Below, piece by piece: positions 1 through 38,010 of a stretch of 38,010 bases of DNA; position 1 is the stretch's first letter, and every line of letters starts with the position of its first letter. The position numbers and the translations under genes are program-made. Location of the stretch: the IMG/VR virus record IMGVR_UViG_3300022602_000230, positions 1-38,010 of that record; one strand, 5' to 3'. The notes below the pieces were generated by a model. That model worked only from the letters and a program-made list of their open reading frames with translations. It made no database searches and had not been told where the DNA came from. The DNA is from a virus.

Positions 1-526
1 TATAAACCTCTTTTAATATCTCATCTTTGAAATTATTATCAAAAATGTCATTAGGCACTGAACTTAAAGGCCCTTGCCAATAAGACTTATTTTTAAACCA
101 TTCAGGCTTATCAGTAAAGTAACCAAATTTGCCATATACTTGTGGTAGATTATTAACTGGTGTTACTAAAGGGTTATCGAAAGGTCTGTTAATACCAAAC
201 TGTCTAGCAGTAAAGTCAATGGCATTATTATCAATTACAGGCATAATGTGAGTGTTACCTTCCCCGGTATTGCCTTTATATTGCGGATGTTTTTCTAGAA
301 ACTCACCACTTGGAGGTGCTAATAAAATTACCTGCACTGGTATCTTATTTTGTTGTGCCCAGTTTACAAATGCTCTTGTCACCGTCTTACAATCATAGTC
401 TTTATATTTTTGTCCCTCTTTGCTAACAAAAGACTTTATAATTGATTGTAAATTATCTTTTTCAGTCTTATTGTGCACTTCATTATAAGCCTCTGCTAGT
501 AATCTATCTTCTTTAATCTGTTTCAC
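1..526 (-). CDS. Papain-like fold protein candidate (partial, runs off the left edge)
   Basis: An open frame runs from a GTG at 526 to the window edge, 175 codons without a stop. The visible part has a Cys in YDCKTVT, a His in NTHIMPV about 55 residues later and an Asp in AIDFTARQFG. That order and spacing suit a papain-like or transglutaminase-like Cys-His-Asp fold, including deamidase or peptidase types. The match is by motif only. The GTG start is chosen because an upstream ATG is followed by a stop after five codons, and a late-promoter element lies 7 bases before the GTG. The N-terminus holds LLAE, a possible prohead-protease site (L-x-E). It is divergent from the next gene. Function is not known; activity is inference. 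Confidence 0.6.
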   Translation of the reverse strand, partial: MKQIKEDRLLAEAYNEVHNKTEKDNLQSIIKSFVSKEGQKYKDYDCKTVTRAFVNWAQQNKIPVQVILLAPPSGEFLEKHPQYKGNTGEGNTHIMPVIDNNAIDFTARQFGINRPFDNPLVTPVNNLPQVYGKFGYFTDKPEWFKNKSYWQGPLSSVPNDIFDNNFKDEILKEVY

Positions 527-533
527 TCATTAT

Positions 534-541
534 TATTTATA
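534..541 (-). promoter_or_regulatory. Late promoter TATAAATA for the gene starting at 526
   Basis: On the minus strand TATAAATA lies 7 bases before the GTG at 526. It shares its central bases with a plus-strand copy, forming a perfect 14-base palindrome at 533-546. Confidence 0.65.
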
Positions 542-545
542 AATA
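538..545 (+). promoter_or_regulatory. Late promoter TATAAATA for the gene starting at 551
   Basis: The T4-type late element lies 5 bases before the ATG at 551, so the expected transcript start falls on the start codon. It overlaps the minus-strand copy at 534-541. Confidence 0.7.
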
Positions 546-550
546 AGATA

Positions 551-826
551 ATGACGTTCAGGCAGTACTTTCTAAAAGAGATAGCCCTTAATGTGCTCAC
601 GCCTGAGGAGGAGCAATGGGCTAGGATCTATGCTCGTATGGTATATGAGGCAATGATGATGAAGAAAGAGTATGAAGAGACTAAAGACGAAAGCTATTTA
701 AGAATGTACGAGAATAAGAATAGAAAGTTAATGGAGTTTTATCAGTATGTTTTATCTCAAGGCACTGATAAAAAGTTATTCTATAATATGTACTTGAAGT
801 ATTATGACAAGTTAAAGAAACAATAG
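551..826 (+). CDS. Small charged helical protein with capsid-targeting-like N-terminus
   Basis: The 91-residue protein is not recognised. It is rich in Glu, Lys, Tyr and Met and looks all-helical. The first ten residues, MTFRQYFLKE, resemble the T4 capsid-targeting leader MKTYQEFIAE, and L-K-E at 8-10 fits the prohead-protease consensus L/I-x-E. If so, the mature protein would be packaged in the head. The start is fixed by a late promoter 5 bases upstream. It is one of the few plus-strand genes in the left part and converges on the gene ending at 833. The packaging role is inference from the N-terminus only. Confidence 0.75.
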   Translation: MTFRQYFLKEIALNVLTPEEEQWARIYARMVYEAMMMKKEYEETKDESYLRMYENKNRKLMEFYQYVLSQGTDKKLFYNMYLKYYDKLKKQ

Positions 827-832
827 CAGTTG

Positions 833-1021
833 TTAGCTTATGTATTGTTTCCAGTCATTCATCCTTTGCTGCCATTCTTTGTATTGATATAATGCTTGTT
901 TGCTATCGTCGGTAATATGCTCAATAGATTGCTCTAATTGCTCTATAGCTTTAATTACGCTACCATTATAGTAATTATCTGCAAAGTACTTTATATGATT
1001 GAATGCTTCTAATAGTGTCAT
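833..1021 (-). CDS. Small hypothetical protein
   Basis: A 62-residue protein starting MTLLEAFNHIKY. A longer frame exists up to 1066, but the ATG at 1021 is preferred because it overlaps the stop of the preceding gene as ATGA, the usual coupled junction in this genome. The protein is helical with Gln/Glu-rich segments and no recognisable domain. It is last in the 1969-833 minus-strand cluster. Confidence 0.6.
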   Translation of the reverse strand: MTLLEAFNHIKYFADNYYNGSVIKAIEQLEQSIEHITDDSKQALYQYKEWQQRMNDWKQYIS

Positions 1022-1371
1022 TTGATTAAGTGTTGTGCCAGGACCATTGCACTTAACCATAACCACATTGTATTGAAACCTACAAGAGTAGGTAATGATT
1101 TCTTTCTACTTGCCCATATAAGAGTTGCACTTGTAATGAGCGTTAAGTAATATAGCTGCCAAATGTTTATCCCAAATATAAGCCCTGGTATAATGATTAC
1201 TGCTTTTGCTAGCCATGATATGAACTCTATTGTATTGTAGTCCGTCCAGTAAGCTTTAGTAAACCACATCTTGTAGCACTCTATTACGTTGTTCCAAGAT
1301 ATAAAGCTATATAAAGCTGATATAATTAGCACCCATATAAGCGTTGCTGTCTGTATTTGATTGTATGTCAT
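1018..1371 (-). CDS. Small integral membrane protein, about four membrane segments
   Basis: The 117-residue protein has hydrophobic stretches near residues 8-24, 53-70, 72-86 and 98-113, with a RKK cluster between the last two. It has no domain I can name and is too long for a typical T4 holin-like peptide. It lies in a run of small genes that begins with the GGAAC-type promoter at 1976. Its stop overlaps the next start as ATGA. Role unknown; an inner-membrane location is inferred from composition. Confidence 0.65.
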   Translation of the reverse strand: MTYNQIQTATLIWVLIISALYSFISWNNVIECYKMWFTKAYWTDYNTIEFISWLAKAVIIIPGLIFGINIWQLYYLTLITSATLIWASRKKSLPTLVGFNTMWLWLSAMVLAQHLIK

Positions 1372-1378
1372 ATTATTA

Positions 1379-1594
1379 TTAATACTTTCCTGTTAATTTG
1401 TATTGCACTCTCATTAGTAACTCTCTTAATATGAGTTCATACGATTGTTTATGCCCAGTTGCGTATGCTTGTCTGGCTTGTATCAAGTGCACCTGCTTTT
1501 CAATAGTGTTGAGTAAGTCAACAGGCACATTATTTTCAGTTATCTTAGATAACGGGTCATGCAAGTGCATTAAGCTTTCATCAAATTTAACCAT
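1379..1594 (-). CDS. Small hypothetical protein
   Basis: A 71-residue protein, MVKFDESLMHLHDP and onward. The frame is open from 1606, but the ATG at 1594 is chosen because a perfect GGAGG lies 5 bases before it, inside the end of the upstream gene, and it overlaps that gene's stop. This is one of the rare strong Shine-Dalgarno sites in the window. The sequence is helical and mildly amphipathic. No family is recognised. Confidence 0.65.
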   Translation of the reverse strand: MVKFDESLMHLHDPLSKITENNVPVDLLNTIEKQVHLIQARQAYATGHKQSYELILRELLMRVQYKLTGKY

Positions 1595-1781
1595 AATAGC
1601 CTCCATTGTAGCTTAGTTCCTCTTCCTTCACAACTGGTATACGATAGACGCCATCTGATGATTCTTCTACCTCTACCTCTATACTATAGTACATAGTACC
1701 GTCTGGGTGTTCAAATATATCCTTTATTATGCCCTTTTTGTTTAAGGGCACGTACTGTATACTATCGTCAATAAGGTACAT
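1587..1781 (-). CDS. Small hypothetical protein, probable beta-strand-rich fold
   Basis: A 64-residue protein with alternating hydrophobic and charged residues (SIEVEVEESSDGVYRIPVV), suggesting a small beta-barrel. No named family. The last codons encode the GGAGG used by the next gene, and the two genes overlap by 8 bases. An AAGGAT and a TATAAT precede the ATG, but their spacing fits neither promoter class seen elsewhere, so expression from the 1969 transcript is most likely. Confidence 0.65.
   Translation of the reverse strand: MYLIDDSIQYVPLNKKGIIKDIFEHPDGTMYYSIEVEVEESSDGVYRIPVVKEEELSYNGGYYG
1600..1604 (-). promoter_or_regulatory. Strong Shine-Dalgarno GGAGG deciding the start at 1594
   Basis: The complement of CCTCC at 1600-1604 gives GGAGG with a 5-base spacer to ATG 1594. 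It lies within the last codons of the upstream gene and so marks a coupled internal start. Confidence 0.7.
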
Positions 1782-1786
1782 TATTA

Positions 1787-1969
1787 TTATAATCCTTTTC
1801 TATTGTTAATTTCTAATAACTCTTCTTTTAATCTTTCTAATGTGTAATGCAGTGCCTCCTCATACGTTATCATTGATTCGAACATTAAGCTTCTTGCCTC
1901 CTGATGCACTAAAGTCATCATTCTATCATAAGGTGTTGATGGCATTCTATCTACATTTGGTAGGTTCAT
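1787..1969 (-). CDS. Small helical protein heading a small-gene cluster
   Basis: A 60-residue protein starting MNLPNVDRMPSTPYDRM. The frame is open to 2005, but a GGAAC-GAAGA-TATAAT promoter lies inside that extension and ends 6 bases before the ATG at 1969. That is the spacing seen in the other promoters of this class, so 1969 is taken as the true start of a leaderless message. The C-terminal half (YEEALHYTLERLKEELLEINN) is a strongly charged helix. No family recognised. Confidence 0.65.
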   Translation of the reverse strand: MNLPNVDRMPSTPYDRMMTLVHQEARSLMFESMITYEEALHYTLERLKEELLEINNRKGL

Positions 1970-1975
1970 ACTACC

Positions 1976-1991
1976 ATTATATCTTCGTTCC
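1976..1991 (-). promoter_or_regulatory. GGAAC-type promoter for the 1969-833 small-gene cluster
   Basis: GGAAC (1987-1991), 5 bases, then TATAAT (1976-1981), then 6 bases to ATG 1969. It overlaps the end of the HExxH gene. Confidence 0.7.
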
Positions 1992-2645
1992 TGTTTGTTT
2001 ATCAAATGTACTACTCACTATATCATATACGTACTTGTAAGCTTTCTTTTTATTCTCTGGTGTCAAGTACTTGGTAAGCTTATCCATTTCTTTCTTTGCA
2101 GCTGGGTGCTTTAAATTGTTAAACGCAAATGTTAATGTCTGATTCTTATTAAACTTTCTCTGTTTAGCTAATGTTAATATGTAGTTAGCAAACTCATACG
2201 CCCATGCATTGAGTTCATCTCTATCGTTTTTGTATTGTGCGTAGTCTTTGTACTCACTTTGTTTAGGTACATATCTCTGATTAAGTTTCTTTCTCCGTTC
2301 TTGCTCTCTGTGCACCATTTCATGTCCTATAATTGCTCTTAATTTTTGTTCTTTGTTAGGACTATCCCCTTCAACATAATCCACAACAGTACGTAAATCT
2401 AATATAATGGCTCCTGAGTCAGTGCATATGGCCTGAGGAGTGCCGTGCGGTCTTTTAGGTAACTCCATTACCCCCATACCCACCATTCTAAGACTACTGT
2501 TTATTCTAGCAAGTACCGTTCTAGGATTCATACCCTGTTCTATATCCTCTTTAGCATCATCAAGTACGTGAACTACAAAACTCAAAGCTCTTTCATCAGG
2601 AACTATTGTACCCTCTATTAAAAAGAACTCTTTGTATGTGATCAT
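1977..2645 (-). CDS. HExxH zinc-metallopeptidase-like protein with capsid-targeting-like N-terminus
   Basis: The 222-residue protein carries HEMVH at 108-112, the zinc-binding and catalytic signature of gluzincin-type peptidases. Glu residues in DELNAWAYE (144, 151) could supply the third ligand. The first residues MITYKEFFLIE resemble the T4 capsid-targeting leader, and L-I-E at 9-11 is a possible prohead-protease cut. It overlaps the upstream repeat-protein gene by 4 bases (ATGA), so the two are co-translated. A packaged, injected protease is one reading; a prohead or tail processing enzyme is another. The zinc motif is seen; substrate is unknown. Confidence 0.75.
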   Translation of the reverse strand: MITYKEFFLIEGTIVPDERALSFVVHVLDDAKEDIEQGMNPRTVLARINSSLRMVGMGVMELPKRPHGTPQAICTDSGAIILDLRTVVDYVEGDSPNKEQKLRAIIGHEMVHREQERRKKLNQRYVPKQSEYKDYAQYKNDRDELNAWAYEFANYILTLAKQRKFNKNQTLTFAFNNLKHPAAKKEMDKLTKYLTPENKKKAYKYVYDIVSSTFDKQTGTKI

Positions 2646-4060
2646 CTTCTTTTTAGCTTTCCTTCTATAACATCTTTATTGTTTTCTTTCCATATTTCAA
2701 ACTCTTCATCATTTTTCACTTTATGAATTTTAATAGGTGAGCCGTATTCATTTCTATTCTCTGGTTCATGTAAATGGCACTCTACATCGTTCACTATATA
2801 TTCACTTTTTATTACTTCCCCTGTATCTAAATCAGTTACAATGTGCGCAGGACCATCTAATCTAAAAATGTGATCATCCTGGTAGTAATAAACTTCATGC
2901 TGATTTATATTTTTTCTGTAAAAGTGACTATAACCCCTATTTATTCTATCAATAGCAGGGCCGTTTTTCCTGTCACGTTTACCATTTACTATCCATGCTT
3001 CACCTACTATTTCTCCTTTTTTATTTGTTGATATTACAGCAGGAGCACCTTCTCTGTGCTGTACTCCATTTTTGTACCAGGTATAGTTAGTTATTCTATC
3101 CCCGTCATCTGTATTAAATGAATGAATATAAGCTGGGCCCTTATCATTTTCTATTACATTATTTTTGTACCATATTTGAAGCGTTACTTCATTTCCATGC
3201 CCGTTTACAGAACGCTGTATAAAAGCCGGCCCATCCTCTCTATGAAACTTACCATCTATGCACCATTTTTCAACTATTACTCTCTTTAAGTTTCCTTCTT
3301 GACCAACATACGCTGGTCCATCCTCTCTGTGTAGCTTTCCGTTTTTATAATATGCTATTGCTCCGTTTTTTAATTCCACTCTTCCGTTTAATACATCAGT
3401 ACTAAATTTTGGATTAGGTTCAGTTAGTTTAGGATTTATATCTCTTCCCCAGTGCAAATCAAACCTATCTAGTACATCCTCTTGATACGATACGTGATTA
3501 TCCTCTTCATCAAAAGCTTCAAATGCATCATTATCATCTTCTTCTCTATCTCCTTCCTGGTTTACAACAGGATTTAACTCAGACACGTCTCCGTAAGCTA
3601 TGGCAAACTTCTCGCCAGTTTTCTTATCTATAAAGTACACTAACGTGAACATATCAAAGTATTTCTGGAAAGGATTGTTGTTCTCTCCAGCTGTACACCA
3701 CTTTGTACCTGCTCCGTACTTCTTAGAAGCCTCTACCGTCAATGGTTCTATTACTAGCACCTTATCATTATTAACTATCACTTTTACTTCATTCTGCTTA
3801 ATATTCCTTTCAAACTCCTTACCTGTAGAAGCTTGTATAGTTGCTTGCAATTCTTCTATGTCTTTATAGTTATAGATATCTTTGTTTTTTAAACTAGGCT
3901 GCACTTTATTAAACCTATCAAATATAGGCTTAGCAGTTTGTAAATCGTATAAAGTTTTATACTTTTTATTAAACCTTTGTAATGAAGCATTATTGAGAGT
4001 TACTTCTTTCAATAAGAACTTAGTATAAGGTAATAGCCAATACTCTTTAAATGATATCAC
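2642..4060 (-). CDS. HREDGPA-repeat protein with N-terminal WCT domain, possible internal virion protein
   Basis: The 472-residue protein starts at GTG 4060, 5 bases after a late element. N-terminal residues MISFKEYWLL resemble the other leader-like N-termini here, and LLKE at 16-19 is a candidate cleavage site. Residues 100-160 hold a phage-common motif, GAGTKWCTAG, followed by FIDKKTGEKFAIAYGD. From about residue 230 to 430 there are six degenerate repeats of about 35-45 residues, each with an aromatic Trp/Tyr strand, a G-K turn and HREDGPA or a variant. These are MORN/WG-like beta repeats also common in giant viruses. An acidic linker (EEDDNDAFEAFDEED) separates the two parts. Likely a binding scaffold; exact role unknown. 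Confidence 0.75.
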   Translation of the reverse strand: MISFKEYWLLPYTKFLLKEVTLNNASLQRFNKKYKTLYDLQTAKPIFDRFNKVQPSLKNKDIYNYKDIEELQATIQASTGKEFERNIKQNEVKVIVNNDKVLVIEPLTVEASKKYGAGTKWCTAGENNNPFQKYFDMFTLVYFIDKKTGEKFAIAYGDVSELNPVVNQEGDREEDDNDAFEAFDEEDNHVSYQEDVLDRFDLHWGRDINPKLTEPNPKFSTDVLNGRVELKNGAIAYYKNGKLHREDGPAYVGQEGNLKRVIVEKWCIDGKFHREDGPAFIQRSVNGHGNEVTLQIWYKNNVIENDKGPAYIHSFNTDDGDRITNYTWYKNGVQHREGAPAVISTNKKGEIVGEAWIVNGKRDRKNGPAIDRINRGYSHFYRKNINQHEVYYYQDDHIFRLDGPAHIVTDLDTGEVIKSEYIVNDVECHLHEPENRNEYGSPIKIHKVKNDEEFEIWKENNKDVIEGKLKRR

Positions 4061-4064
4061 TCTA

Positions 4065-5642
4065 TTATTTATTACTCTTGATATAGTTAATAAATGCAGT
4101 ATGATCTTCTAACTCAGCATAAGCTTGCTTCATTCTAGCTCTTAAATCCTTACTATTGATACCGTAAAGAGCTTTTCTAGAGCCAGTATTAATACTCTCA
4201 AATGTTTCCGTAACTGCTTGTCTGTTAAAGAACCTCACTCCAGCTCCTATCTCTAACCATAAGTTAATTGGAAATAAGTTATTAGTGATACAATCTCTAG
4301 ATAGTAAGTGTACTGGATCTTTATTATTGTCTTTAAAGTCTTGAATGATGTCTGGACACTTTGTTCTCTTTTCAAAGTCTTTCCAAAATACTGTATCGGT
4401 TCTTTCTGTCAAGTAATGAAAGTGTAAGAAGTTTAAAGTATCATTATTAATATAGCCCATTGTTTGGTTAAACCTTTTAATACAATCTTCATTTCTTTTT
4501 ACCGCACCTTTTATGTAAGCCAAGAACAAACAAAAAGAGATTACACAAACGTGAATGGAAGTAGCTTCCAACGGTTCAACAAACCCGCTTGACAAGCCTG
4601 CTGCAATACAATTCTTTACCCAAGGCGTTTTATAAGTGCCTGGTTCAAATGAAAATGTTCTAGTTACTTCTATCTCTCTTCCAACTGCTTCTTGTATTTC
4701 TTTTTTTGCATCCTCATCTGATACAAGAGTACTATCATAAACGTACCCACATCCGAATCTTTCCTGCGTTGGAATCTTCCACATCCATCCATACTTCATT
4801 GCAAGAGCCTCAGTATAGGAAGGAATAGACCCTTCACCTAATGGTAAAAAGAAAGGCATTGCTTTATTAACTGGCAAGTACTCTTTATAGCTTTTCCATT
4901 CAGCATTATAATGCTTACCAATTATAAGTCTTTTAAATCCTGTACAATCAAATACAAAATGGCAAGGAACATTTGTACCATCTTCTAAATCAAAAGAGGT
5001 GATGTAATCTTCTTCATCATTGTTTATGTTCTTTATTATACCGTCAATTACTTTTATATTTCTTCTTATACCAACCGTCTTAAGATATTTTGCTAACTTT
5101 ACAGCATTGAAGTGTACTGAATAAGGTCCAAGCTGATGAAAATGAGACATTGGGTCACTTTTTTTATCTGCTCGTGAATCTTTTACAAACTTTACTTTAT
5201 TGCCATTACATACTTGCTGATTAAAATTAATATCACCTAATGCCTTGCCATTTACTATACTCTCTAGAGTACTCATAGACATTAGACTATAACTCGGTCT
5301 AGTGTTAATGACGTAATCTAAAGGATCAATAGAAGCAAAACTACTAAAAAATACATCATCCTTTCCTCTACCATTCCAGTCAACTAACTTTACTCCATTT
5401 TTAATTGTAGCATCTGCATGCTTAATTAAATCACTTACCGGAATACGTATATCATGTAATATATCTATAAATTGAGGTACCGAACCTTCACCAGCACCTA
5501 ATACACCTATATCACTACTTTCAATTAAAGTGACATCAACATCAGGAAAGTGTTGTCTAATTTGAAGTGCAGTAAGCCATCCTGCAGTACCTCCTCCAGC
5601 AACGACAAACTTTGTATCGTTTTTTTCTAAATCAAATGCCAT
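4065..5642 (-). CDS. Flavin-dependent tryptophan halogenase family protein
   Basis: The 525-residue length matches the PrnA/RebH family. The FAD-binding GGGTAG is at 16-21 and the halogenase signature WMWKIP at 286-291. Lys81 (in ATIKNGVKLVDW) aligns with the catalytic Lys79 of PrnA, and Glu359 in EPLEAT with Glu346. The position after that Glu is Ala-Thr-Ser rather than the usual Ser-Thr-Gly that frames chloride. The family uses FADH2, oxygen and halide to make HOX, which halogenates tryptophan or indoles. No flavin reductase is in the window, so the host would supply FADH2. Relatives are known in marine T4-like phages without an assigned role. A weak late-like element (CGTAAATT) lies 5 bases before the ATG. 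Confidence 0.9.
   Translation of the reverse strand: MAFDLEKNDTKFVVAGGGTAGWLTALQIRQHFPDVDVTLIESSDIGVLGAGEGSVPQFIDILHDIRIPVSDLIKHADATIKNGVKLVDWNGRGKDDVFFSSFASIDPLDYVINTRPSYSLMSMSTLESIVNGKALGDINFNQQVCNGNKVKFVKDSRADKKSDPMSHFHQLGPYSVHFNAVKLAKYLKTVGIRRNIKVIDGIIKNINNDEEDYITSFDLEDGTNVPCHFVFDCTGFKRLIIGKHYNAEWKSYKEYLPVNKAMPFFLPLGEGSIPSYTEALAMKYGWMWKIPTQERFGCGYVYDSTLVSDEDAKKEIQEAVGREIEVTRTFSFEPGTYKTPWVKNCIAAGLSSGFVEPLEATSIHVCVISFCLFLAYIKGAVKRNEDCIKRFNQTMGYINNDTLNFLHFHYLTERTDTVFWKDFEKRTKCPDIIQDFKDNNKDPVHLLSRDCITNNLFPINLWLEIGAGVRFFNRQAVTETFESINTGSRKALYGINSKDLRARMKQAYAELEDHTAFINYIKSNK
4066..4073 (-). promoter_or_regulatory. Late promoter AATAAATA for the gene starting at 4060
   Basis: AATAAATA on the minus strand, 5 bases before GTG 4060, overlapping the stop codon of the halogenase gene. 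Confidence 0.65.
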
Positions 5643-5650
5643 GCATTAAT

Positions 5651-5941
5651 TTACGCCATCTTATAGAATAAGTCAACTATTTGACTCTTTGTCTCGCTAG
5701 GTACATCTAACTGAACAAACGAGCTAATAGGTGGCGTTAAGGTAGTGGTAAATGATTCAAATATTGTAAGCAATTGCTGTGCTGTTGCTTGCCTGTCCTC
5801 ACCATTTATATCAGTTGCAATTCTTGATAATAACCTTTTTGTATTTTCTATGCTTATACTATCATACCCGTAGCTGTTAGCCTGGGTATAGCTTAGCATT
5901 AGCATTCTTACATCATCTTGAACTGTAACTGGGTCGGTCAT
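5651..5941 (-). CDS. Hypothetical protein upstream of the halogenase gene
   Basis: A 96-residue protein of mixed composition, with helices in the first two thirds and a Thr/Pro-rich stretch (TTTLTPPISSF) near 70-80. No family recognised. It starts at ATG 5941, 5 bases after the late element AATAAATA, and its stop lies 8 bases before the halogenase start, so the two probably share a transcript. Confidence 0.7.
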   Translation of the reverse strand: MTDPVTVQDDVRMLMLSYTQANSYGYDSISIENTKRLLSRIATDINGEDRQATAQQLLTIFESFTTTLTPPISSFVQLDVPSETKSQIVDLFYKMA

Positions 5942-5945
5942 TTAG

Positions 5946-6032
5946 TTATTTATTTTCCTCTGTATCTTCCTCGTTAATATCTATCACTACTAGACAGAAT
6001 GCAAACAATAGCAGAGCAATTATAAAGTCCAT
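5946..6032 (-). CDS. 28-residue single-pass membrane peptide
   Basis: The reading frame begins MDFIIALLLFAFCLVVIDI and ends with an acidic tail (NEEDTEENK). That gives one membrane helix with a charged cytoplasmic end. A GGAG lies 5 bases before the ATG, inside the end of the preceding membrane-protein gene. The next stop-start spacing is one base, so translation is probably coupled. Such short single-pass peptides in phages may act in lysis or membrane regulation, but nothing here proves it. Confidence 0.6.
   Translation of the reverse strand: MDFIIALLLFAFCLVVIDINEEDTEENK
5947..5954 (-). promoter_or_regulatory. Late promoter AATAAATA for the gene starting at 5941
   Basis: Five bases before ATG 5941. 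It is embedded in the last codons of the 28-residue gene just upstream. Confidence 0.7.
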
Positions 6033-6033
6033 A

Positions 6034-6225
6034 TTACTCCTTTTTGTCTTTGTCTTCGTCTTCTTCTTTTATATTAGTAATAAAGTAGGAGGATGCAATG
6101 ACTTGCCAAAAGCCAGCCACCGACATCCAACTATCTGTTTTAAGAATACCAGCAAGTCCTATAAACACTCCTATAAGCATAATAGAAACTGCTACCCACA
6201 TATCAATTTTATATTTCGTAATCAT
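6034..6225 (-). CDS. Small membrane protein with two hydrophobic helices
   Basis: The 63-residue protein has a helix near 10-27 (VAVSIMLIGVFIGLAGIL) and a second near 33-50, then a highly charged tail (KEEDEDKDKKE). The layout of two helices with a charged cytoplasmic tail is compatible with a class II holin, but this is not demonstrated. It overlaps the upstream 40-residue gene by one base (TAATG) and is followed by another membrane peptide, forming a three-gene membrane cassette. Confidence 0.65.
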   Translation of the reverse strand: MITKYKIDMWVAVSIMLIGVFIGLAGILKTDSWMSVAGFWQVIASSYFITNIKEEDEDKDKKE

Positions 6226-6347
6226 TAGTCAAAAAATCCTTCATCTTTTAATTCTTTTATCATTTTGTCCCAATTTTTACATATAATAACTACACTAATA
6301 ATTATAGATAAAAATGAAACGGCTAACATTGCATAAACTGCGTGCAT
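6225..6347 (-). CDS. 40-residue single-pass membrane protein
   Basis: The frame starts MHAVYAMLAVSFLSIIISVVIIC and continues with a charged tail KNWDKMIKELKDEGFFD. One membrane segment with the N-terminus outside is likely. The gene is supported by the late element TATAAATA 5 bases before its ATG and by a TAATG overlap with the next gene. It leads the three-gene membrane cassette 6347-5946. Function unknown. Confidence 0.65.
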   Translation of the reverse strand: MHAVYAMLAVSFLSIIISVVIICKNWDKMIKELKDEGFFD

Positions 6348-6352
6348 AATTG

Positions 6353-6360
6353 TATTTATA
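6353..6360 (-). promoter_or_regulatory. Late promoter TATAAATA for the membrane cassette starting at 6347
   Basis: Minus-strand TATAAATA, 5 bases before ATG 6347, overlapping the stop of the gene ending at 6356. Confidence 0.7.
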
Positions 6361-6844
6361 AATTATCTAAATGAGTCCAGGTTATGAAATCAAGCATATA
6401 CCTTCTTAGTACATAAACGTAACTTTTACCATTATCATCTGTATAAATTCTATAACGTTCTGGGGTACCGCCAATATGTTTTTGCATATCTTTTCTTTTG
6501 TAAAACGCTACACTTCCATAATTTTCTCTATGTATACTTAAATGATAAATGTACTCAGTTTTTTTATCATCATTGAATAACCACCCATCATCATCTATTT
6601 CTATTGCAATAGCGTCAAACTTTGTCATATTAGTTTTTAAATCAAAAGATAATTTCTTATTTTTAATTTTAACTTCTAAATCAAATCCTGCTTTTTGTTT
6701 TTTAATAGATTGATTGTGCTTAACATTATGGCCTTTATTTAAAAAAGCTTTCTCGACTAACAACTCTCCTAGATCTCCTATTCTTCCAGACTCACCGAAA
6801 GCTTCTTCTGAATTTTTACCCCAGTGTTTTATTAATCTTTTCAT
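6356..6844 (-). CDS. PD-(D/E)XK nuclease-fold candidate
   Basis: The 162-residue protein has the order E (in GDLGELLVEKAF, near 27), D (in GFDLEV, near 55) and D-x-K (in SFDLKTN, near 68-70). That is the E...D...(D/E)xK arrangement of restriction-endonuclease-like folds. The C-terminal half is beta-rich with many Tyr. It starts at ATG 6844, 6 bases after a GGAAC-type promoter, so it is expected early or middle. A role in host DNA breakdown or recombination is plausible. The fold is inferred from motif order only. Confidence 0.65.
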   Translation of the reverse strand: MKRLIKHWGKNSEEAFGESGRIGDLGELLVEKAFLNKGHNVKHNQSIKKQKAGFDLEVKIKNKKLSFDLKTNMTKFDAIAIEIDDDGWLFNDDKKTEYIYHLSIHRENYGSVAFYKRKDMQKHIGGTPERYRIYTDDNGKSYVYVLRRYMLDFITWTHLDNL

Positions 6845-6850
6845 ATCCTA

Positions 6851-6866
6851 ATTATATTGGCGTTCC
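6851..6866 (-). promoter_or_regulatory. GGAAC-type promoter for the gene starting at 6844
   Basis: GGAAC (6862-6866), 5 bases, TATAAT (6851-6856), 6 bases to ATG 6844. It abuts a late element on the other strand. Confidence 0.7.
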
Positions 6867-6873
6867 TTAAATA
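6866..6873 (+). promoter_or_regulatory. Late promoter CTTAAATA for the gene starting at 6879
   Basis: CTTAAATA lies 5 bases before GTG 6879. It is back to back with the GGAAC-type promoter of the divergent gene. Confidence 0.65.
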
Positions 6874-6878
6874 TTATA

Positions 6879-7145
6879 GTGAAAGATTTATTAGCAGAAG
6901 TATACATAACGGAAATAGCATCTAATATACTAAATGATGATGATTATGAGGCTGCTAAATGGGTAGCCCTTCATTTATTTCATGCTAATGAAGCATATAG
7001 GACTAAAGATATTAAAGATGCTACTGAACATAATAAAATTGCTTTAAAGCTCTTTAATCAGCATATTGCTAAAGGTGTTAATAGTCAATCATTTAGTGCT
7101 GCCGTTCAAGATATGCTAAGACAATACGAAGCAGAAATTAGCTAA
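6879..7145 (+). CDS. Small helical hypothetical protein
   Basis: An 88-residue protein starting at GTG 6879 (VKDLLAEVYITE). It is mostly helical with Ala, Asp and His and no known domain. The late element 5 bases upstream fixes the start. LLAE near the N-terminus matches the prohead-protease consensus, as in the partial gene at the left edge. It ends with a 4-base overlap with the convergent gene on the other strand. Confidence 0.7.
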   Translation: MKDLLAEVYITEIASNILNDDDYEAAKWVALHLFHANEAYRTKDIKDATEHNKIALKLFNQHIAKGVNSQSFSAAVQDMLRQYEAEIS

Positions 7146-7774
7146 CACCATAGAAAGTCTCTGTTTTGTATTACCCAGATACAAAGTTCAGTATCTTTAG
7201 CTTTAATTTGTTTTTCTATCTCATCAACTTCTTTATAACGACTGTCATTTAATTCAGCAGTAATCTCTACATTTTCATAAGCATGACTAAGCTTTTCTAA
7301 TAAGAATGGTCTTACAATTTTTACATAATTATAATACTCTTTAAGTTTAATTCCTGCTTCTGTAGTTTTAGGATTTGAAGAATCATCCCAGACTATCTTT
7401 TCAAAAGCTTTTTCATTTTCTACAAACTCAATAATAGCCTGAAAATGAAACTGAGGCACAAGTTCAACCAAATCCACCCACTTAGAGGTGAATAATGCAT
7501 TACGCATTTTTTGTCTCGGGTTAATAATTTTATTTTTTAAATCTTTTACTGAATTGTAAAATCGTCTAAATGTATATTGAAAATTCTCTCTTAACCAATA
7601 CTGAATAGGATATTCTTTCTTAATATGCTTCTCCCAGTTATCCCAATCGTTTATCATTAAAGCAAAAGGAGCCTCATACCAGCCAGATGGCCAGTACCAC
7701 TTACGAGGTGCTCTTTCTGAACGGTTTAACTTCAACCATTCTTCAGTTGTAGTAGCTATTAGTCTTTTGTTCAT
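7142..7774 (-). CDS. Hypothetical protein downstream of the tandem pair
   Basis: The 210-residue protein is rich in Trp and aromatic residues near its N-terminus (RKWYWPSGWYEAP) and otherwise helical and charged. No family recognised. Its ATG lies inside the end of the upstream gene in a context (AAAAATGA) that is repeated at the junction between the duplicated pair. It probably shares the transcript starting at 8688. Confidence 0.7.
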   Translation of the reverse strand: MNKRLIATTTEEWLKLNRSERAPRKWYWPSGWYEAPFALMINDWDNWEKHIKKEYPIQYWLRENFQYTFRRFYNSVKDLKNKIINPRQKMRNALFTSKWVDLVELVPQFHFQAIIEFVENEKAFEKIVWDDSSNPKTTEAGIKLKEYYNYVKIVRPFLLEKLSHAYENVEITAELNDSRYKEVDEIEKQIKAKDTELCIWVIQNRDFLWC

Positions 7775-8228
7775 TTTTTCTTTCTGTTACTACTTCAGCG
7801 TAATGTATCACTCCATCAACATAATTATGAAAATTTGAAATAAGTGTATTTAAAAACGGATATTTTTTAGTTTCTAACAAGTATTTTATATCCGCATTAT
7901 AATCTAAACGATAGTAGAAGCGTAACGTACCGTACTTCTCTTTCACTTGTTCAGCTATTACCTGCGGGCACTCTACGCTATAAATGTAGTTATCTTCATC
8001 TCTATATCTAGTGGGTTTTATACCTAAATGTTCAGCATCTTCTCTATCTATGTTTAAATATGTAGTATAGGTATAAGTTAGAGCTTGACACAATGTATCA
8101 ATAATGTCATACCAATCATCAGGCGTTTCAATACCCCAGCACATACAAGTCTCTTGCATAGATTTATCTTTATCAGCAAATATCTTTGGATACTTGTTAT
8201 ATAGCTGTACTTGTAGTTCTGGGCTCAT
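7743..8228 (-). CDS. Tandem paralogue B of the KEKYGTLRFYY phage family
   Basis: The 161-residue protein is about two thirds identical by eye to the adjacent upstream gene. Shared blocks are the N-terminus MSPEL, MQETCMCWGIETPD, the WY-IIDTLC segment and EQVKEKYGTLRFYYRLDY. The last block is common in unassigned phage proteins (K-E-K-x-G-x-L-R-F-Y). The Cys-x-Cys in CMCWG might bind a metal. Its start lies inside the end of its paralogue, overlapping by 32 bases. Function unknown. Confidence 0.75.
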   Translation of the reverse strand: MSPELQVQLYNKYPKIFADKDKSMQETCMCWGIETPDDWYDIIDTLCQALTYTYTTYLNIDREDAEHLGIKPTRYRDEDNYIYSVECPQVIAEQVKEKYGTLRFYYRLDYNADIKYLLETKKYPFLNTLISNFHNYVDGVIHYAEVVTERKNEQKTNSYYN

Positions 8229-8688
8229 TTTTTAATTCAGTTACAACTTCAGCATAATGCACTACGCCATTAATATAACTATCAAATTTATTTAGTATAA
8301 TTTCTAACTGCGGATACTTTTTAGTTTCTAACAAGTACTTTATATCATCATTATAATCTAAACGATAGTAAAAACGCAATGTACCGTATTTCTCTTTTAC
8401 TTGTTCAGCCACGACTTGAGGACATTCAACCCGGTAAACATAATCATTACCGTCTTTATAATATTTATCCAAAGGTTTCAAACCTAATTTTAAACCATCC
8501 TCTGCATTAATACTCATAACAGTGCTATATGTATAAGTTAGAGCATGGCATAGTGTATCAATTATCTCATACCAATTATCAGGCGTCTCTATGCCCCAGC
8601 ACATGCAAGTCTCTTGCATTGATTTGGTACTATCAGCAAATATCTTTGGATACTTGTCGTATAGTTGCTTTTCTAATTCTGGGCTCAT
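8197..8688 (-). CDS. Tandem paralogue A of the KEKYGTLRFYY phage family
   Basis: A 163-residue protein and first of the duplicated pair, with the same blocks as its neighbour. The two diverge mainly in the middle (after residue 55) and at the C-terminus. It starts at ATG 8688, 6 bases after a GGAAC-type promoter, and so leads the three-gene unit 8688-7142. Retention of both copies intact suggests both are used. Function unknown. Confidence 0.75.
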   Translation of the reverse strand: MSPELEKQLYDKYPKIFADSTKSMQETCMCWGIETPDNWYEIIDTLCHALTYTYSTVMSINAEDGLKLGLKPLDKYYKDGNDYVYRVECPQVVAEQVKEKYGTLRFYYRLDYNDDIKYLLETKKYPQLEIILNKFDSYINGVVHYAEVVTELKNEPRTTSTAI

Positions 8689-8694
8689 TAATAT

Positions 8695-8710
8695 ATTATA
8701 GGTACGTTCC
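8695..8710 (-). promoter_or_regulatory. GGAAC-type promoter for the tandem pair
   Basis: GGAAC (8706-8710), 5 bases, TATAAT (8695-8700), 6 bases to ATG 8688. Confidence 0.7.
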
Positions 8711-9291
8711 TACTTATATCCAATGACCATATATCTATCATACTCACCTTGATCATCTTTTAATGTCTTGGCTCCTTTAGAAAGTACTTTACTTAACGGG
8801 TACTGAGTTAAAATATCTTCTGGACTATCAAAACTGTTAACAGCATTCTTATTAGCTCTTCCTTGAAAGACACAAAAGGTACCCTTAGGAATGTTATTGT
8901 ACCAACCGTCGCCTTCCATATCATTAATACTAGTATTGATAACTGCACCGTACTTATCCAATTGTCTATAGTCAAGAGTATTGGCATCCTTATTCATACT
9001 CTCTATATTAGATGCATGATAGCCGTCTTTTAATGACTGAGCATTTGTATCAACATTTACTATTTTATCTATTTGTATTCTATTAGTAAGACTTAACATC
9101 TTACTTAGATTACCGTACCAGCTACCTAATATATAAACGGTACTAAAGTCCTTTTTATATTCAGAAAGTATATCAATGAGCCAATTCTTACTAGCAGTTA
9201 AGTCTTCAGTCTTACTACCTATCTGGGTATTAGGACTATCTTCATATAACTTGCCATATCTCTCTGCTATTAATTTAGTATCTAGTGACAC
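8710..9291 (-). CDS. Class I methyltransferase-fold protein
   Basis: The protein has VYILGSWYGNLSKML followed by KIVNVDTN about 20 residues on. That is the glycine-rich loop and acidic strand end of a Rossmann-like SAM methyltransferase. A later strand, YGAVINTSINDMEGDGWY, fits motif IV. The frame is open to 9321, but the in-frame GTG at 9291 is chosen because the late element AATAAATA ends 5 bases before it. That gives 193 residues. Substrate is unknown, and the usual DPPY or similar DNA-methyltransferase motif is absent. Confidence 0.65.
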   Translation of the reverse strand: MSLDTKLIAERYGKLYEDSPNTQIGSKTEDLTASKNWLIDILSEYKKDFSTVYILGSWYGNLSKMLSLTNRIQIDKIVNVDTNAQSLKDGYHASNIESMNKDANTLDYRQLDKYGAVINTSINDMEGDGWYNNIPKGTFCVFQGRANKNAVNSFDSPEDILTQYPLSKVLSKGAKTLKDDQGEYDRYMVIGYK

Positions 9292-9295
9292 ACAT

Positions 9296-9475
9296 TTATT
9301 TATTCTTTTCCTCTTCAGCAAAGTTAAGCTGAATGTTAACTACAATGCCTGCATAGTACCAATCTTTAGCAGTCCATTCAGTAGTCTCATCCAAGTTAGC
9401 TAGACGCTGAAAGTGTTCATCTAAAAATGATACCAGCTGTTCTGCTGATTTAATTTTTTTTAAACGTTCTTTCAC
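9296..9475 (-). CDS. 59-residue hypothetical protein (GTG start)
   Basis: The frame begins at GTG 9475 (VKERLKKIKSAEQLVSFLDE) and contains ETTEWTAKDWYYAGIVVNIQL. It is helical and acidic at the end. The start overlaps the stop of the upstream gene as GTGA, the coupled form used elsewhere in this genome. No family recognised. Confidence 0.6.
   Translation of the reverse strand: MKERLKKIKSAEQLVSFLDEHFQRLANLDETTEWTAKDWYYAGIVVNIQLNFAEEEKNK
9297..9304 (-). promoter_or_regulatory. Late promoter AATAAATA deciding the start at 9291
   Basis: Five bases before GTG 9291, overlapping the stop of the upstream 59-residue gene. Confidence 0.65.
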
Positions 9476-9615
9476 TTTTTAAATCTATCGTGTAAAGCCT
9501 TAGCAAATTCTTGCTTATCAGTAAAGCCAGCCTTCTTCATTACGTCAGCCATAATGGGATTGGTTTTAAGTGATTGCTTTTTTAAGATTGGCTTTTTGGT
9601 AGGCTCTTTTTTCAT
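9472..9615 (-). CDS. 47-residue basic protein
   Basis: The frame starts MKKEPTKKPILKKQSLKTNP and ends with a helical segment KAGFTDKQEFAKALHDRFKK. It is strongly basic in its first half, which suits nucleic-acid or polymerase binding, but no family is recognised. A GGAAC-type promoter (GGAAG variant) ends 6 bases before the ATG, and the stop overlaps the next start. It is thus the first gene of a two-gene early/middle unit. Confidence 0.6.
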   Translation of the reverse strand: MKKEPTKKPILKKQSLKTNPIMADVMKKAGFTDKQEFAKALHDRFKK

Positions 9616-9621
9616 AAAATA

Positions 9622-9637
9622 ATTATATCACACTTCC
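9622..9637 (-). promoter_or_regulatory. GGAAC-type promoter (GGAAG variant) for the gene at 9615
   Basis: GGAAG (9633-9637), 5 bases, TATAAT (9622-9627), 6 bases to ATG 9615. The box and spacer form the last codons of the upstream gene. Confidence 0.65.
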
Positions 9638-9816
9638 TCTTTCTTGCTACCGTACCATTTGATAGCTTGATCAAGAGAGAAGTCTTCTGCAGTATTAAGC
9701 AAACTTCTTACTATTATTGCTTCACTCACACCGTAATGCTTAGCGTAGTTGCTAATTACTTTAGCTTCTGTTTCGTATGCTGTAACGTTAGTTAATAGTT
9801 CAAATGGTCTGTTCAT
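9628..9816 (-). CDS. Small protein, possible ribbon-helix-helix type
   Basis: A 62-residue protein whose central part (AKVISNYAKHYGVSEAIIVRSLLNTAEDF) resembles the two helices of small DNA-binding ribbon-helix-helix proteins; this is weak. It starts 6 bases after a GGAAC-type promoter, fitting an early/middle regulator or inhibitor. No named family. Confidence 0.6.
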   Translation of the reverse strand: MNRPFELLTNVTAYETEAKVISNYAKHYGVSEAIIVRSLLNTAEDFSLDQAIKWYGSKKEEV

Positions 9817-9822
9817 AGTTGT

Positions 9823-9838
9823 ATTATATTACTGTTCC
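9823..9838 (-). promoter_or_regulatory. GGAAC-type promoter for the gene at 9816
   Basis: GGAAC (9834-9838), 5 bases, TATAAT (9823-9828), 6 bases to ATG 9816. The box lies in the last codons of the upstream gene. Confidence 0.7.
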
Positions 9839-10065
9839 TCTTTAACCATTGCCTTAATTTGCTCCCAAGTACCGCCGTTACTAAAATGTTCATCCATTTT
9901 ATTGAACAATATTCTATAAGTTTCGGCTGCAGTATAATATTGGTGAGCCAGGAGTGCTATTCTGGCTACATGTTCCGGTTCATGAAGGAACACTTCTACT
10001 TTACCATCAGGACTAACCTTAACTATTTCTTGTTGATCTGCGTCCATATCTTTAATTATATCCAT
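9829..10065 (-). CDS. Small hypothetical protein
   Basis: A 78-residue, mostly helical, acidic protein with a beta hairpin near the N-terminus (EIVKVSPDGKVEVFLHEPEH). No family recognised. Its start overlaps the end of the zinc-ribbon gene by 10 bases, so it is coupled to it, and its stop forms part of the next gene's promoter. Confidence 0.65.
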   Translation of the reverse strand: MDIIKDMDADQQEIVKVSPDGKVEVFLHEPEHVARIALLAHQYYTAAETYRILFNKMDEHFSNGGTWEQIKAMVKEEQ

Positions 10066-10397
10066 TCTGCTTTTACGCTATAACCTTTTTGATCTAATAA
10101 TTTGCAGAAACCGTTCTTACTTAAGAATGTAATAGCTTTAAAGAAATAAGGTTTACCAAAACTATTTAAATTCCCACTATCATCAGTGCATTCTACTGCT
10201 ACTAACTCTTTTAATATATCGACAGGCTCCATAGAAGGGTTAGTAGGAGCATTAAAGTTAGCCAAAGGTCCGCCCTGCATTACTTGTTGTGCGGTAGATA
10301 TCTTACCGCAAGTACATGCTGATACAATATGTCCTTTTACGTTAAAGCTTGGAGCCCCGCACCTAGGGCAAGGAATGCTGTCTTTTGTATAGTCCAT
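10056..10397 (-). CDS. Zinc-ribbon protein
   Basis: A 113-residue protein with Cys10 and Cys13 (CPRCG) and Cys28 and Cys30 (CTCG), a four-Cys zinc ribbon at the N-terminus. The remainder is not recognised. Such ribbons in small phage proteins often bind nucleic acid or RNA polymerase; that role is inference. It lies 8 bases downstream of the preceding gene, with a near-late element (ACTAAGTA) 5 bases before its ATG, one base off the consensus. Confidence 0.7.
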   Translation of the reverse strand: MDYTKDSIPCPRCGAPSFNVKGHIVSACTCGKISTAQQVMQGGPLANFNAPTNPSMEPVDILKELVAVECTDDSGNLNSFGKPYFFKAITFLSKNGFCKLLDQKGYSVKAEWI

Positions 10398-10405
10398 TTA
10401 ACTAC

Positions 10406-10681
10406 TTAGTTTTTGTATATGAAATCGACAAATGCGTAGTACTGGTCAGTATCAAGCGGTATGTCTAACCTTACTGCTAAAGTTTTAATTAACTGTTGTT
10501 CTTTAATTCTATTAGTCGTAGCAAGTTCTCTAATCATTTTAACATCTCTGTCATATTTCTTAGGAACCTTAACCTTCAAACTCTTCTTTAAAGATTTGAG
10601 ATCTTTCTTCATCTCTTTAACATTATCTCTAGCATCATCAATTAATTCAGGAAGTGTTTTAGAAGGTGTTCTAATATTCAT
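10406..10681 (-). CDS. Small coiled-coil-like basic protein
   Basis: A 91-residue protein with a Lys-rich helical stretch (ARDNVKEMKKDLKSLKKSLK) followed by a helical, Ile/Leu-rich C-terminal half. No named family. It starts 6 bases after a GGAAC-type promoter with a TAAAAT box and heads a three-gene unit with the zinc-ribbon gene and the gene ending at 9829. Confidence 0.7.
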   Translation of the reverse strand: MNIRTPSKTLPELIDDARDNVKEMKKDLKSLKKSLKVKVPKKYDRDVKMIRELATTNRIKEQQLIKTLAVRLDIPLDTDQYYAFVDFIYKN

Positions 10682-10687
10682 ATGTAT

Positions 10688-10703
10688 ATTTTAATCATGT
10701 TCC
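10688..10703 (-). promoter_or_regulatory. GGAAC-type promoter (TAAAAT variant) for the gene at 10681
   Basis: GGAAC (10699-10703), 5 bases, TAAAAT (10688-10693), 6 bases to ATG 10681. It sits just downstream of a terminator. Confidence 0.65.
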
Positions 10704-10705
10704 AC

Positions 10706-10731
10706 AAAAAAACCCTACCTTGGTAGGGTTT
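10706..10731 (-). terminator. Rho-independent terminator of the 11435-10751 unit
   Basis: A 9-10 bp stem, AAACCCTACC with GGTAGGGTTT, is followed on the minus strand by seven T residues. It lies 20 bases downstream of the stop at 10751. Confidence 0.8.
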
Positions 10732-10750
10732 AAATGGAAGTAATTAAAAA

Positions 10751-11011
10751 TTAAACTTTACTTAAAACAGTAACAAGTCCGTTGAAGATTTCGTTAACTG
10801 TTTGAACATCTGCAATTTCGCCTGCTTCTGTTGCTGACTCTTTGAGAGCGTCTAAATCAGATGATAGTTCTTTGAATTCGTCAATAGTAATGTCGCCTGA
10901 TTGTACCTGAGCTGTATACTTAGCTATTTTCGTAGCTGCTTCAGCAATAGCACTTGATGAGTTATTGCTGAATGGATTTAATTGTTTTAAAAGAGATGAT
11001 GTGGATGCCAT
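10751..11011 (-). CDS. Small Ala/Ser-rich helical protein, possible virion component
   Basis: An 86-residue protein starting MASTSSLLKQLNPFSNNSSS, then two amphipathic helices (AIAEAATKIAKYTAQVQSG and TIDEFKELSSDLDALKESA). Composition suits a secreted or virion protein, but no family is recognised. A late element, TATAAATA, lies 7 bases before the ATG, and a strong terminator follows. Confidence 0.7.
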   Translation of the reverse strand: MASTSSLLKQLNPFSNNSSSAIAEAATKIAKYTAQVQSGDITIDEFKELSSDLDALKESATEAGEIADVQTVNEIFNGLVTVLSKV

Positions 11012-11018
11012 GATTAAT

Positions 11019-11026
11019 TATTTATA
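11019..11026 (-). promoter_or_regulatory. Late promoter TATAAATA for the gene at 11011
   Basis: Seven bases before ATG 11011, overlapping the stop region of the lipoprotein gene. Confidence 0.7.
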
Positions 11027-11435
11027 GTTTTTCAACACCAATTGATTTGCGAATATTGTCTGATAGTTCAACAATATCATCACACTTATTAGTAATATAA
11101 GCTTGTGATGGTTTACTTTTTTCTAAACGTACTTGTAACTCTTTTGTTACCTTTTCAAGTAAATCGATTTCTTTTGTTACACGTTCGTTATAAGGGCGTC
11201 CAGTGACATATAGTCTTAAGTTATCAACATCACTTATAAAAACTCTAATACTATCTAAATTATTAGCTAAATTTTTAGCTTCAATTTCAATGTTAACTGC
11301 TCTATTATATTCATTAGAGTCAAAATGTGGGTAACGGCCTAACACTCCATCCATCATTACTTTAGGGTTAAGAGTTTTACAACCAGCTAGACACAATAAA
11401 GAAACAAACAATAAACTATTTTTATATGCACGCAT
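11022..11435 (-). CDS. Phage lipoprotein
   Basis: The 137-residue protein has a basic N-terminus, a hydrophobic core and the lipobox LAGC with Cys19, so it should be processed by signal peptidase II and lipid-anchored. The mature part is helical, with coiled-coil-like heptads (EIDLLEKVTKELQVRLEKS). Lipoproteins in tailed phages may be spanins or superinfection-exclusion proteins; no inner-membrane spanin partner is seen beside it. A late element lies 5 bases before the ATG. Confidence 0.75.
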   Translation of the reverse strand: MRAYKNSLLFVSLLCLAGCKTLNPKVMMDGVLGRYPHFDSNEYNRAVNIEIEAKNLANNLDSIRVFISDVDNLRLYVTGRPYNERVTKEIDLLEKVTKELQVRLEKSKPSQAYITNKCDDIVELSDNIRKSIGVEKL

Positions 11436-11440
11436 AATTT

Positions 11441-11448
11441 TATTTAAG
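11441..11448 (-). promoter_or_regulatory. Late promoter CTTAAATA for the lipoprotein gene
   Basis: Five bases before ATG 11435, overlapping the stop of the upstream gene. Confidence 0.65.
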
Positions 11449-11785
11449 CTGGGTAAACATCTGGTCTCATTCTATGCAATCTTGCGTGTAGTAGTTTTAA
11501 ACTTCTTGCATCCCAAACATCTCTAACCCAGTCAGCATACTTCCAAGTATGCTCTGCAGCTTCATCAAATGAATCAAACTCAAACATTCCGTTTTCTGGT
11601 AAGGGTACACCATCATAACTTAAATCAAACCCTCCGTGTATGGAGGGAACGTACTTACCATTATCATGTTTTAGTATCATCATATAACATTTTCTATATT
11701 GACACTCCCAGGCACCAATTTCTTCACTGCCTAACCATTGATTAGGATACTGTAACGTAGGTGATTTATAAAATGCCTTTTTCAC
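11444..11785 (-). CDS. Hypothetical protein (GTG start)
   Basis: A 113-residue protein rich in Trp, Tyr and His, with a central KYVPSIHGGFDLSYDG and a helical C-terminus. No family recognised. The GTG at 11785 is chosen because a GGAAC-type promoter ends 6 bases before it. It is oriented away from the plus-strand repeat-protein gene at 11834. Confidence 0.7.
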   Translation of the reverse strand: MKKAFYKSPTLQYPNQWLGSEEIGAWECQYRKCYMMILKHDNGKYVPSIHGGFDLSYDGVPLPENGMFEFDSFDEAAEHTWKYADWVRDVWDARSLKLLHARLHRMRPDVYPA

Positions 11786-11791
11786 TCAATT

Positions 11792-11807
11792 ATTATATAG
11801 ATGTTCC
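11792..11807 (-). promoter_or_regulatory. GGAAC-type promoter for the gene at 11785
   Basis: GGAAC (11803-11807), 5 bases, TATAAT (11792-11797), 6 bases to GTG 11785. Confidence 0.7.
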
Positions 11808-11816
11808 TAGCATTTA

Positions 11817-11824
11817 AATAAATA
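11817..11824 (+). promoter_or_regulatory. Probable late promoter for the Ala/Val-rich gene
   Basis: Two overlapping TAAATA elements (11815-11820 and 11819-11824) lie before ATG 11834. The nearer leaves 9 bases, slightly longer than the usual 5-7. Confidence 0.5.
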
Positions 11825-11833
11825 AATTCGTAT

Positions 11834-12898
11834 ATGGCAAACACAATCCAATCTCTAGCCGCTAGACTCACAGCGGTTGAATCAAAACTAACCACACTGG
11901 CCGGTTTAAAAACCTCTGGTGTTGATGCTCAAAGCATTCAAGAACTAGACGCTCGTCTTACTATCGTTGAAAACACAGTAGATGGACTTATCACTAAACC
12001 AGCTACTGACGCAGTTGCAGCATTAGTTGCAGCCCCAGCAGACCAACCACCAGCCCCTGTTGCTAGTGTTGTTGCATTAAGCCCATCGGCCACAGTGCCT
12101 GATGCTGCTGCTATTGTATCAGATGTAGTTGCTGCACAAGCTGCTGCTCCTGCTGTTACAGTACCTGCTGTTGCAGATACAGTTGCTGCTGCCGTTGCTG
12201 CCGTTGTTACAGCTGATCCAGCAACAGTAACAAGCCCAGCTGCCGTAACAGCTGCAATTACTGATGCAGTTGCTTCAGCTCCAGCTATTACAGACCCTGT
12301 TCAAGCTCAAGTTGCTACTGATGCAGTTGCTGCAGTTATTACTGCTGCTACCGGTACAGCTCCAAGTGATACAACCACTGCTGCGGTAGCAGACGCAGTT
12401 GCTACTTGCCCAGTACAAACAGCAGTTGCTGATATTGTTTCAGCTGATCCAGTTCCACCTGCTACAGCTCAAGCAGTTGCAGCTAGTGTAGTTGCAGATA
12501 GTCCAAGTGCAGATGTACCTGCTGCTGCAACCGTTGTAACTAATGTTGTTGCCGATGTTGCACAAGCACCTGCAGCAGATCATCCTGACGTAGTTGCCGC
12601 TGTATCAACAGCTGTTGCCGCTGTTGTAAATGCTGATCCTGCTACCGTAACTGATCCAGTTGCTGTAACAGCTGCTATTACAGATGCAGTTGCCGCTCTA
12701 CCACCACCAGCTGCTGCAGTACAAGCTGATGTAACAGCTGCTGTTGCTGATGTTGTTGCAAGTGCTACTGGTGTTGATACCGTTGCACCAGCTGTTGTAG
12801 CTCAAGTTGCTGATGCAGTTGCTGCTGATCCAGAACTAGATGCTATTGATACACGTTTAACAGCTGTTGAAACTAAACTCGGTACGCTGGGAAAATAG
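11834..12898 (+). CDS. Ala/Val/Pro-rich repetitive fibrous protein
   Basis: The 354-residue protein opens with a coiled-coil heptad segment (SLAARLTAVESKLTTL) and closes with a near copy (DTRLTAVETKLGTL). Between them is a long low-complexity region of Ala, Val, Pro, Thr and Asp. It includes long internal repeats, such as ADPATVT-P-AVTAAITDAVA, occurring twice about 160 residues apart. Base composition is clearly richer in G+C than the surrounding genes. Flanking coiled coils suggest a trimeric rod or fibre. It has no signal peptide, so it is more likely a virion fibre than a secreted protein. A terminator follows. No family is recognised. Confidence 0.75.
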   Translation: MANTIQSLAARLTAVESKLTTLAGLKTSGVDAQSIQELDARLTIVENTVDGLITKPATDAVAALVAAPADQPPAPVASVVALSPSATVPDAAAIVSDVVAAQAAAPAVTVPAVADTVAAAVAAVVTADPATVTSPAAVTAAITDAVASAPAITDPVQAQVATDAVAAVITAATGTAPSDTTTAAVADAVATCPVQTAVADIVSADPVPPATAQAVAASVVADSPSADVPAAATVVTNVVADVAQAPAADHPDVVAAVSTAVAAVVNADPATVTDPVAVTAAITDAVAALPPPAAAVQADVTAAVADVVASATGVDTVAPAVVAQVADAVAADPELDAIDTRLTAVETKLGTLGK

Positions 12899-12939
12899 TA
12901 ACCAGCGTCGGGACAGTAACCTTCAACGTCTCACGCTGG
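12884..12939 (+). repeat. Three alternating inverted 7-mers (ACGCTGG / CCAGCGT / ACGCTGG)
   Basis: ACGCTGG at 12884-12890 (last codons of the gene), CCAGCGT at 12902-12908 and ACGCTGG at 12933-12939. The middle copy can pair with either flank, giving two mutually exclusive hairpins just before the terminator. Confidence 0.7.
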
Positions 12940-12960
12940 GTTTCAAACTTATTCTAATTC

Positions 12961-12991
12961 AAAGCTCCACTTTAAACGGTGGAGCTTTTTT
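12961..12991 (+). terminator. Rho-independent terminator after the Ala/Val-rich gene
   Basis: A 10 bp stem, AAAGCTCCAC with GTGGAGCTTT, an 8-base loop and a T run. Confidence 0.85.
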
Positions 12992-13000
12992 AATGCATTA

Positions 13001-13008
13001 TATAAATA
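13001..13008 (+). promoter_or_regulatory. Late promoter TATAAATA for the autotransporter-like gene
   Basis: Seven bases before ATG 13016, directly after the preceding terminator. Confidence 0.7.
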
Positions 13009-13015
13009 TAAATGC

Positions 13016-15127
13016 ATGAAAACAATATTAAAATTAATCGCACTAATTATGCTCACTTTAACGTTAACAAACGTTTCAAAAGCACAAGCAATAGTTAGCA
13101 CAAATAATGGTAGCCCAATTATTACAGTGGTGAGTGTACCTCGCATTGTAAACACAACCGATAATTTTGGCGACATGATTGTTACCACTTATACTGACAC
13201 GGTAACAACCACGACACCTACTATCATTACCACATATAATAATAACACAGCTGTGACTACTAATGGGACGCCAGTTGTGACTACTAACCTTGCTACAGTA
13301 CCAACTACGGTAGCTACAACAGCAAATGTTGCAACAGTTATTACATCAAACGGTGCACCAATTGTTACGTTGACTAATTCATACGTTCCAGTTACAACAA
13401 CTAGTGGTACATCTACTATTGTTACAACCAATCTGAACGTACTAACAACATCTACTACACCTATTGCAACTACAACAACAGTTGTCCCAGTTACGACCGT
13501 GAATGATGGAAGTGGTAATTTAATTAGCATATCAAATGGTACAGCTACCTCTAACACAGCTATATCATACGCAATCACAACAACTAATAGTTCTTCTGTT
13601 TATACTGTAGCTACTACAGCTAATCAGTCAACTTCAGTTACTAAGAACGGTACGCCGGTAGTTGGCGCTACTATTGCTTATTCAACAGCTAATAGCGTTG
13701 ATGCAAGCAACAATCCAGTAGTTAAGACTTATAAGTTAACAACAACTACAACTACTACTCCAGTGGATACAGCTACAACAGTTACACCAGTTACAGTTAC
13801 TAAAGACGGTAACGGTAATTTAATTAGCACATACTACGGTGCACCAACTACAACAGATAATGTAGCTAACAATGCAGTTGTCACAACAGCTAATGCTTTA
13901 TATAGTACGGCTACAACAACTCAAAATGTTGCTAACCAAACTGTATATGGTAATCCAACGACTACATATGCAAATGTAAATGGCACAGCAACATCAACGG
14001 TAGCTTATTCACAAGCTAAAGCAAAATCAGCTGACGCTAAAGTATTAAATGTTGCTAAGACAACTACAGTCACTACTGTTACACCAGTAACAACTACTGC
14101 TACGACAGTTACACCAGTAACTAATGTAACAACTAACACAGCTGTTACAACTACTGTATATGCTGATGGTACTACACCAACATTATTAACATACAGTGCC
14201 CCAACAGTTACGGAAAATACTTCTGTATCAACTGCTAAAGTAGTTACAAACTCAACACAAACTGCAGTTACAAACTCTGTAGCTAACTTTGGTACACGTA
14301 TTGATCAGGTATCATTCCTACAAGATCAGAACAAACGTCTAAACAAACAGTTAGATTCAGATGCATTTGATCGTAATAAGTTGGTTGAAGCAACTGAAGT
14401 TTATTCAGCTACAAGCTATCTAACAGCAGATTATGGACGTACAAATGTTTCTGACACTTATACGTTTACAAATCAGCGTTACGGGTTTGGGTTTGAAGAG
14501 TTTATTGGTGCTAATGACTTAATTGGTATTCAATACGACTATGTTACAGGCAACTTGAAGAGCGATACTAACGAAGCAAGTGGAAGCTTAGTAAAACATC
14601 ATATAGGTTTATTCAACTTAGTAAAGTTATCTGACTTAGTTGTAAAGACCGATTTAGGTTATGCTTATGATAAGTATACAAACGCTCATACATTAAACAC
14701 TCTTAATTATTCTAATACTGGTAACACAAAAGGTAATGATTATTGGGCTAATGTAAGAGTATATTCACCTAAAGCTTATGGTTTTAGAGCTTATGTTAAT
14801 GGCCGCTATGAAGGCGATAAGTTAACAGGCTTTACTGAAGACGGCTCAGCTTATACAGCTCAAGTATTCTCGGATACAACAACATCAAAGTTTACAGCAG
14901 CTGGCGGGTTACGTTTTGATGCTAATGCTACAGACTATCTTCGCTTAATTGCTGAAGGTGGTTATAATAGTGATAAGTTAATTGACTATAAAGCAGGCTT
15001 TGTTTTTGAACCTAATAAACAAATTAGCGTTTCATTGCAAGGTTTACAACAACGTTATGCACAACCTGCAGTTAATGGGCAAGCAATTAATAGTAAAGTA
15101 TCACTTCAAGGCGATATTAAGTTCTAA
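13016..15127 (+). CDS. Autotransporter-like outer-membrane protein with Thr-rich passenger
   Basis: The 703-residue protein has a clear signal peptide (about residues 1-25, ending SKAQA). A passenger of about 400 residues follows, dominated by Thr, Val, Asn and Ala, with recurring units such as GNGNLISTYYGAPTT and TTVTPVT. A short coiled-coil-like linker (near 427-450) leads to about 240 C-terminal residues of alternating amphipathic beta strands ending in D-I-K-F. The terminal Phe is the classic outer-membrane barrel signal. This is type V secretion layout: barrel in the outer membrane, passenger at the surface. A phage gene of this kind probably alters the infected cell's surface, for example by masking receptors or promoting adhesion; that role is inference. 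It has its own late promoter and terminator. Confidence 0.75.
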   Translation: MKTILKLIALIMLTLTLTNVSKAQAIVSTNNGSPIITVVSVPRIVNTTDNFGDMIVTTYTDTVTTTTPTIITTYNNNTAVTTNGTPVVTTNLATVPTTVATTANVATVITSNGAPIVTLTNSYVPVTTTSGTSTIVTTNLNVLTTSTTPIATTTTVVPVTTVNDGSGNLISISNGTATSNTAISYAITTTNSSSVYTVATTANQSTSVTKNGTPVVGATIAYSTANSVDASNNPVVKTYKLTTTTTTTPVDTATTVTPVTVTKDGNGNLISTYYGAPTTTDNVANNAVVTTANALYSTATTTQNVANQTVYGNPTTTYANVNGTATSTVAYSQAKAKSADAKVLNVAKTTTVTTVTPVTTTATTVTPVTNVTTNTAVTTTVYADGTTPTLLTYSAPTVTENTSVSTAKVVTNSTQTAVTNSVANFGTRIDQVSFLQDQNKRLNKQLDSDAFDRNKLVEATEVYSATSYLTADYGRTNVSDTYTFTNQRYGFGFEEFIGANDLIGIQYDYVTGNLKSDTNEASGSLVKHHIGLFNLVKLSDLVVKTDLGYAYDKYTNAHTLNTLNYSNTGNTKGNDYWANVRVYSPKAYGFRAYVNGRYEGDKLTGFTEDGSAYTAQVFSDTTTSKFTAAGGLRFDANATDYLRLIAEGGYNSDKLIDYKAGFVFEPNKQISVSLQGLQQRYAQPAVNGQAINSKVSLQGDIKF

Positions 15128-15147
15128 TACAACTACATATACAAAAC

Positions 15148-15175
15148 AAAGGCTCCAGAAATGGAGCCTTTTTTT
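15148..15175 (+). terminator. Rho-independent terminator after the autotransporter-like gene
   Basis: Stem AAAGGCTCC with GGAGCCTTT, a 6-base loop, then a run of T. It abuts the stop of the convergent minus-strand gene. Confidence 0.85.
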
Positions 15176-15401
15176 ATTCTTCTACTTCATCTAACTCATC
15201 TACATCATCCAGGATAGAGCTTTCATTTTCATATAACTCTAAAAACTCTTCTGCAGTTTCAGCTAATTTTTTTAAATTATGTTGATCAATATCATTCATA
15301 TCAACAATACCATATACTGATAAAGCTTCAATAACATCCAAAAGATTCTGGTTTGTTTTTTTAATATCACACTCTAATGTAATTGTTTTCTTTTTAGCCA
15401 T
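15174..15401 (-). CDS. Small acidic hypothetical protein
   Basis: A 75-residue protein with a basic start (MAKKKTITLECDIKKTN), a helical middle and a very acidic tail (DDVDELDEVEE). No family recognised. A late element, CATAAATA, lies 7 bases before the ATG. It is the last gene of the minus-strand island and ends at the convergent terminator. Confidence 0.7.
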   Translation of the reverse strand: MAKKKTITLECDIKKTNQNLLDVIEALSVYGIVDMNDIDQHNLKKLAETAEEFLELYENESSILDDVDELDEVEE

Positions 15402-15407
15402 TGTAAT

Positions 15408-15659
15408 TTATTTATGAAATTTCTTATGTAAAAATACACCTAACATTGCTCCTAAAGCACCGCCTATAATGTAACATAAACTTTGCGCTAATGTATCTAC
15501 TTTAGGTATAGTTTTTAAAATAAAAAGATTAAGAGAGCCTATTAAGCAAGAGGTTAAAAACAAATGAAAGTAAGAAGCCTTAACTGCATTACGGTACTGT
15601 GAGTTTACCAACGCAGAGATGCTCATTGTGACTAAAAATATTAATATGTTTATTAGCAT
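15408..15659 (-). CDS. Small membrane protein, three hydrophobic segments
   Basis: The 83-residue protein has hydrophobic helices near 1-18, 29-47 and 57-76 with a basic C-terminus (HKKFHK). This resembles small flippase- or transporter-like membrane proteins, but no family is firm. It overlaps the end of the glycosyltransferase gene upstream by 7 bases, so it may belong to the surface-sugar operon. A holin role is the alternative. Confidence 0.65.
   Translation of the reverse strand: MLINILIFLVTMSISALVNSQYRNAVKASYFHLFLTSCLIGSLNLFILKTIPKVDTLAQSLCYIIGGALGAMLGVFLHKKFHK
15409..15416 (-). promoter_or_regulatory. Late promoter CATAAATA for the gene at 15401
   Basis: Seven bases before ATG 15401, inside the end of the membrane-protein gene. 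Confidence 0.65.
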
Positions 15660-17350
15660 TCTTTTCTTATTTCTTTTGAATAATGATACACTCTATCATG
15701 ATTAACTAATGATGCCATTAGTACTGCAGATCTCATTCTACCTTTAGTAGTTAATTGATAACAATGACTCATTATAGTTTGTTCAAACGGCATTGCATAA
15801 GATGTCTCTAAAAATATCTTATAGTTACCTGCTCTAGTCATAACACTAGGCCAGTTAGAGTAATATACTTCACCAATAAGATAACTTAGACCGTCTATGC
15901 ACCCAGACTTATTCCATTTCATTCTACAGGTACCATCAGCAAAGTATTTGTCTCTAATTTCTTGCGGCACATTATGCCAAGCCCATTGCTTGTGATGGTC
16001 ACCAAAGAACTCTGAAAATGATATCTTAATAAAGTCTAGATTCTCTTCTTCAACTATCTTTATGCACTTACCTAACCAATCATTAACGTGCATGTTTAAA
16101 CCATTTCTACATAGTTTATTCTCTTTCTCCATTAACATATCATCTTCAAACCATACAATGTACTTTGCATTACTAGCATCAAAGTGTTTAGCAGCCCATT
16201 GTCTAGCTCCGCATATGCCCATATTACCTTCTTTAACTTGAGTAAAGTCATATGCTGCACATATCTCATTATAATCTTCTGTAGTAGAGTCATCAGTGCT
16301 ATTGTTAATTAAAAACTTATTTGTTTTGGTAAACAGTTCTGGATTGTAGTCAGTTATAGTCTGCAGTAATAGTTTAAGCTGAGGAGGTGAGTTAAAAGTT
16401 ACAATATATAAATTAACCCCTTCACCTTGTTCATTCATTAATACTTCTTCTGCAGTTTGTATATACTCTATCTCTTTACCTGTCTTGTATATAATAGTAT
16501 CCTGTAAATCTAATGACTTATATGACTTTAGCAATTCAAAGAAAGGCCATATCAAACCATTACCTTCAATTTCAAATCTTTCAATTAAGTCTGGTTTTGT
16601 ATAGCTTAATATAGTAAACAAGCATTCATCAGCACCCATATAGCCTGCTTCTAAAGTACTTCTAAGCACGCTATAGTAAGCATCATTCATTTTATTGATG
16701 AGTTCTTTTTTACCTCCCCAAAACCCACCTCTAGATATTTTATCTACATAATTAACTCCGCAATACTCTGCCATCTTCTTTCTTTCAAACCCATGTATCT
16801 CATCATTAGAGGTATATGGGTAGTTAATGGTAACAAGCTTTTTAGTCGATCTACTATAATTAGCTAGATTACTTAATACCCTATCATTTAAAAAATAACC
16901 TTTACCTACCGTATTAGTAATGCCACCATCTAACCAATAAAAGTACTTAGAGTTAAAAGGGTTAAAGATGGTAGAGTCATTTACCATAAACATCTTACAC
17001 ATCATCATTGGGTTGTAATACTCTAAAGCTGCTTGAGGAGATTCTTTCAACCAACCTGCCGAGTTATACCATTCAGGATTATTTCTAATAGCTTGTACTT
17101 CTTTAAAAAACGGAAACCAAGTTTCAAAATCTTTTAACTCTTTAAAGTAAATTCTAGTAGGCTTATCACCTCTTACTTGCTTTACTTCTTCTTCTAGCTC
17201 TCTAGGTATCCATATACACATAGGTATATCTGTCTGAAGTAACTCAAAGAACTTTTCTTTATAATAGCTAAAATCTCTTTTAGCCCATCCTTGTAAGTTA
17301 CCTCTACCTAAATCCCACAAGCCGGTGACTATTGTAACATCATTATTCAC
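15653..17350 (-). CDS. Two-domain glycosyltransferase (HtrL/YibB-like plus GT2-like)
   Basis: The 565-residue protein starts at GTG 17350. The N-terminal half (TIVTGLWDLGRGNLQGW..., KYFYWLDGGI near 135-145) resembles the HtrL/YibB family, a GT-A-like group often found in polysaccharide clusters. From about residue 310, VNLYIVTFNSPPQLKLLLQT..., FLINNSTDDS and IVWFEDDM follow the GT2 pattern, with EDD as the metal-binding DxD equivalent. The gene overlaps the upstream transferase by 8 bases and the downstream membrane protein by 7. The two catalytic domains probably add successive sugars; substrates are unknown. Confidence 0.75.
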   Translation of the reverse strand: MNNDVTIVTGLWDLGRGNLQGWAKRDFSYYKEKFFELLQTDIPMCIWIPRELEEEVKQVRGDKPTRIYFKELKDFETWFPFFKEVQAIRNNPEWYNSAGWLKESPQAALEYYNPMMMCKMFMVNDSTIFNPFNSKYFYWLDGGITNTVGKGYFLNDRVLSNLANYSRSTKKLVTINYPYTSNDEIHGFERKKMAEYCGVNYVDKISRGGFWGGKKELINKMNDAYYSVLRSTLEAGYMGADECLFTILSYTKPDLIERFEIEGNGLIWPFFELLKSYKSLDLQDTIIYKTGKEIEYIQTAEEVLMNEQGEGVNLYIVTFNSPPQLKLLLQTITDYNPELFTKTNKFLINNSTDDSTTEDYNEICAAYDFTQVKEGNMGICGARQWAAKHFDASNAKYIVWFEDDMLMEKENKLCRNGLNMHVNDWLGKCIKIVEEENLDFIKISFSEFFGDHHKQWAWHNVPQEIRDKYFADGTCRMKWNKSGCIDGLSYLIGEVYYSNWPSVMTRAGNYKIFLETSYAMPFEQTIMSHCYQLTTKGRMRSAVLMASLVNHDRVYHYSKEIRKEC

Positions 17351-18104
17351 ACGTTATTTTATACAACTTCTCTGAAGTATCCATATCAGCTTTTGTATTA
17401 TGAATCAATTTAAAGTTGTTTTTATAATCTAATAATGTATTACTGAAATCTATATTAGTTAAAAATGCAGGAGTTGCATAATTCATACTACTAGATAATC
17501 TATTTTCACTTAAATTATTATCGTATATATACTTAACCAACAGTACCTCTTCTGGGTACTTGCAAAAGAAGCCTACAGGCACGTGAATATGTTCTCTGTA
17601 CTTAGGCCAATAATTGCTAACAAATAACAGCAAATCTTTAATGACTGGAATAGGTCCGCCGTAAAAGTTACCCATAGTATGTTTAGCCTGTTTATTATCT
17701 ATAGTAATAATGTCTGACCACTCTCTTAACCCGTCACATGTATACAAATTGTCCCAATAATGGCTCAATATGCATAATTTGTTTACTAATAAATCGTTAT
17801 CAGTAACATCATTAATGAACATCTGATCAGCATCACTAACAAATACATAATCATATTTGTCTAGGTTAATATAATTTAAAGCTAATATTTTATATAACTG
17901 GAAATAGTTTATATTACCGTTATACGTATCAAAGTTGTCTATAATAGTATTAGTTGTACCAGGATACTCTACAGGCTTATCACTTACTATAACTATATCA
18001 ACATTATGATTAGTTAAGAATTTCTTCTTAGCAGTGTCAACTAACAGACGTAATTGACTTTGCGGATTATAATTTAAGCATACAACTGTTAGTAAGATAT
18101 TCAT
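17343..18104 (-). CDS. GT6-like glycosyltransferase
   Basis: The 253-residue protein has YDYVFVSDADQMF with DADQ at 91-94, followed by NFYGGPIPVIKDLL and GFFCKYPEEVLLVKYIYDN. This order matches family GT6 (ABO-type alpha-1,3-Gal/GalNAc transferases), in which a DxD binds Mn and UDP-sugar. Phage GT6 members are known in marine T4-like phages. It lacks the membrane anchor of the animal enzymes, as do other microbial members. It overlaps both neighbours. The family call is by motif; the sugar is unknown. Confidence 0.7.
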   Translation of the reverse strand: MNILLTVVCLNYNPQSQLRLLVDTAKKKFLTNHNVDIVIVSDKPVEYPGTTNTIIDNFDTYNGNINYFQLYKILALNYINLDKYDYVFVSDADQMFINDVTDNDLLVNKLCILSHYWDNLYTCDGLREWSDIITIDNKQAKHTMGNFYGGPIPVIKDLLLFVSNYWPKYREHIHVPVGFFCKYPEEVLLVKYIYDNNLSENRLSSSMNYATPAFLTNIDFSNTLLDYKNNFKLIHNTKADMDTSEKLYKITCE

Positions 18105-19072
18105 AAGTTAAACCAAGGAAATTTAATAGGAGTATGTTCAATAGAGTGTAGTGAATACTTTTTATCAGGCTCTTTATCAAAACTATATTCTATAAAGATA
18201 CTCTTTTTAGTCATAAAGATAGGATCACCCTGCATAGTATCATTATTAACTTCTATATCTATATATAGATTATTATTTTTAACTAAATTAGCTCTTATAA
18301 TGTCTGTAACGTCTTTAAATACAGGAGCTGACTTAGCATATCCTTCATCTATTTGTATTTCACTAGCACCATACTTTGCCTCATGCACAGTAATAGTTGA
18401 ACCTTTTAAAACCTTATATTGGTCGTCTTTATAAAACTTTTCTGGATAGTCTGTAAAGTAAAAAATAAAACTTATATGATGGTGCTCATATATAGAAGCT
18501 AAACCTCTTTCGTTTACCCATGCTTCGTATCCCCATCTGCTTGATTTAGTAGGCCGTTCTAAAGTTTTTAGATAACTAGACCTAGCCCACCAGAAATTAC
18601 CCCACCACCAATTCCTAGTACAATTAGTACCAACCATATCAACAGAGTCTAATCTTTGTAAATTTTCATCCCATTTGTCAATGCAGAAATACTCCATCAA
18701 CATACGCCAATCTCTAACTGTTTTGACTTTTAAGTCTGATATTTCTGTACCATCAACACTTACATAATCATTAAAGACTCCTTTAGTATGAAAGTATAAA
18801 ACCTTGCAGTCGTTATATTGACCTAGTTGCCAAACTTTAGTTATTGACTGAAACTCACAATCATTGTCTTTAAAAAACTCAGCCTCAATATTTGGGTACT
18901 TACTTATAATATCTAAGAACTCTTGTTTGTTATTATTCTGATCAATTACTACGCAATAAAGTTTATCTGCTCTTGCTAACAAGCCAGAACTCTCTAAACG
19001 TGCTAATTGTTCTATAACCAACTCTTTCCATTTTTTAACTAGAAAGCAGTGATATACTATAAAAACTTTCAT
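18101..19072 (-). CDS. Glycosyltransferase-like protein
   Basis: The 323-residue protein has an N-terminal Rossmann-like half (MKVFIVYHCFLVKKWKELV...) and a central block KVLYFHTKGVFN, then GNFWWARSSYLKTL and RWGYEAWVNE. These blocks occur in uncharacterised bacterial and phage glycosyltransferases of GT-A type near polysaccharide genes. No classical DxD is obvious, though DSVDMVG is near the expected place. Overlaps of 4 bases on both sides indicate one operon with its neighbours. The sugar is not predictable. Confidence 0.6.
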   Translation of the reverse strand: MKVFIVYHCFLVKKWKELVIEQLARLESSGLLARADKLYCVVIDQNNNKQEFLDIISKYPNIEAEFFKDNDCEFQSITKVWQLGQYNDCKVLYFHTKGVFNDYVSVDGTEISDLKVKTVRDWRMLMEYFCIDKWDENLQRLDSVDMVGTNCTRNWWWGNFWWARSSYLKTLERPTKSSRWGYEAWVNERGLASIYEHHHISFIFYFTDYPEKFYKDDQYKVLKGSTITVHEAKYGASEIQIDEGYAKSAPVFKDVTDIIRANLVKNNNLYIDIEVNNDTMQGDPIFMTKKSIFIEYSFDKEPDKKYSLHSIEHTPIKFPWFNL

Positions 19073-21432
19073 TTCTTATATATAAGACTTGTTTCACTAT
19101 CGCCTGGTCGTATATCAAACAATTGAACCTCTTTAATATTATCTTCTAAGTACTTACACTGCTCAGGTGTTAAATAGTCTGAACGTATTTTACCGGTACT
19201 TACATACTCTGATAACATATCTTTTGTCAATGTCTTATTAGGATCGCCCCATTGAGTAATGCCTCGTTTTAAGTAAGCAGAGGTATGTAAATCTTCTATA
19301 ACATATATGCCGCCAGGTCTTACGCATTCAAACAACATAGCAAAGGTTACTTGTTGGTGGCCAGTTATATGAGAGCCGTCGTCTAAAATAATATCAGCTC
19401 CCATAATTGTAAGCTTGATTGCATTTAAGTCATCAACACTAGCTTGATCACATTTCATTACAGTGCATTTGCCGTAATCTTTACTCAATATATTGCTATC
19501 AACATCTAAACCTATAACTTTACATTTAAAATACTTTTCCCATATTTGAATAGAATTACCTCTATCAACTCCTATTTCAACAATTAATGATGAGTTATCT
19601 TTATAAGGTGCAAATGCTTTATCATATACTCCGTTATAATAATTGTGAGTATGATGCTTATCGGTATTATAAATTGTAGCCAATTTAGCTAGCGTATTAT
19701 ATTCAGGTCCAATATCAATTTTATGTTTAGTAAAATAATATGCATCAATGCCTCTATTTACCACGCCACCGTAACCAAAGGCATGGAATATAAAATTCTG
19801 ATCAGATGGCTCTCTCCAATTTAATTCTCTGTTAGATATGATTTTAATTTTATCTGCTGTATCTGGATTACTATCCATTACTAAACCGAAGCATGTCTGA
19901 TCATGCCATAGACCGTGCTTATAATTTGGAAACTCATTACCTTTCTCCCACCACTTGCGTAGGAAATCTTTTACCCATTGAGTGTTTCTAAATAAAATTA
20001 CACCAGCATTAATCTTACTAGGCCCGTGATCTTCTGTTGCAATTATATCGTAGTTCTTATCAATAAACTCTTCAACATAATATTCTTCATCAGTTACCAC
20101 CGCATCAGCATCCATAAACAATACGTACTCTGGATTAAATTTCTCTAACACACTTAGAATAAAATTAGGTTTATACCAAGTAAATGCTCTACCTTCTGCT
20201 CCTTTGGTAATTACATCTCTATCCTTTTCTACGTAATAGCCATAGCCTTTACCCTTACAGTATTCACTATTCAGTTCATATGTATACTTGCCGTAAGATA
20301 AATTATCAGTCCAGTACTGAGCTATCATTATTATGTCTCTTTTAGTTACCTTTAATAAGGTACCGCTTTCACCTTTTATCACATCTATATCTAAATCAAT
20401 ACTATCTTTAGTATATTCTATATTAACTAAAGTTTTTAAAGTTTCTAAATCAAAGTTATTTTTATAGAAAAGGTAAATATTGCCGCCTTGTTTTACACTA
20501 TTTAAAAAGTTAATGAATGTTTGTTTTTCATTAGCATTATTAAAATCAAACTGTAAGTCGTATAAGAATAATTCCTTAATTGAATTTTTAACAAACGGAC
20601 AAACTGCTCTAGGTTCAAATGCAGAACGCGCTAATTTACCGTAATGTTCCCAATTATTGCTATCTTTATCAAACGCATAGAATATAGGAGTAGCACCAAA
20701 TGTATTATCCCAAGAATTTACTTTCATTGGTGTCATATGATTGTAGTTATAACCAATTATTACTTTACGATCTATTGGTAACTTCTGATAATAATAAGAC
20801 ACTACATCATCTACAAAATACATTCTCTTACCATTAGTATAATGAATAGTGAATAGATTCTCACTTACAATATATTGATAACAGAGTAAGTTAGAGTTAG
20901 CAATTTTATAAGGCTGATTATAAATGAAAGACCAAATAGCCTGATCTTCAATTCCAATCTTAGTATCATTATTATAGTTTATAATATCCTGACATACTTT
21001 CTTAGAGAAGAAAATGCCAGCCCCTCCACCATCACCTCTTAAAACGTCTACATCATTTAACTGCTCATATATCTTATCCATAACATAGGCATTGACATAT
21101 GACCCATCATCTATTCTTAAAATGTAATCGAAATTTTTATTATCTAAACACCATTTAATTGCTTCTTTAAGACGTTCTAACATCTTAGAACCTTGACCAT
21201 CGGTATTATAGTCATAGCTTTCATCAGCAATACAATGTAAAGTCTTATTAGTACCATCAAAACTTTGTGTTTGATTGCTACCGTCAAAGAAAATAACTTC
21301 ATGGCCTAAGCTTTCAATTCTTGGTACCCAAGTTTCAAGACAGGACATCTTACGAGTAAGATCAGCTCTGTCTATCTTTATACCATGCCCATTGTAGCTT
21401 TTACTAGTATAAGCTAGAAATAATATCTTCAT
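19069..21432 (-). CDS. Three-domain glycosyltransferase - glycosyltransferase - methyltransferase fusion
   Basis: The 787-residue protein has three parts. Residues 1-270 resemble GT31-type galactosyltransferases (YILRIDDGSYV, GGGAGIFFSK, GIEDQAIW). Residues 365-560 resemble GT34 (GMA12/MNN10) transferases (VLFMDADAVV, INAGVILFRNTQW, LWHDQTCF, FIFHAFG). Residues 585-787 form a class I methyltransferase of the TylF/cephalosporin-hydroxylase type (LIVEIGVDRGNSIQIW, VIGLDVDSN, DIILDDGSHITGHQ, GGIYVIEDLH). Such a fusion would add two sugars and O-methylate, giving a capped glycan. It sits between single-domain transferases with 4-base overlaps. Domain calls are by motif; acceptor and order of action are inference. 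Confidence 0.75.
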   Translation of the reverse strand: MKILFLAYTSKSYNGHGIKIDRADLTRKMSCLETWVPRIESLGHEVIFFDGSNQTQSFDGTNKTLHCIADESYDYNTDGQGSKMLERLKEAIKWCLDNKNFDYILRIDDGSYVNAYVMDKIYEQLNDVDVLRGDGGGAGIFFSKKVCQDIINYNNDTKIGIEDQAIWSFIYNQPYKIANSNLLCYQYIVSENLFTIHYTNGKRMYFVDDVVSYYYQKLPIDRKVIIGYNYNHMTPMKVNSWDNTFGATPIFYAFDKDSNNWEHYGKLARSAFEPRAVCPFVKNSIKELFLYDLQFDFNNANEKQTFINFLNSVKQGGNIYLFYKNNFDLETLKTLVNIEYTKDSIDLDIDVIKGESGTLLKVTKRDIIMIAQYWTDNLSYGKYTYELNSEYCKGKGYGYYVEKDRDVITKGAEGRAFTWYKPNFILSVLEKFNPEYVLFMDADAVVTDEEYYVEEFIDKNYDIIATEDHGPSKINAGVILFRNTQWVKDFLRKWWEKGNEFPNYKHGLWHDQTCFGLVMDSNPDTADKIKIISNRELNWREPSDQNFIFHAFGYGGVVNRGIDAYYFTKHKIDIGPEYNTLAKLATIYNTDKHHTHNYYNGVYDKAFAPYKDNSSLIVEIGVDRGNSIQIWEKYFKCKVIGLDVDSNILSKDYGKCTVMKCDQASVDDLNAIKLTIMGADIILDDGSHITGHQQVTFAMLFECVRPGGIYVIEDLHTSAYLKRGITQWGDPNKTLTKDMLSEYVSTGKIRSDYLTPEQCKYLEDNIKEVQLFDIRPGDSETSLIYKK

Positions 21433-22661
21433 AAATTACCAGTTATTGGGTCAGCCCAGCCTTTTGCAACACTATGCGGCCATACAATCCAACTTGCTGG
21501 TTTACCTTTATAATGAAATTCTCTCCATATTTTACAATAACCATCTGGGTCATTTAACATTCTATTAATTTCTTCTTTATCTGCATCCTTGCGGTATATA
21601 TCCTTACCATCTTTATCTTTGAATGCTACGCACCAGAAGTCATAATCCTTTTCAGGAACACTGATATAGTTAATGTCAATGCAATGTTTGAAAATACATT
21701 CAATACTGTCTTCAAAGTTTTCTACAGGAGGGTTAGGAGGGTTGAGATAATCTTTAGTATACTTTTGAATACCTCTCAACTTAAATGAAATACCAGCATA
21801 CCTTTCATAATCTTCTAAAGTACGCACAGTACCAAACCCATACGGACCAAAATCAATATCACGCTTTTCACCATCCATTTCAAATAGTTTTCTATTTCTT
21901 ATATGACATGATGTATTGCGTTTATGCCATTCTTTATCATCATCCCATTGCTTTGTTCTACCTTTACGAGTATATTCATGCCAAGCAATTACTTCTGTAG
22001 GGTGGAATAAATCGTAACCGTGCGTAAAACTTCTAGCAGCTAAGCTAATTTCTTCCCCATGGAAATAATAATACGGGTCATAAGGTACTTCCTTATTCCA
22101 TTTACCAATTGTAAAGACAAAATGTGCTGAAAAGAAACGTGCCGGTAATGGTTTAGCGTTATAGCTCTGCCAATCTGGAATTGAAGCAGGTAAAAAGAAC
22201 ACAACACCTTCTGGTGTAAATCTATCAAAATTCATCTTCCAAGGTTCATTAATTCTTTTACCTGGATCATCTGCTGGGTCATAGCTAGGAATGTAAGCAG
22301 TTAGTAATGGCTTTTTATACCCATCTTTCTGCAAATCTTTAATTGACTTGATACATTTTACATCCCAATCCTTTACAAATCTATGATGAGAGTCTAACTG
22401 TAAAATATACTCTTCATCTTTATAAAGCTTTTGTAAATGGTGTCTAGCCCAGCATGCACCCTCACTCTTTGAATAAGGTACATCCATAATTCTAAATCTT
22501 TTATCGTCTGCAAATTCAGCAAGAGTTTCTGTTTCGTCTCTTTGCCAACAAATACCAAATCTTAAATTCTTTGGATACTTTGCGTTTTCAATGCAACTAC
22601 GTATAGTAGGAAGCAGTTCTGGGTCTCTGTAAGAAGCTATCTGGATAAAGATTCTATTCAC
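21429..22661 (-). CDS. GlcNAc-transferase family protein (Skp1 GnT1-like, PF11397 type)
   Basis: The 410-residue protein opens IFIQIASYRDPELLPTIRSCIENA and continues FGICWQRDE, EGACWARHHLQKLY, ILQLDSHHRF and FYYFHGEEISLAAR-like blocks. These match the GlcNAc-transferase family related to the eukaryotic Skp1 transferase, with DSH as the metal site. It starts at GTG 22661 and leads the five-gene surface-sugar operon. A degenerate late-like TATAAAATA lies 4 bases before the GTG. Likely acceptors are host lipopolysaccharide or phage structural proteins. Confidence 0.8.
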   Translation of the reverse strand: MNRIFIQIASYRDPELLPTIRSCIENAKYPKNLRFGICWQRDETETLAEFADDKRFRIMDVPYSKSEGACWARHHLQKLYKDEEYILQLDSHHRFVKDWDVKCIKSIKDLQKDGYKKPLLTAYIPSYDPADDPGKRINEPWKMNFDRFTPEGVVFFLPASIPDWQSYNAKPLPARFFSAHFVFTIGKWNKEVPYDPYYYFHGEEISLAARSFTHGYDLFHPTEVIAWHEYTRKGRTKQWDDDKEWHKRNTSCHIRNRKLFEMDGEKRDIDFGPYGFGTVRTLEDYERYAGISFKLRGIQKYTKDYLNPPNPPVENFEDSIECIFKHCIDINYISVPEKDYDFWCVAFKDKDGKDIYRKDADKEEINRMLNDPDGYCKIWREFHYKGKPASWIVWPHSVAKGWADPITGNL

Positions 22662-22691
22662 ACTATATTTTATAAACTATCTTTTGAATAT

Positions 22692-22799
22692 CTAGTCTGG
22701 TTTTTCTTTCTTTCTGAACGTACAAAATCTTTCTTCTTCCCATTTATATATGTTTTCACATAAAAAGGATACAATAGAATCCCATATTTTTCGTAGCAT
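22692..22799 (-). CDS. 35-residue hypothetical peptide
   Basis: The frame reads MLRKIWDSIVSFLCENIYKW and ends with a highly charged tail (EEERFCTFRKKEKPD). It has an amphipathic helix rather than a full membrane span. Length alone would not support it, but the late element ACTAAATA ends 5 bases before the ATG, exactly as for larger genes here. Function unknown. Confidence 0.5.
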   Translation of the reverse strand: MLRKIWDSIVSFLCENIYKWEEERFCTFRKKEKPD

Positions 22800-22803
22800 T
22801 AAA

Positions 22804-23214
22804 TTATTTAGTCCGTTTAGGACCGGATAGAAGCTTGAATGAATTGCCTCCATCCTTATTAGTATAAGGTATATTATTACCTTTAATGTCTTTCATTTGC
22901 TCAAACCCATATTCATCTATTTCTGAAAAAGGCGGCAATTCATACAACTCATCATCTATAATTTCAAAACATACCGTCTCTGGTAAACCTATAAAAGAGT
23001 GAGAAGGATCACTAATTGTAAACTCTTCTATATAGTTTACGTTCTCTTCCGGTACGGTGTCAATAATTTCACCATCTTCATCTGTGTAAAGTTCCATCCA
23101 GAGTTTTGTATAGTAATCAAAAGCCTTAGCCATATCGCCGGCGTAATACTCACCTAAGTATTCACCGGCTTGGAAGCCTTTTTTTGTATACAAAACTCTG
23201 CGAACTTTAATCAC
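22804..23214 (-). CDS. Acidic hypothetical protein
   Basis: The 136-residue protein starts at GTG 23214 and overlaps the upstream stop as GTGA. It is acidic, with an alpha/beta-looking N-terminal half (IKVRRVLYTKKGFQAGEYLGEYY) and a basic last few residues. No family recognised. It belongs to the small-gene unit that may start at 24097. Confidence 0.65.
   Translation of the reverse strand: MIKVRRVLYTKKGFQAGEYLGEYYAGDMAKAFDYYTKLWMELYTDEDGEIIDTVPEENVNYIEEFTISDPSHSFIGLPETVCFEIIDDELYELPPFSEIDEYGFEQMKDIKGNNIPYTNKDGGNSFKLLSGPKRTK
22805..22812 (-). promoter_or_regulatory. Late promoter ACTAAATA for the 35-residue gene and perhaps the sugar operon
   Basis: Five bases before ATG 22799, overlapping the 3' end of the gene ending at 22804. 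It could also feed the glycosyltransferase operon. Confidence 0.65.
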
Positions 23215-23495
23215 GATACTTTAAGAAAGCCTTTTGAATAATCTTCAGCAGGTTGTTCTTTTACAATATTGCGAGGAGTAATAGGATTGCGAATATCTTC
23301 TGCAAAGTACTTGGTAACGTCTAGTATATCACGACTAGCCATTTTGCTACTTCTGCAAATACGGTTATAATCTTTGATAGCTTCGTTAATTGTTTTTATC
23401 TTCTTTCTGTATACTGGAGAGCATACTACTTTGAGGTACTGTGCTCTTGAGTTTTCTGGCGTTGTTTCTTGTTTCTTTTTGTTGTTCGGTTTCAT
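23211..23495 (-). CDS. Hypothetical protein in a large out-of-frame overlap
   Basis: The 94-residue protein begins with a basic, Asn/Lys/Gln-rich segment (MKPNNKKKQETTPENS), then a helical block (RKKIKTINEAIKDYNRICRSSK) and DILDVTKYFAEDI. No family recognised. The first 37 codons overlap the neighbouring GKGSK gene in another frame. Its downstream part and its GTGA junction with the next gene make it credible. The true start could lie further inside, though no other in-frame ATG occurs before residue 52. Confidence 0.6.
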   Translation of the reverse strand: MKPNNKKKQETTPENSRAQYLKVVCSPVYRKKIKTINEAIKDYNRICRSSKMASRDILDVTKYFAEDIRNPITPRNIVKEQPAEDYSKGFLKVS

Positions 23496-23583
23496 TAGTT
23501 TTTGGACGTCCCCAGTTAATGGAGTCGTAATTATTTTTAAATTTACTGCTAAAGCAGTTACGAGGTTTAGATCCTTTTCCCAT
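23386..23583 (-). CDS. Small conserved phage protein of the MGKGSKxR type
   Basis: The 65-residue protein starts MGKGSKPRNCFSSKFKNNYD, which matches a small protein common in marine T4-like phages (G-K-G-S-K-x-R ... F ... N-Y-D-x-I-x-W). The conserved part ends near residue 26; the remaining 40 residues are Gln/Lys/Asn-rich and overlap the next gene in another frame by 110 bases. A late-like TATAAATT lies 5 bases before the ATG. Function unknown. Confidence 0.65.
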   Translation of the reverse strand: MGKGSKPRNCFSSKFKNNYDSINWGRPKTNETEQQKETRNNARKLKSTVPQSSMLSSIQKEDKNN

Positions 23584-23584
23584 A

Positions 23585-24097
23585 TTAAAATTTATAGCTT
23601 AATTTTTGAATATAAGTACCAACATTGTACAGTACTTTATGTATAATGAATTTAATACTCTTCCCTGTTTTAGTATAAAGTATGTATTTGTTATACCATT
23701 TATTGTTATCTGCTTTAACTTTATCCCAGAACTCTTTTTCTTTTGTTTTTCTATAAGCATTATCCTCGCTATTAAAAACTAATAAAGTAGCATTAGTCAT
23801 CTTACCAGCCGTAAATGTAAGTTTATACTCTATCCAGCAATCCCATTTATCCTTTACGTCCTCTCTATAATCATATAAATTTAAAGTACCATGATATTTT
23901 CTATCCTCTAAATATAGTTCTTTGTCATCCTTATATTTTTTCTCGTACAGAATGCCATCTTGTAATACAAACTCTAATAAAAAGTTATCTAAGTCTTTGG
24001 TTTGAAATATGTAGTCACGTTTATCTAAGCCAAGATCTATCATTTCTTGAATAACTGGTAAACTATCACTACATGCAACTGTATCATACATACCCAT
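23585..24097 (-). CDS. Conserved phage protein of the MGMYDT family
   Basis: The 170-residue protein starts MGMYDTVACSDSLP and has IFQTKDLDNFLLEFVLQDG. This pattern is shared by a widespread phage family of unknown function (MGMYDT-V ... FQTK-L). The middle is beta-rich and the C-terminus basic. A GGAAC-type promoter ends 7 bases before the ATG, so it heads an early/middle unit running to 22804. Confidence 0.75.
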   Translation of the reverse strand: MGMYDTVACSDSLPVIQEMIDLGLDKRDYIFQTKDLDNFLLEFVLQDGILYEKKYKDDKELYLEDRKYHGTLNLYDYREDVKDKWDCWIEYKLTFTAGKMTNATLLVFNSEDNAYRKTKEKEFWDKVKADNNKWYNKYILYTKTGKSIKFIIHKVLYNVGTYIQKLSYKF

Positions 24098-24104
24098 ATG
24101 TTTA

Positions 24105-24120
24105 ATTATACTGTTGTTCC
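24105..24120 (-). promoter_or_regulatory. GGAAC-type promoter for the gene at 24097
   Basis: GGAAC (24116-24120), 5 bases, TATAAT (24105-24110), 7 bases to ATG 24097. Confidence 0.7.
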
Positions 24121-24136
24121 TTAAAAACTAGCTTTT

Positions 24137-24144
24137 ATTAAATA
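24137..24144 (+). promoter_or_regulatory. Late promoter ATTAAATA for the gene at 24151
   Basis: Six bases before ATG 24151, divergent from the GGAAC-type promoter at 24105. Confidence 0.65.
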
Positions 24145-24150
24145 ATTGAT

Positions 24151-24591
24151 ATGAACGATCTTTACGGTACTATAGACTATGACGGAGAGTCACTAATTAA
24201 CATTAGGAAATTAGCAACTCTCAGTAGCTATAGTTCTGATGAATGGGGTTCAGCTTACACAACATTATCTGCAAGTAGTGCTATTTGGCAATCAACTTAC
24301 GGCACTGTAAGTGCGTTGAGCGGATTATGGACGGCAGCCACATCTGGTATATCAGTATCAGCAGCAGGTGTATTTACCAATGTTCAATACAATAAAGGCG
24401 GTGGTAAATTTGGTGCTGTAAATGAATTTTCATACATACCTGCAGTATCAACTTTAAAAGTACAAAACGTAGCATTAAGTTCACTATCTGGTTTTGGTAT
24501 AAATTACTTTGATACTGCTATAGTTACAAACGCATACATTACTTTTAATATTGGCATATCTTCATTCGGTATACCAGTAGTTAGATTTTAA
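24151..24591 (+). CDS. Fibre-like structural protein
   Basis: The 146-residue protein is rich in Ser, Thr, Ala, Gly and Tyr. Short repeats such as YTTLSASSAIWQSTYGTVSALSG and a segment FTNVQYNKGGGKFGAVNEFSY are typical of phage fibre or collar proteins. It has no signal peptide. The late element upstream fits a virion protein. It ends with a 4-base overlap against the convergent bilin reductase gene. The structural call is from composition. Confidence 0.65.
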   Translation: MNDLYGTIDYDGESLINIRKLATLSSYSSDEWGSAYTTLSASSAIWQSTYGTVSALSGLWTAATSGISVSAAGVFTNVQYNKGGGKFGAVNEFSYIPAVSTLKVQNVALSSLSGFGINYFDTAIVTNAYITFNIGISSFGIPVVRF

Positions 24592-25256
24592 TTAACTTCA
24601 GGGTAAAGATATTTGTCAAAATAGTCTTTAGCATCCTGTTCAGTAAGACCGTAACTCATTAACATCTTAACAGGAAATACATTCTGCTTCTGATAATAGC
24701 AGTATCTGTTTTGAGCCTTCTTAACTGATTCAATATTAAAATCATCTGTATTGTTACCGACACAACTAAGATAGTGATCTAAACTTTGCATACCTATATC
24801 TACTACTTGATTTAATTCTTCTTCAGTATTAACTCCTGTAGCAGCAATCATACTATCAGAAAATATTTGCTTACCCCATTCAGGTAACTCTCTTTGTTTT
24901 TTCCAAGTAATGTTTTTTACTTTATCTTTAAACCAAAACAATAGAGGGTGGTCTGGGTTTGAAGTAATAGAATAATCACAAAATACTGCTGACATTTTAT
25001 TAGGTGTTGATACAATGTCAAAGCCTAAAATTGGAGCACTATCATCTAAATGAGGAAATATAGATAAATGCAATACCCATACATTACCTCTATTCAATAT
25101 CTGAATGCTTGCCTTTCTAAAACTCCATGAACTAAATGTTTTATTAGTCCACCAATCGTTGTTATAGTTAGCCATTTCAATTGGCGTACCATGTTTAGCT
25201 AGTTTAGCAATAATATCATTACCAAGCGGTTGTAGCTTATCTGTTATAATGTTCAC
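24588..25256 (-). CDS. Ferredoxin-dependent bilin reductase (PcyX/PebS/PcyA family)
   Basis: The 222-residue protein matches the bilin reductase family in length and order. An N-terminal W-x-N-K-x-F-SSWSFRKA block is followed by LHLSIFPHLDDSAPILGFDIV, then KMSAVFCDYS with Asp94 at the place of the catalytic Asp, and a C-terminal CYYQKQN...YGLTEQDAKDYFDKYLYPE helix. The family reduces biliverdin with ferredoxin to phycobilins. Where most members read N-D after the Y-x-x-K-x element, this one reads N-V. It starts at GTG and overlaps the heme oxygenase by GTGA, so the two are coupled. Such pairs are known in marine phages (PebS in cyanophages, PcyX in uncultured ones). Which product it makes cannot be told here. 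Confidence 0.8.
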   Translation of the reverse strand: MNIITDKLQPLGNDIIAKLAKHGTPIEMANYNNDWWTNKTFSSWSFRKASIQILNRGNVWVLHLSIFPHLDDSAPILGFDIVSTPNKMSAVFCDYSITSNPDHPLLFWFKDKVKNITWKKQRELPEWGKQIFSDSMIAATGVNTEEELNQVVDIGMQSLDHYLSCVGNNTDDFNIESVKKAQNRYCYYQKQNVFPVKMLMSYGLTEQDAKDYFDKYLYPEVN

Positions 25257-25792
25257 GAAAAGATTCTTGTTTCTTGTAATTGTCTAGTGATTGCTATATT
25301 ATAATTAAATGCTACAATGGTTTCATCTAACATATCATCAGAAAGTTTAACTCTGAATTTACCAATGAGATCTCTCATATTCTTAAAGTCGTAGAATGAA
25401 CCAGAACCAGGCACTAATTTTTTAATTTGCTGGCCGCCTGCCATATCGCCCATATATCTAACGTACATATGAGCTATAATTTTCTTAGGATCTTTAATCT
25501 CTTTTATGTAATTACAATATTCTTGAGTAGAAGGAAAAACTATATGTTTAATACTCTCACCTACTAATTCTTCGTAATCATGCTTTATATAGTAATATCT
25601 TGGAAGATCCGGCATATCTTCTAATATACCTAAATTACTAGCAACCTCTTCCATTGCTTGATAAACGAATAACATTTGATAGAGAAACTTTGCATAATCT
25701 TCTACGCTTATTTTGCCGCTAAGCATATATTGCGTAAAAGGCATTGATTCAATTTCATCATGTTTTGGCTTTGTTAATTCTCTTAAGCTCAT
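25253..25792 (-). CDS. Heme oxygenase (biliverdin-forming)
   Basis: The 179-residue protein has LTKPKHDEIES with His11 as the proximal heme ligand, and MYVRYMGDMAGGQQIKK with GDMAGGQ at 115-121, the distal-helix signature (GD-SGGQ in HO1). It is shorter than the roughly 240-residue bacterial HO1 because it lacks a C-terminal tail. The reaction opens heme to biliverdin, CO and iron with reduced ferredoxin, feeding the coupled bilin reductase. A late-type element (ATTAAATA) 5 bases before the ATG suggests late expression, which is notable for a metabolic gene. Confidence 0.9.
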   Translation of the reverse strand: MSLRELTKPKHDEIESMPFTQYMLSGKISVEDYAKFLYQMLFVYQAMEEVASNLGILEDMPDLPRYYYIKHDYEELVGESIKHIVFPSTQEYCNYIKEIKDPKKIIAHMYVRYMGDMAGGQQIKKLVPGSGSFYDFKNMRDLIGKFRVKLSDDMLDETIVAFNYNIAITRQLQETRIFS

Positions 25793-25797
25793 AGTTG

Positions 25798-25805
25798 TAT
25801 TTAAT
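25798..25805 (-). promoter_or_regulatory. Late promoter ATTAAATA for the heme oxygenase - bilin reductase operon
   Basis: Five bases before ATG 25792. Confidence 0.65.
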
Positions 25806-25833
25806 CGTCCCTAACATTCTATCAAGTGTAAAT

Positions 25834-25912
25834 TGGCGCCTCCGGCGTGACTTGAACACGCGACCCACGGTTTAGAAAACCGTTGCTCTATATCCGGCTG
25901 AGCTACGAAGGC
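25834..25912 (-). tRNA. tRNA-Arg (anticodon UCU)
   Basis: A full cloverleaf with encoded CCA. Acceptor GCCTTCG pairs with CGGAGGC; anticodon stem ACGGT/ACCGT encloses loop TTTCTAA with anticodon TCT; the T arm carries GTTCAAG. It reads AGA, a codon favoured by AT-rich phage genomes. A GGAAC-type promoter (GGAAA variant) lies just upstream. Confidence 0.93.
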
Positions 25913-25919
25913 ATATTAT

Positions 25920-25935
25920 ATTATATCACTTTTCC
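25920..25935 (-). promoter_or_regulatory. GGAAC-type promoter (GGAAA variant) for tRNA-Arg
   Basis: GGAAA (25931-25935), 5 bases, TATAAT (25920-25925), 7 bases to the tRNA 5' end at 25912. Confidence 0.6.
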
Positions 25936-25937
25936 AT

Positions 25938-25967
25938 AAAAAAACCCTTTACCGAAGTAAAGGGTTT
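25938..25967 (-). terminator. Rho-independent terminator after the outer-membrane protein gene
   Basis: An 11 bp stem AAACCCTTTAC with GTAAAGGGTTT, loop CGAA, followed on the minus strand by seven T. Confidence 0.85.
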
Positions 25968-25988
25968 GTAAAATTACTTAATGTTTAA

Positions 25989-26720
25989 TTAGAATTTAAA
26001 CTTATAACCAACATTATAACCAGTAACTTGAGCAGCACTGCTTGTTAAAGAGGTACGCTGTGCAAATAGATTTGCTGCAATACCATGCCATTCAAGACCA
26101 ATTCCTGGCTGCCAATATTTCTTTACTGACTTAAGAGCGGCAATTGTTGCTGCACCTGGGTCATTGAAACCTACTCCAACTGCTGGTACAACTTTTAGAG
26201 CACCAAATGTATTGATTGGTGTATTGACACCGAATTCAAAATTGTTGCTACGGTTCATTGTATCGTTAAGAGCACGTCCCTGCCAGTTGACATGTCCACC
26301 AAACCAGCTACCATTTACTTTAACAAATGGTAATAGGTTATGATTTGCAACACCTGCTGCTTCAGATGTATTGACATGTCTCAATTCAGCACCAAGAGTT
26401 AAATCAGCTAAAGGTGATGTGAATTTATAACCAGCATCAAGATAAACACGCTTTAAACCGGTTGAGTCAGTTGTTGAAACTGGCTTACCAGCTACTGCGG
26501 TTGTGGTGGTTAAGCTGCTAATCTTTGTAAATGTATCAAGAGCTAAGTCAACACCGTAAATATTTGTGTCTAACCCAGCAACTGCATAATTTGTTCCGAC
26601 TAGTTGTCCTTGTTGAAGTAACTTAGAAGTAAATTGAACATCTAAGTCTCCACTTACAGGAGCAGCTTTAGCTACAATTGCAATCAATGCTAGTGTAATA
26701 ATAGTTAATAGTTTTTTCAT
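25989..26720 (-). CDS. Phage-encoded outer-membrane beta-barrel protein
   Basis: The 243-residue protein has a signal peptide (about 1-19, ending IVAKA) and then alternating amphipathic strands (LDVQFTSKL, VYLDAGYKFTS, LTLGAELRHVN, NLLPFVKVNGSWFGGHVNW, FEFGVNTPI). It ends NVGYKFKF with the terminal Phe typical of barrels inserted by the BAM complex. Size suits an 8-10 strand barrel. A late-type element lies 9 bases before the ATG and a strong terminator follows, so it is a single-gene late unit. A role in surface remodelling or exclusion of other phages is inference. Confidence 0.75.
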   Translation of the reverse strand: MKKLLTIITLALIAIVAKAAPVSGDLDVQFTSKLLQQGQLVGTNYAVAGLDTNIYGVDLALDTFTKISSLTTTTAVAGKPVSTTDSTGLKRVYLDAGYKFTSPLADLTLGAELRHVNTSEAAGVANHNLLPFVKVNGSWFGGHVNWQGRALNDTMNRSNNFEFGVNTPINTFGALKVVPAVGVGFNDPGAATIAALKSVKKYWQPGIGLEWHGIAANLFAQRTSLTSSAAQVTGYNVGYKFKF

Positions 26721-26729
26721 ACGTCTAAA

Positions 26730-26737
26730 TATTTAAT
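26730..26737 (-). promoter_or_regulatory. Probable late promoter ATTAAATA for the outer-membrane protein
   Basis: Nine bases before ATG 26720, slightly longer than the usual 5-7. Confidence 0.5.
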
Positions 26738-26758
26738 CTTATTTCCTCTTATTTCAAT

Positions 26759-27517
26759 TTATTTTTTATTATACAATTGTAACTTCTTCACTATGAATTT
26801 AACGATATCGCTTCGAACAATATCTTCTTCTGTTAGATAAAATACGTGAATACCTTTATCTTTACTTTCCTGATCGTTAAAGACGTTACACATTTCAGCA
26901 AACCCGGACTTTCCGTTAATATCAGATTGTAAAGGGTCACCGCAAATGAACATTTTACTAAAGTGTCCTAAACGTGTTAACAATGTAGTAAGCTCTTTTC
27001 TTGTACTGTTCTGAGCTTCATCCATTATAATACCTTTTGCATTCCAACTTAACCCTCTCAAATAGCCTGTAGGTTTTGCTTCAATACGTTTTTCTTTTTG
27101 TAAAAGATTAATATCTGAAGCATCTAACATTTCTTCTAATTTCTCTAATAAAGGTTCAAGATAAGGTGATAGCTTTTCATTAGCGTCACCGGGAAGGTAG
27201 CCCATTTTATTGTCACTACTTTCCACAATGCTTCTAATATAGATAAGGTCACTCACCTTTTTCATATTCATTAGTTCTAAAACGGCTAACACAGACAGGA
27301 AACTTTTACTCGTACCTGATGGTCCAGAAACAAAAATAATTTTAGTTTGATTATCTAGAGCTATTTTTAAAAACTCTTTTTGTTTTTCTGTTAAATCGGG
27401 ACGCTGTCTTATTCTTATTTGTCGTCCTAATTTTTCATTTTGATAAACTACTGGACTTGTGTCTTTGGTTTGTTGACTGGCTTCTGAATTGCGTAAAGAA
27501 CGTTTCTTTTTGCTCAT
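26759..27517 (-). CDS. phoH: PhoH-like ATPase
   Basis: The 252-residue protein has Walker A GPSGTSKS at 65-72 and Walker B GIIMDEAQN near 163-171, then FICGDPLQSD, the PhoH family's sensor block. The basic N-terminus is family-typical. PhoH-like genes are widespread in marine phages; the family is NTP-hydrolysing and possibly RNA-related, and its phage role is unsettled. A late element, TATAAATA, lies 7 bases before the ATG. It is divergent from the M14-type gene. Confidence 0.9.
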   Translation of the reverse strand: MSKKKRSLRNSEASQQTKDTSPVVYQNEKLGRQIRIRQRPDLTEKQKEFLKIALDNQTKIIFVSGPSGTSKSFLSVLAVLELMNMKKVSDLIYIRSIVESSDNKMGYLPGDANEKLSPYLEPLLEKLEEMLDASDINLLQKEKRIEAKPTGYLRGLSWNAKGIIMDEAQNSTRKELTTLLTRLGHFSKMFICGDPLQSDINGKSGFAEMCNVFNDQESKDKGIHVFYLTEEDIVRSDIVKFIVKKLQLYNKK

Positions 27518-27524
27518 CTTAAAC

Positions 27525-27532
27525 TATTTATA
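27525..27532 (-). promoter_or_regulatory. Late promoter TATAAATA for phoH
   Basis: Seven bases before ATG 27517, divergent from the element at 27547. Confidence 0.7.
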
Positions 27533-27546
27533 CCTGCTTTACAATT

Positions 27547-27554
27547 ATTAAATA
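27547..27554 (+). promoter_or_regulatory. Late promoter ATTAAATA for the M14-type gene
   Basis: Five bases before GTG 27560. Confidence 0.65.
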
Positions 27555-27559
27555 TTAAT

Positions 27560-28198
27560 GTGTTTAAACAGATATCTAAAAGTCCTTTGTGCTTTCGTTT
27601 AGAGAATACCGGAGCACGTAAGTTATATTTAAGTGCAGGAATTCATGGTGATGAAACCTCTGGGCCTCATACACTTATAAATCTGTTAAAAGAACCAGAA
27701 TTTTTTGATGACTTGGATGTAACTATTTTTCCTATTCTTAATATGTATGGTCATAAACATAACCAGAGACATAATGAAGCAGATAAGGATTTAAATAGAG
27801 ATTTTAAAAGTCAGAGAGAAAAGGAAACTCAAGATCATATTAAACTAATGAATGATAGATATGATATTGCTCTCTGTTTACATGAAGGTAGAGATGCAGA
27901 CGGGGTATACATTTATAAACCTAATAAAAATAAAAGGTTAGATGTGATGGAAAGTATTTTAAAAGCAATGACATTGCAAATGCCTATTGATGATAGACAT
28001 AAAAGAATGCACTCTTTAATTGAACCTGGCATTCTTCAAGATGTAAAGTATAAAGAAATGCATGAAACAGAAGCCATCTATTTAGCCAATAGAGGTGTAG
28101 ATGCTTTTACAATTGAAGTGCCTCATGGTTACACAATGAACGTGAGAGAGAAGACTTTAAGAGCAGGAATAAAACAAGCAGTTAGAATTTTATCCTAA
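27560..28198 (+). CDS. M14-type zinc hydrolase (aspartoacylase / carboxypeptidase-like)
   Basis: The 212-residue protein has LSAGIHGDETSG with the zinc pair His29 and Glu32, DLNRDF with the Asn-Arg substrate-binding pair, ALCLHEGRD with the third zinc ligand His near 113, and FTIEVPHG with the probable catalytic Glu. This is the M14 family, close to the succinylglutamate desuccinylase/aspartoacylase group. It could trim peptidoglycan peptides or deacylate amino acids. The GTG start at 27560 is set by the late element; an ATG two bases before is out of frame. It overlaps the convergent gene by 9 bases. Confidence 0.8.
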   Translation: MFKQISKSPLCFRLENTGARKLYLSAGIHGDETSGPHTLINLLKEPEFFDDLDVTIFPILNMYGHKHNQRHNEADKDLNRDFKSQREKETQDHIKLMNDRYDIALCLHEGRDADGVYIYKPNKNKRLDVMESILKAMTLQMPIDDRHKRMHSLIEPGILQDVKYKEMHETEAIYLANRGVDAFTIEVPHGYTMNVREKTLRAGIKQAVRILS

Positions 28199-28474
28199 CA
28201 TTTTTTTTAAGTCGCCTAAAGCACCTTTACCCATTCCTCCACCGGGTGCACTTTTATAAAATAAATACTCTTCTTGATGTTCAGCAGGAGCATCTATTGA
28301 GGCATAAATGTCATCTGGTTGTATGCCTACCTGTCGTAATTCATCTGCCAGCATCCTTAAAAAATCATTTGATACTGGACCTTTACTAAAGTTATGGTGC
28401 TGTTTTAGGTTTTCTAAATCAGCTATAACCCCTTCTATTGTTTCTTGTTTTCTAAAGTCTTTGAATGACTTCAT
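28190..28474 (-). CDS. Small protein with capsid-targeting-like N-terminus
   Basis: A 94-residue protein starting MKSFKDFRKQE, close to the T4 leader MKTYQEF. The rest is helical and ends in a Gly-rich tail (PGGGMGKGALGDLKKMLG). No L/I-x-E site lies right after the leader, so cleavage is doubtful. The late element ACTAAATA ends 5 bases before the ATG, fitting a virion-related role. Function unknown. Confidence 0.7.
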   Translation of the reverse strand: MKSFKDFRKQETIEGVIADLENLKQHHNFSKGPVSNDFLRMLADELRQVGIQPDDIYASIDAPAEHQEEYLFYKSAPGGGMGKGALGDLKKMLG

Positions 28475-28479
28475 GTAAT

Positions 28480-28487
28480 TATTTAGT
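28480..28487 (-). promoter_or_regulatory. Late promoter ACTAAATA for the gene at 28474
   Basis: Five bases before ATG 28474. Confidence 0.7.
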
Positions 28488-28507
28488 CTTTAAATAGTAA
28501 ACGAAAA

Positions 28508-28901
28508 TGGTGTAGGTGGAGGGAATCGAACCCTCGTCCATTAAACCGTCCTCACCAGCTTCTACAAGTTTAGTATTACAAAATAAGATACGCACCCGTA
28601 ATACTGATACGTAAATTGTTTGGTAGAGATTTCGTCGTACTACTACCATCATACGATCGCCCTCGCTGATGACGTTATATATGTGTAGCGAGAATCTACA
28701 CTATAACGATAGCAGTATTAAGCTGCTAATGGGAGTGCTTCGAATTCTGAACTGAAAGTTTCGGAAACTTTACGGCTCATCTTTGCGAAGTAGCTCTTGA
28801 CTTTGTTAGTCTTTGCGTTTATTGTTTGTTAATTTTAAAAGGTTTAACAACCTTACTTGCTGCTAATGCATCAGATATAATGTCGAATCCAGTGCACCCA
28901 C
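28508..28901 (-). ncRNA. ssrA: tmRNA (one-piece) with a long tag
   Basis: The 394-base RNA starts GTGGGTGCACTGGATTCGAC, the conserved tmRNA 5' end, and closes with a T arm (GAGGG-TTCGATT-CCCTC), CACCTAC and ACCA. GTGGGTG pairs with CACCTAC as the acceptor stem. The resume context AATAAAC-GCA matches the E. coli AATAGTC-GCA. From GCA at 28816 the tag frame runs 32 codons to TAA at 28718, beginning AKTNKVKSYF and ending EALPLAA, a ClpXP-type C-terminus. TTAGCAGCTTAATA around the stop is the conserved helix 5 region. It is probably co-transcribed with tRNA-Glu 23 bases upstream. The role is rescue of stalled ribosomes and tagging of proteins for proteolysis. Confidence 0.92.
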
Positions 28902-28924
28902 AAATTGTAAAAGAACGAAAATTT

Positions 28925-28999
28925 TGGTACCATCACGGGGAATCGAACCCCGATTAACGAAATGAAAATCCGCTGTCCTAACCGTTAGACGATGACGGC
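28925..28999 (-). tRNA. tRNA-Glu (anticodon UUC)
   Basis: A cloverleaf with encoded CCA. Acceptor GCCGTCA pairs with TGATGGT; the anticodon loop is TTTTCAT with anticodon TTC; the T arm is CGGGG-TTCGATT-CCCCG. It reads GAA and GAG. It is first in a two-RNA operon with tmRNA. Confidence 0.93.
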
Positions 29000-29010
29000 A
29001 ACTATACACT

Positions 29011-29026
29011 ATTATATATTAGTTCC
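29011..29026 (-). promoter_or_regulatory. GGAAC-type promoter for the tRNA-Glu / tmRNA operon
   Basis: GGAAC (29022-29026), 5 bases, TATAAT (29011-29016), 11 bases to the tRNA 5' end, leaving a short 5' leader. Confidence 0.7.
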
Positions 29027-29050
29027 TAATAAAAACAACATGAAGAGAAA

Positions 29051-29437
29051 ATGAATAAGATTAAATACTTATCTATGCAGTATTTTATGAAATATTGGAA
29101 AGTACTTGCGGTAGCAGCGGCACTCATTGTAGCATATGGTGTCGGTAAACATTCCGTTCATCCAGCCCCTGCTTTACCTTCAGTTGCTCATATGGCAACT
29201 GCTCACAAACCCACCACGCCAGGTCAAACAACAGTAGTAGCTATTCTTGCTAAATTATCTGCTCAAGATAGAGCAGTAATGGTAAGAGCATTAAGAGCGT
29301 CTCGTACAGCGGTATGGCAACATCCTACACAGAGAATTGCTTTTCATCCTCCCGCTAAACATAAAGTAGCAAAAAAGCATTCTACTGCACATAAAAAACA
29401 TAAAACATCTGGTAAGAAAAAAACCAAAACTAAATAA
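29051..29437 (+). CDS. Membrane-anchored protein with Lys/His-rich tail
   Basis: The 128-residue protein has a membrane helix near 16-31 (YWKVLAVAAALIVAYGVGK), a Pro/Ala-rich stretch, a helical block (AILAKLSAQDRAVMVRALRASR) and a tail of repeated Lys, His and Thr (HKKHKTSGKKKTKTK). A GAAGAG Shine-Dalgarno-like site lies just before the ATG. With the next gene it forms a pair of envelope proteins that share Lys/His-rich ends. An i-spanin role is one option, but the coiled coil expected for that is weak. Function unknown. Confidence 0.7.
   Translation: MNKIKYLSMQYFMKYWKVLAVAAALIVAYGVGKHSVHPAPALPSVAHMATAHKPTTPGQTTVVAILAKLSAQDRAVMVRALRASRTAVWQHPTQRIAFHPPAKHKVAKKHSTAHKKHKTSGKKKTKTK
29429..29436 (+). 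promoter_or_regulatory. Late promoter ACTAAATA for the gene at 29444
   Basis: Seven bases before ATG 29444. It is formed by the last codons and stop of the preceding gene. Confidence 0.6.
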
Positions 29438-29443
29438 TATTGT

Positions 29444-29662
29444 ATGAAAAAAACTATATTATCATTACTGTTGGTTGCCGGGGTACTCTCAGTAGTAAAT
29501 GTTGCAGCGTCTCAATCGGCGCCTCAACCCGCTCCGTCAGCTCCTACAGTAACAGGAAATGCAGCTCAGACAGCACCAGCTGATGCTCATAAGAAACACA
29601 AGAAACATAAAAAGAAGCCGGATACGGATAACCCGCCCGCTGAAGCACCTCCTGCAAAATAA
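29444..29662 (+). CDS. Small secreted Pro/Ala-rich protein with HKKHKKHKKK block
   Basis: The 72-residue protein has a signal peptide (about 1-22, ending NVAAS). The mature part is mostly Ala, Pro and Gln with a cluster of His and Lys (AHKKHKKHKKK) near residue 49-59, then a Pro/Ala-rich end. No lipobox is seen. The His/Lys cluster could bind metal, lipopolysaccharide or nucleic acid. It follows its partner by 6 bases and ends at a bidirectional terminator. Confidence 0.7.
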   Translation: MKKTILSLLLVAGVLSVVNVAASQSAPQPAPSAPTVTGNAAQTAPADAHKKHKKHKKKPDTDNPPAEAPPAK

Positions 29663-29663
29663 T

Positions 29664-29680
29664 ATCTAGTTTAACTAGAT
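29664..29680. repeat. 17-base near-palindrome before the terminator
   Basis: ATCTAGT-TTA-ACTAGAT forms a 7 bp stem with a 3-base loop between the stop at 29662 and the terminator hairpin. Confidence 0.6.
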
Positions 29681-29681
29681 T

Positions 29682-29720
29682 AAAAAAGCCCTACCTCGTA
29701 AGAGATAGGGCTTGTTTTTT
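29682..29720. terminator. Bidirectional rho-independent terminator
   Basis: Stem AAGCCCTA / TAGGGCTT extended by CTC/GAG around a GTAA loop with one mismatch, with an A run on the left and a T run on the right. It lies between convergent genes. Confidence 0.85.
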
Positions 29721-29727
29721 GTCTATT

Positions 29728-29904
29728 TTAATAATGGTTGTGATGAGGAAAAGAAATAGCTTCTTTCAAAGCTCTCTTAAACTTTTTCCAACCATTGCTG
29801 TCGTAACCTCTCTGTACTTGGACCGTTTCGGTCTTGTACTCTGTCAATGCTATCTGTACTAGACCATAAACGGCAAGATACGATGCTGTTATTACTGCGT
29901 TCAT
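29728..29904 (-). CDS. 58-residue hypothetical protein
   Basis: The frame starts MNAVITASYLAVYGLVQIAL, a possible membrane helix, and continues with a charged part containing GWKKFKRALKEAISFP. It is convergent with the Lys/His-rich pair. A second frame of 47 codons (29777-29920) overlaps it and has a GGAGG 13 bases upstream. I prefer the 58-residue frame on protein-like composition, with limited certainty. A GGAAC-type promoter lies about 80 bases upstream. Confidence 0.45.
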   Translation of the reverse strand: MNAVITASYLAVYGLVQIALTEYKTETVQVQRGYDSNGWKKFKRALKEAISFPHHNHY

Positions 29905-29965
29905 ATGTTGTTTTGTTCATAGTTTTGTTTGGGCCTCCACCGGTTAGGCTTCAGCTGTTCAAAAA

Positions 29966-29973
29966 TATTTATA
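29966..29973 (-). promoter_or_regulatory. Late-type TATAAATA in the leader upstream of 29904
   Basis: Minus-strand TATAAATA inside the leader, about 60 bases from the start codon, so here it would give a leadered transcript. It is the exception to the usual spacing. Confidence 0.4.
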
Positions 29974-29986
29974 ATAGTATGCAGTA

Positions 29987-30002
29987 ATTATAATGGTGTT
30001 CC
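29987..30002 (-). promoter_or_regulatory. GGAAC-type promoter with a leader
   Basis: GGAAC (29998-30002), 5 bases, TATAAT (29987-29992). No start codon follows at 6-7 bases; about 65-75 bases of leader follow, with a possible GCCT/AGGC hairpin and GGTGGAGG. Confidence 0.6.
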
Positions 30003-30018
30003 TAATAGGTAAATCCTA

Positions 30019-30240
30019 TCAGTTCAATTGTTTAATCAAATCGTAGATTTGTTCTGGGGTTTCATTTACCTCCCAATTACCGTGAGGAGGGCAATGAATG
30101 TATGTTACTTCTTCTAATGCAGAACTATCCCCTTCACCTCTAGTTGCAAATCCACGATGCACACTAACAAAAAAATCAGTGTTTAAAAGAACAGGCTGTC
30201 CTTTAAATGTCGGGTGTGTATTTGTCAATTTTATTATCAT
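30019..30240 (-). CDS. Small beta-rich protein, weakly FlbD-like
   Basis: The 73-residue protein starts MIIKLTNTHPTFKGQPVLLN and ends WEVNETPEQIYDLIKQLN. This resembles the small FlbD-type fold (M-I-x-L-T ... N ... V-x-E-s-x-e-x-I). The similarity is of pattern only; a flagellar role is not implied. The late element TATAAATA ends 5 bases before its ATG. Confidence 0.65.
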   Translation of the reverse strand: MIIKLTNTHPTFKGQPVLLNTDFFVSVHRGFATRGEGDSSALEEVTYIHCPPHGNWEVNETPEQIYDLIKQLN

Positions 30241-30245
30241 GTGTA

Positions 30246-30253
30246 TATTTATA
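30246..30253 (-). promoter_or_regulatory. Late promoter TATAAATA for the gene at 30240
   Basis: Five bases before ATG 30240, just downstream of a terminator. Confidence 0.7.
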
Positions 30254-30257
30254 CAAT

Positions 30258-30290
30258 AAAAAAGCCTAGGTAGGTTGCTACCTAGGCTTT
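30258..30290 (-). terminator. Rho-independent terminator after the gene ending at 30296
   Basis: A 13 bp perfect stem AAAGCCTAGGTAG with CTACCTAGGCTTT, loop GTTG, followed on the minus strand by T residues. Confidence 0.88.
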
Positions 30291-30295
30291 AGTAA

Positions 30296-30526
30296 TTAAC
30301 GTGATTGACGTACCTTAGCCCAACGGCCTTTAGCGTCACGAATATTGTAGAAACGAGGTTGTAGCACAACTTGACTTGAACGATTAATAAAACCAAGCAC
30401 ATTATACTTAGTTGGATTAAAACGACGAGTCACTGCATTCATACGTGTTTCAACACTTTCATCACCACGGGTACGGGTATAGATATCTTTAACAATTACG
30501 TTCTCACTCAATGTAATATTGGTCAT
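30296..30526 (-). CDS. Small basic hypothetical protein
   Basis: A 76-residue, Arg-rich protein with likely beta strands (NITLSENVIVKDIYTRTRG, VLGFINRSSQVVLQPRFYNI). No family recognised. No promoter of either class is clear before its ATG. It lies between the curli-cyclase operon and a strong terminator, so it may be read through from upstream. Confidence 0.65.
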   Translation of the reverse strand: MTNITLSENVIVKDIYTRTRGDESVETRMNAVTRRFNPTKYNVLGFINRSSQVVLQPRFYNIRDAKGRWAKVRQSR

Positions 30527-30576
30527 AGATCATAATAATAAACTATGTTCTACGGTAATCAACTAACATTTTTTAA

Positions 30577-32634
30577 CTATTTTGAAGTAGCTCTATAAAC
30601 CCCATCCCAGTCAGCAGGAAGATTAGACTGCTTAAGTTCTTGTATTCTTTCCTGCATCATTTCGTAATACTTTTTAAGTTCAGGATTATACTTCTTTAAT
30701 GATTCTGATAAAGCAATGGCATCAACCCATTTTTGTTCTCTATATGTTATTAAGAACGCATCATGCATTCTCATTACTTCAACTGGATTTTGCGGTATCT
30801 TGTTTTCAAGTACCGTGTAAATTTTTACACCTTCTTTTTTACCTTTAACTGCAATACAATCTAATTCTAATGCAGTGTATGAACCTTTAATTTTTTCTGC
30901 AGTTACTGGGCCTACAATAATTCTTACACCGTATGGTTTAGATTGACCTTCTAACCTTGAGGCCAAATTAACTCCGTCGCCCAAGCAAGTGTAATCAAAA
31001 CGCTGAGTACTGCCCATATTACCAACCACAACAGTGGCTGTGTTAATGCCGATACCCATTCCAAAAGGCGGTACTCCTTCTTTAGAAATTTCTTCATTAA
31101 ATGCATCTAAATTATTTAGCATTTGCATTGCAGTTTTCACGGCATTACGTGCATGGTCTTCATCATCTAAAGGAGCATTCCAAAACGCCATTTGAGCATC
31201 TCCGATATATTTGTCCAGTGTGCCTTCATTATCTAATATAGACTTTGTCATTGCAGTCATATACCTGTTCATAATCTGGGTTAACCCTTGTACATTTTTA
31301 CCATAGTGTTCAGATATAGAAGTAAAGCCTCTAACGTCAGTAAACATAATAGATAACTCTCTTTCTTCACCGCCAAGTTTCAATAGGCCTGGGTCTTTTT
31401 GTAGCTTTTCAACCATTGCAGGTGAAAGGTAAGTGCCAAACTGTTTCTTAATCTGCTGTTTCAATTTAAATTCCATTACGAATCTAAAGAATATTGCACC
31501 TACCCAAGGCAACAATACTGCTAATGTAGGCCAAGTATAATCGGCTAAGTAGCCGTTATTAACAAATAAACGTGAGCCAATAAAATAAGGTGCACATAAA
31601 GATAATGTAATTAATATACCGTTTAGTGTATAGCCAAGGTAGCAAGCAGCAACAATAAGAATAAGAGCAAGTATAATACCGCCTGAAATTTCATATAGGT
31701 CAAATGTTGAAGGTCTTTGTAATCTGCTATTATCAATAAGCATTTGCAAGGCCTGAGCGGAAATTTCATAACCTTGTGAAATACCAACAGAAGTAGCTAC
31801 AGTATTATTTAAACCTTCTGCGGTTAAAGCCACTATGACAATCTTATCTTTTACTTTACTCCAATCATTATCAATGAATGAGATAGAATCAAATTTATAT
31901 TTGTAGTTAATCCATACTCTAGCATTAGCGTCAGTTAATATGGGTGGAATGCCTTTTACTCTTATTGCTTGCACACCACCTTGATCTACTTTAGCTTGAT
32001 AAGACTCTTCACCACCGAATAGCCTTAGAGCTTCTAACGGTATTGTAGGGTAAACCTCTCCCTTAACCTTTACTACTAATGGTAATCTACGAACAACGCC
32101 GTCAAGCTCCGGTGCAGTTAGTAGCATACCAACACCTGCAGATGACTGTCCTATTTCTTTTGTCGGGCCTATTGCAGCAGGATATGTATACAACCAATCT
32201 CCTAACCCGTCACCTATAGTAGCTAAACCTCTCGGTACTGGATTGCCTTTGCCTTTTTGTGATGCTGACTGTGCAGTTATGACTGGAAACTTTTGCAAAG
32301 TCATATTAAATATAGTATCACCGCCTAACCTATCTTTCTCTGAAAATAGAATAGGCATAACAACTAACTGAGCTCCATTATTAAATGCTTTTTCCAAACC
32401 TTCGCTTAATACTGCTCTGGACATCGGCCACTGGCCAAACTTGTCTAACGTCGCCTCGTCTATGGTTACTACAACAATATTATTACTTGTTACTTTACTT
32501 TGTTGTCTTTGATAGTAATCTAGCCCTTTCAGTCTGGCAGTTTCTATAAAAAAAGGATCTGCTACTCTTAAAGCAACTAAACCAATTAATATTGTAACGC
32601 CGACCAATAATATTTTAAAAGTATGTTTGTTCAC
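30577..32634 (-). CDS. CHASE2-domain class III adenylate/guanylate cyclase
   Basis: The 685-residue protein has an N-terminal membrane helix, then a periplasmic CHASE2 sensor domain (NIVVVTIDEATLDKFGQWP, SEKDRLGGD, with YPAAIGP and GVVRRLPL later). Three membrane helices follow near 320-400 (IILALILIVAACYLGYTL and following) and a cytoplasmic class III cyclase domain near 425-610. That domain has both metal Asp sites (SIMFTDVRGFTS, YIGDAQMAFW) and TCLGDGVNLASRLE with the transition-state Asn and Arg. It should make cAMP, or less likely cGMP, in response to a periplasmic signal. It starts at GTG, overlapping the FecR gene as GTGA. A receptor cyclase in a phage is rare. Confidence 0.9.
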   Translation of the reverse strand: MNKHTFKILLVGVTILIGLVALRVADPFFIETARLKGLDYYQRQQSKVTSNNIVVVTIDEATLDKFGQWPMSRAVLSEGLEKAFNNGAQLVVMPILFSEKDRLGGDTIFNMTLQKFPVITAQSASQKGKGNPVPRGLATIGDGLGDWLYTYPAAIGPTKEIGQSSAGVGMLLTAPELDGVVRRLPLVVKVKGEVYPTIPLEALRLFGGEESYQAKVDQGGVQAIRVKGIPPILTDANARVWINYKYKFDSISFIDNDWSKVKDKIVIVALTAEGLNNTVATSVGISQGYEISAQALQMLIDNSRLQRPSTFDLYEISGGIILALILIVAACYLGYTLNGILITLSLCAPYFIGSRLFVNNGYLADYTWPTLAVLLPWVGAIFFRFVMEFKLKQQIKKQFGTYLSPAMVEKLQKDPGLLKLGGEERELSIMFTDVRGFTSISEHYGKNVQGLTQIMNRYMTAMTKSILDNEGTLDKYIGDAQMAFWNAPLDDEDHARNAVKTAMQMLNNLDAFNEEISKEGVPPFGMGIGINTATVVVGNMGSTQRFDYTCLGDGVNLASRLEGQSKPYGVRIIVGPVTAEKIKGSYTALELDCIAVKGKKEGVKIYTVLENKIPQNPVEVMRMHDAFLITYREQKWVDAIALSESLKKYNPELKKYYEMMQERIQELKQSNLPADWDGVYRATSK

Positions 32635-33587
32635 TTCTGTGTAATATTTATGGTTACGCCCGTTCCCGTTCCGTTTTTAGCAGTAGCAGTTCCTCCAGCA
32701 TAAGTGTAATTCACTGTAACGTTTTCTCCATTTGGAACAATAATTTTAATTGTATTAGACTTAAAAGTAGTTTGTAATTTGTTTTTAGATGCATCTGCTT
32801 GATCTTGAACAAACACAAACGATGAAGCGTCTAATTTTTCTATAGCTTTAGCTGTTGCATACATCTGTGCAGTCTTTTGCAACTCTTCTTGCTCCATTGC
32901 ATAAGCTGCAGCCCTGGCTTTATCTAAAGCAGATTCTTCTTTCTTAGGATTGGATAATATAAGATTATTATCAACATCATTACCATCTAGTTTAAAAATA
33001 ACTGGAGCAGTGGGTTTTAAATTGAATGCAGTAGCCACCGTACCTTCAAAAGCTTTATCTAAAGTAACTGTACCTGCCATTGTAGTTACATCTATCTTAC
33101 CTACTACATATTTGTTGCCTATCTTTGTTGGTAATAATATTATAAGACTTTTCCCGGTCTCATCTACTGTCATAGAGAAGTCTGTACCTCTAACTGCAAT
33201 GCTAGCAGTAGGTGTAGTTACATTAACATTATTATGATTGTTACGAGCTATCTTACCGCTTAGATATCTTACAGTGCCTAAAGGTGCTTTTAATCCTATC
33301 TTACCTGAACTGCTTTTAGGATCAAATACAAATTCGTCCAAAATAAGTTTTGAATGTTCGCTTATTGTAACGTGAGTATCATCTATAAAGGTAATACCTG
33401 TTTTACTATTGAGTGTCTCTACTCTATCATTACTTTCAATACCCACTTTAAGACTACCCTTTATCTTCTCTTCACCTCTAGTGATTTGAGTAGGACCTGT
33501 AATTTCAGTTATAGAGCCAGCACTAGCAAATAGTAACTGGCTATAAAATAAAAAGAAGGCAATTAAGATATTGCCTTTTACTTTCAT
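32631..33587 (-). CDS. FecR-domain periplasmic protein
   Basis: The 318-residue protein has a signal peptide (about 1-23). A FecR domain follows (GPTQITRGEEKIKGSLKVG, DRVETLNSKTGITFIDDTHVTI, KIGLKAPLGTVRYLSGKIA, TPTASIAVRGTDFSM). The pattern T-P-T-A-S-I-A-V-R-G-T-D-F is diagnostic. The C-terminal third has a helical Ala/Glu-rich part and a beta-rich end. FecR proteins beside CHASE2 cyclases occur in bacteria and may feed signals to the sensor. It is coupled to the curlin-like gene upstream and the cyclase downstream. Confidence 0.88.
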   Translation of the reverse strand: MKVKGNILIAFFLFYSQLLFASAGSITEITGPTQITRGEEKIKGSLKVGIESNDRVETLNSKTGITFIDDTHVTISEHSKLILDEFVFDPKSSSGKIGLKAPLGTVRYLSGKIARNNHNNVNVTTPTASIAVRGTDFSMTVDETGKSLIILLPTKIGNKYVVGKIDVTTMAGTVTLDKAFEGTVATAFNLKPTAPVIFKLDGNDVDNNLILSNPKKEESALDKARAAAYAMEQEELQKTAQMYATAKAIEKLDASSFVFVQDQADASKNKLQTTFKSNTIKIIVPNGENVTVNYTYAGGTATAKNGTGTGVTINITQK

Positions 33588-33588
33588 A

Positions 33589-34320
33589 TTAAGGGTGCGT
33601 TACACCAGTACTTGTAGCTATATTAAGAGGTGTAGTTCCCGTCGGCCCTTGAGTGATGACCGTTGAGGTATTTGAACCAGTTAATTTGTAATACAATAAA
33701 TTAGCGTTAGTACCACTCTGATCAATGTAAACATTATTACTATTACCTGCAACTTCTACTTGCTGACTATGACCAGATGTACCAGATACTATTCCGTTCT
33801 GTAGAATATTAAATGCATTACTATTACCTGCAACTTTGTAATCTAAATTATTATATGAACCGGTACCGGAACCAATATTAAATGCATTTGAATTACCATT
33901 TACGTTAATTGAGTAAGTGCCATTTGCCACAGAAGCTTGAGTGGTGCTTGAGTTAGTACCATCATTATTAAACAATAAAGTATTATTATTACCAACAAAC
34001 TCTAAATCTAGAGAATTATTGGCTCCGTTTATATACAAGCCTTGAGTGTTTGTATCTCCAGTATTGTATAATTTTAATGTAGTACCGTTACCATTAAAAG
34101 CAAAATCAATAGCGTTTGAACTGCCAACTTGTTTAATATCAAAGTTAACGTTATCACCTGTTATGGTGGAAGGAACGCCGGAGCTTCCGATACGGTTAGT
34201 TGCGCCTGATTGCAATACATTAACTACAGCAGCAGTAGATATCTGCTGTAAGTAAAGTGAGTTTTGAGCAAACGCACTGCCCACAGTAAGAAGGAATAGG
34301 GATAAAATTAAGGTTTTCAT
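33589..34320 (-). CDS. Curlin-like secreted fibre subunit (CsgA/CsgB-like)
   Basis: The 243-residue protein has a signal peptide (1-18, ending SAFA). About nine degenerate repeats of roughly 20-25 residues follow, rich in Asn, Gly, Gln and Ser, with the curlin pattern N-x-x-x-I-x-Q-x-G-x-x-N. Clear units are AAVVNVLQSGATNRI, NFDIKQVGSSNAI, NAFNILQNG and NNVYIDQSGTNAN. Canonical curlin has five units, so this one is longer. It should be exported by the neighbouring CsgG and form amyloid or a related beta-solenoid on the cell or virion. A late-type element lies 16 bases before the ATG. Confidence 0.8.
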   Translation of the reverse strand: MKTLILSLFLLTVGSAFAQNSLYLQQISTAAVVNVLQSGATNRIGSSGVPSTITGDNVNFDIKQVGSSNAIDFAFNGNGTTLKLYNTGDTNTQGLYINGANNSLDLEFVGNNNTLLFNNDGTNSSTTQASVANGTYSINVNGNSNAFNIGSGTGSYNNLDYKVAGNSNAFNILQNGIVSGTSGHSQQVEVAGNSNNVYIDQSGTNANLLYYKLTGSNTSTVITQGPTGTTPLNIATSTGVTHP

Positions 34321-34336
34321 GTGGTGGTTATAACAA

Positions 34337-34344
34337 TATTTAAT
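34337..34344 (-). promoter_or_regulatory. Possible late promoter ATTAAATA for the curlin-like gene
   Basis: Sixteen bases before ATG 34320. The unusual distance would give a leader of about 10 bases. Confidence 0.45.
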
Positions 34345-34354
34345 TATTGGTATA

Positions 34355-35158
34355 CTATTTTGTTATTTTTTTGAACTTCCATAAGCCTTGCTTCTCACCT
34401 TGATGTATGAGTTCTATAACCGCATCATCTATAGCAGCTCTCACTGCTAATGTAACAGGCTCATTGGCTGCTACTCCAGCTTCTGCTTCAGAATATTTTG
34501 TGCCTGTTGAGTAAAACGCCATCAAATTGCCATTTATGGAAGCACTATATACTGTTTTTGTTGTCGCAACTGACAGCAATACTTCTGATGTATTAGTGCT
34601 TACAAGTCTAAGTGACACGGTTATTACATCTTTACTGTATTGGTGTTGAGCTCCAATGCTTAATACATTAGCTCCAAATCCTCCAGTTTCAGTATCACTA
34701 TCATATCCTATTATACCTCCTTCAGCTATCACACCTGCAAATAACATAGGCAACATTCCAGGCGTTTTGGTGTTTTCAAAGTCCTCTCTTGCCTGTCTAT
34801 ACATTTGTCTTTCTTTAACTATGTCATCTAAGCCAGACCTTTCCAATACTTTAAACCAGGTCCCTTTCCCGGCCTGTTGCAAAGAGTCAATTAACCAGCT
34901 TTCAGCACCTTGTGTAACAGAAGATGAAAACAATGCTAAATTAGGTGATGTTTTTCTCTGACCTGTTTTATCTTGAAATGAGTAAACAGCTACCGTTAAC
35001 TGCGGTGCATCTGGTGAGGGTAAAGCTCTTAATTGTTTAGATAGAGGGCTTTCCTGTAACATGGGCACTTCTTGCATTTTATAAGGATTATGATTTACCT
35101 TATAAGTCATGCACCCTGTAAGCAGTAATAAACAAAAAACTGCTAGTACGTATTTCAT
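34355..35158 (-). CDS. csgG: CsgG-family outer-membrane curli secretion channel
   Basis: The 267-residue protein has lipobox LTGC with Cys16. CsgG blocks follow: KQLRALPSPDAPQLTVAVYSFQDKTGQ (split here over two family motifs), SSSVTQGAESWLIDSLQQAG, WFKVLERSGLDDIVKERQ, GVIAEGGIIGYDSDTETGGFGA, VITVSLRLVSTNTSEVLLS and LAVRAAIDDAVIELIHQG. Length is close to E. coli CsgG (277). CsgG forms a nine-subunit lipoprotein pore that exports curli subunits. It overlaps the CsgF-like gene by one base (TAATG). Confidence 0.93.
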   Translation of the reverse strand: MKYVLAVFCLLLLTGCMTYKVNHNPYKMQEVPMLQESPLSKQLRALPSPDAPQLTVAVYSFQDKTGQRKTSPNLALFSSSVTQGAESWLIDSLQQAGKGTWFKVLERSGLDDIVKERQMYRQAREDFENTKTPGMLPMLFAGVIAEGGIIGYDSDTETGGFGANVLSIGAQHQYSKDVITVSLRLVSTNTSEVLLSVATTKTVYSASINGNLMAFYSTGTKYSEAEAGVAANEPVTLAVRAAIDDAVIELIHQGEKQGLWKFKKITK

Positions 35159-35616
35159 TAACCGCCTCCTGAACTAGCTAAGACTAAACTACTAACTGGA
35201 ATTTGAATAGTAGTGGAAGTGTTGGTAACAGGGTCATAAATTGCTAAAGTAGCTATACCTCCATTTTCAACCCAATTTACTGTTGCTCCTGATGGTAAAT
35301 TAAAACTACCTTGCGTAGCAGTGGGTGAAAATAATTGATTGACTACGTTAGCTGCAATCTGACTGTAAACCCTTGCTTGTAATCCTGCTATAAATTGATT
35401 GATGGGTGTGTTTTGAGCAGCAGATGCAGCTGTTTGAGCTGCAGCCTGTTGTTGTGCTATATTAGTTGCATTTCTGTTATAAGCTGTAGATTCTAAAGAA
35501 AGCTCATAATTAGAATACGTTCCGTTATTTGCAAATGCAGATGACCTAAAAGCAAACGTTTGCTGAGTTGCTTTACATGTAGATATACATAATAACAATA
35601 CAATTATTAATCGCAT
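35158..35616 (-). CDS. csgF: CsgF-like curli accessory protein
   Basis: The 152-residue protein has a signal peptide (about 1-16). TQQTFAFRSSAFA follows at the mature N-terminus, the segment that in CsgF plugs into the CsgG pore (GTMTFQFRNPNF in E. coli). Later, NQFIAGLQARVYSQIA and NTSTTIQIPVSSL match the C-terminal CsgF helix and strands. An Ala/Gln-rich insertion lies in the middle. It leads the curli operon, with AATAAATA 5 bases before the ATG. No CsgE homologue is seen in the window. Confidence 0.85.
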   Translation of the reverse strand: MRLIIVLLLCISTCKATQQTFAFRSSAFANNGTYSNYELSLESTAYNRNATNIAQQQAAAQTAASAAQNTPINQFIAGLQARVYSQIAANVVNQLFSPTATQGSFNLPSGATVNWVENGGIATLAIYDPVTNTSTTIQIPVSSLVLASSGGG

Positions 35617-35621
35617 ACATT

Positions 35622-35629
35622 TATTTATT
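35622..35629 (-). promoter_or_regulatory. Late promoter AATAAATA for the curli operon
   Basis: Five bases before ATG 35616, divergent from the fibre-gene promoter at 35642. Confidence 0.7.
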
Positions 35630-35641
35630 ATCTAAAAAAGG

Positions 35642-35649
35642 TATAAATA
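35642..35649 (+). promoter_or_regulatory. Late promoter TATAAATA for the fibre operon
   Basis: Five bases before ATG 35655. Confidence 0.75.
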
Positions 35650-35654
35650 ATAGT

Positions 35655-35957
35655 ATGGCTTGGACTAATCTTAACACATGTTTTTCCTTCACTGAAACGT
35701 TTGGAACTACTTTAAAACAGTTATCTTCTACTAATTGTAGTGAAATTTTGATATCAAATTATAGTTCAGCACCTCTTTACATTTTTGACAACAATAACAA
35801 TGCACCTGGTAATGCATTTGTTTTGCCGCCTTCTGGCCGTGAAACGATAAGAGGCATTACAGATAGTGCTCAAGTGAGTGCATATTTTATTACAACCCCG
35901 GGGCTTGTAAGCTACAGAACACAATGCTTCTCTAGCTTCCCATTAAATACTTACTAA
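35655..35957 (+). CDS. Small structural (fibre/collar) protein
   Basis: A 100-residue Ser/Thr/Asn-rich beta protein with LYIFDNNNNAPGNAFVLPPSGRETIRGITDS. This kind of small jelly-roll-like block is common just before fibre genes in marine T4-like phages. No signal peptide. It is first of a tightly spaced plus-strand fibre operon (next gene 1 base away). The exact virion position is unknown. Confidence 0.7.
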   Translation: MAWTNLNTCFSFTETFGTTLKQLSSTNCSEILISNYSSAPLYIFDNNNNAPGNAFVLPPSGRETIRGITDSAQVSAYFITTPGLVSYRTQCFSSFPLNTY

Positions 35958-35958
35958 T

Positions 35959-36723
35959 ATGAGTTACGGTAACTTTAACAGCACTATTTATAGTACTAAC
36001 CAGAATGCTCTGGAATACAACAAATTTATTGAAATTATAGGAGATAGTAGATTCCCTGCCGTTTCTGTAACCAAAACAAGTTATGATGATAACATTACAC
36101 GTGTTGAAAATTATAACAAAAACGCTCTCTTAACCTATCTAGTAAACGCTCAAGACATTCAAGTTTCATTATCAGGCGGTAACTTTTCAATTGGTACTGG
36201 GGTGTTAGCAGTTTCAGGTGGTGTCTTTTTAACTCAAACGGCTGGTATTTCTGGTTTAGTAGCAGTTACAAATACAGTACCAATTAGTTCTGCAACATTC
36301 TTACCCGTATCTGGTAACGTTTCAGTTACAAATGTTATAGGCGTTTCAGGCGGCGTTGCAATAACAAACGTTGTACCGGTTTCAGGAGGTCCAATTACTG
36401 GTCAAGTTATCATAACAAACACAGTGCCAGTATCAGGTACAGTATTAACCACACCTGGCAATATTACAAACTGGGATGTAATTTCAGCTTCACTAGCTCA
36501 AGGTGTTTATACTACAATGCCAGCTAATTTAGCCAGGGTAATGTCAGTCACAAATTCAACAGGTTATACAGTGTATATTAAGAGAGCAACAAGCGGTACA
36601 GCGTTTGCACTTTTAAACAATAATGCAATAGATTTAAATCTAATAGCTAACACAAACGAAGTAGCAATAAGACAAGTTGATAGTGTATCACCTTTAGTCA
36701 TAACTGCAATTTATAATTACTAA
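35959..36723 (+). CDS. Fibre protein with VPVSG repeats
   Basis: The 254-residue protein has an N-terminal globular part. A repeat region follows near 75-165 with about seven units of the form V-T-N-x-V-P-V-S-G (AVTNTVPISS, SVTNVIGVSGG, AITNVVPVSGG, IITNTVPVSG), a beta-solenoid pattern found in virion collar or whisker proteins. A C-terminal domain has MSVTNSTGYTVYIKRATSGTA. It is the second gene of the late fibre operon. Confidence 0.75.
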   Translation: MSYGNFNSTIYSTNQNALEYNKFIEIIGDSRFPAVSVTKTSYDDNITRVENYNKNALLTYLVNAQDIQVSLSGGNFSIGTGVLAVSGGVFLTQTAGISGLVAVTNTVPISSATFLPVSGNVSVTNVIGVSGGVAITNVVPVSGGPITGQVIITNTVPVSGTVLTTPGNITNWDVISASLAQGVYTTMPANLARVMSVTNSTGYTVYIKRATSGTAFALLNNNAIDLNLIANTNEVAIRQVDSVSPLVITAIYNY

Positions 36724-36725
36724 TC

Positions 36726-37982
36726 ATGCCATCAAGTATTTATCCTATAGGATCTCAAACAGGTAACGTATCATTTAGTGGTAATGCTATGTTTTCCAAC
36801 AATAGCAATGTTATTTATCTTAGTAGTAGTTTAATACCTTTACAAAGTTCTTTTAATTTAGGTTCATTAAATTACCCTTATCAAGATCTTTTTGTATCTG
36901 GCGGTTCAATTAGTATTGCAAGTACAGTTGCCGGTACCAGTGGAGTGTTAATTACAAACTTAAGCGGTAATTTAGTGTTTTCAAACGGTGGCTTGGTTGT
37001 ATCAAACGTTAATACTTTATCTACACAATTTAGTATTCAATCATCTGGTAAGACATATTTAAATGTACCTTTTGTTTCTGCTGGCACTTACGGTGCATTG
37101 GCTATTGTAGGTACAGCTAATGGTATAACTCAACCAATTACCAATAACGGTACTATGTTGCACATTACTGCAAACGATTTTAACAATGCTACAATTATTT
37201 CTGATGCATTCGGTACAGGTGTATGGCCACAGCATATTCATCGTATAGCAAGAGGTACTGCATTTGCTCCAGCTCCTATTTCAGCAGGCGACATATTAAT
37301 GAAAATTGTTGCTAACGGCTACAATAGTTTAAGTGGTTTCGTTTTACCTAACGGTTCAAAATTTGGCGCAACTTCAATTGAAGCAGTAGCTACAGAAAAT
37401 TGGAATAATTCAATAGGTTCGCAATGGAATTTTTATAATGCAGCTTCTGGTGACCCAACAGCTTCTAAAATTATTAATATGTCAATTAACACTAATGGTA
37501 TTGTTTTACCAATTAGTGGATCTGGTATAACTTTCGGTAACGGTACAAAACAAGTTACTGCATTTACCACTGCATCAGGTACTTGGACACCTACTTTAAC
37601 AGCAGCAACAAATGGTACTGGTTTAAAATATACGAACGCTACTATCGGTAATTATTTTAAAAACGGTCAAATAGTGTATTGCACCTTTTCAATAGTCTTG
37701 TCATCAACAGATACCGCAAGTGGTCAAGTATATTTAACAGGTCTTCCATACCCAACAGTAATCGGTACCGGTGTTTGGGGAACATTAAATGTATACAGAT
37801 ATAGTAATATGGGTACTACCGTATCACAAGTACAAGGTGGTAACGAAGGTAACGCACAAAACTTTACTTTATATTATCAAGATACAGGTGCAGGTGCTGG
37901 TAATGTTAACAGCCTTACAGTAGCTCAACTTACTAACACAACAACCATGTACGGTTCCTTGCAGTACGCTACTTTTAGTTAA
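36726..37982 (+). CDS. Tail-fibre protein
   Basis: The 418-residue protein starts with the common phage fibre block YLSSSLIPLQSSFNLGSLNYPYQDLFVSG (given as two joined motifs: a strand and LGS-x-N-x-P-x-x-DLF-x-SG). Later comes SGITFGNGTKQVTAF and a C-terminal domain beginning GTWTPTLTAA and GNYFKNGQIVYCTFSI. That end module is typical of tail-fibre tips and spikes that contact the host. No endosialidase or chaperone peptidase motif is seen. It overlaps the next start by one base (TAATG). Confidence 0.85.
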   Translation: MPSSIYPIGSQTGNVSFSGNAMFSNNSNVIYLSSSLIPLQSSFNLGSLNYPYQDLFVSGGSISIASTVAGTSGVLITNLSGNLVFSNGGLVVSNVNTLSTQFSIQSSGKTYLNVPFVSAGTYGALAIVGTANGITQPITNNGTMLHITANDFNNATIISDAFGTGVWPQHIHRIARGTAFAPAPISAGDILMKIVANGYNSLSGFVLPNGSKFGATSIEAVATENWNNSIGSQWNFYNAASGDPTASKIINMSINTNGIVLPISGSGITFGNGTKQVTAFTTASGTWTPTLTAATNGTGLKYTNATIGNYFKNGQIVYCTFSIVLSSTDTASGQVYLTGLPYPTVIGTGVWGTLNVYRYSNMGTTVSQVQGGNEGNAQNFTLYYQDTGAGAGNVNSLTVAQLTNTTTMYGSLQYATFS

Positions 37983-38010
37983 TGCAATCTTTTAAATTAT
38001 TTTTTGAAAA
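37982..38010 (+). CDS. Start of a further gene (partial, runs off the right edge)
   Basis: The ATG overlaps the fibre stop as TAATG and reads MQSFKLFFE to the window edge. The nine residues resemble the other leader-like N-termini in this window (MKSFKDF, MITYKEFFLIE). Nothing more can be said from 29 bases. Confidence 0.5.

Follow-up and report, generated by a model that had tools for sequence, protein, structure and literature searches.

A short element, GGAAC followed by exactly five bases and TATAAT (GGAAC-N5-TATAAT), recurs at a single spacing upstream of small genes and stable RNA genes across a large group of uncultured marine viruses. Taken as a whole, the data are best explained if this element serves as the early promoter class in a large clade of uncultured marine T4-like phages, a reading that we consider probable. 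The more surprising aspect is that the element goes together, in these T4-like phages, with expression that is predicted to be leaderless and that lacks Shine-Dalgarno signals.

The window analyzed here is the 38,010-base IMG/VR virus record IMGVR_UViG_3300022602_000230 (positions 1 to 38,010). A preliminary description of its sequence listed eleven sites of this kind, and all 11 were present at the coordinates given there, each on the minus strand. Eight of the 11 match GGAAC-N5-TATAAT exactly, and the other three carry the single changes originally described (GGAAG at 9622, GGAAA at 25920, and TAAAAT at 10688). The start codon rule proposed along with them also held. Six bases separate TATAAT from the start codon at seven sites (six ATG and one GTG, at 11785), and seven bases separate it from ATG at 24105; the exceptions are, as claimed, the two stable RNA promoters (25920 and 29011) and 29987, which has no start codon within 40 nt. 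The predicted promoters and the stable RNA genes are as follows.

1976..1991, minus strand: GGAACGAAGATATAAT promoter; N6, ATG at 1969; ORF 1787-1969, 60 aa
6851..6866, minus strand: GGAACGCCAATATAAT promoter; N6, ATG at 6844; ORF 6356-6844, 162 aa
8695..8710, minus strand: GGAACGTACCTATAAT promoter; N6, ATG at 8688; ORF 8197-8688, 163 aa
9622..9637, minus strand: GGAAGTGTGATATAAT promoter, box variant; N6, ATG at 9615; ORF 9472-9615, 47 aa
9823..9838, minus strand: GGAACAGTAATATAAT promoter; N6, ATG at 9816; ORF 9628-9816, 62 aa
10688..10703, minus strand: GGAACATGATTAAAAT promoter, -10 variant; N6, ATG at 10681; ORF 10406-10681, 91 aa; immediately preceded by a terminator-like hairpin (10731-10710)
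11792..11807, minus strand: GGAACATCTATATAAT promoter; N6, GTG at 11785; ORF 11444-11785, 113 aa
24105..24120, minus strand: GGAACAACAGTATAAT promoter; N7, ATG at 24097; ORF 23585-24097, 170 aa
25920..25935, minus strand: GGAAAAGTGATATAAT promoter; follows a terminator-like hairpin (25967-25942) and lies 7 nt upstream of the tRNA-Arg 5' end
25834..25912, minus strand: tRNA-Arg(TCT); 5' end at the predicted transcription start
29011..29026, minus strand: GGAACTAATATATAAT promoter of the tRNA-Glu/tmRNA unit; tRNA-Glu 5' end 11 nt after TATAAT
28508..28999, minus strand: tRNA-Glu (28925-28999) and one-piece tmRNA (28508-28901)
29987..30002, minus strand: GGAACACCATTATAAT promoter, followed by a leader (no start codon in the first 40 nt); terminator-like hairpin at 29713-29686

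The 8 exact matches in the window compare with a mean of 0.04 expected on both strands (order-1 Markov simulation; maximum of 2 in 300 runs). When the gap between GGAAC and TATAAT was set to 0 to 4 or 6 to 13 bases, zero matches were found in the window. Allowing up to two mismatches gave only 41 matches versus 21 expected, indicating that the signal sits in the near-exact sites. A relaxed twelfth match at 33139 falls within a reading frame and is probably due to chance.

Proteins of the window match PhoH, tryptophan halogenase, a glycosyltransferase, and a curli-adenylate cyclase cassette, and relatives are found in Pelagibacter phage HTVC008M and Methylophilales phage Melnitz; the T4-like content of the window is limited to PhoH, tryptophan halogenase, and the curli/cyclase cassette, which are typical of marine T4-like phages. 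The cassette (csgG and other curli genes plus the adenylate cyclase; 30577-35616) is common to the window, HTVC008M, Melnitz, and contig set G022, genomes that are otherwise strongly different. The window tmRNA has a predicted tag of 32 residues, and those of G022 and G007 are predicted to have tags of 21 and 31 residues, respectively. Published Melnitz-type marine phages carry a two-piece tmRNA.

Beyond the window, we scanned IMG/VR with the pattern GGAAC-N5-TATAAT-N6-ATG, using the same pattern with a 6-base gap as the control. Many contigs carried several copies on one strand, whereas the 120 control stretches listed carried one copy each; among the matches listed, two or more GGAAC-N5-TATAAT sites were present in 51 of 119 viral stretches and in 0 of 120 control stretches. 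The enrichment that the preliminary description had proposed testing in related phages was strong, with up to 55 copies per contig at a gap of 5, although several contigs were picked by the motif itself, which inflates their copy numbers. Across ten related contigs the gap of 5 was wholly dominant, and when large contigs were chosen by their terminase instead of the motif, 14 of 15 contained the element. A search with an alignment of five clade terminases identified at least 549 relatives in IMG/VR. Within these genomes, GGAAC sites cluster among small genes of unknown function and tRNAs, away from structural genes; only 2 GGAAC-N5-TATAAT sites were found in 957 kb of terminase-flanking (structural-region) sequence. 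The proposal that the sites form a recurrent promoter class serving early-type genes is thus borne out in its distribution, and as judged from sequence the element is very probably a promoter that is clade-wide in uncultured marine T4-like phages.

Clade contigs encode T4 core proteins with roughly 25-50% identity to those of Syn9, HTVC008M, and Melnitz. Genes for gp17, gp18, gp20, gp23, gp43, UvsX, gp55, and other core proteins are present in G022, and many are also present in G024. The ends of the 197-kb G022 sequence are repeated, so this genome is probably complete. The terminases of deposited phages are under 60% identical to those of the clade, and the exact element was absent from Syn9, HTVC008M, and Melnitz; querying deposited phages with a 30-base consensus gave chance-level matches only. 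In the 90 kb examined of Sinorhizobium phage phiM9, whose terminase identity (39%) is the highest among the deposited relatives listed, the element was not found and Shine-Dalgarno sequences are retained. This phage has an annotated RpoE-like extracytoplasmic function (ECF) sigma factor adjoining phoH (KP881232.1 48207-48761). Among 257 Gb of prokaryote contigs (84,980 genomes), a close variant of the element with a leaderless ATG gave only 112 scattered matches and no arrays, so that the element is no recognizable promoter class in these genomes. ARAGORN also predicted a tRNA-Pyl-like gene in G040 (G040:C1:138150-138226), 12 nt downstream of a GGAAC promoter; it is possible that this gene is a suppressor tRNA associated with stop codon recoding.

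The pooled consensus of the element is wwAAGGAACTnnnATATAATAA, without a -35 signal. TATAAT/TAAAAT is invariant by selection, ATG peaks 6 nt downstream of it, and tRNAs start at least 7 nt downstream, as for a -10 element; TATAAT would thus be the -10 of a sigma70-type RNA polymerase. The box lies far closer to the -10 than a -35 element or a MotA box would, as had been noted for the window, at a single spacing with a gap of 5. A TTGA word at -35 distance occurred at 9 of 254 boxed leaderless promoters, compared to 42 of 136 unboxed leaderless promoters and 105 of 4248 background positions (2.5%). TTGA is therefore rare with the box and frequent without it, indicating that box and -35 are alternatives except in G009, where TTGA and the box occur together at 12 of 12 sites and the -35 is accordingly not always replaced by the box. 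The GGAAC box takes the place of the missing -35 element, lying at about -22 to -18. In one sub-lineage (G002 and G031), CGAAC-N5-TATAAT occurs beside GGAAC-N5-TATAAT, partly on opposite strands, possibly because there are two readers of different specificity or because the first base is relaxed.

The position of the start codon relative to the element is sharply phased. Counting only ATG codons that open a frame of at least 30 codons, we found ATG exactly 6 nt after the -10 at 78 of 192 boxed sites (41%), at 5 nt in 26, and at 1-4 nt in none; in unboxed -10 words, ATG stood at 6 nt in 1.5% of 3,136. A -10 hexamer normally lies 6-7 nt from the transcription start, which would place +1 of the boxed sites on the start codon. 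Transcription from GGAAC promoters would thus begin 6 to 7 nt after TATAAT, and given the fixed N6 to the start codon, the early mRNAs of this class are strongly predicted to be mostly leaderless. At about 40% of boxed sites, no ATG stands 5-7 nt downstream, indicating that leaders occur as well. The 13 tRNA and tmRNA genes with an upstream site begin 7-37 nt after the -10 (8 of them within 7-13 nt and none nearer); these stable RNAs would be transcribed from the mature 5' end itself or from a point a few bases before it.

Shine-Dalgarno words in the clade are at background levels. In the first 11 contigs they preceded 0-4% of genes compared to 0-5% for background, with similar values in other contigs, and in the 957 kb around the clade terminases they preceded 2.7% of 730 ORFs compared to 1.8% for background. 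By contrast, the share is 22-27% in HTVC008M and Melnitz, 9% in Syn9, and 16% in C48C1. Shine-Dalgarno signals would thus appear to have been lost in the same phages that carry the element.

A similar phase was seen at promoters of the T4 late type. Across the 957 kb around clade terminases, ATAAATA was followed by N5-ATG at 277 of 642 sites, compared to 6 of 588 for the control ATAAAT[CG], which predicts that the T4-type late promoters of the clade are also leaderless. The window holds both GGAAC sites and late-type sites, the latter as follows.

30246..30253, minus strand: T4-type late promoter TATAAATA; N5, ATG at 30240; late gene 30019-30240, predicted to be leaderless
5947..5954, minus strand: late-type AATAAATA; N5, ATG at 5941; gene 5651-5941
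4066..4073, minus strand: late-type AATAAATA; N5, GTG at 4060; gene 2642-4060
35622..35629, minus strand: late-type AATAAATA; N5, ATG at 35616; gene 35158-35616
538..545, plus strand: late-type TATAAATA; N5, ATG at 551; gene 551-826
35642..35649, plus strand: late-type TATAAATA; N5, ATG at 35655; gene 35655-35957

In HTVC008M, ATG stands exactly 5 nt after ATAAATA in 9 of 45 sites. Part of the late genes of this phage are thereby predicted to be leaderless, making it a testable, cultured SAR11 phage system.

A third promoter class, TTGA-N16-18-TATAAT, immediately precedes gp55 in G022, G024, and G040, and in G022 also uvsX and gp32. If the clade is compared with T4 and with the scheme reported for Syn9, GGAAC would be the early class, TTGA the middle class, and TATAAATA the late class, with many TTGA promoters and TATAAATA-N5-ATG late promoters also yielding leaderless mRNAs.

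By its sequence and spacing, the element fits none of the promoter classes against which it was tested. The promoters of ECF sigma factors have GGAAC at -35, about 16-17 bases from a different -10. They share the GGAAC(T) word with the element, but the gap of 5 to TATAAT in essentially all cases excludes this reading. At T4 middle promoters, MotA binds the box TGCTTTA near -30. Like the GGAAC class, these promoters have a perfect -10, carry an upstream box in place of the -35, and serve prereplicative genes in many copies; unlike them, the clade has GGAAC at about -22 to -18 with N5, and its mRNAs look leaderless. The pooled logo contained no information upstream of the GGAAC block, where a MotA box near -30 would lie, and sequence and spacing exclude a MotA reading of GGAAC. 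T4 late promoters (TATAAATA) are read with gp55, gp33, and gp45. They occur in the clade and in the window, and gp55 is encoded in G022, G024, and G040; however, the clade places ATG exactly 5 nt after the late box, predicting leaderless mRNAs, and GGAAC sites have TATAAT instead of TATAAATA and are not T4 late promoters.

Cyanophage Syn9, reportedly described by Doron et al. in 2016, is said to have a non-T4 early-gene element and host-like promoters for its middle genes. This overall plan, with an early element of its own and host-like middle promoters, is the same as that proposed for the clade, but Syn9 has no GGAAC-N5-TATAAT and neither leaderless -10-N6-ATG nor ATAAATA-N5-ATG; TTGAC-N18-TATAAT is present. 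As a possible Syn9 counterpart, TGGTG-N5-TATAAT was rejected, since its five copies are apparently coding coincidences with no start codon phase. HTVC008M and Melnitz (Kyanoviridae) share the curli-adenylate cyclase cassette and T4-type core genes with the clade, but they differ in their Shine-Dalgarno share (22-27% of genes), their TTGAC-type promoters, and the lack of the GGAAC element. Genes without leaders have been described in both bacteria and archaea, and leaderless promoters of mycobacteria and other bacteria place the -10 about 6-7 nt before the start codon, without a Shine-Dalgarno sequence (PMC3898074, PMC3160421). There, however, leaderlessness is a cellular trait without a fixed upstream box, whereas here it would concern the early and late classes of a T4-like phage clade. 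The genes motA and asiA have been reported absent from pelagimyophages and cyanomyophages (PMC7029224).

Several explanations for how the box is read were weighed. Chance or coding bias, through codon use or the TAA overlap of packed genes, is hardly credible: some sites do overlap or directly adjoin the upstream gene's stop codon in an AT-rich genome, but the single spacing, the counts far above simulation, the sharp phasing of ATG, which never falls at 1-4 nt, and the occurrence of sites upstream of tRNAs and straight after terminator-like hairpins all argue against it. Host RNA polymerase may read these promoters alone, with GGAAC as a spacer or an extended -10-like contact of host sigma70 and no phage factor, an account to which we give somewhat less than an even chance. 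Early genes need to be read before phage proteins exist, the -10 is a perfect consensus, and the combination of TTGA and box in G009 is as expected of an ordinary sigma70 promoter that has one additional contact. Against this, no such promoter recurs among the 84,980 prokaryote species (the 112 scattered matches to a close variant), and the canonical extended -10 bases are weakly conserved, with T at 41% and G at 31% only (194 sites). These frequencies leave the extended -10-like contact, one of the two modes of reading suggested in the preliminary description, unsupported.

The other suggested mode was an activator. A DNA-binding protein of phage or host, or an injected virion protein, might bind GGAAC beside sigma70 region 3 in the manner of MotA with another box; we hold this tentatively, as a possibility falling short of even. 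Five conserved bases at fixed spacing across a variable gap would be expected of an activator or sigma contact, and in replacing the -35 the box behaves like that of MotA at T4 middle promoters, yet immediate-early genes could not depend on a product that is itself early. A candidate exists in A3, the most widespread early protein family of the clade (81 aa; 15 of 18 contig sets; e.g., L256:2656-2898), a small, conserved family with a C-x(1-2)-C...C-x2-C N terminus (four cysteines in most members) and an invariant GxRS-KNFS-type C terminus. No DNA-binding domain was recognized in the conserved early proteins, A3 had no Pfam or PHROG match, and its structure model (pLDDT 67) was of insufficient quality for a fold search.

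A phage-encoded RpoD-like sigma factor as reader of the GGAAC promoters is improbable. Such genes were found in 4 of 18 contig sets:

G022:C1:30746-31906 (L255:10743-11906): RpoD-like sigma gene
G001 (L278:9940-11085): RpoD-like sigma gene
G032 (L509): RpoD-like sigma gene
G041 (L514): RpoD-like sigma gene

Those of G022 and G001 are full RpoD-like sigmas lying inside the GGAAC cluster, and the G001 gene is itself preceded by GGAAC-N5-TATAAT-N6-ATG. Nevertheless, no such sigma is present in the 221-kb G040, which has 55 sites, or in the 109-kb G024, indicating that it is not the general reader of GGAAC, and its -35-reading helix resembles that of ordinary RpoD, suiting the TTGA class better. 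Possibly, then, these sigmas read TTGA-class promoters. Full RpoD-like sigmas besides gp55 are unusual cargo for T4-like phages. The phage sigma is nearest to proteobacterial RpoD (56-58% identity, compared to 42-47% for Bacteroidota, Cyanobacteria, and Marinimicrobia), a hint that the host may be proteobacterial. A search for T7-like RNA polymerase gave no match in the clade, and the control genomes were silent too. Returning to the early promoter class, we lean slightly toward a phage lineage without Shine-Dalgarno translation, in which early, middle, and late promoters would commonly have the start codon as +1, with an early box that would cooperate with sigma70 and be read by an undescribed factor.

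In the openly accessible literature searched, no GGAAC-TATAAT phage promoter was found, in agreement with the preliminary description, and no phage lineage was found to be described as leaderless throughout. Middle and late promoters were sought but not found in pelagimyophages (PMC7029224), and no middle promoters were identifiable in Melnitz (PMC9004378); the present findings bear on how these very abundant marine phages time their genes. Any marine virus contig can be searched for the three-class promoter code to predict temporal class and correct start codons, and the phase between -10 and ATG can itself be used to settle where genes start in these genomes. If confirmed, the clade would represent a T4-like system whose expression relies on leaderless mRNAs, with consequences for the biology of host ribosomes and for our view of how non-Shine-Dalgarno translation is accommodated, or imposed, by phages.
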